Shown here one piece after another: positions 1-64,000 of a stretch of DNA of 64,000 bases. Within the stretch, counting starts at the first letter, position 1. The number at the start of each line of letters is the position of its first letter. The translations under genes and the position numbers were made by a program. Below the pieces are notes generated by a model, which saw only the letters and a program-made list of their open reading frames with translations, was not told the origin of the DNA and did not search any database. This stretch comes from Micromonospora zamorensis (GTDB lineage Bacteria > Actinomycetota > Actinomycetes > Mycobacteriales > Micromonosporaceae): assembly GCF_900090275.1 (NCBI RefSeq), contig NZ_LT607755.1, positions 3,844,001 through 3,908,000 of the forward strand, written 5' to 3'.

Positions 1-9
1 TCTCGACAT
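1..9 (-). CDS. start of a gene running out of the window
   Basis: On the minus strand an ATG at 9..7 follows a good Shine-Dalgarno AAGGAGAGAG at about 13-23. The first codons read MSR and then the window ends. It lies 36 nt downstream of the GH43 stop codon, so it may be in the same operon. Nothing can be said about function; the call rests only on the ribosome binding site and start codon. Confidence 0.35.
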
Positions 10-45
10 GGGTCTCTCTCCTTCGCGGAGGGGCATACGAGTCGA

Positions 46-1494
46 CTAGAGGGTCGGGACGACGGGGCGGATGGTGCCGTCGGCGTTGAACTCCATCCGG
101 TCGATGGCGGTCTCCCGGTTGGTGCCGTTGCCGGCCGGCACGGCGAACCGGTGGTAGGCGATGGACCAGGTGTCGCTGCCGAACGCCCGGACAACGGAGT
201 GATGGCCGGTGCCCCTGATGCCCACCTCGGCCCGCTTCTGCAGCACCACGCCACGCCCGGTCCACGGCCCGAGGGGCGATGGGCCGGTGGCGTACGCGAC
301 CCGGTAGTCCTCACTGCGCGTGTCGTTCTCCGACCACATGAAGTAGTACAGGCCGTTGCGCTTGAACACGAACGGTGCCTCGTTGTAACCGGACGGCGTG
401 ATCACCCGCGCCTGCGCCGCGTCGAAGGAGACCATGTCGCTGTTCAGTTGCACCGCCCGTGCGACGCCCTGCCCCCAGTACAGGTAGGACTGCCCGTCGT
501 CGTCGGTGAAGACCATCGGGTCGATCGCCTGGCCGCCGGAGAACGCGTCGCTCCGGATGAGCGGCCGGCCCAACGCGTCGCGGAACGGTCCGGTGGGGCT
601 GTCGGCAACGGCCACGCCCAGTTGCTTGGAGGTGTTGCCGCTGACCGCGCCGCCGCTGAAGTACAGGTAGTAGCGGCCGTTGGCGCTCGCCACCGCCGGC
701 GCCCAGGCCGAGTTGTCCGCCCAGGACACGTCCGGGCCGTGATCGAGGATCACCCCGTGGTCGGTCCAGTTGACCAGGTCGGTGGAGGAGAACGCCTTGT
801 AGTAGGTGCCAGCCCAGCTCGCGTAGCCGTCGGTGGTCGGGTAAAGGTAGTAGCGGCCGTTGAATGCGGCGATGTGCGGGTCGGCAAAGAGACCTGGGAT
901 CACCGGTCCCCTGGTCGTCCTGGGTGACCAGGGTGCGACGAGGCGGAAGGAGCTGTCCGCCCGGAACGCTGCCGTGTCCTGGTACGTGTCGAGCCAGAGC
1001 GCGAAGTCACGGTGCCGGATACGCCGGTTCGGATAGTTGTACGAGGTGAGCGCCACCGATCCGGCGGCTGAGCCGTCCACCGCGCAGAATGTGGCGTCGG
1101 CCCGGAACGTCCCGTCGCCGCTGTTGGGGTCGACCCGAAGCCGATAGTCGCGGTGTCGCAGGAACATGCCCGCCCTGGTCTGGAACGAGTAGCAGGCCGG
1201 AGATGCCAGGCCGTTGACCACGGTGAAGGTGGCATCCAACTTGGTCTGCTCGGGGCTGCTGGAGGTCACCGGGTCGAGCTGACCGAGATGGTCGACGTGC
1301 CGCACGTACCGTCCGGCCTGGTTGACGGCCTCCAGCGAACGGGCGCCGGTCGGCAGGCTGGCTGCCTGTGCCGGCCCGTCGGCGACCACAACGAAGGCGG
1401 CGGCGGCCACGGCGGAAACCACGAGGAGTGAACGTAGCCGTGTGGGCGTACCGGCGGCCGAGGCCGCTGCTGCTCGCCGTGGGACCACTGTCAC
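46..1494 (-). CDS. secreted GH43 glycosidase with AbfB domain (arabinofuranosidase type)
   Basis: A 482-aa exported enzyme probably acting on arabinan or arabinoxylan side chains outside the cell. A signal peptide with twin-arginine-free hydrophobic core ends near AQA-A (residue 44). Residues about 46-190 form an AbfB (CBM42-like) arabinose-binding domain with the repeated R-x-I/L-R-H-R-D pattern. Residues about 197-480 are a five-bladed GH43 propeller: FADPHIA (catalytic base Asp near 206), IDPMVF (Asp near 325) and NEAPFVF (acid Glu near 369). The GTG start at 1494 has GGAGGGG about 6 nt upstream. The promoter region carries a LacI-type palindrome, suggesting sugar-inducible control. Exact substrate is not visible; other GH43 activities (xylosidase) remain possible. 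Confidence 0.88.
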   Translation of the reverse strand: MTVVPRRAAAASAAGTPTRLRSLLVVSAVAAAAFVVVADGPAQAASLPTGARSLEAVNQAGRYVRHVDHLGQLDPVTSSSPEQTKLDATFTVVNGLASPACYSFQTRAGMFLRHRDYRLRVDPNSGDGTFRADATFCAVDGSAAGSVALTSYNYPNRRIRHRDFALWLDTYQDTAAFRADSSFRLVAPWSPRTTRGPVIPGLFADPHIAAFNGRYYLYPTTDGYASWAGTYYKAFSSTDLVNWTDHGVILDHGPDVSWADNSAWAPAVASANGRYYLYFSGGAVSGNTSKQLGVAVADSPTGPFRDALGRPLIRSDAFSGGQAIDPMVFTDDDGQSYLYWGQGVARAVQLNSDMVSFDAAQARVITPSGYNEAPFVFKRNGLYYFMWSENDTRSEDYRVAYATGPSPLGPWTGRGVVLQKRAEVGIRGTGHHSVVRAFGSDTWSIAYHRFAVPAGNGTNRETAIDRMEFNADGTIRPVVPTL

Positions 1495-1517
1495 GATCCC
1501 CTCCGGGAGACGATGTG

Positions 1518-1531
1518 TGTTAGCGCTAACA
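1518..1531. promoter_or_regulatory. LacI-family operator palindrome
   Basis: TGTTAGCGCTAACA is a perfect 14-bp palindrome with a central CG, the classic LacI-family half-site architecture, 24 nt upstream of the GH43 start. A degenerate copy TGTTAGCGATCGCA lies at 1665-1678. No LacI gene is in the window, so the regulator must be elsewhere. Confidence 0.7.
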
Positions 1532-1664
1532 GCTACGACCTGGGTCGAGGCTCAGGAGTTCGCGGGTTTCTGGCAGCCAGTGACCTTACGGAACGGACGA
1601 ATCTGGCACTTCAGGGTGCGCCAGCGCCATGTGTCCACTTCGTTAACGTCGCGTTGCAGAACAG

Positions 1665-1678
1665 TGTTAGCGATCGCA
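1665..1678. promoter_or_regulatory. degenerate second LacI-type half-site
   Basis: TGTTAGCG is followed by ATCGCA, so the left half matches the operator at 1518-1531 exactly and the right half is decayed. Spacing between the two is about 147 bp, compatible with looping but unproven. Confidence 0.3.
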
Positions 1679-1756
1679 TCTGGAGTGTCAAGGCATCGAG
1701 TATCTTCGTTCGACCGAGGTCCGCGCTGAGCAACTAACCAGAGCCCGGCGGTCGCG

Positions 1757-3883
1757 TCACCGCGCCGGCTCGGCCGGTAGCCGGTGCCGACGGATCAGCC
1801 GCTGCCCGATGAAGGTCCGCCAGACCCGGTCCGCGACGGTCGGTTCGACGATCCAGAGCCGACGCTGCGCCTCGGCGAGGGTGAGCGGCGCGCTGAAGAG
1901 ATCCAGGAACAGCCGGCTGCTGCGGTTGAGCGCGAACACCTGACCGTCGACCCGGCGGAACAGGTGCCGGTCCGCCGGCAGGTCGCCCGGGACGCCCTCC
2001 TGCTCGTCGGACCGGATTCGCCGGTACGCCTCCCAGACCTGCTCGTCGTCACGGTCCACGAAGGAGCCGTTGGCGAGGAACTCGGTCTGGTCGTCGGCGT
2101 CGTGCCGAACCCGGTCGTGGGCGAGGACGCCACGCACCGCAGTGCCGTACCGGTCGTGGTAGAAGAAGGTGTGCGGGGTGTCGGTGCTGCCCAGCCACGG
2201 ACGGTGGTAGTGCCCAGGGTTCAGACCGGCCTTGGCCTGGGCGACCTCTGCCTGTGCTGTCTCGGTCACCGGCTCGTCGTACTTGAGCATCCGGACGATG
2301 TCCGAACCCTCCACCGGCCGCACGTTGGTGATGCCGAAACGGTCCGGCTCCTTCGCGACGATGGCGCCCGGGGTCAGCATGAAGTCGCCGAGCCCGCCGA
2401 GGGTCCAGAGGTCCGGGTTGTCACGCAGGAAGTTGACGCTGTCCAGCGCCTCTTCCCGGGTCTCGGTGGGAAAACCGGTGAAGCCCATCATCTGCACGCC
2501 GATGTTGGCCTTCGTCATCGCCGTCATGGTGCGTCGTGCCTGTTCCGGCTTCGTGCCCTTGTCGATCAGGTCGAGGATGCGCTGGTTACCGGACTCGAAG
2601 CCGACCGAGATGGCCACGCAGCCGCTACGCCTCAGCAGCTCGCAGCGCTCGTCCGACCAGTACTTCTCCAGCCGGATCTCGGCGCCCCAACGGAAGTCCA
2701 GCCCTCGCTCGACGACGCGCTCGGCGAAGCGCAGGATGGTCGCGGGAGCGAGCACGTCGACGGAGAAGTAGATGAACTTGGCGAACTTCGACAGCTCGGT
2801 GACGTCCGCGACCATGGTGTCCACCGTGTCCTGCCGCCACGGGCTGGTGGGACCGTCGGTGTTCAGGCCGTAGTCGCAGAACGTGCACTTGTTCCAGTAG
2901 CAGCCTCGGGTCGGCGAGTAGTAGACGAACCGCTCCGGGCTGAGGTAGAGGTCCCAGGGCAGGCCGGAGAAGTCCGGCACCGGCACCTGCGCCAGGCGCT
3001 CGTAGCGCAGGGGCAGCTGACGCTGGCGGCCGTACCTGGGGTGCAGTCGGACGTTGGGGTGCCCGGCCGGCAGCGTGCCGGTCTGCACCGCGTCCAGGAT
3101 CTCCGTGTACGCGCTCTCCCCCTCACCGACCACGATGGCGTCGAAGTCGGCCAGCACCTGGAAGACGTACTCGGGTTTGCTGGCGCACTTCCAGACGTCA
3201 GAGATTTCCGTACCACCCGCGATGAGGAAGACGTCCGGGCACGCCTTGCGGACGAGTCGGGCGATCCAGAGCGCGAACGGCAGCTGCCACTGGTAGGTGG
3301 CGCTGATGCCGATCACCTGGTGCCCTCCGGCGGCCAGCCGTGGGATCAACACGTCCTCGTAGTAGGGCAGGAAGGGCCGGTTGAGCCGCGCGAGCAGCGC
3401 CTCGTCGGTCAGCGCGGCCACCGAACCGATCGAGATCATCGGCGGCGGGTGCAGCCGGAAGCCGGCGTGGAACTGCCCGGGGAAACCGACCGTGCCGAGC
3501 GCGTCCATCCAGGAGATCACGCCCTCGACGGCATCCTGGTAGTGCCGGTAGTCGTAGAACAGGGTCGGGTCCTGGAGCACCCCGATCGACCGGCGCAGCC
3601 GCTCCGGATCAGGGTCGGGCAGGCCGAGCTGATTCGCCCGGGCCATCAGCGCGTCCGGGCCGCTGAGATCGGCGATCGAGAGCCGGGACAGCTCCCGCTG
3701 CAGCCACTCGTACGCCGACGGGGTGTACGAATGGTGGAACGCCTCGATGTTCGCGTCGATGATCTCGGCCGGCCGGTGCCCCTGTGCCCGAGCGTACGAA
3801 TCGAGGTAGTTCAGGGAGTGGTATCCCGAGGTGGGATCGGTCAGCGGGGGGTAGATCAGTGCCGCCTTCACGGTGCCGCTCAT
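1757..3883 (-). CDS. B12-binding-type radical SAM enzyme of the RiPP cluster
   Basis: A 708-aa protein. Residues about 90-270 resemble a Rossmann-like cobalamin-binding module (GGHQVIGISATY, then FLIAGGTEISD and AIVVGEGES). A radical SAM core follows with the cluster motif GCYWNKCTFCDYG (CX4CX2C) near residues 320-332, then SAM-barrel motifs (GAEIR, SVGFESG, MMGFTGFPTET). Such enzymes commonly C-methylate or rearrange peptide carbons. The start at 3883 is chosen because AGGAGG precedes it and the longer reading would run into tfuA. It begins 10 nt after the tfuA stop and ends the precursor-ycaO-tfuA-rSAM operon. The fold call is firm; the reaction is inferred. Confidence 0.85.
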   Translation of the reverse strand: MSGTVKAALIYPPLTDPTSGYHSLNYLDSYARAQGHRPAEIIDANIEAFHHSYTPSAYEWLQRELSRLSIADLSGPDALMARANQLGLPDPDPERLRRSIGVLQDPTLFYDYRHYQDAVEGVISWMDALGTVGFPGQFHAGFRLHPPPMISIGSVAALTDEALLARLNRPFLPYYEDVLIPRLAAGGHQVIGISATYQWQLPFALWIARLVRKACPDVFLIAGGTEISDVWKCASKPEYVFQVLADFDAIVVGEGESAYTEILDAVQTGTLPAGHPNVRLHPRYGRQRQLPLRYERLAQVPVPDFSGLPWDLYLSPERFVYYSPTRGCYWNKCTFCDYGLNTDGPTSPWRQDTVDTMVADVTELSKFAKFIYFSVDVLAPATILRFAERVVERGLDFRWGAEIRLEKYWSDERCELLRRSGCVAISVGFESGNQRILDLIDKGTKPEQARRTMTAMTKANIGVQMMGFTGFPTETREEALDSVNFLRDNPDLWTLGGLGDFMLTPGAIVAKEPDRFGITNVRPVEGSDIVRMLKYDEPVTETAQAEVAQAKAGLNPGHYHRPWLGSTDTPHTFFYHDRYGTAVRGVLAHDRVRHDADDQTEFLANGSFVDRDDEQVWEAYRRIRSDEQEGVPGDLPADRHLFRRVDGQVFALNRSSRLFLDLFSAPLTLAEAQRRLWIVEPTVADRVWRTFIGQRLIRRHRLPAEPAR

Positions 3884-3893
3884 CGACTCCTCC

Positions 3894-5291
3894 TCAGCCG
3901 ACCCGGGCCGGTGAACCGGCCAGGGTGTCCTCGTGTGCGCTCGTGGCCACCGCAGGCAAGTGCGGGGTACCGAACGCCTTGACGTACGCGACCAGCGGTT
4001 CGGCGGCGTACCGGAACGACGCCAGGTCGACGAACCCCCGGTCCCACGCCGCCGCCTCCAGCCCGTCGACGGCACAACCCCACAGCCTCGCGAAGCACGT
4101 GTCGACGACCTCGGTGCGGAAGTGCAGCCGACCACCCGGGCGGCGGCGCCCCGTCGTACGCGGAACGAGCGTCTCGTTCAGCGACGCGGCGGTCGCCGCG
4201 ACCTGCCGCGCCGCGGTGAGCAACGCGGGGGTACGCAGGGGCGCCGCGACCATCCACAGCGACAGGCTGCGGTGTGGCGTGGTGCCGAACGCCCGCACCA
4301 GCACCCGCAGCACCGCCTCGCGGTCGTCGAGTCCCCGTTCCCGGTCGGTCAGCCAGTCCCACCCGGTCGGTGGCGCCGTCGTCAGCCCTCGCCGGCCGGC
4401 GACCTCGCGGGCGCGCTCCTCGACCATCGGGGCGGCGATGTCGACCTCCGCCAGCCCGGCCAGTACCCCCCGCCGGTGCCAGGCCGCCGACTCGGGGTGC
4501 AGCAGCATCAGCACTGCGGCGGCCTCCCGGTCGCTGACCCAGTGCCCGCCGACCGACTCTCCGGCGAACCGCGACCGCCAGCTGTCGAGGAATCGGGTGT
4601 GCAGGTTGTCGATCGGCTGATCGTCGGCGTGCGCCGGACACAGCTCGGGATCGTTGTCCGCCGCCATCGACAGCAGCATCCGCGCGTCGGCGCCCTTGGC
4701 GTCGCAGGGGTCCTGCCGGTGCCACGTCAGGAACCGGTCCACCACCCCCGCCGCCTCGGGTGGCGCGCTGCGCTCCAGCGCCCGGTAGGACCGCCGCCGG
4801 AAGGGCAGCTCCTGGCCGATGTCCAGCAGCAGCACCGCCTCGGCGTCGCTGAGCACGCCGGCCGCGACGGCACGCCGCAGCGCGACCCGGATGTTCACCA
4901 GAGGCACGCTCAGGGCACGGTGGCCTTCCTCGGCGGGCCCGTGCACGACCGCCACCTCGTCGTCGCCCGTGACGATCCCGTCGCGGTAAAGCTGGAACAC
5001 CTCGCCCACACCACGCATCCCGAACGGCCACAGCTCGGCGGCGCGCAGCGCGCCCATGCTCGCGGCGCCGGCCACGGTCACGCCACGGTCGAGCAGGTCG
5101 AGGATCTCCCGGTGGCGGACCGGCGGGTGTTGCAGGAAGAACCCGTCGATGACGAGGACCCGGTCGCCGGGTGCGACGTCCAGGCGGAGCAGGTCGCCGT
5201 GCGCGACGGGCGGCAGCACCACCGCGTCGGGCAGCAGCCGGACGACCTCGTCGGCCGGCAGGCTCGGACCGATGAAGACGACGTCAGTCAC
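3894..5291 (-). CDS. tfuA: TfuA-like protein with long C-terminal extension
   Basis: A 465-aa protein whose first ~190 residues match TfuA. It opens with VVFIGPSLP, contains LVIDGFFLQHPPVRHREI, and carries the hallmark GAASMGALRAAEL at about residues 75-88, then GMRGVGEVFQLYRDG and DDEVAVVH. TfuA proteins are the usual partners of YcaO enzymes that make backbone thioamides (thioviridamide family, methyl-CoM reductase thioglycine), probably supplying or handling sulfur. The GTG start overlaps the end of the preceding YcaO by 8 nt, so the two are translationally coupled. The remaining ~270 residues are not recognised and roughly double the usual size. They contain mixed acidic and arginine-rich helices but no clear motif. 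Confidence 0.85.
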   Translation of the reverse strand: MTDVVFIGPSLPADEVVRLLPDAVVLPPVAHGDLLRLDVAPGDRVLVIDGFFLQHPPVRHREILDLLDRGVTVAGAASMGALRAAELWPFGMRGVGEVFQLYRDGIVTGDDEVAVVHGPAEEGHRALSVPLVNIRVALRRAVAAGVLSDAEAVLLLDIGQELPFRRRSYRALERSAPPEAAGVVDRFLTWHRQDPCDAKGADARMLLSMAADNDPELCPAHADDQPIDNLHTRFLDSWRSRFAGESVGGHWVSDREAAAVLMLLHPESAAWHRRGVLAGLAEVDIAAPMVEERAREVAGRRGLTTAPPTGWDWLTDRERGLDDREAVLRVLVRAFGTTPHRSLSLWMVAAPLRTPALLTAARQVAATAASLNETLVPRTTGRRRPGGRLHFRTEVVDTCFARLWGCAVDGLEAAAWDRGFVDLASFRYAAEPLVAYVKAFGTPHLPAVATSAHEDTLAGSPARVG

Positions 5292-6450
5292 GGGGCACTC
5301 CCGGTCGGGTACTCAGGGCCCGCTCGTCGAACATCCGCAGGCCGGGGGCGAACACCTTGCTCACCGGGATGCCGATGTCGTCATGCGTCAGGTCGACGCT
5401 GAACGGCTCGACGCCGGTGACGCGCTGCACCCGCGACGCCAGCTCGCGCAGCACCTGGGTCACGTTCCCCACCGGTGGGGAATCCCGGCGGACCGGCCGG
5501 ACGGGTCGATCGACGGTGGGCGGTGGCACCGGCGGCGCGCCGACATCGTGGTACGCGGTGGCGTCGATGTCGTCCCGGGCTCCGGAGACCATGACCAGCC
5601 GCGACTGCGCCGCCTCCGACATGGCCCGGCCGACGGCGATCTCCGGGTCCACGTGGCAGCCGAAGCCGCCGAAGGTGACCGGGAGGTCCTCCGACCAGAT
5701 CGAGGCGGCGTAGCAGGGCACGCCGACCGCGTTGGTGATGTCGCAGACCTCCACCCAGCAACCGGCGCGCAGCAGCGCCTCGTGCACCGTGCGGGTCATC
5801 GCGTTGGTGGCGGTGCCCGGGTCGGCGTAGGTGCGCTCGGCCAACGGTGAGGTGCAGTACGGGGCGATGCAGTCGCGCTCGACGACCTCCAGCAGGGCGT
5901 GCAGGCTGGCCTCGGCGAAGGTGTTCCCGGTCGCCAGCCCGTTGCTGCTGGGGGTGAACAGGGCGCGGTCCCAGCCACGCCGGACGGTGAAGTCGAGCTC
6001 GATGGTGGCGCGGGGCACCAGGCAACGCGTACCGGTCACCAGCCCACGGCCGGCCACCCAGTCGAGCTCGACGGCGGGGGTCAGGGGTGATCGTTCCGCC
6101 AGGTGCAGCCACCGGACGTCGTACGGCAGGTCGAGCGCCTCCGCCGGGGACCGGACGACGGTCCCCGGCCGGAGGTTCTCGGCATGCCAGGACTCGATGC
6201 TCTCCATGACCGCGCTGACCCGGGCCTGCGTCGCGGTGGCGCCGGTGCCGACGCTCACCGCCATGGTGGCTCCGACCGGCCGGTAGGCGACGTGCACCGG
6301 CAGCCCGATCTCGTCGAGCCGGGTGATGTCGGCGACCCGGGTGATCCGGAACCGGTCGAGCATGCCACCGACCCGCTCCCAGGTCTGCTCCACGGTGGCC
6401 GTCCGGTAGGTGCCGGATCGGAACGCGATGGTCTCGGTCGTGTCAGTCAT
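5284..6450 (-). CDS. ycaO: YcaO enzyme paired with TfuA
   Basis: A 388-aa stand-alone YcaO without a fused leader-binding domain. The ATP-binding signatures are present: AVMESIESWHAEN near residue 78, the EVVERDC helix near 190 and GRAMSEAAQSR near 275. YcaO enzymes activate a peptide-bond oxygen by phosphorylation, giving azolines, amidines or, with TfuA, thioamides. The adjacent coupled tfuA and the upstream precursor genes favour thioamidation here. ATG at 6450 has GGGAG about 8 nt upstream. It lies 27 nt after precursor 1. Function on which core is inference. Confidence 0.88.
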   Translation of the reverse strand: MTDTTETIAFRSGTYRTATVEQTWERVGGMLDRFRITRVADITRLDEIGLPVHVAYRPVGATMAVSVGTGATATQARVSAVMESIESWHAENLRPGTVVRSPAEALDLPYDVRWLHLAERSPLTPAVELDWVAGRGLVTGTRCLVPRATIELDFTVRRGWDRALFTPSSNGLATGNTFAEASLHALLEVVERDCIAPYCTSPLAERTYADPGTATNAMTRTVHEALLRAGCWVEVCDITNAVGVPCYAASIWSEDLPVTFGGFGCHVDPEIAVGRAMSEAAQSRLVMVSGARDDIDATAYHDVGAPPVPPPTVDRPVRPVRRDSPPVGNVTQVLRELASRVQRVTGVEPFSVDLTHDDIGIPVSKVFAPGLRMFDERALSTRPGVPRD

Positions 6451-6477
6451 CGAGGCTCCCGGCGTGGGGTGGGGAAC

Positions 6478-6852
6478 TCAGAGGATGAGGACGGCGATGA
6501 TGTTGACGTTGTTGTCGGCGATCGGGGCCACGCCACCGGCGACCGTCTCCAGCTCGGCCTCGGTCAGCTCGTTGAGGTCGACCAGCGGCACCTCGGGCAC
6601 GTGCAGCACGTGCAGGCCGGGCGTGCCGGCCCAGTCGGCGACGACCTGGTCCTTGGTGTAGAGCGTGGCGGGCTGGGCGCGGTCGACCTCGACCCGGGCG
6701 CCGGGGGCGACCGGCAGGCCGGCAGCCGTCGCGTAACCGGTCGGGTCGGCGAGCAGGCGCTGCAGTTCCTCGTCACTGCGCCATACCGCGGTGACCAGTT
6801 CCGAGTACTTGGTCACGAACCTCGCGCCATATTCCTGTTCGTCGTTGCTCAT
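6478..6852 (-). CDS. RiPP precursor 1, NHLP leader, Asn/Val/Ile core
   Basis: A 124-aa peptide with a nitrile-hydratase-like leader (NHLP): FVTKYSELVTAVWRSDEEL, a DP near residue 37 and GLPVAPGARVEV, matching the alpha subunit of nitrile hydratase in miniature. The leader ends NELTEAELETVAGG, a double-glycine cut site for a C39 peptidase. The predicted core is VAPIADNNVNIIAVLIL (17 residues) with no Cys, Ser or Thr, so azoline chemistry is impossible on it. Its V/I/N/A composition recalls proteusin cores such as polytheonamide. ATG at 6852 is preceded by GAGGAAAGGA. First gene upstream of ycaO-tfuA-rSAM, so that trio is the likely modifying set. Confidence 0.88.
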   Translation of the reverse strand: MSNDEQEYGARFVTKYSELVTAVWRSDEELQRLLADPTGYATAAGLPVAPGARVEVDRAQPATLYTKDQVVADWAGTPGLHVLHVPEVPLVDLNELTEAELETVAGGVAPIADNNVNIIAVLIL

Positions 6853-6906
6853 CGTTCGGTCCTTTCCTCGGGGGTCACTGCAAGACGGGGTGATCGCTGT
6901 GGCGAG

Positions 6907-6938
6907 AACGCTACGAAGATCGAGGTTCGACATTCAAT
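6907..6938 (-). promoter_or_regulatory. candidate promoter of precursor 1
   Basis: Minus strand TTGAAT (6937..6932) and TAGCGT (6913..6908) are 18 bp apart and would start transcription near 6901, about 50 nt before the ATG of precursor 1. Weak prediction by consensus alone. Confidence 0.3.
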
Positions 6939-6962
6939 GATTTCGTCTGAGTGCCATCAGAA

Positions 6963-6990
6963 TCTGCCGCGCCGACCGGTGGGCGGCAGA
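6963..6990 (-). terminator. stem-loop between the two precursor genes
   Basis: TCTGCCGC (6963-6970) and GCGGCAGA (6983-6990) pair as a perfect 8-bp stem with a 12-nt loop containing ACCGGT. It begins 9 nt after the stop of precursor 2 and lacks a clear U tract, so it may be an attenuator or 3'-end stabiliser that adjusts the ratio of the two precursor transcripts. Confidence 0.4.
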
Positions 6991-6998
6991 CTTCGGTG

Positions 6999-7361
6999 TC
7001 AGGTGCAGCAGCAGGGGCAGCAGCAGGCGCAGCTGGGATCCAGGCCGGCGACGACGCTGTCCAGCTCGTCCTCGGCCAGCTCCGCCTGAGCCACCGGCAA
7101 CAGCGACGGCACGAAGAGCACGAAGGTGCCGGTGGTCCCCGCCTGCTGCCAGGACTCGACCTGCACCTCAAGGTCCGGATCGGTGTCGGCGACGTCCCGC
7201 ACCACCCGGACCTGCACATCCTCCGACAGGTGAAGCCCGTAGCCGGCGAGGAACCCGCGTGGGTCCCGGTCGAGCGCCTGCTCCTTGACCGGGTCGGCCC
7301 AGACGTCGGCGACCAGCCGGCTGTACGCGGCCACGAAGACCGCTCGATCGACAGGTGTCAC
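6999..7361 (-). CDS. RiPP precursor 2, NHLP leader, cysteine-packed core
   Basis: A 120-aa peptide with an NHLP leader: FVAAYSRLVADVWADPVKEQAL, DPRGFLAGYGLHL and a beta-rich middle similar in layout to precursor 1. The leader ends DELDSVVAG, a GG-type processing site. The core reads LDPSCACCCPCCCT: seven cysteines plus one Ser and one Thr in 14 residues, ideal for dense thiazol(in)e formation. The GTG start at 7361 is chosen because AGGGAG sits just upstream and it gives a leader the same length as precursor 1; an upstream GTG at 7451 would add an unrelated Pro-rich stretch. Probably processed by the fused cyclodehydratase and SagB enzyme of the second arm. Confidence 0.85.
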   Translation of the reverse strand: MTPVDRAVFVAAYSRLVADVWADPVKEQALDRDPRGFLAGYGLHLSEDVQVRVVRDVADTDPDLEVQVESWQQAGTTGTFVLFVPSLLPVAQAELAEDELDSVVAGLDPSCACCCPCCCT

Positions 7362-7717
7362 ACCCTGCTCCCTTCGATGGTCGACCGCCGGTGGCGGCGA
7401 CGGGCAGCACGGGGGGTTCCGGGCCGCCGGTTTCGCTTCATCGTGGGTCACCGGTGGATCTGGCCCGTCCAGAGAGCGGGAATTTCATCGAATGTGGCCG
7501 CGAAAAGGTCGCGCTGCGGCGAAAGCCGGGTAATTGGGAATCAGCGACTTGCGGCGGATGGCGATCCTAATGATTGTCACCACTGTGGACAAGTAGTAAT
7601 TCCTCGCCTGTCACCCGCCCGGTGCGCACACCTACGCTGCGATCGGCGGACCGCACAGCGCGACAGCGGTTCGACGGGGTTGCCGTGTTCCGTCACCGAG
7701 TGCTGCCGGAGGCCACC
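7362..7717. other. divergent control region between precursor 2 and MerR gene
   Basis: A 356-bp region without a gene between the oppositely oriented precursor 2 and the MerR-type regulator. It must hold the promoter of the precursor arm, but I see no convincing -35/-10 pair on the minus strand. On the plus strand a promoter-like element with a dyad lies at 7574-7602. Confidence 0.6.
7574..7602 (+). promoter_or_regulatory. promoter with dyad, probable MerR operator
   Basis: TTGTCA (7574-7579) and TAATTC (7597-7602) are 17 bp apart. The dyad TTGTC-N9-GACAA (7574-7578 and 7588-7592) overlaps the -35 and spacer, the place where MerR-family proteins bind. It would drive the MerR-type gene from about 7609, giving a 109-nt leader. 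Confidence 0.4.
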
Positions 7718-8464
7718 GTGACCATCGACGAGGCGACGACGACGCCCGGCGGCCCGGGCGGGTACAGCGTGGAGGAACTCGCCCGCAAGGTGGGCATGTC
7801 GCCCCGCAACATCCGTGCCCACCAGGCCCGGCGACTGCTTCCCCCGCCAGTGCGGCGTGGTCGGGCGGCGCTCTACGACGACTCCCACGTCCGCCGGCTG
7901 GATGCGATCCTCGCCCTGCAACGACAGGGCTTCAACCTGGTGTCCATCGAGGCGATGCTCGGGGTCCGGGCCAGTGACGAGGCGCCCGACGGGTTGACCG
8001 CGATGCTGCAACGTCTGACCGCCGACCGTCCCGCGCTGGCCCACGCGCTGACCCGGCACGGCGTGATCGGCCGGACCACCGACGGCATCGTCCGCACCGT
8101 CCGGCCACGCCCGCTGCGCGCCGCCCTGGACCTGCATCGCGTACGGGTGGGCACGGTGCCGGCACTGCAGACTCTCAGCGAGGTGCTGGACAGCCTCCGT
8201 CCGGTGGCCGACGAGCTGGTCGCCGCCGTCACCGCCCGGCTGCTGGCCCTCGCTCCGGAGCTGGTACGCGGCGGCGCCCGGTCGTCCTGGGCCGATCTCG
8301 ACCGGGAGACCCTGCTGCTGACCCAGGGTGTGGTCAACGTGCTCACCGAGGCGTTCCGGCTCGCCGTGGAGAACCAGTCGGAGGCGCACGTCGCCGAACT
8401 GTTGGAGAACCACCTCGACGCGGACGTGTGCCTGGAGGACAGCACGGACATCGACAACGGCTGA
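7718..8464 (+). CDS. MerR-family transcriptional regulator
   Basis: A 248-aa regulator. Residues about 15-85 form a MerR-type winged helix: YSVEELARKVGMSPRNIRAHQ, LLPPPVRRGRAALYDD, then the helix HVRRLDAILALQRQGF and VSIEAML. The remaining ~160 residues are helical and contain no cysteine cluster or known ligand fold, so the effector is unknown. GTG at 7718 is chosen because GGAGG lies 5 nt upstream; the longer reading starting at 7574 lacks this and would begin inside the promoter. It sits between the two arms of the RiPP cluster, divergent from the precursor genes and convergent (7 bp gap) with the ABC transporter, so it probably controls the precursor operon. Confidence 0.8.
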   Translation: MTIDEATTTPGGPGGYSVEELARKVGMSPRNIRAHQARRLLPPPVRRGRAALYDDSHVRRLDAILALQRQGFNLVSIEAMLGVRASDEAPDGLTAMLQRLTADRPALAHALTRHGVIGRTTDGIVRTVRPRPLRAALDLHRVRVGTVPALQTLSEVLDSLRPVADELVAAVTARLLALAPELVRGGARSSWADLDRETLLLTQGVVNVLTEAFRLAVENQSEAHVAELLENHLDADVCLEDSTDIDNG

Positions 8465-8471
8465 AAGACCG

Positions 8472-11400
8472 TCAGCTCGTCGCGGGCTGCCCGTCCGCCT
8501 GCGGACTCTCCGCCACGGTGTCGGACCGTTCTGGTTCGGTGAGCAGTTGCCGCCGCGCCAACCGGTGGAACAGCCCGTCAGGGAGGTCCATCAACTCGTC
8601 GAAGCTGCCCCGCTGGACGATCCGCCCCGCTTCGAGGACCACGATGGTGTCCGCCGCCCGGACCGTGGACAACCGGTGGGCGATGACCACCCGGGTCGCG
8701 GCCAGGGCGGCGGTGCTCCGACTGACCACCTCCTGGGTCCGGTTGTCCAGGGCGCTCGTCGCCTCGTCGAGGAAGATGATCCGGGGCAGCGGGGCCAGCG
8801 CGCGGGCGATCAGCACCCTCTGCCGCTGCCCGACGGAGAGCGTCCCGCCGCCGAACGGCACCATCGTGCTCATGCCCATCGGCAGGGCCTCCAGGTCGTC
8901 GGCGAGGCCGGCCATCCGCGCCGCCTCCCACACCTGGTCGAGCGGGAAGCTGCCGGCGCCGCAGATGTTGTCCCGTACCGAGCCGGCGAAGAGCTGGCCA
9001 TCCTGCAGGACCACGCCGCACTGCCGGCGGACCGCGTGCACGTCGAGTTCGGAGAGATCCTGGCCGTCGTAGAGCACCGCACCCTGCTGTTGGCGCTCGA
9101 AGCCGAGCAGCAACCGCAGCAGTGTGGACTTCCCGCAGCCACTCGGCCCGACGATGGCGACGAACTCACCCGGGCGGACGTGCAGGTCGATGTCGACGAG
9201 CACCGGCGGCTCGTCCGGCTGGTAGGCGAAGGTGAGCCGGTGCAGCGCGATCTCGCCCCGCAACTCCCCCGGGTCCACCCGGTCCGGGCGCGCCTCCGGG
9301 TCGGCGCGCAGGATCTCCCGCAGGCTGCCCAAACGTGGCACTGCCGCGATCACCTCGACCCCGGCCGACACCAGCACCAGCAGCCCGCCGAGCAGCATCG
9401 CGAAACCGACGTTGAGAATGAAGAAGTCAGCCGGCGCGACCCGGCCGGCGAGCGGCCCCATCAGTACGGCGAAAAGGACCAACTGACCGGCGACCGGCAG
9501 CACGGTGCCGAAGGCGACCAGGCCCGCCTGACTCTGCCGGACCCGTTGCAGCGCCGCCCGGGCCGTCGCGGCGACCTCCGACCAACGTGCGTGGGCACGG
9601 GTTTCGGCGGCCGCCAGTTTGATTTTGACGATGCCGCCGAGGAGTTGGTTGGTCATCGCCGCCGCCCGGTGCTCGGCCGGCAACGCGGACCGTTGCTGAC
9701 GGACGATCAGCACGGCGAACGCGCCGAACGTCAGCATCGTGACGGCGACGATCCCCGCCGCCCACAGCCCGAGCACGGGCTCGACCACCAGGAGCATGCC
9801 GAGGGTCACCGCGACGATCGCGGCCGCCGAGACGAGCTGCGGCAGCAGCGCGCTCAGCGCCTCACCCACGAACGAGATCCCCAACATCGAGTTGGCGATC
9901 TCACCGCTGCTGCGACCAGCGAAGAACCGGGCCGGTAGCCGCATGAGCCGGTCCCAGATCGCCAGCTGCGCGCCGGACTGCATCCGGCCGTCCAACCGCA
10001 GCAGACGCAGGTTCTGCACCACCCCCACCAGCCCCGCGACCACCGCGGCACTCAGCATCAGCGCGAGGAAGCCGCCGAGGCCGTTCACCTCGCCCTGCCG
10101 GGCCAGCTGGCCGAGCACCTCACCGGTGGCCAGCGGCACGCCCAGGCCCAGCAGTGCCACGCAGGTGGCGGCGAACAGCAGGCCCCGCACGTCCCGGGAC
10201 GCACCGACCAGCCCGGCGCGCAGCAGGTGGCGCATCCGAGCGGTCGGCGGCAGCGGCGCCTGCACCTCGGTCGCCTCGGCGGCGAACGTAGCGGCCACCG
10301 CCGCGTCGATCGGCCCGTACACCCGGGTGTCCGGGTCGACGTGGTGGTAGCGGCCCCGGCGAAACAGCAGCGGCACCGCGACGGCGCGCTCCGGGTCGGC
10401 GCCGGCCCGCCACCCCACCAGTGGCCCCAGGTCCCGCCGCCACCACCGGTCCGGCAGCCGCACCTCACGCAGGAACAGGCTGGACGCGCGGGTCACCGCG
10501 TGCACCGCCGCCCGGTCGTCCAGTGGCGCGCGACTGCGGTCGGCCGGCTCGTTGATCGGGCTGCCCATCCCCTCGGTGACCACCCGGACCACCGAGGCCG
10601 CCCGCCCGTACCTGTCGAAGCCGGCCTCGTCGTCCGGAACCGGAGCCGCACCGCCCGCGCCGATCACCCCGATCGACCGGCGGGCCGCCGCGGCGAGCAC
10701 CGCCGCGTCGGTCTCCCGGCGCCGTTGCACGGCGCTCAGCAACGCCGCGTCGGCCTCCTCGATCCGGGTCTCCACCATCCGCAGCAGCCGGGCCACGTGC
10801 TGGTCGACGGCCGATCGCAGTTGACCGTTGACCAGCAGGTCCCAGCTGCCGTGGCTCTCCACAGCGCACGGCGACTCGGCCACCACCCAGTCCCGCTCGG
10901 CGACCAGCAGCAGCTCCCGCTCCCCGGACATCTCCGCCGGGCCACCGTCGTTGCGTCGCAGTTGTCCACCGGCGCTGCGCAGCCACCACGCGCCGCCGGT
11001 CGAGGTGAGGGCACTCCCCTGCGCCAGCGAGATGATCTCGCGCCCACAGAGCGTGGACGCCTCCCGGGGGGCCTGCCCGCGGCGCAGCGCGTCGGCGATG
11101 GTGACCAGCACCAGGTCCACCGCCGCGACCAGCTCCGTCGCGGCGGTCCGCGCGCGCAGCGACGCCCCCTCGTCCGCCACGCGGCCGAGCCGGACGTGTC
11201 GCTCCAGCAGGGACAGGTGACGCCGGGACAGCCCCCGCAGTTCCGTGCCGGGCAGCGGCACCAGGATCAACTGCCACGCGCCGATCGCGGTGGACGTCGG
11301 CACCAGGCCACCCGCAGGCAGCCGGGCCACATGGTGACGACGCGAAGGGCTCATCCCGGCCCGGCGCACCGCGAACAGGTCGGCCTCACCCCCGGTCACC

Positions 11401-11504
11401 AGCCAGCCGGCCGCCGGGCCGTCGAGGCGACAGATCTGGCGTACGCCGTCCGAGCAGAAGCCGATCAGGCCGCCGGCCGGGGGATCCTCCACCGCGCCAC
11501 TCAT
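8472..11504 (-). CDS. NHLP-type bacteriocin ABC transporter, permease-ATPase (second type)
   Basis: A 1010-aa half-transporter of the NHLM/NHLP export family. The N-terminal ~400 residues contain a cyclic-nucleotide-domain-like region and a linker, but no C39 peptidase. Transmembrane helices occupy about residues 430-700. The ATPase has Walker A GPSGCGKST near 785, signature LSVGQRQRV near 890 and Walker B IIFLDEATSALD near 908. It probably forms a heterodimer with the peptidase-bearing transporter next door to export the modified peptide. ATG at 11504 follows GAGGAG; the upstream gene stops 24 nt earlier. Converges with the MerR gene. Confidence 0.87.
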   Translation of the reverse strand: MSGAVEDPPAGGLIGFCSDGVRQICRLDGPAAGWLVTGGEADLFAVRRAGMSPSRRHHVARLPAGGLVPTSTAIGAWQLILVPLPGTELRGLSRRHLSLLERHVRLGRVADEGASLRARTAATELVAAVDLVLVTIADALRRGQAPREASTLCGREIISLAQGSALTSTGGAWWLRSAGGQLRRNDGGPAEMSGERELLLVAERDWVVAESPCAVESHGSWDLLVNGQLRSAVDQHVARLLRMVETRIEEADAALLSAVQRRRETDAAVLAAAARRSIGVIGAGGAAPVPDDEAGFDRYGRAASVVRVVTEGMGSPINEPADRSRAPLDDRAAVHAVTRASSLFLREVRLPDRWWRRDLGPLVGWRAGADPERAVAVPLLFRRGRYHHVDPDTRVYGPIDAAVAATFAAEATEVQAPLPPTARMRHLLRAGLVGASRDVRGLLFAATCVALLGLGVPLATGEVLGQLARQGEVNGLGGFLALMLSAAVVAGLVGVVQNLRLLRLDGRMQSGAQLAIWDRLMRLPARFFAGRSSGEIANSMLGISFVGEALSALLPQLVSAAAIVAVTLGMLLVVEPVLGLWAAGIVAVTMLTFGAFAVLIVRQQRSALPAEHRAAAMTNQLLGGIVKIKLAAAETRAHARWSEVAATARAALQRVRQSQAGLVAFGTVLPVAGQLVLFAVLMGPLAGRVAPADFFILNVGFAMLLGGLLVLVSAGVEVIAAVPRLGSLREILRADPEARPDRVDPGELRGEIALHRLTFAYQPDEPPVLVDIDLHVRPGEFVAIVGPSGCGKSTLLRLLLGFERQQQGAVLYDGQDLSELDVHAVRRQCGVVLQDGQLFAGSVRDNICGAGSFPLDQVWEAARMAGLADDLEALPMGMSTMVPFGGGTLSVGQRQRVLIARALAPLPRIIFLDEATSALDNRTQEVVSRSTAALAATRVVIAHRLSTVRAADTIVVLEAGRIVQRGSFDELMDLPDGLFHRLARRQLLTEPERSDTVAESPQADGQPATS

Positions 11505-11528
11505 CAGCGTCTCCTCGGATCGTCGTGG

Positions 11529-13712
11529 TCAGTGGTCCCGGACCAGGCGCGCGTACGCCCCGTCCTGGGCGACGAGCTGCTCGTGGGTGCCGCGCTCCAC
11601 CTCCCGACCGCCGTCCAGCACGACGATCAGGTCGCAGTCGCGGACCGTGGACAGGCGGTGGGCCACGATCAGGCAGGTCGCCCCCCGCCGGCGCAGGTGC
11701 AGGTCGATCCGGCGTTCGGTCTCGGCGTCCAGCGCGCTGGTGGCCTCGTCCAGCACCAGCACCCGGGGGTTGCGCACGAGCGCTCGGGCGATCTCCAGCC
11801 GCTGCCGCTGCCCACCGGAGAAGTTGCGGGCGTTCTCCCGCACCGGACTGCCGAGGCCACCCGGACGGGCCGCGACCTCGTCGTAGAGGCACGCGTCGGT
11901 CAGCGCGGTGACGACGTCCTCGTCGGCGACAGTGAGGTCCCACATGGTGACGTTGTCCCGGACCGTCCCCTCGAACAGCCGCTGGTCCTGGTCCACCATG
12001 GCGACCGTCGCCGCCCAGAGCCCGTCGTCGGTCGCGGCCCGCTCCAGGCCGTCCACTGTGACCCGTCCGGTCCAGGGACGGTAGAGCCCGGCGACCAGCC
12101 GACCGACAGTCGACTTGCCACTGCCCGACCTCCCGACGAGCGCCACCCGGGCACCCGGCGGCAGGTCCAGGCTGAAGTTCTCCAGCAGTGGACGGCCCAA
12201 CGGGTTGTAGCCGAAGGTGACCTCCTCGATGCGCAGGTGCCCCTCCATGGGCGTCATCGGGCGGGCGGGTCGGTCCTGGGCCGACGGCAGTGGGTACCGC
12301 TCCACGTCACGCAACCGATTCAGGTCGGCACTCATGTCCTGCAACCGCGAGCCCAGCGCGGTCAGATTGCCCAACGGGCGGTTCATCGCGGCGGCCAGGC
12401 TCTGCATACCGACCAGCACGCCCACACTCATCGCCTCAGCCACGACCTGCCGGCTGCCCAACCCCAGCAGCACCGCTGTGGTCCCCGAGGCGAGGAGCGC
12501 CGGCAGGACGGAGAGCACCGCTGTGGGCACCCCGAGCCGCTGCTGACGGGTGGCGACGGTGGCGTGGCGCGCCGCGAACCGGGCCACGGCGCGTTCCTCC
12601 TCACCGCCGGCCTTCACCGTCTCGATCATCTGGACCGTGGTGTACACCGTGGTCACCAACTTGCTGCGGTCCGCCTGAAGACCGGCGACGGCGGTGGAAC
12701 GGGTCGAGGCGACATAGCGGAGCACGCTGACGTTCAGCCCGGCGAGGACCACCGCGCACAGCCCGAGCAGCAGGTCGTAATGGCAGAGCAGAGCCCCGTA
12801 CGCCAGCACCAGGCCGGTGTCCACCACAGTGGTGGCCGTCCGGCGGGTGAGCACCTCGGCGACCACCTCGTTGCCGCGGACCCGCTGGCTGAGGTCGGCG
12901 GCCTGCCGCTGGTCGAAGAAGGCCGGCGGCAGCCGCAGCAGATGTCGGAAGAACCGGGCGGCGCTGGCGAGGGCGAGCGCCGTCTCCGCGCGTACGGTCA
13001 GGCGTTGCTGAAGCAGGCTGGCCAGGAAGGTCAGCACGGTGGCCACCGCCACCGCCGCCACCAGGCCGGCGAACGCCGCCCGGTCCTCCTGCAACAGCAC
13101 CCGGTCGACGAAGACCTTGGCCATCACCGGGATGGTCAGACCGACCACGGCGATCAGCAGGCCGAGCAGCAGCATCTGCGCGATCGCCGAGCCCGGGCCG
13201 CGCCACCGCTCGGCCAGCGCCCGCACCAGCCGGTAGCGGGTGCCGCCGGGCCGGAACTCCGGGCCGGGCTCCATGGTGAGCACGATGCCGGTGAAGGCAC
13301 CGTCGAACTCCTCCCAGCTGACCGCACGGGGACCGGTGGCCGGATCGTTGATGAAGACCTTACGGCCGAGCCCTTCCAGCACCACGAAGTGCTCGAACCG
13401 CCAGAACAGCACCGCCGGCAGCGCCACAGTGGCCAGGCCGGCCAGGTCCATCTGGAAGCCCTTGGCCACCATGCCGTACCGGCGGGCGCCCTTGAGCACG
13501 GTGGCCGCGGTGGAGCCGTCCCGGCTGACGCCGCACACCCGGCGCAACTCCTCCAGGGGCACGTGCCGACCGTGGTGTGCGAGCAGGATCCCCAGCGCGG
13601 CGGCACCGCACTCCACCGCCTCCATCTGGATCAACGTGGGCGTACGGACCCGTCGACGCCGGATCCTGGGCAGCTCCGGCGTGCCGCTGACGGCGGTCGT
13701 CGGCGCGCTCAT
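11529..13712 (-). CDS. NHLP-type ABC transporter with C39 peptidase domain
   Basis: A 727-aa peptidase-containing ATP-binding transporter that should cut the NHLP leaders at their GG-like sites and export the cores. The C39 domain occupies residues 1-150 with catalytic Cys in QMEAVECGAAAL (near 34), His in RFEHFVVLEG (near 107) and Asp in INDPATGP (near 121). Transmembrane helices lie at about 165-430. The ATPase has VGRSGSGKST (near 526), NFSGGQRQRLEIARAL (near 630) and LVLDEATSALD (near 655). The start codon overlaps the stop of the HlyD-type gene (ATGA), indicating coupled translation of one export unit. Confidence 0.92.
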   Translation of the reverse strand: MSAPTTAVSGTPELPRIRRRRVRTPTLIQMEAVECGAAALGILLAHHGRHVPLEELRRVCGVSRDGSTAATVLKGARRYGMVAKGFQMDLAGLATVALPAVLFWRFEHFVVLEGLGRKVFINDPATGPRAVSWEEFDGAFTGIVLTMEPGPEFRPGGTRYRLVRALAERWRGPGSAIAQMLLLGLLIAVVGLTIPVMAKVFVDRVLLQEDRAAFAGLVAAVAVATVLTFLASLLQQRLTVRAETALALASAARFFRHLLRLPPAFFDQRQAADLSQRVRGNEVVAEVLTRRTATTVVDTGLVLAYGALLCHYDLLLGLCAVVLAGLNVSVLRYVASTRSTAVAGLQADRSKLVTTVYTTVQMIETVKAGGEEERAVARFAARHATVATRQQRLGVPTAVLSVLPALLASGTTAVLLGLGSRQVVAEAMSVGVLVGMQSLAAAMNRPLGNLTALGSRLQDMSADLNRLRDVERYPLPSAQDRPARPMTPMEGHLRIEEVTFGYNPLGRPLLENFSLDLPPGARVALVGRSGSGKSTVGRLVAGLYRPWTGRVTVDGLERAATDDGLWAATVAMVDQDQRLFEGTVRDNVTMWDLTVADEDVVTALTDACLYDEVAARPGGLGSPVRENARNFSGGQRQRLEIARALVRNPRVLVLDEATSALDAETERRIDLHLRRRGATCLIVAHRLSTVRDCDLIVVLDGGREVERGTHEQLVAQDGAYARLVRDH

Positions 13713-14518
13713 CGCCGCAGCAACCAGTCGATCGGGTGTTCCCGGTCCACGGTGAACCAGGCGGTGACCTCGCTGGCCGAGTTGAGCTGGAACGGCGGCG
13801 GGGACCTGGTCCAGCGCAGGCCACCCGGGGCGGCCGGGTCGGGTTCCAGTGCGACCGTCACCCGCACCACGCTGCCGCGGGCGAGCAGCCGCCGGACGTC
13901 CGGCCCGGTGCCCAGGAAGGCGCGCAGCGAGGCCTCGGTCTCCGGGAAGGCACCGACAGTGGTCACCTGGCCGGCCAGGGTGCCGAACACGTTGCGCGGC
14001 GCGGCCGCGGCGGCCACCTCGACGGACACGCCGGGTTGCAGCAGCGGGGCGGCGACGGCGGGGGCGTAGACGACTGCCTGCAACGCGTCCCCGGCGGTGT
14101 CGAGCCGTTCCAGGTCGGCCAGGTGCGTGCCCGGTGTGACGATCTCGCCCTCCGAGACCAGCCAGGCGACGACGTACGCGTCACCCGGCGCGGTCTCCAC
14201 CCGCACCTTCCCGTCCGCCGTGCGCAGGCTGTAGAGGGGTGTGCCCTTCGGCACCCGCTGGTGCGGCGACGCCCACACCTTGGTGACCTGGCCGCTGTCG
14301 AGCGCGTCGAGGGCCGAGATCCCGTTCGAGTGGATCAGCACCCCGGCCGCCTCGACGGTCCGGGGCACCACAGTGCGTACCGACCAGACACCTGCGGCGA
14401 CCACGACGATGACCAGCGCGGTGGTGGCCAGCCAGTTCGGCACCGTGGTCAGTCGGACCGCCCGGTCCAGTTGCTCGGGTGCCTCCAACTGGCGCAGAGC
14501 CTGCCGCCGGAACTTCAT
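13709..14518 (-). CDS. HlyD-type secretion protein of the NHLP export system
   Basis: A 269-aa membrane-fusion-like protein. It has a short cytoplasmic N terminus, one transmembrane segment (about residues 30-52), then a beta-barrel/lipoyl-like domain with VEAAGVLIHSNGISALDALDSGQVTKVW and a C-terminal EPDPAAPGGLRW barrel strand. Such proteins accompany NHLP bacteriocin ABC transporters; in a Gram-positive cell it would bridge membrane and wall. ATG at 14518 overlaps the SagB stop (ATGA) and the gene overlaps the next transporter by 4 nt, so it is fully embedded in the operon. The longer open reading upstream overlaps SagB and is rejected. Confidence 0.85.
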   Translation of the reverse strand: MKFRRQALRQLEAPEQLDRAVRLTTVPNWLATTALVIVVVAAGVWSVRTVVPRTVEAAGVLIHSNGISALDALDSGQVTKVWASPHQRVPKGTPLYSLRTADGKVRVETAPGDAYVVAWLVSEGEIVTPGTHLADLERLDTAGDALQAVVYAPAVAAPLLQPGVSVEVAAAAAPRNVFGTLAGQVTTVGAFPETEASLRAFLGTGPDVRRLLARGSVVRVTVALEPDPAAPGGLRWTRSPPPFQLNSASEVTAWFTVDREHPIDWLLRR

Positions 14519-15978
14519 GGCCGGCCCTCCGTCGCGGCCGGGCCGGTGGCGCGGCGGGAGCCGAGCAGGAAGTCGGCCACGCTCGGCTCGACCAGCGGGT
14601 CGAGCCCGGACAACTCGGCGAAGGCCTGGGAGTCGCCGGCGCCGAGGGCGCACGGTGCCAGCCCCATGGCGGTGGCGACGAGATACATCTGCTGGGTCAG
14701 CACACCCGCGTCCTTGAGAATCATGGCGTAGCTCATCCCTTCGTACTTCCACATGAGCCGCTGGACCCGGGCGGTGACCACCAGGACCGTCTGCGGCGGC
14801 CGAGGCAGGGCGCCGGACGCCCGGGCGTACGCCAACAGCCGGTCGGCTGCCGGTCCCCAGGCGGCGACCGGCTCCAGCCGGTGCCCGACGGCGTCGTAGT
14901 GGTAGAGCCCGCGGTCGAGCCCGGCGCACCGCGCTACCAGTGGATAGATCTCCAGCTCGTAGACTCCACCGCCGCCCGGGTAGGGCCGGTGGCCGATCTC
15001 CTGCCCGCCGGCCTCACCGACGGCGCTGGTGTGCTGCGACCGGTGCAGGAATTCCGCCAGCCGCTCCAGGGGCAGTGGCGCCGTGTCGTCGTGTTCGCGC
15101 ACGCTGCGCCGATCCGTGACGACCTGACTGAACGCGGGATCCGCCTTGGCAATCGTCGCCAGGTCCGGCAGCGGCAGGTCGACCGCCCGGCCCCCGTCGT
15201 ACGGGCGGCGCAGTGGTTGCGGGGCGAAGCTCCCCCGCATCCGGTAGGTGCCGCCCACCGGCAGCGCGTGTCGGCCAGCCCGGGATCGGTGGTGCAGCCG
15301 CAACTCCTCCGGCGACCAGTAGGCCAGCGGCGCGTCGTCGCACTCCGCCTCGAACTCGGCGTCGGTGACCAGGATCCGGGCGGTGGCCAACTCGTCGAGC
15401 ACCCGTCCGGCGACGTCCGGCGGCACGCCGAGCGTGCGGGCCACCGCCTCGGGTCCGACGCCCGGGGCGGCGGCGGCCAGGACAGCGCCGAGGGCGGCGT
15501 CGGCACAGCCGACGACGAGGGTGCTCAGCGGTGAAGCGGCCACCAGCACGCCCCGTTCGTGCTGGAGGGCGGCGAAGCGGGAGAGCCGGTAGCGGACCCC
15601 GGGGGTGTGCAGGCGACTCTCCGGCAGACTGCCCCGACCCAGGCCGGTGGGCACCAGGTCGAGCAGCGGCCGATCGTCGACCTGGACGCGGCGCTCCAGC
15701 CAGGAGTGGGCGAGCAGCCGGCGCAGCAGCAACTGCGCGGGCAACACCCGGTTCTCCCCCTCCAGGCCGCTGATCAGACGGCCGACCTCGACGTCGTTGA
15801 CCCAGTCGGCGGCGAGCCGCAGCAGCAGCGCCCGCCGGCCCATGCCCGGTTGCTCCAGGGTGAGCTGGAAGCGGGTCTGCCGCAGGGTCAGCGAGCCGTC
15901 CTCACCGAGCCGCAGCTCCGCGTCACGGCGCAGCCGGTACGACTCCTGAATCGGCGGACCGCCCACGGAGCCGCTCAC
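14515..15978 (-). CDS. sagB: SagB-type azoline dehydrogenase
   Basis: A 487-aa protein. The C-terminal ~240 residues are a nitroreductase-family FMN domain: TDRRSVREHDDTAPLPLERL, RPYPGGGGVYELEIYPLV, GLYHYD, and YEGMSYAMILKDAGVLTQQM. SagB enzymes oxidise azolines to aromatic azoles after YcaO cyclodehydration. The N-terminal ~230 residues form a second region typical of long SagB proteins and may bind the leader. The GTG start at 15978 is chosen because the upstream reading runs deep into the cyclodehydratase gene. It overlaps the stop of a 13-codon ORF (GTGA), which probably delivers ribosomes to it, as its own ribosome binding site is weak. Confidence 0.85.
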   Translation of the reverse strand: MSGSVGGPPIQESYRLRRDAELRLGEDGSLTLRQTRFQLTLEQPGMGRRALLLRLAADWVNDVEVGRLISGLEGENRVLPAQLLLRRLLAHSWLERRVQVDDRPLLDLVPTGLGRGSLPESRLHTPGVRYRLSRFAALQHERGVLVAASPLSTLVVGCADAALGAVLAAAAPGVGPEAVARTLGVPPDVAGRVLDELATARILVTDAEFEAECDDAPLAYWSPEELRLHHRSRAGRHALPVGGTYRMRGSFAPQPLRRPYDGGRAVDLPLPDLATIAKADPAFSQVVTDRRSVREHDDTAPLPLERLAEFLHRSQHTSAVGEAGGQEIGHRPYPGGGGVYELEIYPLVARCAGLDRGLYHYDAVGHRLEPVAAWGPAADRLLAYARASGALPRPPQTVLVVTARVQRLMWKYEGMSYAMILKDAGVLTQQMYLVATAMGLAPCALGAGDSQAFAELSGLDPLVEPSVADFLLGSRRATGPAATEGRP

Positions 15979-16016
15979 GTCGACCGCCGACCGACCGGGT
16001 CCACCACGGTGGCCAT
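15975..16016 (-). CDS. 13-codon ORF coupled to the sagB start
   Basis: ATG at 16016 has GGAAGG about 8 nt upstream and encodes MATVVDPVGRRST. Its TGA overlaps the GTG start of the SagB-type gene. It lies in the 80-nt gap after the cyclodehydratase. More likely a coupling leader than a functional peptide, but the strong ribosome binding site belongs to it rather than to sagB. Confidence 0.4.
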   Translation of the reverse strand: MATVVDPVGRRST

Positions 16017-16058
16017 CCCCACATCCTTCCCACGCTCCCGGTCGCCCGGGAACGCCGG

Positions 16059-18335
16059 CTAGAAGAACACGTTCAGCGGATTGGCCGACGTCTCGTCGAC
16101 GGCCAACGGGCCCCGACCGAGACGGGCCGGCACGTCCCACAGTCGGCCGGGACCGAGCCGGCGCCAGAAGTGCCGCAGTCCCGGCACGACGACCTTCACC
16201 ACCGCCAGGTCGACATCCGGACGGGACTGGTCGACGACGATCACCTCCAGGCCGGCCCGCTCCGCCCGGCGTACGCAACGACGCACGTCATCCCCGACGT
16301 CGCCGGTGGTCAGCGCCGGGTGGTCCGCAGCGGTGCGCGGCGGTCGGGTGGGATCCGGGACCAGCCAGGGCTGGTCGGCCACCCGCACGGTGCCGAACCA
16401 GCGCGCGGTGTCCGGGTCGTCGACGCCGTACCGGTTGCGGGCGGTGGCGGGTCCGGCGACGGCGGGCAGGAACTGGTTCACCTCGGTGAGCGCCCGGGTC
16501 AGCGCGACCCGCGCGTCCAGGTGCGCGCCGAAGCCGACCAGGACGTCCTCCGGCCCCCCGTCGACCCGCCGGGACACCGCGGCGAACGTGGGTACGCCGA
16601 GGTCGGCGGTCAGGTCGAGGGCCCACAGTTCGCGGCCGAGGGCGGTGGCGTGGTGGTCGACGCAGGCGGCGGTCCACGGGTCGCCGAACGAGGCGAGGTC
16701 CACCCCGGGCATCCGGGACCGGTGGTACCACCACAGGGCCACGCTGTCCCGCTCCACGAGTTCGCAGAAGCCCTGGAGGATCGCCTCGGACAGGTTGCCG
16801 CCGGCCGCGCAGCCGTTCGAGTCGGCCGAGCACACCCCCAGCCCGGTCAGCTCCGGATGCCCGTACCAGCAGTGCACGGCGGGCAGCTCGCGCGGTGTGT
16901 GCCGGGTCAGCGACCAACCAGTGGTCCAGTCCAGCTCCACGTCGTCGGGCAGCGGGCGGGGAACGCGGTGCAGGTGACCCAGGTCGCGGTTGAGCCGGTC
17001 CCGGTCGGCGTACTGGCGTTCCGAGAACAGCAGCAGATCCCTCAGGTGCACCGCCCGGTCCGGGCCGAGCTGCCGGTAGGTGGCCCGGTGCACCGGGCGG
17101 TCGCCGCGCCACACCCCGCAGTAGCGCTCCACCGCCTCCCCGACCGCGCTCATCCGGGCCTGCAGGTCGGTCCGGCCCTTGCCGCCGCTCTGCCCGCGCA
17201 GATTGCGACGCAACGCGGCGAGCTGGCGGGGCTGGGCGAAGTTGTGCCCGGCCGAGTAGGTGTGGGTGACGCCGTTGTCGGTCGCCTCCAGCGGGGTCAG
17301 CCGGCTCACCACGCCCAGATACCGGCTGACGTGGTGGACGAGCGAGGCGTACGCCTCGGCGGGTTCCTGGATGCGGGAGTCCCCGGCCCGACTGGGCTGG
17401 GTGCCGCTGGGTGGCAGGTCGATCCGTGGCTCGGCCTTGCGGACGAGGTCCGGGTCACCGCAGGCGGGGCACTGCGGCTGGCGTACCAGTTGGTGGCTCT
17501 CGGTGCTCAGGTCCCTGGTGTCCAGGGCGACCATCCGGCCGGTGAGGCGGGGAGACTCGCCCCGGACGGCGAGCACGGCGAGTTCGGCGGCGAGCAGCCC
17601 GGCGGCCATGGTGGCCAGGCCGGGCAGGACCGCGCGGCCGGGTTGCGGCAGCGGATCGGTCAGGTCCTGCCCGTCGAGGAAGGCGTTCACCTGTTCGTTC
17701 TCCTGCCAGCGTTGCCGCAGGCAGACCCAGCAGCCGGTGCGACCCGGCACGAGGTGCGGGCCGAGGAAGACGACGTTGCCGTGTGGCCGGGCCAGCGTCC
17801 ACGCGCGACCGGCGGCCAGGTGGCGATCGTTGAGCAAGGCCAGCCGGGGGTCGAGCATCGACGACGGCAGCACCAGCACCTGGGCGGTGTCGGGGCCGGC
17901 GTCCGGTGCGTCCGGCCCGACCACCGTCGGGGCGAGCCCGAGGGCGCGCAGCGCGTCGGCGGTCTCGGCCACCCTGGGCGCGCCGAGGTCCACGATGGTG
18001 ACCGTTCCCCCGGCCATCCACCGCCGTCCGGCGTCGGGTGGGACACCCCGGGCGTCCCAGCCGGCGGCCTCGGCCGCCGAGGTTTGCGCCGGACCGGACA
18101 CCAGAAGGCCGTGGTCGCGCAGCCGGGCGAGAGCTGCGGCGACGGCGGCGACCGGGTGTCGGGTGGCCAACCGGGCCACCACGTCGGCCAGCGGCGCGGC
18201 ACCGTCGAGCTGGTCGGCCAGGTCCGCGGCGACCGGGTCGTCGATGAGCAGGCTGCGGGTCTCCCCCAGCACCACGAGCGGGCCGTCGGGCAGCCGCACC
18301 GGCACGTAGTCCGATCGGAAGCGCGGACGCCACAT
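16059..18335 (-). CDS. fused leader-binding/YcaO cyclodehydratase (TOMM type)
   Basis: A 758-aa fusion that should install azolines on Cys/Ser/Thr of a precursor core. Residues 1-320 are the leader-recognition (ocin-ThiF-like) half: a winged-helix start YVPVRLPDGPLVVLGETR, a Rossmann-like GGTVTIVDLGAPRVAE, and two CxxC pairs, CWVC (near 200) and CPAC (near 290), for a structural zinc. Residues 330-758 are YcaO: ARMSAVGEAVERYCG, AILQGFCELVERDSVALWW and GFGAHLDARVALTRALTEVNQ, which form the ATP site. It ends NPLNVFF rather than the proline-rich PxPxP tail common in azoline YcaOs. ATG at 18335 is preceded by GGGAGGAA. Confidence 0.88.
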   Translation of the reverse strand: MWRPRFRSDYVPVRLPDGPLVVLGETRSLLIDDPVAADLADQLDGAAPLADVVARLATRHPVAAVAAALARLRDHGLLVSGPAQTSAAEAAGWDARGVPPDAGRRWMAGGTVTIVDLGAPRVAETADALRALGLAPTVVGPDAPDAGPDTAQVLVLPSSMLDPRLALLNDRHLAAGRAWTLARPHGNVVFLGPHLVPGRTGCWVCLRQRWQENEQVNAFLDGQDLTDPLPQPGRAVLPGLATMAAGLLAAELAVLAVRGESPRLTGRMVALDTRDLSTESHQLVRQPQCPACGDPDLVRKAEPRIDLPPSGTQPSRAGDSRIQEPAEAYASLVHHVSRYLGVVSRLTPLEATDNGVTHTYSAGHNFAQPRQLAALRRNLRGQSGGKGRTDLQARMSAVGEAVERYCGVWRGDRPVHRATYRQLGPDRAVHLRDLLLFSERQYADRDRLNRDLGHLHRVPRPLPDDVELDWTTGWSLTRHTPRELPAVHCWYGHPELTGLGVCSADSNGCAAGGNLSEAILQGFCELVERDSVALWWYHRSRMPGVDLASFGDPWTAACVDHHATALGRELWALDLTADLGVPTFAAVSRRVDGGPEDVLVGFGAHLDARVALTRALTEVNQFLPAVAGPATARNRYGVDDPDTARWFGTVRVADQPWLVPDPTRPPRTAADHPALTTGDVGDDVRRCVRRAERAGLEVIVVDQSRPDVDLAVVKVVVPGLRHFWRRLGPGRLWDVPARLGRGPLAVDETSANPLNVFF

Positions 18336-18485
18336 GGGTTCCTCCCGAGCCTCGTGGCCGGGCCGCGGCACCACCGGCCCCGCCGGCGGTCACGGCTGCT
18401 GTCATCGTCGCGGTCCGGTGCGCCCCGATCCGAGTGATGCCACCGGTTTCTGCCGTCCCCGACGTGGTGACCCTCGGCGGCAGGG

Positions 18486-19511
18486 TCAGCCGGCGGTGAC
18501 GGTCAGCGCGGTGTCGTTGAGGCCCAGCACCGATGTGCCGACGGTCTGTGCCGGCACGAGCAGCACGAAGGTCTCCACCCGGGTGACCCGGATCGACTTT
18601 CCGCTGACCGCCTTGCTGTGACCGGTGGCGATCAGGTCCGGGCTCTGCGGCTCCAACCGGACGGTGGCCGGGCCGCCGGGCGCCGGGCGCAGCGTGTCGG
18701 TGGCGTGGATCGTCAGAAAGGTGAGCGTGCCGGTCGGCACCGCGACCGCGCAGTCGGACCATTCCGCCCGGTCCATCGTCCGCTGCACCGCGCCGCCGAC
18801 ACCGGCGAGCTGCTGCCCGTAGACCTCCCAACCGCCGGCGAACTGACCGTCGAGCAGCGGGCTCGACACGACGAGGGACCGGTTGCCCGTCGTGGACCCG
18901 ATGCTGCGGGAGAACACCTCGGCGGCGAGGGCCCGACGGCTGGTCTCGTCCAGGGCGGCGCCGCCCGCGGTGGCCGGCCGGCCGTCGATGCTGCGGGCGA
19001 CCACCAGCGAAGGTTGGGTGACCTGAACGTTGTGGCTGAGCTTCCACTGGCCGTCGGCACCCAGCACGAACTGGCTGACGTCGGTAGGCGCCAGCTCCGA
19101 GCCGGTCAGTCGGAGAGTGGCCGTGGCGAGGAAACAGGACGGATCGCCGGGTGGCACCGCGAAGACCGGGTTGATGTGCTGGAAGGACGGTTGGGCTCGC
19201 TGGTTGTACGCGGCCCGACGGACTGCGGCGATGCTGAGGTCCAGCGAGGGCGAAACCTCCTGGGCCCGCAGCGCCTCGACGTCACCGGCCACCGAGGCGG
19301 CCGAGTCGGCCTGGTCGAAGGCGGTGAGCACGAGCGCCGCCCGGTCCCTACCGAAAGTGGCCGACCCGTGGGGCGCCGGGGTGGCCGCGTCCACCGGTTC
19401 GCCGCCACAGCCGCTCAGCATGAGCAGCGCCACCGTGGCGGCGGCGAACGGCATCGCGGGCACCGGCGCGGCGAGGGTACGCGGGCTCCTGACGGATCTT
19501 CTGCCCAGCAT
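18486..19511 (-). CDS. putative lipoprotein, function unknown
   Basis: A 341-aa exported protein with a lipobox LMLSGC (Cys 35) after a hydrophobic segment, so probably anchored outside the membrane. No catalytic motif is recognised. The mature part is beta-rich with two cysteines (DPSCF and WSDC) and repeated references to variable-length loops, like adhesion or sensor lipoproteins. Start at 19511 has GGAGG 5 nt upstream. It reads into the cyclodehydratase gene (150 bp gap) and follows the LuxR regulator (151 bp gap), so it may serve export or self-protection for the RiPP, but nothing proves it. Confidence 0.65.
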   Translation of the reverse strand: MLGRRSVRSPRTLAAPVPAMPFAAATVALLMLSGCGGEPVDAATPAPHGSATFGRDRAALVLTAFDQADSAASVAGDVEALRAQEVSPSLDLSIAAVRRAAYNQRAQPSFQHINPVFAVPPGDPSCFLATATLRLTGSELAPTDVSQFVLGADGQWKLSHNVQVTQPSLVVARSIDGRPATAGGAALDETSRRALAAEVFSRSIGSTTGNRSLVVSSPLLDGQFAGGWEVYGQQLAGVGGAVQRTMDRAEWSDCAVAVPTGTLTFLTIHATDTLRPAPGGPATVRLEPQSPDLIATGHSKAVSGKSIRVTRVETFVLLVPAQTVGTSVLGLNDTALTVTAG

Positions 19512-19662
19512 CTCGTCCTCCATCCACCACCGGTCCACGGGAATCGCGCCCGATGCAGTCGAGTATGTGAGCGGCTGTCGGGCCACGACGGTGGCGGCGC
19601 GGCCTCGTGCTGCCCGGCCTGTCGACGTTGCACCGAACGATGTCATCCGGCCTGGATCGCGG

Positions 19663-22539
19663 TCACCGATCGGTGTCATCGAGCCGAGCGACCCAGGCGG
19701 CCAGAGCCGACCGGGAAGCGACACCGGTCTTGCGGTAGAGGCGGGTCAGGTGCGCCTCCACCGTGCGGGGGCTGATGTTCAGCTGCCGCCCGATCAGTCG
19801 GCTGGTGGCCCCGGTCGCTGCCAGCCGGGCGATGTGCCACTCCCGGTCGGTCAGGGCGGCGACCTCCCGCGGGCCGATCGGTCGGGCCAGTCGCAGACCG
19901 ACCCGTTCCGTCCCGCACCACAAGGCCAGTTCGAGCGCCCGGCGACGGGCCCGCGCCGCCAGGCCGCTCTGGTCCGCGGCTTCGGCCGCCCGGGCCAGGG
20001 AGGCCAGGGCGAGGCTGCGCCTCAGCACCATCCCGCCGGCACGGAACAGGTCGGCCGCGGTCTCCAGGTGCGGCAGCGCCGCCTGGACCTCGCCACGGGC
20101 GAGCAGCACCTCGCCGTACGCCGACTCGGCGAAGCCCCGCTGCCCGGGCAGACCGACCTGATCCGCCTCGGCCAGTGCCAGTCGCGCCTGCCGCTCGGCG
20201 TCGGCCACCTCGCCCGCGGCGAGCGCGGCGGCGCAGAGCAGCTCGTACCACCTGGGCCGCAGCGACGTCTGGAGACGGCTCAGCCGGCTGTCGCCGCCGG
20301 CGGAGCGCACCAGGTCGGCACAGGTCGCCGGATCACCCGACAGCAACGCCGCGGTCGCCAGCGCCGTCGCGGCCGTACGACCACACCAGGTGGCGAGGTC
20401 GGTGGCGATTCCGGCGGCGCTGCGGGCCAGCGCCAACGCCCGGTCGTCGTCCCGGAGGCCACCACGCCACGCCGTCGCCTCCGCCTCGAACGCCAGGGCG
20501 AAGCTCAGCAGGTGGTGACTGCCGATGCGCCGGGCGACGATGCCCGCCTCGGTGGCCAGTCCGATGGCGGTGTTCAACTGCCCGCCGTGGTAGGCCACCT
20601 GACTGCGACCCAGCAGCAGTTGGCACAGGCCGTCGTCGCGGTGTGAGGCGCGGACGAGCGCAAGCCCTCGGTCGAGGTGCCGCACCGCGTCGGCCTGCCG
20701 TTCGAGGTAAAGCTCGCTCAGGCCGAGTGCGGTGAGGCAGTCGGGGTGGTCCCGTACGTCCCGGTCCGGCAGCGAGTCGACGATCCGGGCGCCGGCATCG
20801 AGCAGACCCCGGGCGTCGTCCAGTGCGCCGTCGTGTGCGGCGGCCAGACTGCGGACGGCCAGCAGGCTGGCCCCGTCCGCACCGGAGCCGCCGAGATCTC
20901 CGCCGAGGACGTCGGGCAGCCCGGTCACGGGGCGACCGGCCAGAATGCCTGCGACGCCGATCTCGGTGGCGAGGCGGTAGCCGTCGCTGGGGCCGGCACC
21001 GGTTGGCAGGGCGGCCAGCTCCCGCCGGCTGATGGCCGCCGCCTCCGCGTAGTTGCCGAGCAGACGTTCCACGCGCGCCCAGAGTGCTACTGCCTGCGCC
21101 CGTCGTCCTTGCGGGTCGGCAGGGAACAGCGGCACGATCTCCTGGAGCAGGGCCCTGCTCTCGGCCAGGTCGCCCGCCTCCCCGGTGATCTCGGCCAGCG
21201 CGAGCGACACGTCCTGGCGACGTTGCGTCAGACCGGCCGTCGGGCGCAGCGCACGCAACGCCAGCCGCAGCCAGCGGATGGCCAGGTCCGGCGTCTCGCG
21301 CCGGACCTCCTGCGCGGCTCGGCAGAGCACGTTGACGCAGCGGTCGGCCCAGCGGGCGTTCGGCAGGGCGAGCAGGCGCTCCGCGTAGCGGGCCCGATCC
21401 GCGGGTGGCGCGCCAAGATCGACCAGCGCGGTGAGCGCCCGCGCACACGCCTCCACCTGCCACTGCGGGTCGGTGTCCTGAGCGACCGCCAACCGCAGCA
21501 CCGGGTGCCGGAAGGCGAACCGTCCGGTGCCGGGGACGCGGCGGATCAGGTCGAGCCGGGCCAGCCGCCAGCATGCCTCGACCGCCATCGACGCCGGGAC
21601 CTGCGCGACCTCGGCGAGCAGGTCCGCGCTGAAGGGCGCATCGACGATCGCCCCGGCCCGCAGACAGGCCAGCTCGACGGGGGGCAGGTCCGTCCACTCG
21701 CGGCGCAGCACGGCGACCGCCGCGTCGGACAGCCGGGCACCCTGTGCCTCACGGATCGGGTCCGTGCCTTTGGAGGTTGAGCCGCTCGGCAGCACCGCCA
21801 GGTAACCGGGGTTGCCGCCGGTCAGGTCGTACCGGGCGCGCAGCTCCACCTCGTCGACCTGGGGGTGCAGGAGTGCGACCTCAGCGAGGCTGAGAGGTCG
21901 GAGCTCGATCCGGTCGTGTGGCGGCGGCTTCGCGTCGTCGTGCTCGTCGGGATCTGGTGGACCGAACGGCATCGGGGTCGCCGTCTGCCGCTGGCGGTAG
22001 ACGAGCACGAGCAGCACCGGGGCGGGCACCGGATACCGCAGGAGGTGGGCGATCAGGCCGGCGGAGGATGCATCCGCCCAGTGCAGGTCGTCGAGGACCA
22101 GCACCAGACCGTCCCGGGCAGCCAGGCCGATCAGCCGGCGGGCCAACTGATAGGTCCGGAACCGCCGGGCGTCCGACGCCCGTCCCGGAGCCGCTGGCAC
22201 CGCGATGGTGGACTCCACCCAACTCTCCCCAGTGGACCGCCCGGCACGCAGCCCACGTCGGAGTGACTGCCCCTCCGTGAAGGCGTGTCGAAACACGTGG
22301 AAAGGAACTCCTCGCTCATTCGGCGAGCAGGTCCCGACGGCCCAGGGGACGGTGGGGGCGCACCGCTCCAGGGCCTCGTCGACGAACCGGGTCTTGCCGA
22401 TGCCCGGCTCCCCGACGACCTCGCAGACCATTTGCCAGCCACGACTCAGCACGGCGGCCTGGGCTCTCCCGATACGTGCCAACTGTGCTCGTCGCCCGAC
22501 GAAGCGCGGGCTCGACGCGCTTTCCAGCCCAGGTGTCAT
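19663..22539 (-). CDS. LAL-type LuxR-family regulator
   Basis: A 958-aa large ATP-binding LuxR regulator, typical pathway activator in actinomycete clusters. An N-terminal AAA-like ATPase has Walker A VGEPGIGKTRFVDEAL (near residue 43) and Walker B LVLVLDDLHWADAS. The middle ~600 residues are alanine-rich TPR-like helices. The C-terminal LuxR helix-turn-helix is LTDREWHIARLAATGATSRLIG with ISPRTVEAHLTRLYRKTG. The ATG at 22539 is preferred over the GTG at 22587 because a promoter -10 (TATAGT) overlaps 22586-22591, which would put the transcription start downstream of that GTG. Probably activates the second arm of the RiPP cluster. Confidence 0.87.
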   Translation of the reverse strand: MTPGLESASSPRFVGRRAQLARIGRAQAAVLSRGWQMVCEVVGEPGIGKTRFVDEALERCAPTVPWAVGTCSPNERGVPFHVFRHAFTEGQSLRRGLRAGRSTGESWVESTIAVPAAPGRASDARRFRTYQLARRLIGLAARDGLVLVLDDLHWADASSAGLIAHLLRYPVPAPVLLVLVYRQRQTATPMPFGPPDPDEHDDAKPPPHDRIELRPLSLAEVALLHPQVDEVELRARYDLTGGNPGYLAVLPSGSTSKGTDPIREAQGARLSDAAVAVLRREWTDLPPVELACLRAGAIVDAPFSADLLAEVAQVPASMAVEACWRLARLDLIRRVPGTGRFAFRHPVLRLAVAQDTDPQWQVEACARALTALVDLGAPPADRARYAERLLALPNARWADRCVNVLCRAAQEVRRETPDLAIRWLRLALRALRPTAGLTQRRQDVSLALAEITGEAGDLAESRALLQEIVPLFPADPQGRRAQAVALWARVERLLGNYAEAAAISRRELAALPTGAGPSDGYRLATEIGVAGILAGRPVTGLPDVLGGDLGGSGADGASLLAVRSLAAAHDGALDDARGLLDAGARIVDSLPDRDVRDHPDCLTALGLSELYLERQADAVRHLDRGLALVRASHRDDGLCQLLLGRSQVAYHGGQLNTAIGLATEAGIVARRIGSHHLLSFALAFEAEATAWRGGLRDDDRALALARSAAGIATDLATWCGRTAATALATAALLSGDPATCADLVRSAGGDSRLSRLQTSLRPRWYELLCAAALAAGEVADAERQARLALAEADQVGLPGQRGFAESAYGEVLLARGEVQAALPHLETAADLFRAGGMVLRRSLALASLARAAEAADQSGLAARARRRALELALWCGTERVGLRLARPIGPREVAALTDREWHIARLAATGATSRLIGRQLNISPRTVEAHLTRLYRKTGVASRSALAAWVARLDDTDR

Positions 22540-22585
22540 CACGCAGACCAGACGCCTTCCGGCACACTCAATGGGAATTGATCGC

Positions 22586-22614
22586 ACTATACCGGAGCAT
22601 CGCCGAATGTCGAA
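22586..22614 (-). promoter_or_regulatory. promoter of the LuxR regulator
   Basis: Minus strand TTCGAC (22614..22609), 17-bp spacer, TATAGT (22591..22586). Transcription would start near 22579, 40 nt before the ATG. This decides the start codon of the regulator. Confidence 0.5.
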
Positions 22615-22995
22615 ACATGCCGACCCCTATTCAACAAGTGGCGAGACGCAGGTTCTTTTCGACATCGCATCACAACCCGCAGAAAAGGACCGGTCACCAG
22701 AAGCGCGGAATGATGTCCCTGAAACCCAATAAATCGCCCGCATCCTGCGGCGCCTGGCAGACGACAAGTCCCAGGTCACTGCGGCGCTACAGCCAGGACG
22801 CCTAACTGTTCATTGGAGGGCCGCACCCAATCTGATATCACCACGATCATGGCCGCCTATACCGAATCACCCGAAGCGGTCATATTTCTACCGTGACCTG
22901 CGACCTGGGAGTTCTGCGCCACCTGATGAACCATCGGCGACCGCGCCAATTGACTGGGTCCCACGTCCCTGGAATTCGTCACCTGCCGCCAATCG
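22588..22995. other. gene-free, lower-GC stretch
   Basis: 408 bp between the LuxR regulator and the HAD-like gene. Base composition is visibly lower in GC than its surroundings (runs such as aaacccaataaatcg). Short open frames occur on both strands but none has a ribosome binding site or recognisable protein. Apart from the regulator promoter at its left end I see nothing definable; it may be a decayed gene or a junction of transferred DNA at the cluster edge. Confidence 0.5.
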
Positions 22996-23595
22996 TCAAC
23001 ATGCGAACAGCAAGATGCATCCGCGACAGTGTTTGAGATGGAAAGACCGTAGGCGTCCAGCCTGACGTTCAGGCGGGTCGGCCCGGTGGGCAAGCCATCG
23101 ACGGACGGCTGCGAAGTCCGCGTCGGTCAGGCCCTTGTACGGGTCGACGCGGTGCAGCAGCGCTCGCGCCGGATGATGAGCCGCGACCCATCGCCGGTCG
23201 ACGTCGGTCGTCTCGTCGTCGAGCCAGACAAACGGTCGTCCCGCCGCCCACTGCGTCAGATATGCGGTCTTCCAGTGCAGGCCGTGCGCTGGATCCTCAT
23301 CGTCGTCCGGCCATTCGACGACAGGTAGGGCAGGTAGGCCGAGCAGTGGCGAGATGACTTCGTTCGCGTCGGCCATCCACGTCGTCGCCCACACCAACTG
23401 GCAATTCAGAGCCGACAGCCGCTGACCGTCAACTGGGTCGATCCGGTCGAGCAAGGGGTTGCCGGCGCCTCCTGAGGAACGTGCCACGGCACCCGCGAAG
23501 GAGTGCCCACCGCCAACCGACCTGGCCTTGAACGGGATCAGTGGTCCGTCCACATCGAGAAACACCAAGGGCAGGTTGGCAAGACCATGCGTCAC
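22996..23595 (-). CDS. HAD-like hydrolase
   Basis: A 199-aa protein with HAD motif I LVFLDVDGPLIPF, a QLVWATTW (motif II Thr/Ser with a following Trp), and an acidic VWLDDETTDVD (motif IV). It is close in style to HAD domains found with nucleic-acid repair or as stand-alone hypothetical phosphatases. Substrate is unknown. The GTG start at 23595 sits 6 nt after TACGGT, suggesting a leaderless transcript. The C-terminal tail (RSFHLKHCRGCILLFAC) is Cys-rich and may be an aberrant extension. Confidence 0.65.
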   Translation of the reverse strand: MTHGLANLPLVFLDVDGPLIPFKARSVGGGHSFAGAVARSSGGAGNPLLDRIDPVDGQRLSALNCQLVWATTWMADANEVISPLLGLPALPVVEWPDDDEDPAHGLHWKTAYLTQWAAGRPFVWLDDETTDVDRRWVAAHHPARALLHRVDPYKGLTDADFAAVRRWLAHRADPPERQAGRLRSFHLKHCRGCILLFAC

Positions 23596-23601
23596 GCGCG
23601 A

Positions 23602-23607
23602 ACCGTA
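23602..23607 (-). promoter_or_regulatory. -10 element of a leaderless promoter (HAD gene)
   Basis: TACGGT on the minus strand ends 6 nt before the GTG at 23595, so transcription would begin at the start codon. Same spacing as several other genes in this window. Confidence 0.4.
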
Positions 23608-23691
23608 TCGTGCGTCGGCTCAAGCAGTGGCGTCAACCTGCCGTCTGAGCACTTCGTACGATCCTGGACATGTCTGATCTGCGGCGCTAGG

Positions 23692-23722
23692 TTGAAACGT
23701 CATTGATGACCGTCTTTATGAT
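23692..23722 (+). promoter_or_regulatory. promoter of the secreted esterase
   Basis: TTGAAA (23692-23697) and TATGAT (23717-23722) with a 19-bp spacer, just before the ATG at 23743. The -10 is good, the spacer is long. Confidence 0.4.
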
Positions 23723-23742
23723 GCACAGGTACGGGGGCCCGC

Positions 23743-25011
23743 ATGTCCACGTCTGTCACTCGCCGCACCGTCCTGGCCGGTGGTGCCGGTGCCGCCATCG
23801 GCCTCGCGCTGCCCGGCACCGCAGCCCACGCCGGTGGCCACCACCACCCCACCAGCGTGAGATTCACCCTCGACGCGAGGACCCTTGACGGCGGTGAGCA
23901 GGTCACCTCGGTCACCCTGGAGACCGGCCGGCTCGGGCCGATCGACCCCGCCGGGCTCACCCCCGGCACGTTCACCGTCCACGCCAAGGCCACCAGCCCG
24001 ATCCCGATCGCTCCCGGGGACCAGATCTTCAGCGAGTACGACCTGGACCGCACGGTGACCATGGCCCGGCTCGACCGGCACGGAAACATCGTGCTGGAGC
24101 TGAGCCACGGCGAAGGTCAACCCGGCGGTGGCACCCTCGGCTACATCGTGAGCAGGGGCCGCAACGTCCGGCTGGACCTCGTCTACACCATCAGGCAGAA
24201 CACCCCACTCGTCCGGCGCCACGGCTCACCGGTCACCATCACGCGCTTCGTGCAGGGGCGGCTGTCGAACCCCGAGGTGGACGCGTTCAGCCACCACGTC
24301 TCCGGCTCGGGCCTGAAGTACCGGTTGTACTCCCCGGAGCGTTCGCCCCGCCACGGCCGGCGGCCGTTGATCCTCTGGCTGCACGGTGGCGGCGAGGGTG
24401 CCTCACTGCCCGACGACTACTACGACAACGAGACCACGCTGCGCGCCAACCGGGGCGCCCTGGGCTTCGCCACCCCGGAGGCTCAACGGATCTTCTCCGG
24501 CGCGTACGTCGTCGCTCCGCAGAGCACCTCCTACTGGATGGAGGACGGCCCCCGGTTCGCCCCGTTGATCCGGGAGATCGTCCAGGACCTCGTCCGCCGC
24601 AAGCGCGTCGACCCGGACCGGATCTACGTGGCCGGTTGCAGCAACGGCGGCTACATGTCCCTGGAGATGACCGTCGCCTATCCCGACCTGTTCGCCGCGT
24701 CGGTGCCGATCTGCGGCATCGTCGAGCCGCTCAGCGGGGAGGGGCCGCCGCTGATCACCGATGAGGAGCTGGCGGAGATCCAGACCCCGACCTGGCTGGT
24801 CACCTCGCTCGACGACGACACGGTGCCACCCGAGACCAACACGATCCACGCCCACGACCTCATCCCGGGCTCACTGATCACCCTGTACGACCACGTTGTC
24901 TGGAACGGCTACCAGTTCCCCGGTCACTGGTCCTGGATCTACGTGACCCGCAACGACCCGAGTCGCAACGGCACCCACATCTGGCAGTGGATGGCCCGCC
25001 GCCGTCGGTGA
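23743..25011 (+). CDS. secreted alpha/beta-hydrolase (esterase/peptidase type)
   Basis: A 422-aa exported protein. The N terminus TRRTVLAGGAGAAIG looks like a Tat signal ending near AHA (residue 28). Residues 30-190 are a beta-sandwich-like region; the hydrolase domain starts near 205 (ILWLHGGGEGAS). The catalytic Ser is in AGCSNGGYMS (near 300), Asp in SLDDDTVPPETN and His in PGHWSW. Similar two-domain enzymes are annotated as prolyl-oligopeptidase-family or carboxylesterase-like proteins. Stand-alone gene with its own promoter. Natural substrate cannot be read from the sequence. Confidence 0.8.
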   Translation: MSTSVTRRTVLAGGAGAAIGLALPGTAAHAGGHHHPTSVRFTLDARTLDGGEQVTSVTLETGRLGPIDPAGLTPGTFTVHAKATSPIPIAPGDQIFSEYDLDRTVTMARLDRHGNIVLELSHGEGQPGGGTLGYIVSRGRNVRLDLVYTIRQNTPLVRRHGSPVTITRFVQGRLSNPEVDAFSHHVSGSGLKYRLYSPERSPRHGRRPLILWLHGGGEGASLPDDYYDNETTLRANRGALGFATPEAQRIFSGAYVVAPQSTSYWMEDGPRFAPLIREIVQDLVRRKRVDPDRIYVAGCSNGGYMSLEMTVAYPDLFAASVPICGIVEPLSGEGPPLITDEELAEIQTPTWLVTSLDDDTVPPETNTIHAHDLIPGSLITLYDHVVWNGYQFPGHWSWIYVTRNDPSRNGTHIWQWMARRRR

Positions 25012-25089
25012 TCCGCCGTCCGGGGTCAAGCGGGCGGGCGCACCGTCGGCTGGAGCGAGCTTGTCCCATCCCTGTGCTCCAATCCGGTC

Positions 25090-25515
25090 ATGCATGTCGT
25101 CGTCACAGGTGCACTCGTTGAGAACGGCGCGGTCCTGCTGGTGCACCGCAGCCCGACCCGTCGCGCGTACCCGGATCTCTGGGATCTGCCCGGGGGCCAT
25201 GTCGACACGGGTGAGTCCGAACTACAAGCACTCGCGCGGGAGATGCACGAGGAGCTGGGTGTTCACATCGTGGCGGAGTCCGCTTCACGGTTGGGCGACT
25301 GGCATGCCGGCAGTGGCGAGGACGCCGTTCACGTGGGCGTCTGGAAAATTGGAGACTGGGTCGGCTCTCCCACCAACCGCGCACCCGAGGAGCATGACGA
25401 CATCGCTTGGGTCGGGATCAACGAGCTGGGTGGCCTTCCCCTGGTGTTCGGCGACCTGGCGGCGCTGCTTCGTCCTCTGCCTGAGTCTGACCGGCTGCCG
25501 CGTGGGCTCCTATAG
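25090..25515 (+). CDS. NUDIX hydrolase
   Basis: A 141-aa protein with a complete Nudix box GGHVDTGESELQALAREMHEELGV (given here as family signature GX5EX7REUXEEXGU, near residues 37-59). Such enzymes cleave nucleoside diphosphates linked to another group, removing damaged or signalling nucleotides. The ATG at 25090 follows a weak -10-like TCCAAT by 6 nt. A methyltransferase gene starts 9 nt after its stop. Confidence 0.9.
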   Translation: MHVVVTGALVENGAVLLVHRSPTRRAYPDLWDLPGGHVDTGESELQALAREMHEELGVHIVAESASRLGDWHAGSGEDAVHVGVWKIGDWVGSPTNRAPEEHDDIAWVGINELGGLPLVFGDLAALLRPLPESDRLPRGLL

Positions 25516-25516
25516 T
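25511..25516 (+). promoter_or_regulatory. -10 element of a leaderless promoter
   Basis: TATAGT overlaps the NUDIX stop codon and ends 7 nt before the GTG at 25524, so the methyltransferase could be transcribed separately as a leaderless message. Confidence 0.45.
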
Positions 25517-25523
25517 CCCTTGC

Positions 25524-26167
25524 GTGGACGCCAGGACCGAAGAGTTGCGAGCCGCGCACGACGTCCTCGCCGAGTTCTACGCCGAACGCCTTGCCGACGC
25601 TCTGGATCGCCTGCCCGCGGAGCGAGCCGTCCTCGACCTGTTCTGCGACCTGACGCTTGCCGCCGGTCTGGGGACCAGCGTCGGTGACATCGGTTGCGGG
25701 ACGGGCGCCTTGAGCCCTATCTGGCAACCAGGGGCCTGACACCCTGGGGAGTCGACCTCTCACCCGAGATGATCCGCGTGGCTCGGCGTGACCATGCGAC
25801 CTTCCGGTTCGATGTTGCCGACCTGCGTGAGCTGCCCTTCGAGGACGCGTCGCTGGTAGGTGTGGTCTGCTGGTACTCCCTCATTTTCCTGGCCCCGGCC
25901 GATCGACCGGCGGCCTACGGCGAGCTGTGTCGCGTCGTCAAGCCGGGTGGGTATCTGGTGACCGCCTTCAAGGCCGGACCCAGTCAGGTCCGACGCGCGG
26001 GCGGCAGCACCAACCTTGGCGTCGAGTTCGACCTCTACTGGCAGACCCCGCAGGAGGTGGAGCGAAGCGTCACGGACGCTGGCTTCACGACCGTGTTCTG
26101 GGGCGGCGTGCCCGCCGATGGGCCGGACAGCCCCGCCCAGGGATATCTGCTCGCCCAGAAAGCCTGA
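25524..26167 (+). pseudogene. class I SAM methyltransferase split by a frameshift
   Basis: Two consecutive frames together make one methyltransferase. The first (25524-25739) ends VGDIGCGTG, motif I of the SAM site, then continues out of frame. The second frame is open to 26167 and picks up with RLEPYLATRGLTPWGVDLSPEMI, then LRELPFEDASLVGVVCWYSL and CRVVKPGGYLVTAFK. A single missing base in the G-rich run near 25701-25709 explains it. Without it the protein would be about 214 aa. This may be a real inactivation or a sequencing error; the coding quality of both parts is intact, which favours a recent event or an error. Confidence 0.75.
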
Positions 26168-26253
26168 TGCCGATCCCCCGCCGTGCCGCCGAACCCCTCA
26201 ACTCGGCAGACCGCACCAGGCCTTGAAGGCAAGGCCCGAACGAACGCATCCCG

Positions 26254-26283
26254 TTGACAACATCACCCGCATCCCAATACGCT
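26254..26283 (+). promoter_or_regulatory. promoter of the ArsR operon
   Basis: TTGACA (26254-26259), 18-bp spacer, TACGCT (26278-26283). The -35 is a perfect consensus. Transcription would start near 26290, inside the ArsR operator. Confidence 0.6.
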
Positions 26284-26299
26284 TAACACACTGGTTAAG
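26282..26299. promoter_or_regulatory. ArsR-type operator
   Basis: CTTAAC (26282-26287) and GTTAAG (26294-26299) form a perfect inverted repeat with 6-nt spacer, overlapping the -10 end and transcription start of the ArsR gene. Typical autoregulatory operator of ArsR repressors. Confidence 0.7.
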
Positions 26300-26313
26300 T
26301 GAAGGAGCTCACG

Positions 26314-26688
26314 ATGGCTGGCACCGATCAGCTCAGCGCGGTGTTCTCGGCGCTCGCCGACCCGACTCGACGGGCAATCGTCGCCGAGTTGGCCGAACGC
26401 GACGCCACGGTCACCGAACTCACCGCTCCTCTGTCCATCTCGATGCCAGCGGTGTCACGGCACCTGAAGGTGCTCGAACGCGCCGCGCTCATCTCGCGGT
26501 CACGGTCGGGCAAGTGGCGCGCGAGTCACCTCGAGGCTGCCCCGCTGCGCGAGGCAGCCGACTGGATCGAGCGCTACCGGCGGTTCTGGGACTCGTCCCT
26601 CACTCGCCTCGATGCCCACCTCGCCGCGGTGCAGGCCACCGGACCGGCAACGGACCGGGTGGCCGACGACCCCAGGGAGCCCGAATGA
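26314..26688 (+). CDS. ArsR-family repressor
   Basis: A 124-aa winged-helix protein: FSALADPTRRAIVAEL, then the recognition region TELTAPLSISMPAVSRHLKVLERAALI and a wing RSRSGKWRASHL. No metal-binding cysteines, so it belongs to the non-metal ArsR group that pairs with SRPBCC proteins. ATG at 26314 is chosen for GAAGGAG 6 nt upstream; the GTG at 26299 lies in the operator. First gene of a three-gene operon, overlapping the next by 4 nt (ATGA). It probably represses its own operon through the palindrome at 26282-26299. Confidence 0.9.
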   Translation: MAGTDQLSAVFSALADPTRRAIVAELAERDATVTELTAPLSISMPAVSRHLKVLERAALISRSRSGKWRASHLEAAPLREAADWIERYRRFWDSSLTRLDAHLAAVQATGPATDRVADDPREPE

Positions 26689-27191
26689 CCACCGAAACTC
26701 CGCAGCTCGTCATCTCTCGCGTGTTCGACGCGCCGCGGGAGCTCGTCTACCGAGCCTTCACCGATCCCGACCATCTGGCGGCGTGGTGGGGCCCGACCGG
26801 CAACTCACTGCCGCGCGACGAGATCGAGTTCGACGTACGCCCCGGCGGCTTTCAACGGTGGACGGAGGTCAGTGCCGCCCAACCCGAGCTTCGGGTGCAC
26901 GTCCACGTCGACCTCACGGACGTCGCCGACGGCGAACTGCTCCAAGGCGTCATGCACGTCGGTGGCCGGCTGCAGGAGGGCATCGAGCCGTTCGAGACGA
27001 GACTCCGGGTCGAGTTCCACGACGAGGCGGGCGGGCGGACGCGACTGGAGATCCGTCAGTGGCTCCCCGAACATCTGGCGCGCCCCAGCGAGGAGGGCTG
27101 GCGCCAGGCGTTCACCAAGCTGGACGCCGCGCTGATGAATGCGCAGGCGGTTGCAACAAGTCATCGAGAGGCAGAGGCATGGCAAAGCTGA
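26685..27191 (+). CDS. SRPBCC (AHSA1-like) protein
   Basis: A 168-aa START/Bet-v1 fold protein: VISRVFDAPRELVYRAFTDPDHLAAWWGP is the usual first strand and helix, and a long C-terminal helix WRQAFTKLDAAL closes the pocket. AHSA1-like proteins of this kind are routinely encoded after an ArsR gene and bind a hydrophobic ligand, possibly the signal. Coupled to the ArsR gene by ATGA and overlapping the next gene by 13 nt. Confidence 0.88.
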   Translation: MTTETPQLVISRVFDAPRELVYRAFTDPDHLAAWWGPTGNSLPRDEIEFDVRPGGFQRWTEVSAAQPELRVHVHVDLTDVADGELLQGVMHVGGRLQEGIEPFETRLRVEFHDEAGGRTRLEIRQWLPEHLARPSEEGWRQAFTKLDAALMNAQAVATSHREAEAWQS

Positions 27192-27742
27192 TCTACGTGA
27201 CGAACGTGTCGCTTGACGGGTACATCGAGGACGAACGCGGCGCGTTCGACTGGTTTCCACTCGGCGACGAGGTGTTCGCGTTCCACACCGACCTCCTGCG
27301 ATCCGTGGGCACGTTTCTCTACGGGCGGGGCCTGTACGAGGCGATGGCCGTCTGGGAGACCGACCCCGCTCTGGCTGCGCAGTCCGACCTCGCAGCAACC
27401 TTCGCGAACGCCTGGCAGGCGGCGAGCAAGGTCGTCTACTCCACGACCCTCGACGCGGCCTCAACTGCCGACACCCGAATCGAACGCCGTTTCGACCCCG
27501 CCGCCGTACGCGAACTGAAGGCCACGGCCAGCAGCGATCTCACCGTTGGAGGTGCCGACCTCGCGGCGCAGGCTTTCAAGGCCGGGCTGGTCGACGAGTG
27601 CCAGCTGATGATCCTGCCGGTTGTCGTCGGCGGCGGCAAGCCAGGGCTGCCGACCGGCATGCGCACCGACCTTGAGCTCCTCGATGAGCGCCGATTCCCA
27701 AACGGGGTCGTACACCTGCGCTACCGCCCTCGCGGGCAGTGA
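27179..27742 (+). CDS. dihydrofolate reductase-like (RibD C-terminal) protein
   Basis: A 187-aa protein of the RibD C-terminal/DHFR family: IYVTNVSLDGYIED at the N terminus, FLYGRGLYEAMAVWE (nucleotide-binding loop), a KVVYSTTLD strand, VGGADLAAQAF (GG loop for NADPH) and QLMILPVVVGGGKPGLP. Stand-alone members act as NADPH reductases of unclear substrate; many sit in ArsR-SRPBCC operons as here. Start at 27179 has AGAGGCAGAGG upstream and lies inside the SRPBCC gene. Confidence 0.88.
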   Translation: MAKLIYVTNVSLDGYIEDERGAFDWFPLGDEVFAFHTDLLRSVGTFLYGRGLYEAMAVWETDPALAAQSDLAATFANAWQAASKVVYSTTLDAASTADTRIERRFDPAAVRELKATASSDLTVGGADLAAQAFKAGLVDECQLMILPVVVGGGKPGLPTGMRTDLELLDERRFPNGVVHLRYRPRGQ

Positions 27743-27777
27743 ACGACAGCCCTGCGAGGTTGGATGACGGCGGTGGC

Positions 27778-29430
27778 TCAGTGGCCGCGGAATGCCTCCT
27801 CCAGCCACCATGAGCCGTGCGCCGCGCTGACTTTGGCGTCGACCACCAGTGGCCGGATGCGGGGACCAGCGAGCCAGTGGCGTACCGGTCCGAGATCGTC
27901 GACGGTCCGGACGGTCAACCCGTCGCAGCCGTAGCCATGGGCGATCGCGGCCAGGTCGGTTTCGGGGAAGGTGACCGTCTCCAACGGGTGCCTGTCCGGG
28001 CCGAAGTGGTGCACCTCGGCGCCGTACGCCGCGTCGTTGTAGATCACCACGACGAGGGGTGCCGCCAGCCGGACGGCGCTGACCAGTTCGGTCGCGGACA
28101 TGACGAAGCCACCGTCGCCGACCGCCGCGACGGTGAGCCGGTCCGGCCGGGCAACCGCCGCGCCGAGTGCACTGGCCAGGCCGAGCCCGACCGACTGGAA
28201 AGCCTGGGTGAAACAGAACCCGGCCACGTCCGGCACCTCGAGCCACATGGACGGGTAGCCCATGAAGTTGCCCGAGTCGACCACCACCGTCCGGTCGGGA
28301 GGCAGCAGGTCGTCCAGGGCTGCCGACAGCGTCCTCGGGTCGATCGTCGCCGGGGTGCCCTGCCGCGTCGGGGTGCCCTCGTCTGAGTACGGGACGGTCC
28401 GCCACCGGCCGTGGTCGCGAATCCGTTGCGCCAGCTCCGGCGTACGCCAGCCGCCGGGCCCGGCGTCCACGGGCCCCGCGGAGCCCAGTCGACCGAGTGC
28501 CGCCTCGGCGACCGCCGACACGTCGCCCGCCACCGTCAGGTCAACCGGGCGGTTCACCCCGAACGCGGCGGGGTCGTGGTCCACCTGGACGACGACGGCG
28601 GAGGGCGGGATCAGTTCACCGTGCCGGGTGGTCCACATGTTCAGTGTGCTGCCCCACGCGACGACCAGGTCCGCCGCGCCGATCAGCTCGGCGGCGAGTG
28701 GGGTGGCGAAGCCGCCGGCCACGTCGATGTACCACGGGTTCCCGGCGAACAGGCCCTTCGCCGCGGCGGAGACCGCGAGCAGTGCCCCGCACGCGTCGGC
28801 GAGCCGGGTCAGCGGTTCCCGGGCCGCCCGGGCACCCCGACCCGCGATGAAGACCGGTCGACGTGCGGCCTGGAGCGCGGCCAGCAACGGCTCGACCTGC
28901 GGGACGGTGGCCGGGGTGGGCGCGACCGCAGGGACCGGGCCGGCCCACGGTTCGGTCACGGTGAGCTGCACCTCCAGCGGGAGGCCCAGCACCACCGTCG
29001 CGCCCCGGGCGGCAGCCCGGTACGCCGCGCCCGCGTCCTCGGCCGCGTGTGTCGCGCGTACCCGATGGAAGTCGGCCCCGACCGCGGCGGCGAGCGCCGG
29101 CAGGTCGATGAAGAAGTTCGACCGCGGCGCGGTCGCCTCCGGGGCCAGGACCACCATCGGTGTACGGCTCTTCGCGGCCTCGGTGAGGCCGGTCAGCGCG
29201 TTGGTGACGCCCGGACCCTGGTGCACCGAGAGCAGGCCCACCGTCCCGGAGGTGCGGGCGTACCCGTCTGCCATGCTCGCCGCGCCGCCCTCGTGGGCCG
29301 CCGCCACGAACCGGGCACCGGCCGCCACGAGCGCGTTCGTGACATGGAAGTTGCCACTGCCGACCACCCCGAAGACGTACCGTGCGCCGTGTTCGTACAG
29401 AACCCGGCCGACCACCTCGGCGACCCGCAT
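27778..29430 (-). CDS. thiamine-diphosphate enzyme, acetolactate-synthase-like
   Basis: A 550-aa three-domain ThDP enzyme. The Pyr domain begins VAEVVGRVLYEHGARYVFGVVGSGN and has the catalytic Glu in AAHEGGAASMADGYAR (near residue 47). The middle domain has VFIAGRGARAA. The PP domain has the ThDP motif VAAVGDGGFVMSATELVSAVRL ending in YND (near residues 440-470). The protein resembles acetolactate synthase, benzoylformate decarboxylase and related decarboxylases, but substrate loops are not diagnostic. It starts 13 nt after a cyclase gene, so both serve one small pathway. Confidence 0.8.
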   Translation of the reverse strand: MRVAEVVGRVLYEHGARYVFGVVGSGNFHVTNALVAAGARFVAAAHEGGAASMADGYARTSGTVGLLSVHQGPGVTNALTGLTEAAKSRTPMVVLAPEATAPRSNFFIDLPALAAAVGADFHRVRATHAAEDAGAAYRAAARGATVVLGLPLEVQLTVTEPWAGPVPAVAPTPATVPQVEPLLAALQAARRPVFIAGRGARAAREPLTRLADACGALLAVSAAAKGLFAGNPWYIDVAGGFATPLAAELIGAADLVVAWGSTLNMWTTRHGELIPPSAVVVQVDHDPAAFGVNRPVDLTVAGDVSAVAEAALGRLGSAGPVDAGPGGWRTPELAQRIRDHGRWRTVPYSDEGTPTRQGTPATIDPRTLSAALDDLLPPDRTVVVDSGNFMGYPSMWLEVPDVAGFCFTQAFQSVGLGLASALGAAVARPDRLTVAAVGDGGFVMSATELVSAVRLAAPLVVVIYNDAAYGAEVHHFGPDRHPLETVTFPETDLAAIAHGYGCDGLTVRTVDDLGPVRHWLAGPRIRPLVVDAKVSAAHGSWWLEEAFRGH

Positions 29431-29443
29431 CTGTGGCCCGGTC

Positions 29444-30205
29444 CTACCGTTCGACCAGCGCGAGGACCCGGCACGGGCTGCCGGATCCGGAGACGATCGG
29501 CAGCGGTCCGGCGATCACCACCGCGCCGGTCGTCGGCAACTGCGCCAGGTTGCGTAGCTGGGTCAGGCCGTACTTCTCCTGGCCGAGCAGGAACGAGTGG
29601 CACGGGAACGGCGGGTCGAACGAGTGCGCGGCGCCCGCGTCGGTGCCGACCGTCTCCACTCCGACGCCCTGGATCGGCGACTCCTCGGCCAGCCAGCGGG
29701 CGCATTCGACGGAGATGCCCGGGGTACGCCCGGCGTTGGCGTACCGCTCCGGGTCGTCGCCGTACGCGTCCCAACCGGTGCGGTAGAGCAGCCAGCCGCC
29801 GGTGGGCAGGGCACCATGTTCCGCCTCCCACGCCTTGACGTGCTCGACCTCGAGCAGGAAGTCACTGTTGTCGGCGGCGTCGGCCGCGTGGTCGATCACC
29901 ACCGCCGGGGCGATCAACTGGCTCACCGGGACCTGGGAGACGTCCGCGCCCTGTTGACCGGAGACCCAGTGCACCGGCGCGTCGAAGTGGGTGCCGGTGT
30001 GCTCGCCGGTGGAGAAGTTGTTCCAGTACCAGGCCGGACCACGGTCGTCGTACCGGCTGATCTCGCTGAGCCGGAACGGCCAGGTCTGGCCGAACTGCTC
30101 GGGCAGGCCCAGGATCGGGGTCTGGTCCGAGAGCGGGGCGGTGAGGTCGACAACCTGGATCCGGCCGCTGGAAAGAGCGGCGACAAACTCCTGCAGCACC
30201 GTCAT
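29444..30205 (-). CDS. cyclase-family metal-dependent hydrolase
   Basis: A 253-aa protein with the cyclase/kynurenine-formamidase metal motif GEHTGTHFDAPVHWV (HXGTHXDXPXH, near residues 68-80), and ICH-type late strands GVGVETVGTDAG. Family members hydrolyse formamides, isatin or cyclic amides. ATG at 30205 lies 6 nt after TACCGT, giving a leaderless message. Operon with the ThDP enzyme downstream; an isatin- or keto-acid-type pathway would fit but is speculative. A distant relative occurs at 58485-59333. Confidence 0.85.
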   Translation of the reverse strand: MTVLQEFVAALSSGRIQVVDLTAPLSDQTPILGLPEQFGQTWPFRLSEISRYDDRGPAWYWNNFSTGEHTGTHFDAPVHWVSGQQGADVSQVPVSQLIAPAVVIDHAADAADNSDFLLEVEHVKAWEAEHGALPTGGWLLYRTGWDAYGDDPERYANAGRTPGISVECARWLAEESPIQGVGVETVGTDAGAAHSFDPPFPCHSFLLGQEKYGLTQLRNLAQLPTTGAVVIAGPLPIVSGSGSPCRVLALVER

Positions 30206-30211
30206 GCGGCG

Positions 30212-30217
30212 ACGGTA
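30212..30217 (-). promoter_or_regulatory. -10 element of a leaderless promoter (cyclase)
   Basis: TACCGT on the minus strand, 6 nt before the ATG at 30205. Confidence 0.4.
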
Positions 30218-30254
30218 CACCGCACTCACGATCCACGATGGATGCCCGGACGGG

Positions 30255-30731
30255 TCACGTGATCTGCTCGGCCAGCGCGACGATGATGCCGGCGGGGCCA
30301 CGGAGGTAACAGAGCCGGTAGCTGTTCTCGTATCGCACCACTTCGCCGACGAGTTCCGCTCCGTGTGGCCGCAGGCGGTCGAGGATGTCGTCCATGTCCT
30401 CGACGGCGAACATGACGCGATGCGCGCCCAGCGTGTTCGCCAGCGCCCGCGGGTCACCGTCTGGGCTGGTCGGCGTGTGGTACCTGGTCAGCTCGAGCCG
30501 TCCGTGGCCGTCCGGGGTGCGCATCACCACGATGTCTGAGCGGACTCCCTTGAGCCCGACGAGGCGGTCCACCGCGCTGCCCTCGACTGTCGCCTCACCT
30601 TCGAACTCCAGGCCGAGTGCGACGAAGAACGCCCTGGCAGCCGCGAGGTCGTCGACGACGATCGCGATGTTGTCCATCCGCTGGACCGTCCCCCGCCCAG
30701 GTTGGGGGTCCCGCTGGTCGGCGTCTTTCAT
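30255..30731 (-). CDS. VOC-family (glyoxalase-like) protein
   Basis: A 158-aa protein with the two beta-alpha-beta modules of the vicinal oxygen chelate fold: MDNIAIVVDDLAAARAFFVALGLEF in the first, HRVMFAVEDMDDILDRLRPHGAEL in the second, and a terminal GPAGIIVALAEQI strand with the metal-ligand position as Glu. Activity unknown (dioxygenase, lyase or antibiotic-binding). The ATG at 30731 follows a minus-strand TAATCT by 7 nt, so it is probably leaderless, sharing a 23-bp gap with a divergent GNAT gene. Confidence 0.88.
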   Translation of the reverse strand: MKDADQRDPQPGRGTVQRMDNIAIVVDDLAAARAFFVALGLEFEGEATVEGSAVDRLVGLKGVRSDIVVMRTPDGHGRLELTRYHTPTSPDGDPRALANTLGAHRVMFAVEDMDDILDRLRPHGAELVGEVVRYENSYRLCYLRGPAGIIVALAEQIT

Positions 30732-30738
30732 GAGCCAC

Positions 30739-30748
30739 AGATTACAAT
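30739..30748. promoter_or_regulatory. overlapping divergent leaderless promoters
   Basis: TACAAT (30743-30748, plus strand) ends 6 nt before the ATG at 30755. TAATCT (30744..30739, minus strand) ends 7 nt before the ATG at 30731. The two -10 elements overlap by 2 bp, so the polymerases must exclude each other. Confidence 0.6.
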
Positions 30749-30754
30749 TCCGCC

Positions 30755-31285
30755 ATGGACGACCCCACCCGCGGCGTACGAATCAGACGCGGTGGTCCGG
30801 CCGACGCACCCGCAGTGCTGACCATGCTCGACTCCGCGGTGGCCTGGATGAATGATCGCGGCAACACCGAGCAGTGGGGCACGACGCCGTTCTCGGAGAA
30901 GCCCGAACGGGTCGAGCTGGTCGACCGGTATCTGACCGAGAGCCTTCCGTTCATCGCGGAAATGGACGGAACGCCGGCCGCGGCATTGGCGTTGGATTCC
31001 GGGCCCGATCCGAAAGCACCGATCGCGCCTGCGGCAGAACCGGAGCGCTACGTCCGTCTCCTGGTTTCCGACCGACGATTCGCCGGCCGGAGCCTGGGGT
31101 CGGCCCTGTTGGCACACGCCGTGAACGAGACCCGACGAGCCGGCGTGCGGTTGCTACGGGTCGATTGCTGGGCGGGCGGCGGTGGCGAGTTGGTGGCGTT
31201 CTACGAGCGCCACGGGTTCACCCCCACCCACACCTTCCTGTCTGGGTCCTGGCCGGGTCAGGTGCTGGCCCAGCGGGTCGACTGA
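30755..31285 (+). CDS. GNAT-family N-acetyltransferase
   Basis: A 176-aa acetyltransferase with the acetyl-CoA motif A in RLLVSDRRFAGRSLGSALLAHAV (R/Q-x-x-G-x-G/A form, near residues 108-130), preceded by the strand region PFIAEMDGTPAAALALD and followed by LLRVDCW and FYERHGF. Acceptor unknown. The ATG is leaderless-type, 6 nt after TACAAT. A strong hairpin follows the gene. Confidence 0.88.
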   Translation: MDDPTRGVRIRRGGPADAPAVLTMLDSAVAWMNDRGNTEQWGTTPFSEKPERVELVDRYLTESLPFIAEMDGTPAAALALDSGPDPKAPIAPAAEPERYVRLLVSDRRFAGRSLGSALLAHAVNETRRAGVRLLRVDCWAGGGGELVAFYERHGFTPTHTFLSGSWPGQVLAQRVD

Positions 31286-31348
31286 ACCGCACTTCTTCAC
31301 GGGAACCTGGGCGCCGGCCGGTCCGGCCCTTACCGCAGGGCGGGGACG

Positions 31349-31383
31349 GGCCCGGCGCAGAGAGTGCTCCTCCGCGCCGGGCC
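31349..31383. terminator. hairpin between convergent GNAT and cellulase genes
   Basis: GGCCCGGCGC (31349-31358) and GCGCCGGGCC (31374-31383) form a perfect 10-bp GC stem with a 15-nt loop, midway between two converging genes. No T tract on either side, common for actinomycete terminators. Confidence 0.6.
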
Positions 31384-31400
31384 GTAGCTCCCGGGTGGTG

Positions 31401-32789
31401 TCAGCCGACGCAGACGGCGATCCTGCCCGGGCCGGTGCCGGTGCCCTGGAAGCCGAAGGTGGTCGACTGCCGGCCGGCGACGCGTCCGTTGTAGCTCACG
31501 TTGGTGAACTGGACGGTGCCGCTGGTGCCGCTGGCCTGCGCGTTCCAGGTGCCGGTGACCGCGGCGCCTGCGGGCAGTTCGACGGTCACCTTCCAGCCGT
31601 TGATTTCCGACTTGCCGGCGGTGACCGTCACGGTCGCAGTGAAGCCCCCCGCCCACTGGTTGACCGCCACATCCGCGTAGCAGCCGTCACCGGTCGGCGG
31701 CGAACTGTTCGGCGGAGGGGTGGTCGGCGGGGTGGTGGTCGGCGGGGTGGTCGTCGGCGGGGTGGTGGTCGGAGGAGTGGTGGTCGGAGGCGCGGTGGTG
31801 GGCGGGTTGGGCGCGCCGTTGGCCAGGCTGAAGGCCAGGTCGGGCTGGAACGAACCGGCCGTGTAGCGGCAGCCGTCCGCCTCCCCCGGCGGCTTCACCC
31901 AGAGGTACGCGTCGATGTTGCTGTCGCCGGTGTTGGTCGTCGGGTACTGCCCGATGCGCCGGTCGGTGTTGTCGTCGCCGCACCAGTCCCCGCTGGCGCC
32001 TCCGTTACGGCTGGTGTCGATCACCTGGCGCTTGCCCGAGATGCCCATGCCGTTGAGGGCGGAGATGACGTTCCGGCCGAAGTTCGCCTCGCCGGAGGTG
32101 GAGTTGTAGTTCGACACGTTGGTGAAGAAGCCGTCGGCGTACTGCACGCCGGCCGCCCGGAGCCGGTTGGCCGTCTCCCCCGCGCTGTTCCAGGTGGAGT
32201 GACCGCCGTCGAGATACACCTTGGCGTTGGGGTTGGCCGACTTGATTGTCCGGGTGGCCGTCGAGATCGCCTCGTTGCGCGCGCTGATCTCGCCGCTGCT
32301 CAGGCACGTCAGCAGGGCGAGCGAGTCGGTTTCCAGGATGATGATGACGGTCTGATTGCCCAGTCCCCTGGCGAAGTTGGACACCCACGTCTGGTACTGG
32401 TTGAGGTCCGGCGCCCCACCGGCGCTGGCTCCGCCGCAGTCCCGGTTGGTGATCTCGTACACCGCCAGCACCGGGATCTGCTGCGCCGCGTTGGCGGCGC
32501 CGATGTGCCCGGAGACCTCGGACTGCACTGTCGACGGGTTGAAGTTGGCGAACCAGCGGGCCTGCGGCTGGCTCGCGATCTTGTCGCGGATGACGGCGGT
32601 ACGCGAGTCGCCGGGGTTCGCGGCGACCCAACGGACGACGGCCGAACTCGGGTCGCGGTAGAGCGAGCCGGACAGCGTGCCGGCGGAGGCGCTGCCGACG
32701 GTCAGGCAGACGCCCACGACGGTGGCGGCCGCGACGGCCGCCATGCTGATGGCCGCCGATCTGCGGCGAAGCGAGGAGAGGGTAGGCAC
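31401..32789 (-). CDS. secreted GH6 endoglucanase with CBM2
   Basis: A 462-aa cellulase. A signal peptide ends near GSASA (residue 36). The catalytic GH6 domain (about 40-330) has AVYEITNRDCGG, IILETDSLAL, YLDGGHSTW and WCGDDNTDR with AYLWVKPPGEADG. A low-complexity linker of PPTTT repeats follows (about 325-360), then a CBM2 carbohydrate-binding module (about 368-462) bracketed by GCYADV and RIAVCVG cysteines. It hydrolyses beta-1,4-glucan outside the cell. GTG at 32789 is chosen because AGGAGG lies 9 nt upstream; the earlier GTG at 32810 has none. A CebR-like operator 41 nt upstream suggests cello-oligosaccharide induction. Confidence 0.92.
   Translation of the reverse strand: MPTLSSLRRRSAAISMAAVAAATVVGVCLTVGSASAGTLSGSLYRDPSSAVVRWVAANPGDSRTAVIRDKIASQPQARWFANFNPSTVQSEVSGHIGAANAAQQIPVLAVYEITNRDCGGASAGGAPDLNQYQTWVSNFARGLGNQTVIIILETDSLALLTCLSSGEISARNEAISTATRTIKSANPNAKVYLDGGHSTWNSAGETANRLRAAGVQYADGFFTNVSNYNSTSGEANFGRNVISALNGMGISGKRQVIDTSRNGGASGDWCGDDNTDRRIGQYPTTNTGDSNIDAYLWVKPPGEADGCRYTAGSFQPDLAFSLANGAPNPPTTAPPTTTPPTTTPPTTTPPTTTPPTTPPPNSSPPTGDGCYADVAVNQWAGGFTATVTVTAGKSEINGWKVTVELPAGAAVTGTWNAQASGTSGTVQFTNVSYNGRVAGRQSTTFGFQGTGTGPGRIAVCVG
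31711..31810. repeat. 15-nt tandem repeat coding the Pro-Thr linker
   Basis: Five to six copies of a ggtggtcggcggggt-like unit encode PPTTT repeats joining catalytic and binding domains of the GH6 enzyme. Copies differ by a few bases. Length may vary between strains by slippage. Confidence 0.85.
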
Positions 32790-32810
32790 GACGTGTTGCC
32801 TCCTGATCAC

Positions 32811-33242
32811 ATAGATGTTTCCACGTTCATGGGAGCGTTCCCAGGACGGTATCGGAGGTGCGCTCCCCTGCCAAGACGTGGAGACCCGTCGATGAGCATG
32901 ACCTCGTCATCCGTCAAGGCGGGACGTATGCACACTGATGCTTGTCGATGTTGCCAGAACGGGCTCAGGCGTGCTGGAATGACTCACATCGCCGCAGCGC
33001 GGGGGCAACCGCGCTGGGAACGGCCAGCGCGGGAGCATCGCATTGCCGGCAGCGCGCCGCTTGGCGGACGCTCGCATGCCGCATCGCCGGGCCATTTCCA
33101 CGACGACGGGCAGGCATCCTCGCCCGCCGTAGGCATTCCTCACTGCGCATCCCCGACGGCCGACGCGCTCGACGTCTGACACGCCGTGCATCCGATCCGG
33201 TCCGTCAGCCCACCAGAACCGGCGACGAAGTGAGAAGCAATC
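32811..33242. other. intergenic region with cellulase operator
   Basis: 432 bp between the divergent cellulase and a small membrane protein gene. The left end holds the CebR-like site (32830-32843) and a degenerate copy near 32853-32868. From about 32900 to 33242 I see no gene or recognisable element. Confidence 0.5.
32830..32843. promoter_or_regulatory. CebR-like operator
   Basis: TGGGAGCGTTCCCA differs by one base from the known Streptomyces CebR box TGGGAGCGCTCCCA. It sits 41 nt upstream of the GH6 cellulase start, so cellobiose or cellotriose would derepress it. No CebR gene is in the window. Confidence 0.75.
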
Positions 33243-33818
33243 ATGATTTCCCGAGAACGTTTCGCGGGTTGGTACCGAAACCGCTATGTGTGGGTTGCGG
33301 TGATCCTGCTGGTGGTGTCGGCCGGCGCGGTCATACTGCTCAACCGGGCCGACCCGGAGGCGAAGCCGGCCGATCTGCAGGGGCAGATCATGGCTCGGAT
33401 GCGTACCACGCTCGAACAGGCGGACCCGGGGCAGCACAATCACGCCGGACACACTGCCCAGCAGGTGACCACCGAGAAGCCGGCAGTGATCTGCGGGGTC
33501 CGCGTCTACGGCTACGAGCCGGCCAAGGTCAGCGCGCTTGCCGACGTGCGGACGGTCTATGGCTTCCACCTCTGCGGGGTCGCCGAGCAGAAGCGCCCCT
33601 GGGACGTGGCGGTCAAGCTGGCCGGCCCCGTGATCATGGACATGTCCACCGAACCTCCGGGCATCCAGGTGGTCGAGGCGACCGCCGACGTCATGTTCAC
33701 CGACCGGCTGCGCGAGATGTTCCCGGAGAAGTACGCGGAGTTGGCGCTCAAGGAGGCGCTGACCGACTCGGAAATGGCCGACCAACGCCGCCGGTACGAC
33801 GCCGCAGCCGGGCTCTGA
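33243..33818 (+). CDS. membrane-anchored protein of unknown function
   Basis: A 191-aa protein with one transmembrane helix (YVWVAVILLVVSAGAVILL, residues about 15-33) and an exported C-terminal domain with two cysteines (VICGVR and HLCGVA) that could form a disulfide. A histidine-rich stretch (GQHNHAGHT) precedes the domain. No family is recognised. GTGAGAAG lies just upstream of the ATG. It converges with the anti-sigma kinase gene (3-nt gap). Confidence 0.65.
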   Translation: MISRERFAGWYRNRYVWVAVILLVVSAGAVILLNRADPEAKPADLQGQIMARMRTTLEQADPGQHNHAGHTAQQVTTEKPAVICGVRVYGYEPAKVSALADVRTVYGFHLCGVAEQKRPWDVAVKLAGPVIMDMSTEPPGIQVVEATADVMFTDRLREMFPEKYAELALKEALTDSEMADQRRRYDAAAGL

Positions 33819-33821
33819 AGG

Positions 33822-34259
33822 CTATGCGAAAGTGCCGCTGGTGCGTGCCGCGATGCGAATGGTGGTCCCCGCGGGTCCGCTGACGACGAGGAGGTAGTCG
33901 GCCATCTGCCCGACCACCCACAGGCCCATACCTCCCGTTTCGGACAGGGGTGGTCGCTCGGTGCGCGGAAGGTAGTGCGCGGTGTTGAAGCCCGGCCCGT
34001 GGTCGGTGACTTCACAGGTGAGCTGGCCATCCACGAGCAGGCGTAGGCCACCTCTGCCGCCCCCGTGCCGAATCACGTTGATCATCAGTTCGTTGACCGC
34101 AGTGACCCAGTTCTCGATCTCGTCGTGGCCGAGGCCGCACCGGCGGCTGGCGGCCTCAACCTCGCGTCGGACGCGGGTCAGGTCGGCGAGGGTGAACGAC
34201 GTCGAGAGCAGCGGCTTCCTGGCGGAGAGAGCGTGGTGGCCGAGCGGTGGGTTCGCCAC
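33822..34259 (-). CDS. anti-sigma-factor-type serine kinase (HATPase)
   Basis: A 145-aa GHKL ATPase: NELMINVIRHGGG is the N box, EVTDHGPGF the G1 box and ETGGMGLWVVGQMADYL the G2 region. Proteins like RsbW/SpoIIAB bind a sigma factor or phosphorylate a STAS anti-anti-sigma protein. GTG at 34259 has GGGAGGAAG before it, better than the longer reading from 34415. It is divergent from a SpoIIE-type phosphatase, its natural opponent; no STAS gene is adjacent. Confidence 0.87.
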   Translation of the reverse strand: MANPPLGHHALSARKPLLSTSFTLADLTRVRREVEAASRRCGLGHDEIENWVTAVNELMINVIRHGGGRGGLRLLVDGQLTCEVTDHGPGFNTAHYLPRTERPPLSETGGMGLWVVGQMADYLLVVSGPAGTTIRIAARTSGTFA

Positions 34260-34438
34260 TGCTTCCCTCCCTGTCGGACGCGGAGCCGGTGAGCTTGTCG
34301 ATGGCACGAGGAGGACAGCTCTCCGGAACGGTTCGCCGGACGAACAATGCATCGATGTGACATGGGAAGATACCCCACCCCGGCGGCGCAACACTGTTGA
34401 TCTCGCTGCTGGCATGCTGTCGGCGGCGTGCCGGCGTC

Positions 34439-34444
34439 TAGGCT
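34439..34444 (+). promoter_or_regulatory. -10 element of a leaderless promoter (SpoIIE gene)
   Basis: TAGGCT ends 6 nt before the GTG at 34451, same arrangement as at 30743 and 38075. Confidence 0.4.
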
Positions 34445-34450
34445 GCCTGC

Positions 34451-35671
34451 GTGGCCCACGCCGAGCTGATGACGAATGACGAGCGGCTGCGTCGTATCGA
34501 GGCGATCACCGATGCCGCCCTGTCGGGGCTGCACGTCGCCGAGTTGCTCGACGAGCTGTTGGAACGGGTCCGGGACCTGCTCAAGGTCGACACCGCCACC
34601 ATCCTGCTGCTGGACGAACACACCGGCGAGCTCGTCGCGACAGCGGCAAAAGGCCTGGAGGAAGAGGTACGTCGCGGTTTCCGCCTCCGGGTCGGACGCG
34701 GCTTCGCCGGGCGAGTGGCGGCGACACGTGCGCCGGTCACGATCCATGACGTCACGCCCGACGACGTGGTCAATCCCGTCCTGCTCGCCACGGGCGTACG
34801 TGCTCTGCTCGGCGTGCCCATGCTCGTCAACGGCGACCTCGTCGGCGTACTGCACGTCGGCTCCCTGGCCCTGCGGCGGTTCGGTCCCGACGACGTGCGG
34901 CTGTTGCAGCTGGTTGCCGATCGCGCCAGCCTCGCGGGTCGGGCCCGAGCGCAGGTCCTCGACCGGCAGGCAGCGCTGGCCCTGCAACGTAGCCTGCTGC
35001 CCGGCCGACTACCCGACATCCCCGGCCTGGACCTGGCCGCCCGGTACGTGCCCGGCCACGACCTGGGCATTGGTGGCGACTGGTACGACGTGTTCACGTT
35101 GCCCTCGGGTTGGCTGGGCGCCGTCATCGGCGACGTCTCGGGCCACGGACTGCCTTCCGCCGTCGTCATGGGACGCATCCGCAGCGCGCTGCGCGCCTAC
35201 GCCCTCGATTCCGACGATCCCGCCCAAGCGCTGACATCCCTCGACCGCAAGATCCACCATTTCGAAGCGGGCACCCTCACCACCGCCGTCTACGCCCTGA
35301 TCACACCCGATCGCACGAGGGTGCACCTCTCCTCCGCCGGCCACCTGCCACCGCTGCTGGCTGTCCCCGGCCGTCCCACCGCGCTCGTCAACCTGACGGT
35401 GGACCGGCCACTTGGTGTGGGCCGACCATCAGCCACTCGCCGCAACACCGTGCTGGACCTACCGCCGGGCGCGGCGCTCATCTTCTACACCGACGGACTG
35501 ATCGAACGCCGCACCGAACTGATCGACACCGGGATCGAGCGCCTCGCCGACGCCGTACGGTCCGGGCCAGCCGAGGCGTTGTGCGACCACATCATGGCCA
35601 CAACCGCGGAGGAGCACCCCAACGACGACATCGCCCTCCTGGTCATCCGGCGCCAGCCACCGCCGGATTGA
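34451..35671 (+). CDS. GAF-SpoIIE PP2C phosphatase
   Basis: A 406-aa regulator. Residues about 15-170 are a GAF domain (ITDAALSGLHVAELLDELLERV, FAGRVAATRAPVTIHDV, LLGVPMLVNGDLVGVLHVG). A linker helix with LQRSLLPGRLPDIPG leads to the SpoIIE PP2C domain (about 195-400): GGDWYDVF, VIGDVSGHGLPSAVVMGR, SSAGHLPPLL, LIFYTDGLIERR and DDIALLVIR, keeping all metal-binding Asp residues. It should dephosphorylate a STAS protein after sensing through GAF. Divergent from a matching anti-sigma kinase, so they form a partner switch. Confidence 0.92.
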   Translation: MAHAELMTNDERLRRIEAITDAALSGLHVAELLDELLERVRDLLKVDTATILLLDEHTGELVATAAKGLEEEVRRGFRLRVGRGFAGRVAATRAPVTIHDVTPDDVVNPVLLATGVRALLGVPMLVNGDLVGVLHVGSLALRRFGPDDVRLLQLVADRASLAGRARAQVLDRQAALALQRSLLPGRLPDIPGLDLAARYVPGHDLGIGGDWYDVFTLPSGWLGAVIGDVSGHGLPSAVVMGRIRSALRAYALDSDDPAQALTSLDRKIHHFEAGTLTTAVYALITPDRTRVHLSSAGHLPPLLAVPGRPTALVNLTVDRPLGVGRPSATRRNTVLDLPPGAALIFYTDGLIERRTELIDTGIERLADAVRSGPAEALCDHIMATTAEEHPNDDIALLVIRRQPPPD

Positions 35672-35753
35672 GCCGCTCGGGCAACCGTCGGCCACCTCCG
35701 CAGGGTCACGATGCCCTGATCAGGTGCGCTGCTGCGTAAGGGCTGCCGTCGGG

Positions 35754-36524
35754 CTACCGGGGCAACGGGTGGCCGGTCCGATCAGAACGCAGCGAGCGCA
35801 GCGCCTCCACCACGGCGTCGGGTGCCCGCAACGGCACGAAATGGTCGGCGCCGGGTATCCGCACAAGGCGGCACCCGGGAATGCGTCGCGCGGCCTCGAC
35901 GCAGGCCGGGACGAACGACTGGCGCTCGAGATCGCCGAGCAGCAGCACGCAGGGGGTGGCCACACTTTCCAGCCGGGACCACGCGTCGCCGTCATCGGTG
36001 AAGGCTTCGCCCCAGTTGAGCCAGAACCGAACCGCCGAGCGCAGCAGATCGACGACGAGCGGATCTCGGCCGGCGCGGGCCCATCGGGCGATGCCCTGTT
36101 CGAGGAAGATCTCCGGGTCGGAGCTGTCCGGCTCGTCGTCGGGATCGTGGGCGGGCGGGGCGCCAGAGATGCCGGGGCAGGCCAGCACCATCCCGCGGAC
36201 CCGATCCGGCTCGGCGAGGGCGAGGTCGAGCGCGGTGCCGCCGCCCATGCTGCAACCGGCGAACAACGCCGGCCCGACCTCGAGCCGATCGAGCACCCGA
36301 CGCAGGTCGTCCAGCCGGGAGAACCGCCCGGCCGGCGGTGCTGAGCGCGCGAAGCCCCGCACGTCGTACCGGATCAACCGGTGCTGCCCGGCGAGCCGCT
36401 CCCACACCGGGTCCCAGATGCGAGAGTCGCCAACGCCCGGATGCAGCAGCACGACGGGCGGAAGGCCACCCCCGGTGTCCTGGGCCCACACGGACCCCTC
36501 ACCCACGTCGATGAACTGATCCAC
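35754..36524 (-). CDS. alpha/beta-hydrolase
   Basis: A 256-aa hydrolase: VVLLHPGVGDSRIWDPVWERL (oxyanion region HPG), nucleophile Ser in FAGCSMGGGTAL (near residue 92), Asp in VLLLGDLERQSFV, and His in PGADHFVPL. Resembles 3-oxoadipate enol-lactonase and haloperoxidase-like enzymes but lacks diagnostic substrate features. GTG start at 36524 with GGAG upstream. Apparently single gene; ends near the SpoIIE gene without a visible hairpin. Confidence 0.87.
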   Translation of the reverse strand: MDQFIDVGEGSVWAQDTGGGLPPVVLLHPGVGDSRIWDPVWERLAGQHRLIRYDVRGFARSAPPAGRFSRLDDLRRVLDRLEVGPALFAGCSMGGGTALDLALAEPDRVRGMVLACPGISGAPPAHDPDDEPDSSDPEIFLEQGIARWARAGRDPLVVDLLRSAVRFWLNWGEAFTDDGDAWSRLESVATPCVLLLGDLERQSFVPACVEAARRIPGCRLVRIPGADHFVPLRAPDAVVEALRSLRSDRTGHPLPR

Positions 36525-36611
36525 GGCTCCGAGCCTTCCACAGTCGAGTGACGCACAGGTCAGCAGGCGGTTCGAGCGTGGATGACCAAATTCTGTGGTC
36601 GCGCCGGACTC

Positions 36612-37373
36612 CTACCGGGACGACCACCAGGTCGAGGCGGCGGTGACGGCGAACCCCAGGGACTCGTACAGCGGCTGGCCCAACCGGGAGGCGGTCAGCG
36701 TGACCGGCAGGTCCGCCATCGGAGCCAGGGACCCCAGCATGACCGCCCGCCCGACACCACGGGACCGGAACTCCGGTGCGGTTCCGACCCAGTAGTGACT
36801 GCCGAGCCCACCGTGCACGACGGTGACGCACACCCCGGCGATCTCGCCATCCAGGCTGGCGACGAACACGTCCACACCTGGTTGGTGGATCAACGCCGTC
36901 GGGAACATCTCGCCGGCCCGGTAGGGCACGAACCTGGCCAGCTCGAAAGCGGCAATCACGGTACGCTCCGCGGCTCGCAGGTCCTCCTCGCTTCGCAGCC
37001 GGATGACCGGCATCGCCGGCTCGGCCACGACGCCGGGCTGGCGCAGCATGACCGGCATCTGCCAGGAACGCATGTCGAAGTGGCGCAGATCCGTCGAGCT
37101 GAACGGGTCCTCGGCGTCCACCGGCCCGGTCGCCCGGGCTGCCAGTTCGGTGATCTCGGCCAGTTCCTCACGACGGAGGTCGGGCTCCTGGATCAGGATG
37201 CGCAGGCCCGCGCGCCCGTCGCCGACGACGGCGAGGAAGCCCCGCCGACGGAGCACCTCGTGGCCGCGGACCCGCCCGGTGGTGGCCCAGAAGGCAGCGG
37301 AGTTACGGGCCTGGCGCAGCGGCGCGTCGGAGGCGGACAGGGACCGGGCGCGTTCGTTCGCTTCTGTCGTCAT
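36612..37373 (-). CDS. GNAT-family N-acetyltransferase
   Basis: A 253-aa protein with an N-terminal ~130-residue region unlike the second half and a C-terminal GNAT fold: VIRLRSEEDLRAAERTVIAAF, ASLDGEIAGVCVTVV, and the acetyl-CoA motif VGTAPEFRSRGVGRAVMLGSL (near 205-225), closing with GQPLYESLGFAV. Two-half GNATs of this size are common in actinomycetes and often acetylate small molecules. ATG at 37373 follows GAAGGG. Function not assignable. Confidence 0.87.
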   Translation of the reverse strand: MTTEANERARSLSASDAPLRQARNSAAFWATTGRVRGHEVLRRRGFLAVVGDGRAGLRILIQEPDLRREELAEITELAARATGPVDAEDPFSSTDLRHFDMRSWQMPVMLRQPGVVAEPAMPVIRLRSEEDLRAAERTVIAAFELARFVPYRAGEMFPTALIHQPGVDVFVASLDGEIAGVCVTVVHGGLGSHYWVGTAPEFRSRGVGRAVMLGSLAPMADLPVTLTASRLGQPLYESLGFAVTAASTWWSSR

Positions 37374-37426
37374 GGCGGTAGTTGTCCCTTCGACGGGGTC
37401 TCGACTCGGCGCGTGACACGGCGGGG

Positions 37427-38047
37427 CTAGGCAAAACTGAGGCCGCCGGCCCGGACGCGTTTGAGTTCGGAGAAGGCCCCGCAGGAGGCGAGCAAATGGG
37501 CACCGTCGAAGACGCGCAGGGCCTCTTCCCCGCGCGGGATCGAGGTCAGTACGGGGCCGAAGAACGCCACGTCGTCGACCACGACCGTCGGGGTGCCGAG
37601 GTCCTCGCCCACGAGTTGCTGTGCGCGGGCGGTGCTCGCCCGCATCCGCGGGTCGACGTCGCTGCGATGGGCGGCCCCGGCCAGGTCGGCGGGAAGGCCC
37701 GCCTCGGCCAGGGCCGCCGGGACGACGGCGTCGAAATCCTTGTCGCCCCCGTTATGGATCCGGCGGCCGAGCGCCGCGTACAGACTCGCGAGGGCGGTGG
37801 GACCGTGTTCGGCGGAGACCGCCGTGCACACCCGCGCCGGCCCCCACGCCCGGTCGTTGAATTCGCGGTACCAGGGCTCCAGATCGCGATGCTCGTTGAT
37901 CACCGCGAGGCTCATCACCTCGAACCGCAGATCGATCGGACGCATCCGCGCCACCTCCACCAGCCAGCGCGAGGTGATCCAGGCGAACGGACAGGACGGG
38001 TCCACGTACGCCGTGACCGTCGACGCACGGTCAGAATTGTCTTCCAT
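37427..38047 (-). CDS. DsbA-family protein, mycothiol-dependent reductase type
   Basis: A 206-aa thioredoxin-fold protein with AYVDPSCPFAWITSRWL, the CPFAW redox motif at about residues 16-20, a helical insert, and LGTPTVVVDDVAFFGPVLTSIPRG carrying the cis-Pro. Length and motifs match the mycothiol-dependent nitroreductase/reductase Rv2466c (about 207 aa), which uses actinobacterial mycothiol to reduce stress compounds. The start at 38047 is chosen because a -10-like TAACTT ends 7 nt upstream (leaderless) and gives the family length; two upstream starts lie inside the operators. Divergent MarR gene shares two palindromes with it. Confidence 0.85.
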   Translation of the reverse strand: MEDNSDRASTVTAYVDPSCPFAWITSRWLVEVARMRPIDLRFEVMSLAVINEHRDLEPWYREFNDRAWGPARVCTAVSAEHGPTALASLYAALGRRIHNGGDKDFDAVVPAALAEAGLPADLAGAAHRSDVDPRMRASTARAQQLVGEDLGTPTVVVDDVAFFGPVLTSIPRGEEALRVFDGAHLLASCGAFSELKRVRAGGLSFA

Positions 38048-38056
38048 GGAAGGCAA
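38037..38056. promoter_or_regulatory. MarR operator 1
   Basis: TTGTCTTCCATGGAAGGCAA is a 20-bp palindrome with a single mismatched pair. It covers the start codon of the DsbA-family gene and its transcription start, 21 bp from operator 2 (two helical turns). Confidence 0.75.
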
Positions 38057-38057
38057 G

Positions 38058-38077
38058 TTACCTTCCATGGAAGGTAA
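38058..38077. promoter_or_regulatory. MarR operator 2
   Basis: TTACCTTCCATGGAAGGTAA is a perfect 20-bp palindrome. It overlaps the -10 elements of both divergent genes: TAACTT for the DsbA-type gene (38060..38055) and TAAGAT for the MarR gene (38075-38080). Confidence 0.8.
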
Positions 38078-38080
38078 GAT
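38075..38080 (+). promoter_or_regulatory. -10 element of a leaderless promoter (MarR gene)
   Basis: TAAGAT ends 6 nt before the GTG at 38087, overlapping operator 2, so the repressor would block its own transcription. Confidence 0.5.
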
Positions 38081-38086
38081 GCAACG

Positions 38087-38578
38087 GTGGATGACGACCG
38101 CATCACCCAGATCGTTGGTCAATGGCGACGCGAGCGACCAGACCTCGACCCCAGCCCGCTGCTGATCATCGGTCGGATCCAGCAGCTCGCCGTCGTGCTC
38201 GACGCAGCCCTGCGGCCGCCGTTCGCCGCGGCGGACCTCGGCAACGGTGAGTTCGACGTGCTCGCGGCGCTGCGTCGCGAGGGTGATCCGTACGCGCTCA
38301 CGGCCGGGCAGCTGAGCCAGCGGATGCTCGTCACCACCGGGGCGGTGACCAAGCGGGTGGACCGGTTGATCGCTCGAGGGCTCGTGTCACGCTCGGTGTT
38401 CGAATCCGACGCGCGCGGCCGGGTGGTGGCGTTGACCCCCGCCGGGATGACGTTGATCGACCAGCTGATCGAGGAGCATCTGGCCAATGAGGCGCGCATC
38501 CTGCGTGGTCTCACCGACAGCGACCGCGCAGCGCTCGAGCGCCTACTGGCGACGCTGACCCGCGCCGTGGGTGCCTGA
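38087..38578 (+). CDS. MarR-family repressor
   Basis: A 163-aa winged-helix regulator: AADLGNGEFDVLAALRREGDPYALTAGQLSQRML, the recognition helix TTGAVTKRVDRLIARGLV, and the wing SVFESDARGRVVALTPAG. No cysteine for redox sensing, so a ligand is likely. GTG start is leaderless-type. Divergent from a DsbA-family reductase, with two 20-bp operators between them, so it presumably represses both genes. Its 3' end overlaps the convergent fusion gene by 36 nt. Confidence 0.9.
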   Translation: MDDDRITQIVGQWRRERPDLDPSPLLIIGRIQQLAVVLDAALRPPFAAADLGNGEFDVLAALRREGDPYALTAGQLSQRMLVTTGAVTKRVDRLIARGLVSRSVFESDARGRVVALTPAGMTLIDQLIEEHLANEARILRGLTDSDRAALERLLATLTRAVGA

Positions 38579-40117
38579 GTGCGAGCCCTCTGACTCGTTC
38601 CAGGGCCGGTGGGCGACGGTGAGGATGTGGGTCGTCGGCCAGTCGAGGGGCTGGCCATCGAGGTCGGCGAGAGAGGCGACCGGTGCGATCCGGTTGTCGA
38701 TCACCCACTCGTTGCGGACGGCGGTGCAGGCAGGACCGATCTCGAAGCCCGCTTCGGTCAGCAGTGTCGTCCACTCGGCGAAACTGAGGCCACAGAACTG
38801 TTCCTTCGTCTCGGAGAGCCAGTTGTCGGTGTAGTCCTTGCGGGTCAGGTAGTCCATCGCGGAGCCCAGCTCAAGCCGCACCGAGCCGTCGGGCAGCGCC
38901 TCGTAGTCGAAGGGGAACGCGAAGTCGACAGCGAACTGATCCAGCCGTGCCCGCGTCGACAGTCCGCCGACATACCGCCTGACCTCGGCGGAGTCGAGGC
39001 TGGCGAGGTCCCGGTGCGGCGATGCCGGGTTGTCGCCGTCATCCGCCACGAGTCGCAGGATCACCGGACGGTGGGGATCGTCCGGGCCACACACGTCGCT
39101 GTTGATCCAGACGCCACCGGGCACGGTGTGGTCGTGGATGCGGCGGGCGAACTGCAACAGTGACTCCCGCTGCCGCCCGTACGACCAGATCTCATGGGTC
39201 AGCGCGAAGGTGAGGGTGGTGTCCACCGACCGGTCCTTGAAGACCGCGCCACCGAGGACGTTCCGGTGGAAGAAGTACACGTTGGCGTTGCGGAACACGC
39301 CCTGCGCCTTCTTGTGCAGGCACTCCTGAAAGAGGTGTCGGGCGACCTCGACGCCAATGAGGTCACTCTCGTGCAGGCCGGTCTCCCGGTCGGCCAACTC
39401 CAGGACCGCCCCGGCGCCACAGCCGATATCCACGATCCGACCGGGTTGCACGTACTGCCGGACGGCGTCCCACTTGCGCTCGGCGGCGCCGGCGAAGGCC
39501 TCCACGTAGGTCCGGTAGTCGCGGGTGACGGTAAGGCCACCCTCGTCGCCGACGAGGGGGTCGTTGACCACCATCCGGATCTCGTCGACCAGTCGGTAGC
39601 GCTCGAAGACGTCGATCGTCGCCGGGTGCGTCAGCTTGCGCCACGTGTCGTCGCCAGCGGCCAGGCGCAGCAGGACATCCCAGGGCCGTTCGGGCGTGGT
39701 ACGCAGCTCCGGGTCGGCCTCGACCTGCGCGATGGTGAAACCGAGCCGCTCGTACAGCTTGGCGACCTGCGGCGTCGAGCATGCCACCAGGGTGTCGGCA
39801 GGAGTCAGTTCGAGTCCGGTGGCTACCGCGATGTTCTTGAGGGTCACCTCGGCGAAGGCATCGGTGTACGCGGTGTCGAAGATCGGCACGACCATCGACC
39901 GCAGCCCGCTCAGCACGCTGAATCGCTCGATCGCGGCCTCCCGCCGGTGGTACGGGACCGGATTGCGCTTGGTGTTCTCGTGGTTGGCGGAGGTCACCGC
40001 CCAGACGATCGTGACAGCGCCGTCCTCGGCGAGCCGCCGCAGGTAGTCAGCCTGGAAGCAGGTCAGCAGGTGATGGCGCCCCGGAAAGAGCACGAAGCGG
40101 GTGGACGGGCCAGCCAT
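38543..40117 (-). CDS. nucleotidyltransferase-like and SAM methyltransferase fusion
   Basis: A 524-aa two-domain protein. Residues 1-165 look like a HIGH-type nucleotidyltransferase (FVLFPGRHHLLTCFQADYLRRL with the HxxLxxxH-like stretch, then TIVWAVTSANHENTKRNP and FDTAYTDAFAEVTL). Residues about 210-370 are a class I methyltransferase with VDIGCGAGAVLELAD (motif I), GVEVARHLF and HEIWSYGRQRESLLQFAR. The C terminus carries FCGLSFAEWTTLLTEAGFEI. The order suggests activation and methylation of one nucleotide or sugar substrate, but I do not know a named enzyme like it. The start is ATG 40117 (GGGGTGACC before it). Confidence 0.7.
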   Translation of the reverse strand: MAGPSTRFVLFPGRHHLLTCFQADYLRRLAEDGAVTIVWAVTSANHENTKRNPVPYHRREAAIERFSVLSGLRSMVVPIFDTAYTDAFAEVTLKNIAVATGLELTPADTLVACSTPQVAKLYERLGFTIAQVEADPELRTTPERPWDVLLRLAAGDDTWRKLTHPATIDVFERYRLVDEIRMVVNDPLVGDEGGLTVTRDYRTYVEAFAGAAERKWDAVRQYVQPGRIVDIGCGAGAVLELADRETGLHESDLIGVEVARHLFQECLHKKAQGVFRNANVYFFHRNVLGGAVFKDRSVDTTLTFALTHEIWSYGRQRESLLQFARRIHDHTVPGGVWINSDVCGPDDPHRPVILRLVADDGDNPASPHRDLASLDSAEVRRYVGGLSTRARLDQFAVDFAFPFDYEALPDGSVRLELGSAMDYLTRKDYTDNWLSETKEQFCGLSFAEWTTLLTEAGFEIGPACTAVRNEWVIDNRIAPVASLADLDGQPLDWPTTHILTVAHRPWNESEGSHSGTHGAGQRRQ

Positions 40118-40244
40118 GGTCACCCCACGTTGTCCGGGCCGATGTGCGGCCCGCGATCATAACGGGAGGCTTGTTGCGGTCATCCGCCCGGGACGGCGAC
40201 GACGCCGTTGCGCAGCTGTGACCGACGTGGCGCGGGGCGGCGCC

Positions 40245-41429
40245 TCAGCACGAGCCGTTGACCTGGCTGGCCGATCCGGTGTACAGGTACGCGTCGGGGA
40301 CCCAGCTGCCGTCGGTCAGCTTGTTCCACAGGGTGCTGGCGCCCCAGCGGCCGGTCAGACTGGTGCCGTTCGACGAGCAGGCGATGCTCGCTGTGGCACC
40401 GTCCGCGAGCGAGCCGACGACGCCGTACCCGGTGCCCGGCCCGGACCGCCGGCTGATCGACGTGCCGCCGTTGCTGTCGACGATTCCCTGGGTGAAGCCG
40501 AGTGCGCCGTAGTTGTAGAGCGCCCCGCCGACGTAGACGCGTTTCGAGCCGTGCAGCGCGGAGCCCTCGTAGGCCGTGCTGCCCTCTCTCGGCACCCACT
40601 TGCCCAGGTTGTGGGTCGCGATCGCCACGTAGGCGCTGTTCTGCCGGAGCCCCAGGTGCACGTGCCGGCTGCTGGCACTCCCGCCGCAGGTGATGTCGGT
40701 GCCGGTGTCGCCGAGGTAGGTGCCCGCCGAGACGGACGCGCCGTCGACGTTGATGTTGTTCCAGAGGTGGTAGTAGTCCGTGGCGTACCCCCGGTCGTGG
40801 ATCACCCGGATCCAGCCCTTGCACATCGTGTACGCGGTGCCGGCGCGCACGGCCAGCACCCGCTGGTCACCGCCTTGGAGATCGATCGAGCTGAACGGTC
40901 GCGGGGAGCCCGACCAGCCGTGCGGGCCACCTCGCAGGGTCCAGGACTGGCCGACGGTGAACGGCAGGCGCATGCCGGTGCGGAAGTCTCCGTTGGCGGC
41001 CAGGGTGCCGGGGGCCGTGAAAGCGGCCATTTCCTGTCGGGGGACGACGGAGGCGGGCGCGGCCGCGGTCAGTTCGGCGAAGGTGGCCTCCCCCTCGAAG
41101 GCGACCTGCCAGTCGCCGCGCTGGTGGCGGGCGACGAAGATCCAGCCGGACGGGTAGAGCCCTTCCTCCTGCGGAGCGACGAGCACCGCGGTGCCGAATG
41201 CCCAGGCCCGGCCGTCCCGGCGGGTGACTGTCACCCGGGTGTCCGCCGGACCGGCGGCGCGGGCTCCCTGGCCCGCCGCGACCGCGGCCTCCTCGAGCAG
41301 CCTGTGCTGCACGGCGATCGTGACGTCATTGGCCGGCGCGGCGTGGGCGCCGCTCGGCACGGTGCTGATCATGGTGGCAACGAGCAGCATCGCCGTGGCG
41401 GTACCGAGCCAGCGTTGAGTAATGATCAT
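40245..41429 (-). CDS. secreted M23 metallopeptidase with SH3-like domain
   Basis: A 394-aa exported protein. A signal peptide ends near GAHA (residue 30). Residues 31-150 form a prodomain-like region. The peptidase has the zinc ligands of the M23 (LasA/lysostaphin) family: GGPHGWSG (His near 169), FSSIDLQ (Asp near 182) and SRHVHLGLR (HxH near 257). The C-terminal SH3-like domain (about 310-394) has GPGTGYGVVGSLADGATASIAC, a cell-wall-binding type. It probably cleaves peptidoglycan crossbridges. ATG at 41429 follows GGAGAGG. The promoter region has a direct repeat at 41461-41485. Confidence 0.87.
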   Translation of the reverse strand: MIITQRWLGTATAMLLVATMISTVPSGAHAAPANDVTIAVQHRLLEEAAVAAGQGARAAGPADTRVTVTRRDGRAWAFGTAVLVAPQEEGLYPSGWIFVARHQRGDWQVAFEGEATFAELTAAAPASVVPRQEMAAFTAPGTLAANGDFRTGMRLPFTVGQSWTLRGGPHGWSGSPRPFSSIDLQGGDQRVLAVRAGTAYTMCKGWIRVIHDRGYATDYYHLWNNINVDGASVSAGTYLGDTGTDITCGGSASSRHVHLGLRQNSAYVAIATHNLGKWVPREGSTAYEGSALHGSKRVYVGGALYNYGALGFTQGIVDSNGGTSISRRSGPGTGYGVVGSLADGATASIACSSNGTSLTGRWGASTLWNKLTDGSWVPDAYLYTGSASQVNGSC

Positions 41430-41460
41430 GTCCTCTCCAGAGGGGGTTGAGAGGCTGATG

Positions 41461-41485
41461 TATACCGCAGGACGCTATACCGCAG
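41461..41485. repeat. 10-bp direct repeat upstream of the M23 peptidase
   Basis: TATACCGCAG occurs at 41461-41470 and 41476-41485, 15 bp apart, with TAGACA on the minus strand further upstream as a possible -35. Direct repeats of this kind can bind a response regulator. Only observed, no regulator known. Confidence 0.4.
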
Positions 41486-41516
41486 ATCGATCTTTGTCTA
41501 TGAGAGGGAGGGCGCG

Positions 41517-41909
41517 CTAGCCGGCGGTTGCCTCACGCTGGATCTGCCCGAACTGGGCGGCCATCGCGGCGGACAGGGCCTGCGCGGCGGACAGCGGGCG
41601 AACCATCACGGTGAACTCGTCGATCAGGCCGTTCTCGTCCAGGTGCAGGAAGTCGCAACCTTCGACGGCGACGTCGCCGATCCGCGCCTCGAACACCAGC
41701 GCGTGATCGCGATCGTCGTCACCGCTCAACTCACGGACGTACCGGAAATCCTCGAACACCCGCAGCACGCCCCGCAGAATCGCCGCGGTGATTGCCTTGC
41801 CCGGATACGGCTTGAACGCCACCGGGCTGCGAAAAACCACATCGTCGGCCAGGGCCGCCGTGATGGCATCGGGATCGCGTGCCTCAACCGCCGCGCGAAA
41901 GTCGATCAC
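41517..41909 (-). CDS. SnoaL-like (NTF2-fold) protein
   Basis: A 130-aa single-domain protein with the NTF2 pattern: FRAAVEARDPDAITAALADDVVFRSPV, then AILRGVLRVFEDF, a VFEARIGDVAVEGCDFLHLDENGLIDEFTVMVRP strand pair. Such proteins are isomerases, polyketide cyclases or ligand-binding proteins. GTG at 41909 lies 6 nt after TACGCT, giving a leaderless start; the GTG directly before it is less likely. Function open. Confidence 0.8.
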   Translation of the reverse strand: MIDFRAAVEARDPDAITAALADDVVFRSPVAFKPYPGKAITAAILRGVLRVFEDFRYVRELSGDDDRDHALVFEARIGDVAVEGCDFLHLDENGLIDEFTVMVRPLSAAQALSAAMAAQFGQIQREATAG

Positions 41910-41915
41910 CACGCC

Positions 41916-41921
41916 AGCGTA
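41916..41921 (-). promoter_or_regulatory. -10 element of a leaderless promoter (SnoaL gene)
   Basis: TACGCT on the minus strand, 6 nt before the GTG at 41909. Confidence 0.4.
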
Positions 41922-42188
41922 CGGGGTTTTCCCGACCGCCGGTCACCCCAGTTCTCGTCGAGCCGGCACCCGTTGGAGCGGCCACCGGTCCGTGGAGCCA
42001 GCAGGCACCTCGTCCAAGCCGGTCATATTTGGTGGACGACCTGGACCGGCTGTGCCAGCCTGACCGGAGGCCGCCACCACGGGGCCCGGTGCCATGACGG
42101 ATCGAACCGACCGACGGGAGCCCGGCGATGCGAGGACTCGAAACCTTCCCGCCCATCCGGACGCGAGCTTTCGAGGACCCGTCAGCCC

Positions 42189-44171
42189 ATGCAGACCATC
42201 AACCTTGGCATCGTCGCCCACGTCGACGCCGGTAAGACCAGTCTGACCGAACGCCTGCTGCACGCCACCGGTGTCACCGACCGGCTCGGCAGTGTCGACG
42301 CGGGCACCACGCAGACCGACACAGGCGAGATCGAGCGCCGCCGGGGCATCACCATCCGCAGCGCCGTAGCCGCGTTCGGCTTACCCGACCGCCAGGTCAA
42401 CCTGCTCGACACCCCCGGGCACAGCGACTTCGTGGCCGAGGTCGAACGCGCGCTCGGGGTGCTCGACGCGGCGATCCTGGTGCTGTCGGCCGTCGAGGGG
42501 GTGCAACCGCACAGCCGACGGATCATGCGAATCCTCCGGTCACTCCGGCTACCCACGCTGATCTTCGTCAACAAGATCGACCGGAGGGGTGCCCGCACCG
42601 ACGAGCTGGTCGCGGACGTACGACGGCTGCTCACCCCGGCCGTCGCCCCGCTGGGCACGGTCCGCGGGCCCGGCACCCCCGAGGCCGCCTTCCGGCTCGA
42701 CGATCCGCGGTACGACCGCAGCGCCGCCCACCGGCTCGCCGAGGCCCTCGCCGAGCACGACGACGAGCTGCTGGCCACCCTCGTGGACGACCTGCCACCC
42801 GACCCCGATCGGATCGACAGGTCGCTTCGGGTCCAGGTAGCGGCCGGGCAGGTCCACCCCCTGCTGTTCGGCTCGGCGCTGTCCGGAGCCGGCGTACCGG
42901 AACTGCTGGACGCCATCGCGGCCCTGCTTCCGGCGTCGCCACCGGCGGAGCCCGAGCCGCGGGCGCGGGTCTTCGCCATCGAACGCGACCCCGCCGGCGA
43001 GCGGGTGGCGTACCTGCGGTCGTACGGCGGGGAGCTTCAGGCCCGCCAGCGGGTCATCGCGTACCGCCGGGAGCCGGACGGCCAGATCACCGCGACCCGC
43101 GCCCGGATAACCCGGCTCGACGTGATCGGCGCGCCCACCGACCAGGCCGAGCCGACCGGCCGGGACGACCTGCCGGCCGCACTGACCGCCGGGTACATCG
43201 CCCGGGTCACCGGCCTGACCGGGGTACGCCTCGGCGATCAGCTCGGCAGCTCGGCCGGCCTCGACGGGCGGTCGTACTTTCCGGCACCGACCCTGGAGGC
43301 GGTGGTGCGACCCCGCGACCCGGCCCGGACGCTGGCGCTGCACGCCGCGTTGCTGGACATCGCGGACACCGACCCGTTCATCCGGACCCGGGTGGCCCCG
43401 GATGGCGGCACGAGCGTGCTGCTCTACGGCGAGGTGCAGCGCGAGGTGCTGGCCGCCACGCTGGCCGAGGCGTACGGGATCGAGGCCGAGTTCGGGGCGG
43501 GCCGCCTCATGCACGTCGAGCGGCCAACCGGCACCGGCTCGGCGGTGGAGATCATCGGGCACGGTTTCTTCGGCACCGTCGGGTTCCGGGTCGAGCCCGG
43601 CTCCGCGGTGGACTACCGGCTGGAGGTCGAGCTCGGCTCGCTGCCGCTGTCGTTCCACAAGGCCATCGAGGAGGCCACCCGGGCCGCCCTCGACCAGGGT
43701 TGTCACGGCTGGCCGGTCACCGACATCCGGGTAACCCTCACGCACAGCGGCTACTGGTCGCCGATCACCACGGCCGGGCACTTCCGGGATCTGGCGCCGT
43801 ACGTCCTCATGCAGGCGCTCGCCGAGGCCGGCACCCGGGTCTACGAGCCGTGCCGGCGGTTCGAGGCGGAGGTACCGGCCGACCGGCTCGGCGCTGTCAC
43901 GTCGTACCTGGGCCGGCTCGGCGCCCGCATCGACGGCACCGACGAGATTTCCGCCGGCTGGCGGATCGGCGGGGTGCTGCCGGCGCGGCTCGAACCGGAG
44001 GCGCAGCGGCGGCTGCCGGACCTGTCCAGCGGGGAAGGGCTGTGGTCGTCGGTGCCCGGCGGCGACCGCCTGGTGTCCGGTGACCCGCCGCACCGACCCC
44101 GCACCGACGGCAACCCGTTCGACCGGGTGGAGTACCTGCGCTTCCTCGCCCAGCCGAGGAACCGAAACTGA
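42189..44171 (+). CDS. TetM/OtrA-like ribosomal protection GTPase
   Basis: A 660-aa translation-factor GTPase of the tetracycline ribosomal-protection family. G motifs: AHVDAGKTSLTERLL (G1), TIRSAVAAF (G2 region), DTPGHSDFVAEVER (G3) and NKIDRRGAR (G4). EF-G-like domains III-V follow (GYIARVTGLTGVRLGD, HGFFGTVGFRVEPG, YLGRLGARIDGTDE). These proteins remove tetracycline from the ribosome; actinomycete homologues also occur in non-producers. ATG at 42189 directly before MQTINLGIV, with GAGGAC about 12 nt upstream. Followed by a strong hairpin. Resistance is inferred, not proven. Confidence 0.9.
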   Translation: MQTINLGIVAHVDAGKTSLTERLLHATGVTDRLGSVDAGTTQTDTGEIERRRGITIRSAVAAFGLPDRQVNLLDTPGHSDFVAEVERALGVLDAAILVLSAVEGVQPHSRRIMRILRSLRLPTLIFVNKIDRRGARTDELVADVRRLLTPAVAPLGTVRGPGTPEAAFRLDDPRYDRSAAHRLAEALAEHDDELLATLVDDLPPDPDRIDRSLRVQVAAGQVHPLLFGSALSGAGVPELLDAIAALLPASPPAEPEPRARVFAIERDPAGERVAYLRSYGGELQARQRVIAYRREPDGQITATRARITRLDVIGAPTDQAEPTGRDDLPAALTAGYIARVTGLTGVRLGDQLGSSAGLDGRSYFPAPTLEAVVRPRDPARTLALHAALLDIADTDPFIRTRVAPDGGTSVLLYGEVQREVLAATLAEAYGIEAEFGAGRLMHVERPTGTGSAVEIIGHGFFGTVGFRVEPGSAVDYRLEVELGSLPLSFHKAIEEATRAALDQGCHGWPVTDIRVTLTHSGYWSPITTAGHFRDLAPYVLMQALAEAGTRVYEPCRRFEAEVPADRLGAVTSYLGRLGARIDGTDEISAGWRIGGVLPARLEPEAQRRLPDLSSGEGLWSSVPGGDRLVSGDPPHRPRTDGNPFDRVEYLRFLAQPRNRN

Positions 44172-44203
44172 AAGGGCCCGCGCGAGATGCGCGGGCCCTT
44201 TCA
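44169..44203. terminator. strong bidirectional terminator
   Basis: TGAAAGGGCCCGCGC (44169-44183) and GCGCGGGCCCTTTCA (44189-44203) form a 15-bp perfect stem with a GAGAT loop. Its left end includes the stop codon of the TetM-like gene. It also serves the convergent tannase gene, with CCCTTTC/T-rich ends on both strands. Confidence 0.9.
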
Positions 44204-44211
44204 GAATGCGA

Positions 44212-45789
44212 TCAGCGCCAGCCGCGTGGGCCGAGCACCGGCTTCCAGTTGACCGCCGCGTTCGGGTCACCGCTGCCGTCGTAGCCTGCCCGCAGTGGGT
44301 ATGCGTACACCGGACGTTCCGTCGTGGTCACGCCACCGCTCACCTTGCTGGCCAGCACCGACGTCGGCGCCTGACCCCGCTCAGTCCAGGCGCGGATCGC
44401 GCCGAGCCAGTCGACCCGGTCGGCGCCGGGACCGCCGGAGCAGTGGTAGACGCCGGGCAGCAGGAACAACCGGGCGAACTGCTGTGCGCGGGCCAGCGAG
44501 CCATACCGCTTCACCACGTCCTCGTAGTACTGGATCGTGCCGAACGGGGTGATCAGCGGGTCAGCCAGACCGTGGTAGAGCATCAGCTTGCCGCCCGCCC
44601 TGCGGAAGGCGTCGAGATCGGTGGTGTCGGCGTTGTAGACCTTCGCCATTTTGTCGAGCTCTGCCGCGTCCCGGCTCGGGTCGAAGTCCCAGAGCGAGTA
44701 GCCCGCCCCCGGGTCGGTCGGGAAGGCCAGGTAGCGCAGGACCTGTTCGGCGAACGCACCGCCACCGCTCAGACCGGTCGGCGACGTGCTGATGTCGGAA
44801 CCGACCCAGCCGCCCTCAGAACCCAACGGCAGCCCGCCCGGATACAGCGCGCGACCACGGTTGTCGCGCGGGCTGTCGTACCACTTCTTCACCACCGCGA
44901 CCTGCGCGGCGCTGAGGCAACCTGCTGCGGCTGCCCCCTGCGGGCAGAGCAGCGTCGCCGGGTCGAACCGGCAGGCGCGTGGGTCGTCCACGACACCGTC
45001 CTTCACGACACCGTCGCAGGCGGCCTGCACGCCCTGGTTGACGACCGCCGCGGCGGCGGCGTCGACGATCTGGTTGCGGTCGGCGTCCCGGTTCTGCTGC
45101 TCGCGCACGCCCTGCGAGAGCGGGGCGAGGTAGTTCTGCCGGTTGGCCGGTGCGCCGGCGACGATGCCGTCGAAGTCACCGGGCCAGCGCTGCGCCTCGA
45201 TCAGCGCCTGTCGACCACCGGTCGAACAACCCACGAAATAGGAGTACGCGGGAGCATGGCGGGTCATTCCCTTGAGGAGCGTCTTGGCCGCGAGCGCGGT
45301 CAGGTGCTCGGAGAGGTAGCCCCAGGTGTTCTGCGCGGCCTTGTTGTTGAGTCCGAAGGAGGCGTCCGAGCCGCTGCCGACGTGGCCGGTGTCGTCGGAG
45401 GCGACCGCGTAGCCGAGGTCGACGTTGCCGTTGCCGGAGGTGCCGGCCGTCGGGATGCTGCCGCAGAAGCCGCCGCCGCCCAGCTGGACGTAGCGGCGGT
45501 TCCAGTCGGTAGGCACCTGCAGACGCAGCTGGATCACCGAGGTGCTGCCGTCGTCGGCACCGACCGTGATTGCGGCCCGGACGTCGCAGTAGGGCGTGGC
45601 CGCCGCCGTAGCGCCGGTCGTGGCGGAGCTGACCGTCGTCGGGTAGCCGACGGCGCGGCTGAGCTTCCCGGCGGCGGCGGTCGTGGAGCAGTCGAGTCGC
45701 GGCTTCGCGTGTGCGATGCCGGGCGCCGCGGCGACGGTGAGACCGGCGGCGACGACCACGGCGGAGAGGAGACGTAACCTGTGGAGCAC
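44212..45789 (-). CDS. secreted tannase/feruloyl-esterase-family enzyme
   Basis: A 525-aa exported esterase. A signal peptide ends near AHAK (residue 27). The hydrolase has the tannase-family nucleophile Ser in FVGCSTGGRQAL (near 183), preceded by the CS-D-HC disulfide pattern: a Cys beside the Ser and a Cys after the His in VYHCSGG (near 445); the Asp is in HGLADPLIT (near 405). The Ca-binding lid DADRNQIVD is present. It should release an aromatic or other acid from an ester outside the cell. GTG at 45789 has GGAGG 5 nt upstream. A very good promoter and two IclR-type palindromes precede it. Confidence 0.88.
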   Translation of the reverse strand: MLHRLRLLSAVVVAAGLTVAAAPGIAHAKPRLDCSTTAAAGKLSRAVGYPTTVSSATTGATAAATPYCDVRAAITVGADDGSTSVIQLRLQVPTDWNRRYVQLGGGGFCGSIPTAGTSGNGNVDLGYAVASDDTGHVGSGSDASFGLNNKAAQNTWGYLSEHLTALAAKTLLKGMTRHAPAYSYFVGCSTGGRQALIEAQRWPGDFDGIVAGAPANRQNYLAPLSQGVREQQNRDADRNQIVDAAAAAVVNQGVQAACDGVVKDGVVDDPRACRFDPATLLCPQGAAAAGCLSAAQVAVVKKWYDSPRDNRGRALYPGGLPLGSEGGWVGSDISTSPTGLSGGGAFAEQVLRYLAFPTDPGAGYSLWDFDPSRDAAELDKMAKVYNADTTDLDAFRRAGGKLMLYHGLADPLITPFGTIQYYEDVVKRYGSLARAQQFARLFLLPGVYHCSGGPGADRVDWLGAIRAWTERGQAPTSVLASKVSGGVTTTERPVYAYPLRAGYDGSGDPNAAVNWKPVLGPRGWR

Positions 45790-45802
45790 ATTGGCCTCCG
45801 AT

Positions 45803-45819
45803 GTTTCGCTAGGCGGAAC
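45803..45819. promoter_or_regulatory. IclR-type palindrome A (tannase 5' leader)
   Basis: GTTTCGCTAGGCGGAAC has 7-bp arms with one mismatch around a 3-nt centre. It lies downstream of the tannase transcription start (about +23 to +39), a repressing position. Confidence 0.65.
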
Positions 45820-45847
45820 GCGGCAATATCGCCACGGCCTGGGAGTG

Positions 45848-45876
45848 ACGCTAGAGCTGGGCGAATGCCCTGTCAA
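45848..45876 (-). promoter_or_regulatory. tannase promoter
   Basis: TTGACA (45876..45871), 17-bp spacer, TAGCGT (45853..45848) on the minus strand. Transcription would start near 45841. Confidence 0.75.
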
Positions 45877-45890
45877 CATCCACGCCTGTC

Positions 45891-45907
45891 GTTCCGCTGG
45901 GCGGAAC
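45891..45907. promoter_or_regulatory. IclR-type palindrome B
   Basis: GTTCCGCTGGGCGGAAC, perfect 7-bp arms with 3-nt centre, between the CoA-transferase stop and the tannase -35. It is the best copy of the motif also found at 45803, 56690 and 56834. Confidence 0.75.
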
Positions 45908-47113
45908 CTACCCGAGCACGTCGCGCTCCCGCAGGGCCGCCATCTCCTCCGCCGACAGGCCCAGCTCGTCGCCGAGCACCGCGTCCGTGTCGGCACCCAG
46001 CGCGCGGCCGGTGAACCGGATCCGGCCCGGTGTGCGACTCATCCGCCACAGCACGTTCTGCATCCGGACCGGCCCCAGGTCCGGATCGTCCACAGTGGTC
46101 ACCAGATCCAGTGCCCGCACCTGCGGGTCGTCGAGCAACTCGCTCGGCTTGTAGACCGGCGCCACCGCCGCCCCCGCCTCCTCGAACGCGCGCAGCACCT
46201 CGTCGCGGGTCCGCGCCCCGATCCACTCCCCCACATAGCCGTCGAGCAGGTCGGCGTGCTGCGCCCGCTGGCGCCCGGTGGCGAACCACGGCTCGTCGAT
46301 CACCTCCGGGTGGCCGACCAGCGTCAGCACCCGCCGAGCGATACTGTCGGCGCTCGTGGAAATGGCCACCCACTGCCCGTCAGCCGTCCGGTAGGTGTTG
46401 CGCGGCGCGTTGTTGAGTGACCGGTTGCCGGTGCGCTGCTGATCGATGCCGAGCTGGTCGGCGTAGATCACGCCGGGCCCGACAGCCGTCATGATGGGGC
46501 TGAGCAGGTCCAGGTCGATCTCCTGACCCTGGCCGTCCTTCTCCCGCTGGAACAGCGCCATCGAGACCGCCGCCGCACCCGCCATCCCGGCGATCGAGTC
46601 GGCCAGACCGAACGCCGGCAACGTCGGAGGGCCGTTCGGGTCGCCGGTCAGGTGAGCGAAACCGCTCATCGACTCGACGAGCGTGCCGAAGGCCGGCCGC
46701 GCAGCGTACGGGCCGGACTGACCGAAGCCGGTGACCCGCAGCAGGATCAGCCGCGGATTGTCCGCGGAGAGCACGTCGTAGCCGAGGCCCCAGCGCTCCA
46801 GCGTGCCGGGCCGGAAGTTCTCGATCACGACGTCGGCGGTGGCGGCGAGCTTGCGGAAGATCTCCGCCCCGGCCGGGTCACCGAGATAGAGCCCGACCGT
46901 CCGTTTGTTGCGGGCGACCATCTTCCACCACAGCGGCTGGTCGTCCTTGGCCAACCCATGCCCGCGCATGCCGTCCCCGCGGCCAGGGTGCTCGATCTTG
47001 ATGACCTCGGCGCCGAAATCGCCGAGCATCTGCGCCACCAGCGGGCCGGCCAGGATGGTCGACAGGTCGAGCACCCGCAGGCCGGCCAGCGGTCCGTCGT
47101 TCACACTGGACAT
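45908..47113 (-). CDS. family III CoA-transferase (CaiB/BaiF)
   Basis: A 401-aa enzyme that moves CoA to a carboxylic acid. Family features: LAGLRVLDLSTILAGPLVAQMLGDFGAEVIKIEHP at the N terminus, NKRTVGLYLGD, NFRPGTLERWGLGYDVLSADNP, VTGFGQSGPYAARPAFGTLVES and GLADSIAGM. Acceptor specificity cannot be read. ATG at 47113 begins 2 nt after the stop of the amidohydrolase gene, last in the Liv-led operon. It gives CoA activation before a CitE-like lyase encoded in the divergent operon, so the two may act in series. Confidence 0.9.
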   Translation of the reverse strand: MSSVNDGPLAGLRVLDLSTILAGPLVAQMLGDFGAEVIKIEHPGRGDGMRGHGLAKDDQPLWWKMVARNKRTVGLYLGDPAGAEIFRKLAATADVVIENFRPGTLERWGLGYDVLSADNPRLILLRVTGFGQSGPYAARPAFGTLVESMSGFAHLTGDPNGPPTLPAFGLADSIAGMAGAAAVSMALFQREKDGQGQEIDLDLLSPIMTAVGPGVIYADQLGIDQQRTGNRSLNNAPRNTYRTADGQWVAISTSADSIARRVLTLVGHPEVIDEPWFATGRQRAQHADLLDGYVGEWIGARTRDEVLRAFEEAGAAVAPVYKPSELLDDPQVRALDLVTTVDDPDLGPVRMQNVLWRMSRTPGRIRFTGRALGADTDAVLGDELGLSAEEMAALRERDVLG

Positions 47114-47115
47114 GC

Positions 47116-48585
47116 TCACCCCTGGTACGGACGGTGCACGTAGCGGCCGCCGGGGGTGCCGACGATGTTGCCGGCGTCGAGCACGCGCTGCCCCCGGACC
47201 CAGGTGTCGGTGACACAGGCACCGAGTTCGAAGCCCTCGAACGGCGTGTACTCCTGGGTCGACTCGGAGTCCGCGGCGTGCACGGTCCAGGTGGTGTTCT
47301 CCACGAGGCACAGGTCGGCGTCGAAGCCCACCCCGATGGTGCCCTTGCCCGGCAGTCCGTAGCGGCGGGCCGGATTCCAGGCGGCCAACTGCGCGATCCG
47401 CTGGTGCGACAGGCCGCGCTTGCGCCCCTCCGAGACCAGGCCGGGCAGCAGGTATTCCGCCCCGCCGAAGCCCGACTTCGCGGCGAAGATGTCCTCGCGC
47501 GGGTCACCGAACTTCGTCTCGTCCTTGCAGCACGCGTGGTCACTGACCACCCAGTCGACGCTGCCGTCGAGCACGTACTCCCAGAGCGCCTCCACGTCCT
47601 CCTGCGGGCGCAGCGGGGGGTTCACCTTGCCACCCAGGCCGTGCGCGCTGTCCACACTGGCCAGCAGGTGCCCGAGGGTGACCTCGCGGCGGAAGTCGAC
47701 ATGCGGAAACGTCCTGGCCATCAACATCGCCGCCCGCAGGGCCTTGCGCGAGGAGAGGTGCAGCAGGTTGATGTTGGGCAGCCCGGTCTCGTCTGCCAGG
47801 AACGCCGCGATCGTCACCGCGAGCCCTTCCGAGTGCGGCGGTCGTGACGCGCTGTAGGCGGCCAGGCCCTGCAACGACGCGTCCTGCTCGACCAGCTTCG
47901 TGTAGGCCGTCATGATCTCGGCTGTCTCGCAGTGCAGCGACAGCGACACGTGCGGTGCCGCGTCGGTCAGCTTCTCCCGGGCCGCCTGCACGCCGCGCAT
48001 CACGAACTCGAAGTGAGCGAGGTCGTAGCGCTCGTTCGGCGGGATCATCAGGAACGAACTCTGGTCGCTGGACCGCCCGTGCAGCCCGTGGCTGCCATAG
48101 AACATGAAGATCTTGAAGGAGGTGACGCCGAAGTTCTCGATGATCGAGGGGATCTCGTCGATGTGCTCCCTCATCATCGGCGCGAGGTGGAATCCGTAGT
48201 CGATGAACGAGCGTCCTTCCGAGGCGGCCAGCACGTGCGGGAAGAACTCCGCGTACGAGCCGCCCCGGTTGAGGTAGTACTGCCCCGTACGCATGTAGGT
48301 CAGTCCGGTCGTCACACCGCCCTGGGCGCTGGCGCGGCTCTCGGTGGCGGTGTCCTCGGCCAGCGAGTTGTAGATGCCCCAGTGCTGGTGCGCGTCGACC
48401 GCCCCCGGGTACGCGAGCCGGCCGCGCCCGTCCACGACGGTCTGCGCCTCGTCGGCCGGGATGTCGGCCTCCATCCGCACCACCTTGCCGCCGGCAATGC
48501 CGATGTCCAGCCGGTCGCCGTCGGGCGAGCCGGCGTCGGGCCGGACCACGGTTACGTTCTTGATCAGGGTTTCCAGCAGTTTCAT
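47116..48585 (-). CDS. dihydropyrimidinase/hydantoinase-like amidohydrolase
   Basis: A 489-aa metal-dependent amidohydrolase. Metal ligands: VDAHQHWG (HxH near residue 62), the carboxylated Lys in SFKIFMFYG (near 155), His in LSLHCETAE (near 205), His in LLHLSSRKAL and Asp in VVSDHACC (near 345). The fold fits dihydropyrimidinase, hydantoinase or allantoinase. It hydrolyses a cyclic amide or imide. ATG at 48585 has GGGAGGAAA upstream and overlaps the stop of the FAD gene (ATGA). The neighbouring racemase suits a hydantoin-like or malonamide-like substrate; inference. Confidence 0.87.
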   Translation of the reverse strand: MKLLETLIKNVTVVRPDAGSPDGDRLDIGIAGGKVVRMEADIPADEAQTVVDGRGRLAYPGAVDAHQHWGIYNSLAEDTATESRASAQGGVTTGLTYMRTGQYYLNRGGSYAEFFPHVLAASEGRSFIDYGFHLAPMMREHIDEIPSIIENFGVTSFKIFMFYGSHGLHGRSSDQSSFLMIPPNERYDLAHFEFVMRGVQAAREKLTDAAPHVSLSLHCETAEIMTAYTKLVEQDASLQGLAAYSASRPPHSEGLAVTIAAFLADETGLPNINLLHLSSRKALRAAMLMARTFPHVDFRREVTLGHLLASVDSAHGLGGKVNPPLRPQEDVEALWEYVLDGSVDWVVSDHACCKDETKFGDPREDIFAAKSGFGGAEYLLPGLVSEGRKRGLSHQRIAQLAAWNPARRYGLPGKGTIGVGFDADLCLVENTTWTVHAADSESTQEYTPFEGFELGACVTDTWVRGQRVLDAGNIVGTPGGRYVHRPYQG

Positions 48586-49949
48586 GCGTTTCCTCCCGTG
48601 GTTCGAGCGACGTGGTTCGCCGCGAGGTAGGCGAGGCCGAGGGCGGGCAGGAGGCCGTTGCCGGCCAGGTAACCGGCCGCGCCATGGCCGGAGATGCCGG
48701 CCGCGGCACCGCCCGAGGCGTAGAGGCCGGGGATCGGCGCGCCACCCGGGCGCAGCACCCGGGCATGCTCGTCGACCAGCAGGCCGCCCTGGGTGTGAAA
48801 GAGCGCCGGCACCACCCGGGCGGTGAGGTACGGCGGCTCCAGTGGTGCTTCGAAGAAGGTGCGGCCAAAGCGGTCGGCCCGCTCGCCGCGAGCCACCGCC
48901 GCCGTCTCGGCGAGTTCCGCGACCACGGCCTCGGCCGGCAGCCCGGTGACCGAGGACAGCGCGGCCTCGTCGGCCGCGTCCAGCAGCGCGCCCGACTCCA
49001 CGCTCTGCCGAAAGTCGGTGAACGCGAGGCAGGCGTCGTGGATCCGGCGGTCCAGCACCAGCCAACCGAACGCGTCCGGGCGGGCCGCGAGCGCGGCGGC
49101 GTACTCGGAATAGCCGGTCGTCTCGTCACCGAACCGCCGTCCGGTGGTGTCCAGCAGGACACCGCCGTGCATCACTGTCGCCCAGCCGACCAGCGTCGCG
49201 GAGCGGGCCGAAAGAGCGGCATGCCCCTGGTACGCGTCGAGGAAGGCGCTCTGCGCGCCGAGCTCGGTGCCGATCCGCAGCGCATCGCCGCGGGACATCT
49301 CACTGCCGTGGTAGACCGCCGCCGCGATCTCCGGCAGGTGCTCGCCGACCATGGTCCGGTCGGCGCCGTAGCCGTTGGTGGCCAGCAGCACCGCCCCGGT
49401 CGGGATCTCCTCACGTGTGCCGTCCGGTCGCTCGACCACGGCGGCTCGAACCACGCCGGAGTCGACGACCACGTCGACCAGTCGGGCCGGGACCAGCATG
49501 TCGATACCGGCCCTGCCCAGCCGCTGGACGAGATGGTCGAGCAGCACGGTGCCGTGCCGGCCCTCGACCGTGTGGCAGCGGTCGACCGAGTGGCCCGGGT
49601 AGTGGAAGTCGGTCACCAGCGACAGCTCCAGCCCGACGCTGTCAACCAGCCACTCGACCAGCTCGGCGCTCACCGCGCCGAGCGCACGGGCGAGCCTCTG
49701 GTCGCCCTGCCCCTTGGTCTTGCGCGCGACGTCCGCCGCGAACAGCTCGGCCGAGTCGTCGATGCCGGCGGCCCGCTGCCACCGCGAGCCGGCGCCCGGG
49801 ATCATCGCGGTCGACATCGAGGTGTTGTTGCCCCGGCGGAAGTGCTCGCTGGCCTCAACCACCAGCACGTCGAGGCCGAGCTGGGCGGCGCGCAGGGCGG
49901 CGACGAGCCCTCCCCCGGCGCCGGCGACCACGAGGTCCGGCCCGGTCAC
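48582..49949 (-). CDS. FAD-dependent oxidoreductase (fumarate-reductase-like)
   Basis: A 455-aa flavoprotein. The dinucleotide motif LVVAGAGGGLVAALRAAQLGL starts at residue 5, then the glutamate VVEA. NNTSMSTAMIPGAGSRWQ, LLATNGYGAD and the C-terminal GGVLLDT, LYASGGAAAGISGHGAAGYLAGNGLL resemble the fumarate-reductase/tricarballylate-dehydrogenase and urocanate-reductase class. Probably oxidises or reduces a C-C bond of a carboxylic acid. GTG start overlaps the racemase stop (GTGA). Embedded in the Liv-led operon. Confidence 0.82.
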   Translation of the reverse strand: MTGPDLVVAGAGGGLVAALRAAQLGLDVLVVEASEHFRRGNNTSMSTAMIPGAGSRWQRAAGIDDSAELFAADVARKTKGQGDQRLARALGAVSAELVEWLVDSVGLELSLVTDFHYPGHSVDRCHTVEGRHGTVLLDHLVQRLGRAGIDMLVPARLVDVVVDSGVVRAAVVERPDGTREEIPTGAVLLATNGYGADRTMVGEHLPEIAAAVYHGSEMSRGDALRIGTELGAQSAFLDAYQGHAALSARSATLVGWATVMHGGVLLDTTGRRFGDETTGYSEYAAALAARPDAFGWLVLDRRIHDACLAFTDFRQSVESGALLDAADEAALSSVTGLPAEAVVAELAETAAVARGERADRFGRTFFEAPLEPPYLTARVVPALFHTQGGLLVDEHARVLRPGGAPIPGLYASGGAAAGISGHGAAGYLAGNGLLPALGLAYLAANHVARTTGGNA

Positions 49950-50587
49950 GCGCCCACCTCCCCAGCACCGATCAGCCGCAGCGCCAGGGCTGTCGGGTCG
50001 ACCACCCGAGCTGGCAGGCTGACGCCGGCCGGCAGGTCGACGGCCGAGCAGCCGTTGATCACCGAACGCGCGCCGCCCGCGGCGAGCGTGCCGACGGCAC
50101 CGCCAAGCGTGCTGGCCCAGCGGGAGGTGTCGGCGATCGCGTGCACGTCGAGGTCGAGCACCTCGACGCCGAGCAGGTCGGCCGACCACCCGTACACCCC
50201 GGCCCGGGCGGTGATCTCGTCGGCGATCGCCTTGTTGCGGGCCACCGCCGCGCACCTGCGCCCGCTCAGCACGGCCCAGCCGAGGCTGAGACGGAGCAGT
50301 CCGAACACCGGCACCGGCAGGGTGCCGGCGAGGTCCGCGACACCGGGGTCGAGGACGCAGTCCGGCAGCAGCGCGTCGAAGCCGGCCGGCGCGCCGCGCA
50401 GCGCCGCGGTGACCAGCACCTCGCTCTCCCGCACCTGCTCGTCGGTGTCCAGGGCGCGCGGTGCGTCCGCTCCGATGTCGTGCAGCACGACGTCGACGCC
50501 CGGCGGCGACAGCGCCGCGTAGCGCGCCTGCCGGCGGGCCAGTTCCTCGGCGTCGACATGGATCGGGGTCACGGCGTAGATCCGCAC
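49946..50587 (-). CDS. Asp/Glu/hydantoin racemase family protein
   Basis: A 213-aa protein with the two catalytic cysteines of the family in ALLPDCVLDPG (near 75) and VINGCSAVDLP (near 180), each in a glycine-rich loop. It interconverts enantiomers of an amino acid or hydantoin. GTG at 50587 has AGGAGAGAG, which overlaps the TAG of the preceding MmgE/PrpD gene. The adjacent amidohydrolase gene makes hydantoin-type racemisation attractive. Confidence 0.75.
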   Translation of the reverse strand: MRIYAVTPIHVDAEELARRQARYAALSPPGVDVVLHDIGADAPRALDTDEQVRESEVLVTAALRGAPAGFDALLPDCVLDPGVADLAGTLPVPVFGLLRLSLGWAVLSGRRCAAVARNKAIADEITARAGVYGWSADLLGVEVLDLDVHAIADTSRWASTLGGAVGTLAAGGARSVINGCSAVDLPAGVSLPARVVDPTALALRLIGAGEVGA

Positions 50588-50597
50588 GGTCTCTCTC

Positions 50598-51932
50598 CTA
50601 GATCTCGGCGAGCCGGCGCAGGTCGGGCCCGACGTCGGTGGTGGCAGCCAGGCCAGCGGCGATTTCGTGCACGGCTCGGACGGTGTCGGGGTCGAGCAGG
50701 CGTCCGAGCAGTGCGAGCACGTCACCCTCGGTCATCGGGTGGTAGGCCGCGTCGCCGACCGGGTTGGGCACCTCAATCACCCTGGGTGGTCCGCCGAGGG
50801 TGCGGACGGTGACGCGGGCCGCACGTTCGTCGGGCAGTCGGGCGTCGAGGTCCGGAGCCACCCGCAGCACCACCTTGGCGGCCAGCGCGCGTACCCGCGG
50901 GTCGTCGCGCTGGTCGTCGGCGGACACGGCGGGGTCGACGGTGCCGTGCACCAGCGCGGCGGACACCACGAACGGCGTCGAGAACAGCGCGGCCAACCGG
51001 CTGTCCCAACTCGTCCGGCCGAGCCCGCCAGCCAGCGAGTGGGTCTCGACCAGGACCTCCTCGATGGAGTCGAGCGTCAGGCCGTCGGCTCGCATCAGCA
51101 GGGCCGCGTCGGCCGCCGGGTGGGTGAACGAGCAGGACGCGTGCCGCTTGAAATAGCCGAGCTGCACGTCCCACCGCGTGCCGAGCCCGTCGGTGAGCGG
51201 CGCGGGGTCGAACCGGCCGAGCACGTCGCCGAGCGACAACGAGGGGGTACCGGTGTTGCGGGCGACGCCGGCCGCGGCCATCCGTGCCGCCGCCAACCCG
51301 GACACGTTGGAGGCTCCCAGCCAGGCGTCGCGGACCGGGTTGCCGTCCAGGGCGCTGGCGAAGTGCCCGGCCACCGGCAGGCCGGCTCCCGCGTCGATCG
51401 CTGCGGCGACGCCCTCACCGGGCAGGCCGAGCAACCGCGCGCAGCCGGCCGCCGCACCCGCGACGCCCCAGCTGCCGTGCGGATGCGCGTCGGCGCGAAG
51501 GGTGGTGGCCCGGCCGAAACGCGCCGCCACCTCGTAGGCCGCCAGCAGCGCCGACATCGTCTCCGGACCGGACGCGCCGAGGTCGGCGGCGAGCGCCAGC
51601 ACCGCGGGCAGCCCGTGCGCCGCCGGATGACCCTTCGCGTACTTGTGACCCTCGTCGAGCTCAAGCCGCGCCATCGCGGTCGCGTTCAGCCAGGCTGCCG
51701 CCTCGACGGTGGTGGTCGCGCCTGCCCCGACCAGCGGCGCGGGCCCGGACCCGGGACGCCATGCGGCGACCAGGGCCTGCTGCTCGGCCTGCCGGGCGCC
51801 GACCACTGTCACCCCGAGCGAGTCGAGCAGCACGAGCCCGAGCCGGTCGCGGACGGTGTCCGGGACGTCCGACCAGCGGAGCGCGGCGGCCCAGGTGCCG
51901 AGCCGGGCCACCGCCTCCACTGTGGATTGCAC
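50598..51932 (-). CDS. MmgE/PrpD family protein 1
   Basis: A 444-aa protein of the 2-methylcitrate dehydratase/cis-aconitate decarboxylase/iminodisuccinate epimerase family: WLNATAMARLELDEGHKYAKGHPAAHGLPAVLALA, an all-helical first domain, then YFKRHASCSFTHPAADA, the substrate-loop region. Hydratase, dehydratase or epimerase activity on a carboxylate is the likely role. GTG at 51932, 1 nt after the LivF stop. Two further paralogues lie at 59330 and 60724. Confidence 0.85.
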   Translation of the reverse strand: MQSTVEAVARLGTWAAALRWSDVPDTVRDRLGLVLLDSLGVTVVGARQAEQQALVAAWRPGSGPAPLVGAGATTTVEAAAWLNATAMARLELDEGHKYAKGHPAAHGLPAVLALAADLGASGPETMSALLAAYEVAARFGRATTLRADAHPHGSWGVAGAAAGCARLLGLPGEGVAAAIDAGAGLPVAGHFASALDGNPVRDAWLGASNVSGLAAARMAAAGVARNTGTPSLSLGDVLGRFDPAPLTDGLGTRWDVQLGYFKRHASCSFTHPAADAALLMRADGLTLDSIEEVLVETHSLAGGLGRTSWDSRLAALFSTPFVVSAALVHGTVDPAVSADDQRDDPRVRALAAKVVLRVAPDLDARLPDERAARVTVRTLGGPPRVIEVPNPVGDAAYHPMTEGDVLALLGRLLDPDTVRAVHEIAAGLAATTDVGPDLRRLAEI

Positions 51933-51933
51933 G

Positions 51934-52635
51934 TCAGAGCCCCAGGTAGGCGGCTCGGACCCGGTCGTCGCGGGCGAGCTCCGGCCCCGGGCCTTCGAGG
52001 ACCAGGCTGCCGCTCTCCAGCACGTACGCCCGGTCGGCCAGGTTGAGCGCGTGCGCGGCGTTCTGCTCGACCAGCAGCACCGAGACACCCCGGTCGCGGA
52101 TCGCCTTGATCGCGTCGAGCACGGTCCAGGTCAGCTTCGGCGACAGGCCGGTGGACGGCTCGTCGAGCAGCAACAGCCGTGGACCGGCCATCAACGCCCT
52201 GCCGATCGCGAGCATCTGCTGCTGCCCGCCACTGAGCGTCTCGGCGGCCTGGGCGCGCCGCTCGGCGAGGATCGGGAACAGGTCGAAGACCTCGCGCAAC
52301 GGCTCACCGAGCGGCTTGCGGCCACGGGTCCAGCCGCCCATCCGCAGGTTCTCCTCGACGCTGAGCGGCCCGAACAGCGCCCGCCCCTCCGGCACGTGCA
52401 GCAGGCCACGGGCGACCAGTTCGCTCGGGCGTACGCCATCGGCCCGTGCGCCGTTGAAAGTGATCGTGCCCGCGGTCGGTTTGACCAGCCCGGAAATGGT
52501 CTTGAGCGTGGTGGTCTTGCCGGCACCGTTGGCGCCGACGATCGCCACGATCTCGCCCTCCTCGACCCGCAGGTCGAGCTCGTGCAGGATCTGCAGGCCG
52601 TGGTAGCCGGCGCTGACCCCCTCAAGCGTGAGCAT
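51934..52635 (-). CDS. livF: branched-chain-type ABC transporter ATPase (LivF)
   Basis: A 233-aa ATPase: Walker A VGANGAGKTTTLKTISG, signature LSGGQQQMLAIGRAL, Walker B LLLLDEPSTGLSP. The LivF-type C terminus is short (RVRAAYLGL). One of two ATP-hydrolysing subunits for the Liv-type uptake system. ATG at 52635 lies inside the livG gene end (14-nt overlap), so the two are translated together. Confidence 0.92.
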   Translation of the reverse strand: MLTLEGVSAGYHGLQILHELDLRVEEGEIVAIVGANGAGKTTTLKTISGLVKPTAGTITFNGARADGVRPSELVARGLLHVPEGRALFGPLSVEENLRMGGWTRGRKPLGEPLREVFDLFPILAERRAQAAETLSGGQQQMLAIGRALMAGPRLLLLDEPSTGLSPKLTWTVLDAIKAIRDRGVSVLLVEQNAAHALNLADRAYVLESGSLVLEGPGPELARDDRVRAAYLGL

Positions 52636-53353
52636 GCGGGTCCTCCCCGAGGTAGGCCTCGATGACCCGCGGGTCACGGGTCACCTCCTGTGGTGGGCCC
52701 GAGGTGAGCACCCGGCCCAGATCGAGCACGAGCACCGAGTCCGACAGCCGCATGACCGCAGCCATGATGTGTTCGACGAAGACGAGCGTCACGCCGTCCT
52801 CGGTGCGCAGCCGCTCCAGCAGCTCCATCACCGGTGCCCGCTCCGCGGGCACCAGGCCGGCCAGCACCTCGTCGAGCAACAGCACGCGGGGTTTGCTGGC
52901 CAACGCCCGGGCCAGTTCCAGCCGCTTGAGGGCCGCGGTGGGCAGGCCCTCGGTCGCCGAGTCGCGCCACCGGCCGAGGCCGACCCGATCGATCAGCTCG
53001 GCGGCGGCGGTCCGGGCCGTACGCTTGGCGGCGCCGCCGGCCAGCACCGCGATCGTGACGTTCTCCAACACGGTCATCGAGTAGAACGGCCGCATCAGCT
53101 GGAACGTCCGGGTCATGCCCGCCGCGGTCACCTTGTGCGGCGCGTGCCCGGTGATCTCCCTGCCGCCCAGATACACCCGGCCGGTGTCCGGCCGCAACGC
53201 ACCCGCGATCAGGTTGAACACCGTGGTCTTGCCTGCGCCGTTGGCCCCGATGACGCCGAGGATGCTGCCCTCGGCGACCTCGAAGCTCACCTCGTCGACC
53301 GCCCGCAGGCCCTTGAACGACTTGGAGATTCCGTCGACCCGAAGCAGTGTCAT
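52622..53353 (-). CDS. livG: branched-chain-type ABC transporter ATPase (LivG)
   Basis: A 243-aa ATPase: Walker A IGANGAGKTTVFNLIAG, Walker B VLLLDEVLAGLVP, and the LivG-type TRTFQLMRPFYSMTVLENV. The ABC signature is unusual: PTAALKRLELARALAS in place of LSxGxxQ, so the C-loop serine-glycine pair is replaced. Still likely active with LivF. ATG at 53353 overlaps the livM stop (ATGA). Confidence 0.9.
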   Translation of the reverse strand: MTLLRVDGISKSFKGLRAVDEVSFEVAEGSILGVIGANGAGKTTVFNLIAGALRPDTGRVYLGGREITGHAPHKVTAAGMTRTFQLMRPFYSMTVLENVTIAVLAGGAAKRTARTAAAELIDRVGLGRWRDSATEGLPTAALKRLELARALASKPRVLLLDEVLAGLVPAERAPVMELLERLRTEDGVTLVFVEHIMAAVMRLSDSVLVLDLGRVLTSGPPQEVTRDPRVIEAYLGEDPHAHA

Positions 53354-54399
53354 CGCCGGGACCACCTTTGGCGGATCGTTCCGTATATGCCTTTCGGCAG
53401 GAGCAGCACGATGATGATCAACAGGGTGCCGTAGACGATCACGTCCAGGCCGCTGCGCCCCTGAAGGAACTCCAGCGCGGGCGGCGGGTTGCGCAGCACC
53501 GTCGCCGTCACGTCGTTGAGCGGGCCCATCACCACGGCGCCGATCACCGGCCCCCAGATGGTCGCCACCCCGCCGATCACGGCCGGCAGGATCGCCTGGA
53601 TCGACACGCTCGACCCGAACGCCAGGTCCGGATCGATGAACAGGAAGTACTGCACGTAGAAGGCACCGGCGACAGAGGTGATCGCGGCGGACAGCGCCAT
53701 CGTCACCAGCTTGTAGCGCATCACCGGGATGCCGACCGCTGAGGCCGCGTCCTCGTCGTCGCGGGCGGCCTTGGTGAACTGTCCGGCACGCGAGCGAACG
53801 AACTGCACGCTGATCACCAGTGCGGCGACGGTGAGCGCGAGCGCGATCCAGAAGTAGTTCGGCGAGGCCGGCTCGAACTGGATCCACCACCACGAACTGT
53901 CGGAACGAAGCGGCACGTGATAACCGACCGCGCGGTTGACGAAGTCGCTGTTTGTCGCCCAGAGCCGGAGCATCTCGGCGAACGCGAAGGTGGCCAGCGC
54001 GAAGTAGGCGCCGCGCAGCTTGTACCGCAGCGCCAGGAAACCGATCAGCGCGGCGAACGCCGCGGCCATCACCATGCCGGCGAGCATCCCGATCCACGGC
54101 GACACGCGGTGCTCGACCAGGAGCCAGGCGCTGGTGTACGCGCCGATTCCGAAGTAGGCCGCGTGCCCGAAGCTGAACATGCCGCCGAAGCCACTCATCA
54201 TGTTCCAGCCGATGCTCATCAGGGCGAAGATGAGCACCCGCACCGCGACCGATGCCTGCGCCGACGGAAGGATCAGCGGCAGCGGCACCAGCAGCACGGC
54301 GAGTACCGCGATGGCCAGCAGGTGCTTGTTCCACGGCAGGCGAGGCAGTGGCCTGCTGGCCGCTGTCTCCGGTGCCGGCGTGTCGGTGGTGGTCGTCAT
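53350..54399 (-). CDS. livM: branched-chain-type permease (LivM)
   Basis: A 349-aa membrane protein with about nine helices and the LivM loop MSGFGGMFSFGHAAYFGIGAYTSA, then AIGL-like region FTKAARDDEDAASAVGIPVMRYKL (EAA-type coupling loop), and WGPVIGAVVMGPLND. ATG at 54399 overlaps the livH stop (ATGA). Forms the channel with LivH. Confidence 0.92.
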   Translation of the reverse strand: MTTTTDTPAPETAASRPLPRLPWNKHLLAIAVLAVLLVPLPLILPSAQASVAVRVLIFALMSIGWNMMSGFGGMFSFGHAAYFGIGAYTSAWLLVEHRVSPWIGMLAGMVMAAAFAALIGFLALRYKLRGAYFALATFAFAEMLRLWATNSDFVNRAVGYHVPLRSDSSWWWIQFEPASPNYFWIALALTVAALVISVQFVRSRAGQFTKAARDDEDAASAVGIPVMRYKLVTMALSAAITSVAGAFYVQYFLFIDPDLAFGSSVSIQAILPAVIGGVATIWGPVIGAVVMGPLNDVTATVLRNPPPALEFLQGRSGLDVIVYGTLLIIIVLLLPKGIYGTIRQRWSRR

Positions 54400-55424
54400 G
54401 CCGACCTCCCGAAGAGTCCCTGCGGGCGCAGGAAGAGCACGAGGACGAAGACGATGAACACCGACAGCAGGGGCGACTGTCCCGGCAGGTAGATACCGCC
54501 GAGCTGCTCGGCCAACCCGATGACCAGACCGCCGACCAGCGCGCCGACGACGTTGCCCATGCCGCCCAGCACCACCACCACGAAGGCAACGATGTTGAAC
54601 AGCGAACCGGTGGTGGGCTCGATGGTGACCAGCGGGGCGACGAGCGTGCCAGCGGCGCCGGCGCAGGCAGTGCCGAGCGCGAATGTCACCGCGTAGATGA
54701 CCCGGGTGTCGATACCGACCAGCTGCGCGCCGGTGTCGTTGGCGGCCACCGCGCGGATCGCGGTGCCCAGCCGGGTGCGCTGCAGCAGCAGGTAGAGCAG
54801 TCCGGCCAGGACCAGTGCGCCGACGAAGGCGAGGATCCGGGACAGGTTGGCCACCGCTTCGAAGATCGGTACGCCGCGGTCGCCGGGCAGGGCCACCGAG
54901 CGCGGGTTCCCGCCGAAGAACAGCAGCAGCGCGTTCTCGATGATCAGCGAAATGCCCAGCGTGATCAGCAACTGGTTCTCCAGCGGCTTGCCCATCGCGC
55001 CGGCCAGGATGCCGCGTTGCACCAGCAGGCCGAGCACGAACATCGCCGGCACGCTGACGGCGAGCGCGAGATAGGGATGCAACCCGGCCTGGGTCAGCCC
55101 GAACGTCAGGAACAAGGCCAGTGCCAGGAAGCTGCCGTGGGCGAAGTTGACGATGTCGAGGACACCGAAGATCAGCGTGAGGCCCATCGCGATCAGGCCA
55201 TAGACGCCGCCGATCAGGACACCGGTGGCCATCGCCTGCACGACGACGACCCCGCTGCCGGAGCGGACGTACGCGAGCACGACCGCGAGCACGACCAACG
55301 CGGCGATCACCGCGATCCGCAGCCACGGCACGGTACGGGCGGGAGTCGGGCGAACCTCGTCGGGATCCAGGGTTGCCACGCCGCCGCTGCCGGCGGCGTG
55401 GCCCTGGTCGGCTGGCGTGGTCAC
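54396..55424 (-). CDS. livH: branched-chain-type permease (LivH)
   Basis: A 342-aa permease with a long cytoplasmic N terminus, then the LivH signature GVLIGGVYGLIAMGLTLIFGVLDIVNFAHGSFLA (residues about 68-100), LLITLGISLIIENALLLFFG, and AIRAVAANDTGAQLVGIDTRVIYAVTFALG (EAA loop). GTG at 55424 overlaps the livK stop (GTGA). Confidence 0.92.
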   Translation of the reverse strand: MTTPADQGHAAGSGGVATLDPDEVRPTPARTVPWLRIAVIAALVVLAVVLAYVRSGSGVVVVQAMATGVLIGGVYGLIAMGLTLIFGVLDIVNFAHGSFLALALFLTFGLTQAGLHPYLALAVSVPAMFVLGLLVQRGILAGAMGKPLENQLLITLGISLIIENALLLFFGGNPRSVALPGDRGVPIFEAVANLSRILAFVGALVLAGLLYLLLQRTRLGTAIRAVAANDTGAQLVGIDTRVIYAVTFALGTACAGAAGTLVAPLVTIEPTTGSLFNIVAFVVVVLGGMGNVVGALVGGLVIGLAEQLGGIYLPGQSPLLSVFIVFVLVLFLRPQGLFGRSA

Positions 55425-56668
55425 TGGCTCTTGAAGGCGGGGTAGAGGGGCTTCTCCTCCGCCTTGTCGGCCGGGAACACCTGCTTGACCACGCCACCCT
55501 GGACCTGCATGAGGATCGGCGTGGCGTTCTCGTTCTCACCGGTCGGGCCGAACTTGATCGGGCCGTTGCCGGCGATCAGGGTCGGCACCGAACCGCTGGC
55601 GATCGCGTCCCGTACCTTGGCCGGTTCGGCGCTGCCGGCCCGCTCCAGAGCGTCGGCGATCACCTTGACCGAGTCGTGTGCGAGCACCGCTCCGGTGCGG
55701 ATCTGGTCGTTGTAACGCTCCTGGTAGAGCTTGGCCAGCGCCTGCGTGTCGGCGTTGGTCATGTCGGCGTGGTAGTTGGCGTCGAAGAAGCCCTCGGCTG
55801 CGGCGCCCGCCTCCTTCGGGAACTGCGGGAGGTCGAACGCACCGTTGGCGACCCCGTAGACCGCCTTCAGGGCCGGCGGCTTGACGGTGGCGACGGCCTT
55901 GGCCGCCAGCACGCCGTCGCGGTAGTAGCCGGCCACCATCAGCACGTCGGCGCCACTGGCCTTGACCTGGGTGACCTGGGTCGTCAGGTCGGAGACGTTG
56001 GCGGCGTCGTAGGCGAGCGCCGGGCCGACCTTGATGCCGGCCTTCTCCGCCTCGGCCTTGAAGGCGTCACGTACGGCGCTGCCGAACGGACCCTGCTCGT
56101 GCAGCACCGCCACCGTCTTGACCGGCTGGTTGGCCGCCTTGGCCACCTGGTCGAGGAACTGCGCGCCGGCGGTGCCGAGCACTGTGGAGCTGGGCTGCAC
56201 CCGGAACGTGTACTTGTAGCCCTGGGAGAGAATCGAGTCCGCGCTGGACACGTCGATCACCAGCGGCACCTTGTTGCGTTCGGCCACCGTGGACACGTTC
56301 GCGGTGACCGCGCTCTGGTAGGTGCCGACCAGGCCGACCACGCCGTCCTGAATGAGGCGCTGTGCCTCGCTCTGGCCGACCTCCGGCTTGCCCTGGGTGT
56401 CAGCGCTCACCAGTTCCAGCTTCTTGCCGCCCTGCGACTTGATGCCACCGGCGTTGTTGATCGCCTCGACGGCCAGCTTGGCTCCGTTGTCCATCTGCTG
56501 CCCGTCAGCCGCGGCCGCTCCGCTCAGCGGGTGCAGGGAACCGATCTTTATGGTGCTGCCGGACTGGGCGCCGCCGCCGTTGGTCGTGCCGGCGGGCCCG
56601 GACCCGCCGCACGCGGCGAGGGCCAGCGGCAGGGTCAAGGCGAGGCTCAGGGTCCAGGTCTTCCTCAT
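55421..56668 (-). CDS. livK: ABC substrate-binding lipoprotein (LivK type)
   Basis: A 415-aa lipoprotein: lipobox LALAAC (Cys 20), Ser-Thr-rich linker, then the periplasmic-binding fold IKIGSLHPLSGAAAADGQQMDNGAKLAVEAINNAGG, VVGLVGTYQSAVTANVSTVAERNKVP and TVAVLHEQGPFGSAV. It captures the substrate for the Liv permease; ligands of this class range from branched-chain amino acids to aromatic acids and urea, so the name is structural only. ATG at 56668 has AGGAGCTG. First gene of the long operon to 45908. Confidence 0.9.
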   Translation of the reverse strand: MRKTWTLSLALTLPLALAACGGSGPAGTTNGGGAQSGSTIKIGSLHPLSGAAAADGQQMDNGAKLAVEAINNAGGIKSQGGKKLELVSADTQGKPEVGQSEAQRLIQDGVVGLVGTYQSAVTANVSTVAERNKVPLVIDVSSADSILSQGYKYTFRVQPSSTVLGTAGAQFLDQVAKAANQPVKTVAVLHEQGPFGSAVRDAFKAEAEKAGIKVGPALAYDAANVSDLTTQVTQVKASGADVLMVAGYYRDGVLAAKAVATVKPPALKAVYGVANGAFDLPQFPKEAGAAAEGFFDANYHADMTNADTQALAKLYQERYNDQIRTGAVLAHDSVKVIADALERAGSAEPAKVRDAIASGSVPTLIAGNGPIKFGPTGENENATPILMQVQGGVVKQVFPADKAEEKPLYPAFKSQ

Positions 56669-56689
56669 GTCAGCTCCTGGGGTGACCGT

Positions 56690-56706
56690 GTTCCGCCGCA
56701 CGGAAC
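56690..56706. promoter_or_regulatory. IclR-type palindrome C (liv operon)
   Basis: GTTCCGCCGCACGGAAC, 6-bp perfect inner arms GTTCCG/CGGAAC, between the predicted liv promoter and the livK ribosome binding site, the same position as palindrome A in the tannase gene. Confidence 0.65.
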
Positions 56707-56721
56707 ATCGCATGGGGCATG

Positions 56722-56751
56722 ATGCTGGCACTGCCCCTTCGCCTGGGTCAA
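56722..56751 (-). promoter_or_regulatory. candidate promoter of the liv operon
   Basis: TTGACC (56751..56746) with a poor -10 CAGCAT (56727..56722) after 18 bp on the minus strand. The -35 is good, the -10 weak, consistent with an activated or repressor-controlled promoter. Confidence 0.4.
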
Positions 56752-56801
56752 GGGTTCACCGAATAATCTTCTTCAACCCTGGATAGCGCCTCATTGGGGA
56801 C

Positions 56802-56830
56802 TTGACCCCCGGGCCGGTCGGTGCTGCAAT
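56802..56830 (+). promoter_or_regulatory. candidate promoter of the IclR operon
   Basis: TTGACC (56802-56807), 17-bp spacer, TGCAAT (56825-56830). Transcription would start near 56837, inside palindrome D. Confidence 0.45.
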
Positions 56831-56833
56831 CGT

Positions 56834-56850
56834 GTTCCGCTGGCGGAAAC
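56834..56850. promoter_or_regulatory. IclR-type palindrome D (autoregulation)
   Basis: GTTCCGCTGGCGGAAAC, with TTCCGC-TG-GCGGAA as perfect arms, at the transcription start of the IclR gene. Fourth copy of the motif. Confidence 0.65.
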
Positions 56851-56872
56851 ACCCGCATTGGGAGATGAAGAC

Positions 56873-57649
56873 TTGGCAGAGAGTCAGGGCACTGAGGCGG
56901 CGAGCCGCGTGGCCGACGTCCTTCTCCTGTTCACCGACGGGCCGGACTTCCTCGGGGTCACCGCGATAGCGCGCAGCCTCGACCTGTCCAAGGCCGTGGT
57001 GCACCGGATCCTGCAGACATTGGTCGAACGCCGGTTGCTGGTCAGCGACCCGGCGAGCCGTGGCTACCAGCTCGGCCCGGCGGCCGCCGCACTCGGCGCC
57101 CGCGCGCTGCGCGAATCGCAGCTGCGCACGGTCGCGATGCCGGTCCTGCGCGAGCTGCAACTGGCCACCGGCGAGACGGCGACCGTGTCGGCGCACGTGC
57201 ACGGCGGCCGGGTCTACCTCGACCAGGTCGAGTCCACCCGGGAAATCAAGATGACGGTCGAGGTGGGTCGCCGTTTCCCCCTGTACGCCGGCAGCTCCAG
57301 CACCTGCATCCTGGCCTTCCTGCCCGACACCGAGCGGGAGTCCCTGCTCGCCACCGAACTGCCGTCGCTGACGAACCGCACAGTGACCGACCACGAACTG
57401 CTCCGCGCGCGGCTCACCGCGATCCGCAAGACCGGGGTGGCCAACTCCGACGGCGAACGCCAGGAGGGCGCGGGCTCGGTCGCCTCGCCCGTCTTCGGCA
57501 TCGACGGCACCGTCGTCGGCGCCGTCTCGGTCTGCGGCCCGGCGCACCGGGTCGACGAGGCCGCCCGGGAACGGTTCGGTCCACTCGTGTGGGAGGCCGC
57601 CGACAGCATCTCGCGGGCGCTGGGCTGGTCCGGCGGGCTCCCCAAGTGA
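56873..57649 (+). CDS. IclR-family regulator
   Basis: A 258-aa regulator. The N-terminal winged helix has VADVLLLFTDGPDFLGVTAIARSLDLSKAVVHRILQTLVERRLL. The C-terminal effector domain has LYAGSSSTCILAFL and VASPVFGIDGTVVGAVSVCGP, typical IclR dimer and ligand pocket. TTG at 56873 is chosen because GGGAG lies 8 nt upstream and palindrome D lies before it. First gene of an operon with the CitE-like lyase (GTGA overlap). Should bind the four palindromes A-D as a repressor of transport and catabolism. Confidence 0.9.
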   Translation: MAESQGTEAASRVADVLLLFTDGPDFLGVTAIARSLDLSKAVVHRILQTLVERRLLVSDPASRGYQLGPAAAALGARALRESQLRTVAMPVLRELQLATGETATVSAHVHGGRVYLDQVESTREIKMTVEVGRRFPLYAGSSSTCILAFLPDTERESLLATELPSLTNRTVTDHELLRARLTAIRKTGVANSDGERQEGAGSVASPVFGIDGTVVGAVSVCGPAHRVDEAARERFGPLVWEAADSISRALGWSGGLPK

Positions 57650-58488
57650 CCCCGCGATCCTGGCTCTACGTGCCCGGCCACCGCGCCGACCGGGTCGCGA
57701 AGGCCCTCGCCGCCGGCGCCGACGCGGTGGTCGTCGACCTCGAGGACGCGGTGCCGCCGGACCAGAAGGAGACCGCCCGGGCAACCGCGCTGCGGCTGGC
57801 CTCCCAGGGCCCCCACGAGCGACCCCTGTGGGTACGCGTGAACGACCCGACCGGCCCGTGGGGCGAGGACGACATCGACGCGCTGGCCGGGTTGGAGCTG
57901 ACCGGATTGCGGGTGCCCCGGTGCGAAGACCCGGCCGTGATCCGCGACGTCGCCACCCGCGCCGGGCTGCCACTGCAACTGCTCCTGGAAAGCGCTGCCG
58001 GGCTGGCCCGGGCGGCCGAGTTGGCCACCGCGCATCCACTGGTCGCCGGGCTCGGGCTGGGCGAGGCCGACCTGTCGGCCGACCTCCGGGTGACCGGCGA
58101 CGACGGGCTGGCCTGGGCGCGCGGCTGGGTGGTGGTCGCGGCCCGCGCCGCTGGCCTCCCCTCGCCCGTGCAGAGTGTCTACACCGACGTCGCCGACCTC
58201 GACGGCCTGCGCGTCAGCACCGAGCGGGCCAGGGCCAACGGCTTCGTCGGCCGGTCGGTGGTGCACCCCCGACAGATCCCGGTCGTGCACGAGGTCTTCA
58301 CGCCGACAGCCGCCGAGGTGGCGGCCGCGCGGGCCGTCCTCGCCGCAGCGGCACGCGCACAGGAGGCCGGCGAGGTGGCCGTGCTCGACGCCGATGGCCG
58401 GTTCGTCGATCCCGCTGTGGTGCGCCGGGCCCGACTCGTTCACGACCTGACCGAACCGTCCGACCCACCATCCGGAGGAACGAGTTGA
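57646..58488 (+). CDS. CitE-like HpcH/HpaI-family CoA-ester lyase
   Basis: A 280-aa TIM-barrel lyase: RSWLYVPGHRADRVAKALAAGADAVVVDLEDAVPP (substrate and Mg site), LWVRVND, LLESAAGLARAAEL (Glu of the Mg site) and GLGEADLSADL, with VYTDVADLDGLR near the C-terminus. Such proteins split malyl-CoA, citramalyl-CoA or beta-hydroxyacyl-CoA to acetyl-CoA and an oxo acid. It would act after the CoA-transferase of the divergent operon. GTG overlaps the IclR stop. Confidence 0.88.
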   Translation: MTPRSWLYVPGHRADRVAKALAAGADAVVVDLEDAVPPDQKETARATALRLASQGPHERPLWVRVNDPTGPWGEDDIDALAGLELTGLRVPRCEDPAVIRDVATRAGLPLQLLLESAAGLARAAELATAHPLVAGLGLGEADLSADLRVTGDDGLAWARGWVVVAARAAGLPSPVQSVYTDVADLDGLRVSTERARANGFVGRSVVHPRQIPVVHEVFTPTAAEVAAARAVLAAAARAQEAGEVAVLDADGRFVDPAVVRRARLVHDLTEPSDPPSGGTS

Positions 58489-59333
58489 CCACCGAGCCGC
58501 AGGCCCGCCCGGCACGCACGACCGACGACGCCCTACTCGCCGCGGTGACCGCGGGGGTACGGCTCGTCGAGCTGGGGCACCCGCATTTCACGGGCATGCC
58601 GTGCTCGCCGAACCATCCCGGTTTCCGAATGAGCCTGATCCGCCGCCACGGCGACATGGTCCGCCCGGACGGCGGCTCGGCGGCCAACGAGATGATCGTG
58701 ACCGGGGGGCACGTGGGCACCCACGTCGACGCGCTCTCGCACGTCAGCCACGACGGCAGGCTGCACGGCGGCGTGGACGCCGCGGCGGCGCAGACCGGTG
58801 GCCGGTTCAGCGCGCTCGGCGCCGAGCACACGCCCGCGCTGCTCACCCGGGGTGTGCTGCTCGACGTGGCCGCCGTCCACGGGGTGGACGTGCTACCCGC
58901 CGGCTACGGCGTGACCGCGGCCGACCTGGCCGCCGCCGCCGAACGGGCCGCTGTCGAGCCGGGGCCCGGCGACGTCGCGCTGGTGCGCACCGGCTGGGCG
59001 CGGCACTTCGACGACGCGACGACCTATCTCGGACAGGCCGCCGGCGTGCCGGGCGCCACCACCGACGCCGCCGAGTGGCTGGCCGCGCGTCAGGTGGTCG
59101 CCACGGGCTCGGACACCACGGCGTACGAGCAGATCCGTCCGGGCAACGGCCACAGCGTGCTGCCCGTGCACCGGGTACTGCTGGTCGATGCCGGCGTCTA
59201 CATCATCGAGCACCTCAACCTGGAGCACGCGGCCGCCGAAGGGCTGACAGCGTTCGTCTTCGCGATGGCGCCGTTGCGCATCGTCGGCGGCACCGGCTCG
59301 CCGATCCGGCCGTTCGCGGCGGTGGCGGCATGA
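58485..59333 (+). CDS. cyclase-family metal-dependent hydrolase
   Basis: A 282-aa protein with the cyclase motif GGHVGTHVDALSHVS (HXGTHXDXXXH, near residues 83-95), a strand PALLTRGVLLDVAA and a C-terminal HLNLEHAAAEGLTAFVFAM. Sequence is distant from the cyclase at 29444, but the metal site agrees. It may open a cyclic amide or lactone. The TTG start overlaps the CitE stop (TTGA) and is preceded by GGAGG. Confidence 0.85.
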   Translation: MTTEPQARPARTTDDALLAAVTAGVRLVELGHPHFTGMPCSPNHPGFRMSLIRRHGDMVRPDGGSAANEMIVTGGHVGTHVDALSHVSHDGRLHGGVDAAAAQTGGRFSALGAEHTPALLTRGVLLDVAAVHGVDVLPAGYGVTAADLAAAAERAAVEPGPGDVALVRTGWARHFDDATTYLGQAAGVPGATTDAAEWLAARQVVATGSDTTAYEQIRPGNGHSVLPVHRVLLVDAGVYIIEHLNLEHAAAEGLTAFVFAMAPLRIVGGTGSPIRPFAAVAA

Positions 59334-60727
59334 GCACGCCGACCATCGTCCAGCGGCTCGCAGCGGTGGCCGACGACGTACGGAGCGATGGGCTTCCCGG
59401 CGACCTGCGGCAGGACGTGGCCCGCAGGGTCCTCGACCTGATCGGCAACAGCCTCGCCGCCACCGGGCTGCCGCCCGCACGGGCGGTCACCGCGTACGTC
59501 CGGGCGGCTGGCGGCACGCCGGAGGCCGTCGCGATCGGCACCGGGCTGCGTGTTCCGGCCGCGAACGCGGCGCTGGTCAACGGCACGCTGGCGCACTCGC
59601 TCGACTTCGACGACACCCACCTGCCATCGGTTCTGCACCCCTCCTCGCCGGTGGTGCCGGCGGCGTTGGCGGTGGCCGAGGCGCGCGGCGCGTCCGGCGC
59701 CGCGCTGCTCGACGCGGCAGGAATGGGCATCGAGGTCGCCGTGCGGCTCGGCATGGGCGGTTACGACCGCGCGCTCGGAAATTCCGAGTTCTTCGAGCGC
59801 GGGCAACACGCAACTTCGATCTGCGGCGCGGTCGGGGCAGCCGTGGCGGCCGCGATGGTCGGTGGCGCCGACGCCGAGGGCATCGCGCACGCGGCCGGGA
59901 TCGCCGCGAGCATGGGTGCCGGCCTGCTGGAGGCCAACCGGACCGGCGGCACCGTGAAGCGGGTGCACTGCGGCTGGGCGGCGCACTCCGGCGTGGTCGC
60001 CGCCGAGTTGGCCCGGCACGGGCTCACCGGCCCGCCGACCGTGGTCGAAGGGCGGTTCGGTTTCCTGCACGCGTTCTGCGGCGAACGGGCCGACGTCGAC
60101 GCGGTGGTGGACCGGCTCGGCACGCACTGGGAGCTGCCGGGCATCTTCTTCAAGCCGTACCCGTGCAACCACTTCACGCACGCGGGCATCGACGCGGCGC
60201 TGGCCCTGCGCGATCGCGGCGTCGACCCGGCCACGATCGAGTCGATCGAGTTGGGCGTACCGTCGCCGGTGCTGCGCACGATCGCCCAACCGCCGGAGGA
60301 CAAGGCGCGGCCGGAGTCCGGCTACCACGCGGCGTTCAGCGGCCCCTACACGGTGGCGGCCGCGCTGCTCGGCGGCGGCGGCCTGGGCCTGGGCCACGAG
60401 GACTTCACGGACGCTGCGGCAGCGGACGAGACGCGGTTGGCGCTGGCGGCGAAGGTGCGCTGCGTGGCGGACGCCCGCTGCGACGAGATCTTCCCGAACC
60501 AGTTCCCTGCGGTGCTGCGGGTGGTGCTGCACGACGACACCCGGCACGAGGTACGGGTCGACGTCAACCGGGGTGGGCCGGGCAACCCGCTCAGCTCGGC
60601 CGAGTTGGCCGCCAAGTTCGCGCTCAACGCCGCGCTGGTGCCCGACCGCGAGGACATCGCCGCGGCCGTGCTGGACCTGGCCGCCGCGCCCGACGTGGCC
60701 GGTCTGATGGCCCGGGTGCGGGAATGA
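59330..60727 (+). CDS. MmgE/PrpD family protein 2
   Basis: A 465-aa dehydratase/epimerase-family protein: LVNGTLAHSLDFDDTHLPSVLHPSSPVVPAALAVAEA is the family's first-domain signature, then GFLHAFCGERAD and FFKPYPCNHFTHAGIDAALAL, the substrate loop, followed by a small beta domain. It differs clearly from the two relatives in this window, so gene duplication is old. ATG overlaps the cyclase stop (ATGA). Confidence 0.88.
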   Translation: MSTPTIVQRLAAVADDVRSDGLPGDLRQDVARRVLDLIGNSLAATGLPPARAVTAYVRAAGGTPEAVAIGTGLRVPAANAALVNGTLAHSLDFDDTHLPSVLHPSSPVVPAALAVAEARGASGAALLDAAGMGIEVAVRLGMGGYDRALGNSEFFERGQHATSICGAVGAAVAAAMVGGADAEGIAHAAGIAASMGAGLLEANRTGGTVKRVHCGWAAHSGVVAAELARHGLTGPPTVVEGRFGFLHAFCGERADVDAVVDRLGTHWELPGIFFKPYPCNHFTHAGIDAALALRDRGVDPATIESIELGVPSPVLRTIAQPPEDKARPESGYHAAFSGPYTVAAALLGGGGLGLGHEDFTDAAAADETRLALAAKVRCVADARCDEIFPNQFPAVLRVVLHDDTRHEVRVDVNRGGPGNPLSSAELAAKFALNAALVPDREDIAAAVLDLAAAPDVAGLMARVRE

Positions 60728-62043
60728 TCGAGCGGCTGGCCGCGACCGCCGCCGGCACCGAGTGGGTGTCGGCACCCGCCCGCGTCCAGGACCGGGTGGT
60801 CGACCTGGTCACGGACACGATCGCGGTCGCCGCGCTGGGCAGCGGGCGGGCCGAGCTACGCGCGCTGGCCGCCGGGTCCGGCGGTTCGGGTGAGTCGACA
60901 GTGGTGGGCTCGTCGCGCGGTTGGCCAGCCGCGGAGGCTCAGTTCCTCAATGGCAGCGCGATCGCTGCGGATCAGCTCCAGGACGGCCATCGGCCGGCTC
61001 GTGGCCATCCGGCATCGCACGTGGTCCCGGCCGTGCTGGCGCTCGCCGAGGACCGGGACCTACCGGGTGTGGAACTGCTGTCGGCGGTGCTGGCCGGTTA
61101 CGAGGTCGGTGTCCGGGTCGGCCGGGCGATGGGGGGCACGCCGGACGGCGTGCACGACATCGGCACCTGGGGTCAGGTCGGCGCGGCCGCCGGGGTGGCC
61201 CGGCTGCTGGCGCCCGGCGATGCGGCCGCCATGCGCCGCGCCATCGAGCTGGCCGGCTCGGCTGTGCTGCTCAGCGACGCGGCGACCATTTTCGCCGGGC
61301 GTGCCGGCGGGCACGCGTTCCTGGGCGCGTCGGTGCAGCTGGGCGCGAGCCTGGGCGCGGCCGCCGTGGCTGGTCTGGAACCGCTGCCCGGCGCACTGGA
61401 TCGGCATTTCGCGACGGTCGCCGCCCGTGACTGGTCGGGTGTCGGGCAGGACCATGGCCACGAGGTGCTGCGTGGCTACACCAAGGCGCACCCCACCTGC
61501 GCCCACCTGCACGGCGTGAACGACGCGGTGGCGGACATCGTCTCCGTGACCGGCCCGTTGTCGGATGTGGAACACGTCGAGGTGCGCACGTTCGCGCACG
61601 CGGCCCGGTTCGACGCGGTCGCCGACAGCGAGCTGGCCGCCCGGTTCAGCGTGCCCACCTCGGTCGCGGTCGCGCTGCTCACCGGCACACTCGACGAGAC
61701 CACGCTGACCGCGGAGACGGTCTGCTCGGCGACGGTCCGCGACGTGGCCGCGCGGGTCGAGGTGCGGCACGACCCTGAGCTGGACGCCGGCTATCCGGCC
61801 GGCCGCCCCGCCCGGGTTCGGGTCCTCCGCGCCGACGGCAGCGTGCTGACCGGCGCGGCGGACCTGCCACGCGGCGACGGTCCCCGGGCCTTCGACCGGG
61901 AGGCGTTGCGCACGAAGGCCCGGCGGCTGCTCGACGGCCGCTTTCCCGGGCATGCCGACGGGGTGCTCGCCCTGATCGAAGGGCTGGCGGCCGGCGGCAC
62001 CGCCCGCTCGCTCGGCGCCGCGCTACGGGCGGCGGCCGCGTGA
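60724..62043 (+). CDS. MmgE/PrpD family protein 3
   Basis: A 439-aa protein of the same family as its upstream neighbour: FLNGSAIAADQLQDGHRPARGHPASHVVPAVLALAED, MGGTPDGVHDIGTWGQVGAAAGVARLL and GYTKAHPTCAHLHGVNDAVADI. The conserved loop carries Thr-Cys instead of the Asn-His of its neighbour, so its substrate or step should differ. ATG overlaps the preceding stop (ATGA). Confidence 0.87.
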   Translation: MIERLAATAAGTEWVSAPARVQDRVVDLVTDTIAVAALGSGRAELRALAAGSGGSGESTVVGSSRGWPAAEAQFLNGSAIAADQLQDGHRPARGHPASHVVPAVLALAEDRDLPGVELLSAVLAGYEVGVRVGRAMGGTPDGVHDIGTWGQVGAAAGVARLLAPGDAAAMRRAIELAGSAVLLSDAATIFAGRAGGHAFLGASVQLGASLGAAAVAGLEPLPGALDRHFATVAARDWSGVGQDHGHEVLRGYTKAHPTCAHLHGVNDAVADIVSVTGPLSDVEHVEVRTFAHAARFDAVADSELAARFSVPTSVAVALLTGTLDETTLTAETVCSATVRDVAARVEVRHDPELDAGYPAGRPARVRVLRADGSVLTGAADLPRGDGPRAFDREALRTKARRLLDGRFPGHADGVLALIEGLAAGGTARSLGAALRAAAA

Positions 62044-62918
62044 TCGTCACCCGACGCGACGGCGCGCTGCGCCTCGTCGAGCAGGTCGAACACGGACGGG
62101 TCGCCGGCGAGTTGGCGGCCGTGTGGGGCAACGACCGGTTCGAGACGCCGACGCCCGGTTCGCCGGTGCGCACCGCGGCCACACGGCACGACGAGGGCTG
62201 GCGGGCCTGGGACGCCCGGGTGCTCTTCCACGAGCTGGAACGCCGGCCGCTGCACTTCCTGGAGATCGACGCCACCGAACACGTGCGGCTCTACCGCCAG
62301 GGCGTCGAGCGGGTGGCGCTCGGCGACGTGTACGCGGGCGTGCTGGTCGGCATGCACTGGACCGGCCTCTACCGGGGCCGGTGGTCGGCCCCGGACGCCC
62401 GAGGCAGGCTGAACCTCGGCCCCGAGGGCCGGGCGGCGCAGGACGCGGCGGTCGACGCCGAGGAGCGGCGGTGGGTGACGGCGAAACGGCTGGCCTGGGC
62501 GGCGGCCGAGCCCCGGGCCGCGTTCGAGACCAGGCTGTGGCACAACTACGAGCTGCTTCAGCTCTGGGACCTCCTCTCGCTGTACCTGTGCGTGATGCCG
62601 CCACAGCCGGCGGCCGTGCCCGGACCGGCGCGGCCCTGGGGTCCGCAACTGGCCGACCTGGAGCATTCGGCCCAGGACGTGCTGCTGCCGCCCGTGCGCA
62701 CGCACCCGTTCGGCTCGGTCGAGCGGATCACCGTCGGTGTCCGTAGACCGGGCGTGCTCTGGCTCGACCCGTACCCGTTCACCCGGCCCGGCGTCACCGT
62801 CGACGTGCTCAGCGCGGTCGTGCCGGACCGGACCTACAGCCATGCGGAACTCGCCGCACGGGTCGGACGGACGCCGGCCACCGTGATGACCTGGCACCTC
62901 GCGCCGTGGACTCGCTGA
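62040..62918 (+). CDS. DUF3891-family protein
   Basis: A 292-aa protein with the DUF3891 pattern: LVEQVEHGRVAGELAAVWGND at the start, a histidine-rich TAATRHDEGWRAWD, and later a motif YELLQLWDLLSLYLC. The His/Asp residues suggest an HD-like metal hydrolase fold. No function is established for the family. It begins GTGA-coupled to the PrpD gene and is followed by an overlapping FMN-protein gene. Confidence 0.75.
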   Translation: MIVTRRDGALRLVEQVEHGRVAGELAAVWGNDRFETPTPGSPVRTAATRHDEGWRAWDARVLFHELERRPLHFLEIDATEHVRLYRQGVERVALGDVYAGVLVGMHWTGLYRGRWSAPDARGRLNLGPEGRAAQDAAVDAEERRWVTAKRLAWAAAEPRAAFETRLWHNYELLQLWDLLSLYLCVMPPQPAAVPGPARPWGPQLADLEHSAQDVLLPPVRTHPFGSVERITVGVRRPGVLWLDPYPFTRPGVTVDVLSAVVPDRTYSHAELAARVGRTPATVMTWHLAPWTR

Positions 62919-63439
62919 TGGACCTCGCCACGGCCCGCGCCGCCGCACACGCCTTCGTGCTCGGCGAGGCCGGCTTCGCCCAGCTGACCACCATCGACTC
63001 CGACGGCTTTCCGGTGAGTCGCACGATGACCGCGTTCCTCGAACCGGACTGGTCGGTCAGCCTGGTGCAGCGGGCCGGCCACCGGCGGCTCGAGCAGTGG
63101 CGACGCGATCCGCACACGCTGGTCGCCTGGGTCGGCACTCCCGCGCCGGGCGCCACCAACGAGCGGCCGCATGTCTTCGACATCGGCCTGCTTCCGCCCC
63201 GGATGGTGTCCATCCGCGGGACGGCGTCGGTCATGCCGCCGAATTGGACGATCGCTGTGTACCGGCGTGAGGTTGCTCGGCAGCGGGCGTCCGGCTTCAC
63301 CAAGGCGCCCGTGCGCTCGGATGACGAGGTGACCGCCGAGTTGGCCGGGGTGCGGATCGAGCCGGCGCGAGTGCGACTTGAAGGGTTCGGCCTGGGCGCC
63401 GAATCCCATCTGTGGACCGTCAGAAAGGCAACCACATGA
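62918..63439 (+). CDS. FMN-binding pyridoxamine-5'-phosphate-oxidase-like protein
   Basis: A 173-aa split-barrel flavin protein: FVLGEAGFAQLTTIDSDGFPVSRTMTAFLEPDWSVSL, then HRRLEQWRRDPHTLVAWVG, the flavin-binding strand pair. Members bind FMN or F420 and reduce small substrates. ATG at 62918 shares TGATG with the DUF3891 stop; a GTG at 62906 is the alternative. Confidence 0.8.
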   Translation: MDLATARAAAHAFVLGEAGFAQLTTIDSDGFPVSRTMTAFLEPDWSVSLVQRAGHRRLEQWRRDPHTLVAWVGTPAPGATNERPHVFDIGLLPPRMVSIRGTASVMPPNWTIAVYRREVARQRASGFTKAPVRSDDEVTAELAGVRIEPARVRLEGFGLGAESHLWTVRKATT

Positions 63440-63789
63440 TCAAAACCATTCTGGGTTACGAGATCGAGGAAGGCGTCAGCCCCGAGGAGTACGAGCGCTG
63501 GCTCTTCGACGTGCACGCGCCGGACCTCCTGACCAACCCCTACCTCGACCGGATCGTCTTCAACAAGGTGCTGCGCCCGGTGCGGCAGGCCTCCGGCGGC
63601 ACGGCGTCCGTGCCGGAGGGTTACACGTTCTACCGGATCGCCGAGATGCACTACGCCGACGAGGAGGCGTACGCGAACTACCTGCGCTGGTTCGAGGAGC
63701 ACCCGCTGCCGGCCGAACGCGGCCCGGCCGGCCGCACGAAGTTCAAGTTCTACCTGGTCACCGACAGCACTGAGGTGAACCGGGAATGA
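63436..63789 (+). CDS. EthD-like dimeric alpha/beta-barrel protein
   Basis: A 117-aa ferredoxin-like protein: MIKTILGYEIEEGVSPEEYERWLFDVHAPDLLTN and YRIAEMHYADEEAYANYLRWFEEHP, the EthD/dimeric alpha-beta barrel pattern with a conserved His-Ala-Pro. Often accessory to small-molecule oxidation or isomerisation. ATG overlaps the previous stop, GAAAGG upstream. Confidence 0.75.
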   Translation: MIKTILGYEIEEGVSPEEYERWLFDVHAPDLLTNPYLDRIVFNKVLRPVRQASGGTASVPEGYTFYRIAEMHYADEEAYANYLRWFEEHPLPAERGPAGRTKFKFYLVTDSTEVNRE

Positions 63790-64000
63790 GCGTCGTCGCG
63801 CTGCTCGCCGGGTTCGCCGCGCTCTCACCACCGGAGGGGTCCCTGGCCAGGTGGGCGGCCCGGATCGGCACACCGGACGGGGAGTTCCCACTGATCGGCG
63901 CCGGCACCCGGGCGGAGACCTACGTCGCTCTGCAGTGGAATGGCGAACGGTGCGCGTCGCTCGGCCCGGAGGTCGCGCCGACGCTCGTCGGTCTCGCGGT
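63786..64000 (+). CDS. start of a further operon gene, cut by window end
   Basis: ATG at 63786 overlaps the EthD-like stop (ATGA). The first 71 residues read MSVVALLAGFAALSPPEG and contain GEFPLIGAGTRAETYVALQWNGERCASLG, a small hydrophobic start not typical of a secretion signal. Family not recognised. The coupling shows it belongs to the IclR operon. Confidence 0.6.
   Translation, partial: MSVVALLAGFAALSPPEGSLARWAARIGTPDGEFPLIGAGTRAETYVALQWNGERCASLGPEVAPTLVGLA

Follow-up and report, generated by a model that had tools for sequence, protein, structure and literature searches.

YcaO enzymes make azoles as well as thioamides, by different routes. Azole peptides of the NHLP/Nif11 type (TOMM), among them nostatin A, the dehydrazoles/carnazolamide, and those of the NHLP-Burk clusters, are described in the cited passages with an NHLP-type precursor, a YcaO cyclodehydratase, and a dehydrogenase, as is the case for the locus reported here (PMC4603692, PMC11583998, PMC10676384), and the nostatin A system also has a cobalamin radical SAM enzyme (PMC11583998). 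The same passages note tandem precursor genes in NHLP-Burk clusters, for which a two-peptide product has already been suggested (PMC4603692, PMC11583998, PMC10676384). The co-occurrence of an azole-type YcaO and a TfuA–YcaO pair in one cluster has also been predicted before (PMC8120280, PMC10676384). A B12 radical SAM enzyme has been reported together with TfuA in Bradyrhizobium and Desulforegula (PMC8120280), and in a Nakamurella cluster, discussed with one precursor, a second YcaO adjoins TfuA (PMC10676384).

Here, we analyzed a window of 64,000 nucleotides from the genome of Micromonospora zamorensis, in which positions 1757–22587 contain a locus with two arms. Its two YcaO genes were the only ones found in the whole 7.1 Mb genome with the Pfam YcaO model. 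The start codons used below are the likely ones, chosen by the ribosome-binding site or by comparison with orthologues. The components listed in the first-pass annotation were all present on the minus strand: two precursor genes at 6478 and 6999, an arm of YcaO, TfuA, and radical SAM genes, and a second arm in which a fused cyclodehydratase is accompanied by SagB and NHLP-type export genes. The MerR-family regulator, the lipoprotein, and the AAA-LuxR regulator described below come in addition to that list.

Arm A encodes a stand-alone YcaO of the predicted thioamidation type (YcaO-1, 5284–6450), TfuA (3894–5291), and a putative cobalamin-type radical SAM enzyme (1757–3883), all on the minus strand. 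The YcaO-1 and TfuA genes are adjacent and overlap, and their products exceeded the cut-offs of PF02624 and PF07812. The best PDB sequence match of YcaO-1 was the archaeal MJ1094 (6pe3, E = 2.4e−28), with LynD behind it (3.9e−14); YcaO-1 scored over the cut-off of TIGR00702 and under those of TIGR03266 (181.6 versus 365) and TIGR03604 (111 versus 219). TfuA consists of an N-terminal domain and a helical C-terminal domain (233–440) that was barely covered by matched sequences; its nearest solved relative was 6xp8, and its score against NF033432 (178.3) was under the cut-off of 235.2. Because TIGR03266 and NF033432 are equivalogs for the thioamidation of the McrA glycine, these low scores are expected for a RiPP system rather than an McrA system. 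The nearest solved relatives, MJ1094 and 6xp8, support the earlier proposal that the YcaO–TfuA pair would form a thioamide.

The radical SAM enzyme, which is probably a C-methyltransferase, contains a CX4CX2C motif (CYWNKCTFC) that was kept in the relatives compared (CYWNRCTFC in G174). It scored over the Radical_SAM cut-off (58 bits) and under that of the B12-binding domain (29.6 versus 32.1), and matched TokK in the PDB (E = 3.4e−5). Its membership of TIGR03975 (RiPP radical SAM C-methyltransferase; 80.9, far under 281.85) or TIGR04479 (PhpK-type P-methyltransferase; 94.3, cut-off 600) was rejected on these scores. A structure model with a pLDDT of 55.7, derived from 13 sequences, was not used. 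Relatives with 29–39% identity occurred in L063, L064, and L065, in stretches where no TfuA or YcaO match was found, so a link to thioamidation does not extend to the whole radical SAM clade.

In arm B, also on the minus strand, an E1-like leader-binding domain is fused to a second YcaO, a cyclodehydratase of the predicted azoline-forming type (YcaO-2, 16059–18335). The fusion exceeded the cut-offs of TIGR03604 (261.2 versus 219.25) and TIGR03882 (114.8 versus 36.9), and its PDB matches were the azoline-forming enzymes LynD (E = 1.4e−149), to which it aligned over nearly the full length, and TruD (5.4e−143). The adjacent gene (14515–16010, start approximate) encodes an azoline dehydrogenase of the SagB/ThcOx type, with a score of 160.3 against TIGR03605 (cut-off 78.4) and a match to CyaGox (5lq4, E = 7.6e−65). 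Here too, the nearest solved relatives (LynD/TruD and CyaGox) support the previously suggested route, in which SagB and YcaO would make azoles. The locus contains only one exporter set: ABC1, an NHLM exporter with a C39 leader peptidase domain (11529–13712; TIGR03796, 896.3 versus a cut-off of 853.3; PF03412, 109 bits; motif ECGAAAL in the translation), the NHLM-type permease/ATPase ABC2 (8472–11504; TIGR03797, 683.3, under the cut-off of 709.4), and a HlyD-like adaptor (13709–14518, start approximate; over the cut-off of PF13437 and, with 127, under the 156.2 of TIGR03794). The C39 motif pattern, like that for TfuA, was too strict for some loci, with no C39 match in the translated L009 and L060 pieces, and a SagB pattern matched nothing; none of the three was used as evidence. 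On the far side of YcaO-2 lie a lipoprotein gene (18486–19511, minus strand) with a lipobox-like LSGC, conserved beside YcaO-2 in relatives and matching no Pfam family, and an AAA-LuxR regulator (19663–22587, minus strand; PF13191 and PF00196), which is also a neighbor in L039 and L047 and probably marks the cluster edge.

The two precursor genes lie between the arms on the minus strand. Precursor A (6478–6852, ATG start, 124 aa) and precursor B (6999–7361, GTG start, 120 aa) each have an NHLP-like leader, followed by the core VAPIADNNVNIIAVLIL after VAGG in A and LDPSCACCCPCCCT after VVAG in B, these being the assumed cleavage sites; in L043, L045, and L046, the site of precursor A reads AAA rather than GG/AG. 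The NHLP leaders of the first-pass annotation were retained in a weaker form: the NHLM exporter with its C39 domain was over the cut-off, but precursors A and B scored 18.5 and 24.5 bits against the leader model TIGR03793 (cut-off 50.9), and were therefore rejected as bona fide members and termed “NHLP-like” only. Since the arm-A transcription unit starts with the precursor B gene, the substrates cannot be told apart by gene order. Upstream of precursor B, a divergent intergenic region (7362–7711) contains the conserved block GAATTACTACTTGT, with one substitution in 1 of the 11 sequences aligned across 7362–7690. A MerR-family regulator follows on the plus strand (7712–8464, start approximate; MerR_1, 56.7 bits), with orthologues in L003–L014, L038, L039, L043, and L045–L047 and no match within the L015/L040, L041, L042, and L044 stretches.

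When the cores were compared among loci, they behaved in opposite ways. L058 and L060 (the same places as L038 and L039) and L040 (the same place as L015) were left out of this comparison, L039 was entered with one of its two copies of precursor A, and the L038 precursor-B match was removed, as it is the precursor A of that locus. Core B retained ACCCPCCCT in 21 of the 22 loci, and the one deviating locus had CCCPCCSTT, in which Ser replaces one Cys and could still be heterocyclized; every locus had 7–10 Cys/Ser/Thr within 14–15 residues. At the DNA level, the core-B pattern occurred in 19 of 250 genomes of the family (reversed-pattern control, 0), namely in 19 of the 20 that carry a YcaO-2 orthologue and in none of the remaining 230. 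Core A is hypervariable, with an Asn-rich stretch and then an aliphatic one, and was free of Cys, Ser, and Thr in 13 of 14 Micromonospora loci. The core A of the window is one of these and cannot be an azole substrate. Beyond Micromonospora, core A had 1–4 such residues in 8/9 loci and could there serve as a YcaO-2 substrate. It is unusual to find a near-invariant CCCPCCC core paired with one that changes fast.

The cores thus separate the chemistries, which makes two products likelier than one mixed compound. We consider it probable, as far as sequence comparison can tell, that this is one co-inherited hybrid RiPP locus whose two paralogous precursors yield two products, a polythiazole from B and, from A, a peptide with thioamide and perhaps C-methyl groups, with one exporter for both. 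The E1/YcaO-2 fusion would bind leader B and cyclize the Cys residues of core B, and SagB would oxidize the azolines, so that the product would be a linear polythiazole of constant pattern, Ala-(Thz)3-Pro-(Thz)3-Thr. YcaO-1 and TfuA would exchange backbone oxygen of core A for sulfur, and the radical SAM enzyme would probably C-methylate the same core; its substrate is the weakest assignment of this explanation. Both leaders, with their GG/AG-type ends, would be cut and exported by the sole transporter set. The first-pass annotation had left open one compound family or two; two is now the likelier, and a single compound mixing azole and thioamide groups the less likely. A more speculative extension, to which we give a modest chance, is a two-component RiPP in which the invariant hexathiazole (Ala-Thz3-Pro-Thz3-Thr) serves as a fixed unit, e.g., a metal or target binder, and the thioamidated, C-methylated Asn/aliphatic peptide as a variable specificity partner, the two being co-exported and acting jointly.

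It is rather unlikely that both arms act on core B, first installing azoles, then adding a thioamide and methylating its invariant Pro, with precursor A as an accessory or minor substrate. The leading position of precursor B in the arm-A transcription unit is consistent with such a single product, as is nostatin A, an azole proteusin for which the cobalamin radical SAM enzyme NstA has been proposed to methylate Pro in the cited passage (PMC11583998). Genome G070 bears on both sides of the question. Precursor B and YcaO-2 are both missing from it, and its radical SAM gene is split between two frames, by decay or sequencing error; since an intact radical SAM enzyme is thus missing along with precursor B, its assignment to A is weakened. 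However, G070 keeps precursor A, YcaO-1, and TfuA. Precursor A was also present in all 13 opened loci with a close YcaO-1 orthologue (L003–L015) and in all 10 opened loci of L038–L047 (L040 being the same place as L015), and is duplicated in G174. In G159, moreover, a radical SAM orthologue is clustered with TfuA–YcaO in a genome where neither a YcaO-2 orthologue nor the core-B pattern was found. Separately, G070 retains SagB without YcaO-2, which simple pairing does not explain.

The distribution of the two arms indicates that they are one inherited unit. Orthologues of YcaO-1 (E ≤ 1e−90) and YcaO-2 (E ≤ 1e−200) were found in the same 27 of 160 genomes of the genus, although these carriers are close relatives and may represent few independent events. 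Among the 250 family genomes, 21 had a YcaO-1 orthologue (at least 52% identity, from 45 matching genomes at E ≤ 1e−40) and 20 a YcaO-2 orthologue (at least 57%, from 26 matching genomes, the other six having matches at only 37–42%), and all 20 were among those 21. The radical SAM enzyme matched in 31 of the 250 at E ≤ 1e−20, with at least 57% identity in 22. Fisher values (1e−28 for the family, 3e−31 for the genus) ignore relatedness and were not used as probabilities. In each of the 35 distinct carriers, 2.27–10.7 kb separated the arms, which occurred in at least two gene orders, the linkage being kept even where one arm was inverted. Both precursors and all enzyme and exporter genes had orthologues in the 12 Micromonospora loci examined, by the best match per query and locus and in stretches covering just 125–145 of the 771 residues of YcaO-2. 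Pairwise distances for eight genes from both arms were correlated (r = 0.94–0.99; 10 loci, 45 non-independent pairs), but cannot pair an enzyme with a precursor because all of the genes evolved together.

These data led us to reject two unrelated, independent clusters that adjoin and share a locus and transporter by chance, a reading that we regard as improbable. Each arm has relatives without the other: L049 and L051 contain YcaO-2 relatives of 40–42% identity with SagB and other cores, and TfuA–YcaO occurred without a SagB match in 21 of the 22 loci L016–L037 when every match was considered (the exception being L025). Nevertheless, co-occurrence is perfect or near-perfect, proximity and linkage survive rearrangement, the paralogous precursors stand side by side, and there is a single exporter set. 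It is more improbable still that core B is a mostly unmodified, Cys-rich metal-binding peptide, with SagB and YcaO-2 acting elsewhere or on one or two Cys: CCCPCCC could bind metal and a MerR regulator adjoins, but YcaO-2 and SagB align to LynD (nearly end to end) and CyaGox, the core-B pattern tracks YcaO-2 across the family, and MerR matched metal-responsive families weakly (at most 24.4 bits; cut-offs 143–151). The earlier view of one inherited cluster carrying two chemistries is thus borne out by co-occurrence and linkage, with the chemistries themselves suggested by the nearest solved relatives. With two YcaO types, sister leaders, and two cores, the locus offers a natural test of leader discrimination by paralogous YcaO enzymes, and the near-invariant CCCPCCC core is easily checked by mass spectrometry.

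Compared with the NHLP/Nif11-type TOMM systems, the locus adds a TfuA–YcaO pair and two precursors of opposite core behavior; NHLP cores are described as hypervariable in the cited passage (PMC4603692), whereas core B is nearly invariant. Thioamitides (thioviridamide type) likewise have a YcaO–TfuA pair, and in G159, a genome of the same genus, such a cluster includes a radical SAM enzyme 57–58% identical to that of the window. However, classification as a thioamitide was rejected, since no macrocycle genes (Cys decarboxylase, HopA1, or APH) were found among the scanned genes of 1757–22587. RiPPER Network 7, which pairs TfuA with nitrile-hydratase-type precursors in Actinobacteria, resembles arm A in joining an NHLP-type precursor to TfuA and may include it (PMC6511847); the main text of that paper, as distinct from its supplement, does not mention Micromonospora, Actinoplanes, SagB, or B12. 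Split lanthipeptide dehydratases are attributed to most of the azole clusters predicted together with TfuA, and the cited passages describe no cluster that combines two precursors with separate arms and a single NHLM exporter (PMC8120280, PMC10676384); profile scans of the genes of 1757–22587 found no lanthipeptide dehydratase or second radical SAM enzyme. The two-precursor combination of azole and thioamide was not found described in the open-licence literature, exclusive of supplements and most subscription papers. The statement in the first-pass annotation that no described cluster with this exact set is known is nevertheless overstated, as the locus is not a one-off: it has 35 carrier genomes, and azole and TfuA clusters are predicted in print (PMC8120280, PMC10676384, in the cited passages). 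In other words, each module was already known, and the two-precursor combination is a conserved variant, representing a product family for which no description was found and whose locus is carried by approximately one in six genomes of the genus.

The locus lies in a genome assembled as a single contig of 7.10 Mb, and its nearest named relatives are Micromonospora (YcaO-1 identity 93–98%), which is therefore taken as the genus here. Read from right to left, the minus strand first encodes an AAA-LuxR regulator, a lipoprotein, a fusion of an E1-like part with YcaO (YcaO-2), a SagB dehydrogenase, an HlyD adaptor, ABC1 bearing a C39 peptidase, and ABC2. Next comes MerR, encoded on the plus strand and diverging from a second minus-strand unit, which comprises, in order, precursor B, precursor A, a stand-alone YcaO (YcaO-1), TfuA, and a radical SAM enzyme of the cobalamin type (rSAM). 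The genes from which the first-pass annotation had proposed a hybrid RiPP cluster were all present, with gene starts revised and three further genes added; the cluster is real, and the chemistries assigned to it are reasonable. The Pfam YcaO model detected no third YcaO gene in the whole genome. The lipoprotein (window 18486–19511, minus strand) belongs to no Pfam family and adjoins YcaO-2 in both gene orders observed among related loci; as a guess, it is a candidate for immunity or a cluster-specific factor. TfuA carries a helical C-terminal extension (window 3894–4595, minus strand; residues ~233–465), which in the alignment was absent from the ~247-aa TfuA proteins of four loci in relatives (L023, L024, L027, and L029); most other rows had longer C-terminal regions.

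The azole arm (YcaO-2, SagB, and exporter) and the thioamide arm (YcaO-1, TfuA, and rSAM) occurred together. In the genome scan, 12 of 12 Micromonospora loci had both precursors together with genes for rSAM, TfuA, YcaO-1, MerR, SagB, the exporter, and YcaO-2, the last lying only partly inside these stretches and running off their ends. Among 250 Micromonosporaceae genomes, YcaO-1 orthologues (at least 52% identity) were found in 21 and YcaO-2 orthologues (at least 57%) in 20, all of them among the 21; among 160 genus genomes, the same 27 had both. The two scans yielded 35 distinct carriers, and in 35 of 35 the arms were on one contig, 2.27–10.7 kb apart. Because of relatedness among the carriers, these counts indicate shared inheritance, not many independent events. 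The survival of linkage through rearrangement is a stronger argument for one inherited unit: four loci from other genera (L040, L041, L042, and L044; L040 coincides with the named Actinoplanes locus L015) had the azole arm inverted relative to the thioamide arm, and in these neither MerR nor ABC2 lay between them. An ABC2 gene starts after ABC1 in L042, at the stretch end. The window's gene order was retained in L039, L043, L045, L046, and L047. Between-locus distances computed for eight genes, drawn from the two arms, were correlated at 0.94–0.99 (10 loci).

The leaders of the two precursors are paralogous, each matching the other in searches. When Micromonospora was compared with other genera (23 and 22 loci for A and B, respectively), the leaders had diverged to a similar degree (mean identity 0.47 and 0.52), whereas the cores, taken after the assumed cleavage sites, behaved oppositely (0.26 and 0.76). 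Of 22 loci, 21 had the same nine residues, ACCCPCCCT, in core B; genome G174 alone differed, with CCCPCCSTT, a Cys-to-Ser change that is still heterocyclisable. A DNA pattern for CCCPCCCT-stop matched 19 of the 250 family genomes, namely the YcaO-2 carriers without G174, and the reversed pattern, used as the control, matched none of the 250. Synonymous changes within core B, such as TGT in place of TGC, point to conservation of the peptide rather than of the DNA. Core A ranged over VAPIADNNVNIIAVLIL, NNVNNNLYQSK, and YNAATAPGNNNNNHNNVIVLIV. Of the 14 Micromonospora loci, 13 (the window among them) had a core A free of Cys, Ser, and Thr, so that azole formation is impossible there. Outside Micromonospora, 8 of 9 loci had 1–4 such residues in core A, which counts against a clean chemistry split, and three had AAA at the assumed cleavage site of precursor A.

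One locus with two products is the best reading of these data, and a fairly probable one. Gene content, linkage, and core conservation being observed features, we infer the chemistry and export steps as follows. The YcaO-2 fusion would bind leader B through its E1 domain and, with SagB, convert the Cys residues of core B to thiazoles. In a role that has been reported for an archaeal TfuA (PMC8153245), TfuA would donate sulfur to YcaO-1 for the thioamidation of core A, which rSAM would probably methylate. The C39 domain of ABC1 is predicted to cleave both leaders, and the ABC1-ABC2-HlyD set to export both products. MerR may control the thioamide-arm operon; the intergenic region between the divergent MerR and precursor B genes is conserved. 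In a reduced relative, G070 (L058:1868–3963 and 13108–14499), precursor A is accompanied by MerR, YcaO-1, TfuA, SagB, and exporter genes; precursor B, the core-B pattern, and YcaO-2 were not found in it. This loss fits the pairing of precursor B with YcaO-2; the evidence is imperfect because SagB is retained without its YcaO-2 partner and rSAM is split over two frames, by decay or sequencing error.

That rSAM instead acts on the azole side is a real alternative: a cobalamin rSAM has been proposed to methylate proline in nostatin A, an azole proteusin (PMC11583998), and a proline of core B is invariant. Against this, another genome of the genus, G159, encodes an rSAM orthologue (57–58% identity) within a thioviridamide-type cluster (L062:8915–11131 and L066:6345–6584) and has no YcaO-2 orthologue. 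This cluster comprises two APH genes, HopA1, genes for a flavoprotein decarboxylase-like protein, a PrmA-like methyltransferase, YcaO, TfuA, and a papain-type protease, and a small precursor-like ORF with the C-terminus SVVVTPATHC, its end position being estimated from its length. The orthologue thus accompanies TfuA-YcaO without an azole arm, which favours a thioamide-side role. More distant relatives in L063–L065 (29–39%), with no TfuA or YcaO match in their stretches, count against such a role; the 29% relatives in L032 and L034 have both matches. L063:6130–11580 (G043) encodes an ATP-grasp peptide maturase, a SPASM radical SAM protein, a 38% rSAM relative, and an adjoining small ORF ending ADTNNNLC, and is possibly a graspetide-type hybrid with an Asn-rich tail. 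Downstream of a 29% relative, a 67-aa ORF at L064:11813–12016 (G218) ends VAADNQVNVLC, Asn/Val-rich as in core A.

Related combinations occurred elsewhere. L025, a distant locus from a Polyangium MAG, has a separate match to the YcaO-2 fusion (28%; 4084–6664, in a stretch with a stop), with a SagB match and a TfuA-YcaO pair (10001–12630) nearby; neither precursor was matched, and it is possibly another azole-plus-thioamide locus, outside Actinobacteria. In G197 (L057:1189–2754 and 9243–11776), a TfuA-YcaO pair lies ~6.5 kb from another YcaO, which includes an E1-like part and is 28% identical to YcaO-2, and one locus of G232 (L056:9314–13644) contains two YcaO and two TfuA genes in tandem. Azole-type relatives (YcaO-2 about 40%, leaders weakly related) around L049:17191–17283 and L051:15433–15558 have core ends AMATIGTVSCPGACVGMSA and AMATIGTVSCPGSCIGLS, respectively.

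In text searches of the open-licence literature, ACCCPCC, CACCCPC, and NNVNIIAVL had no match, and CCCPCCC occurred only in one apparently unrelated blood-spot paper. The thioamitide literature, as far as it was covered, names no cobalamin-type radical SAM enzyme for clusters such as that of G159. The thioamide arm may fall within RiPPER Network 7, in which nitrile-hydratase-type precursors are grouped with TfuA in Actinobacteria; neither Micromonospora nor Actinoplanes occurs in the main text of that paper (PMC6511847). Descriptions already exist for NHLP azole clusters, for TfuA-YcaO thioamide clusters, and for cobalamin rSAM enzymes in RiPPs; published predictions include azole-type ycaO genes within TfuA clusters (PMC8120280) and a second YcaO beside TfuA in a dehydrazole cluster (PMC10676384). 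For NHLP-Burk azole clusters in which precursors are in tandem, two-peptide products had earlier been suggested (PMC4603692). For the present locus, a two-component RiPP combining a fixed polythiazole part with a fast-evolving thioamidated part seems rather unlikely.
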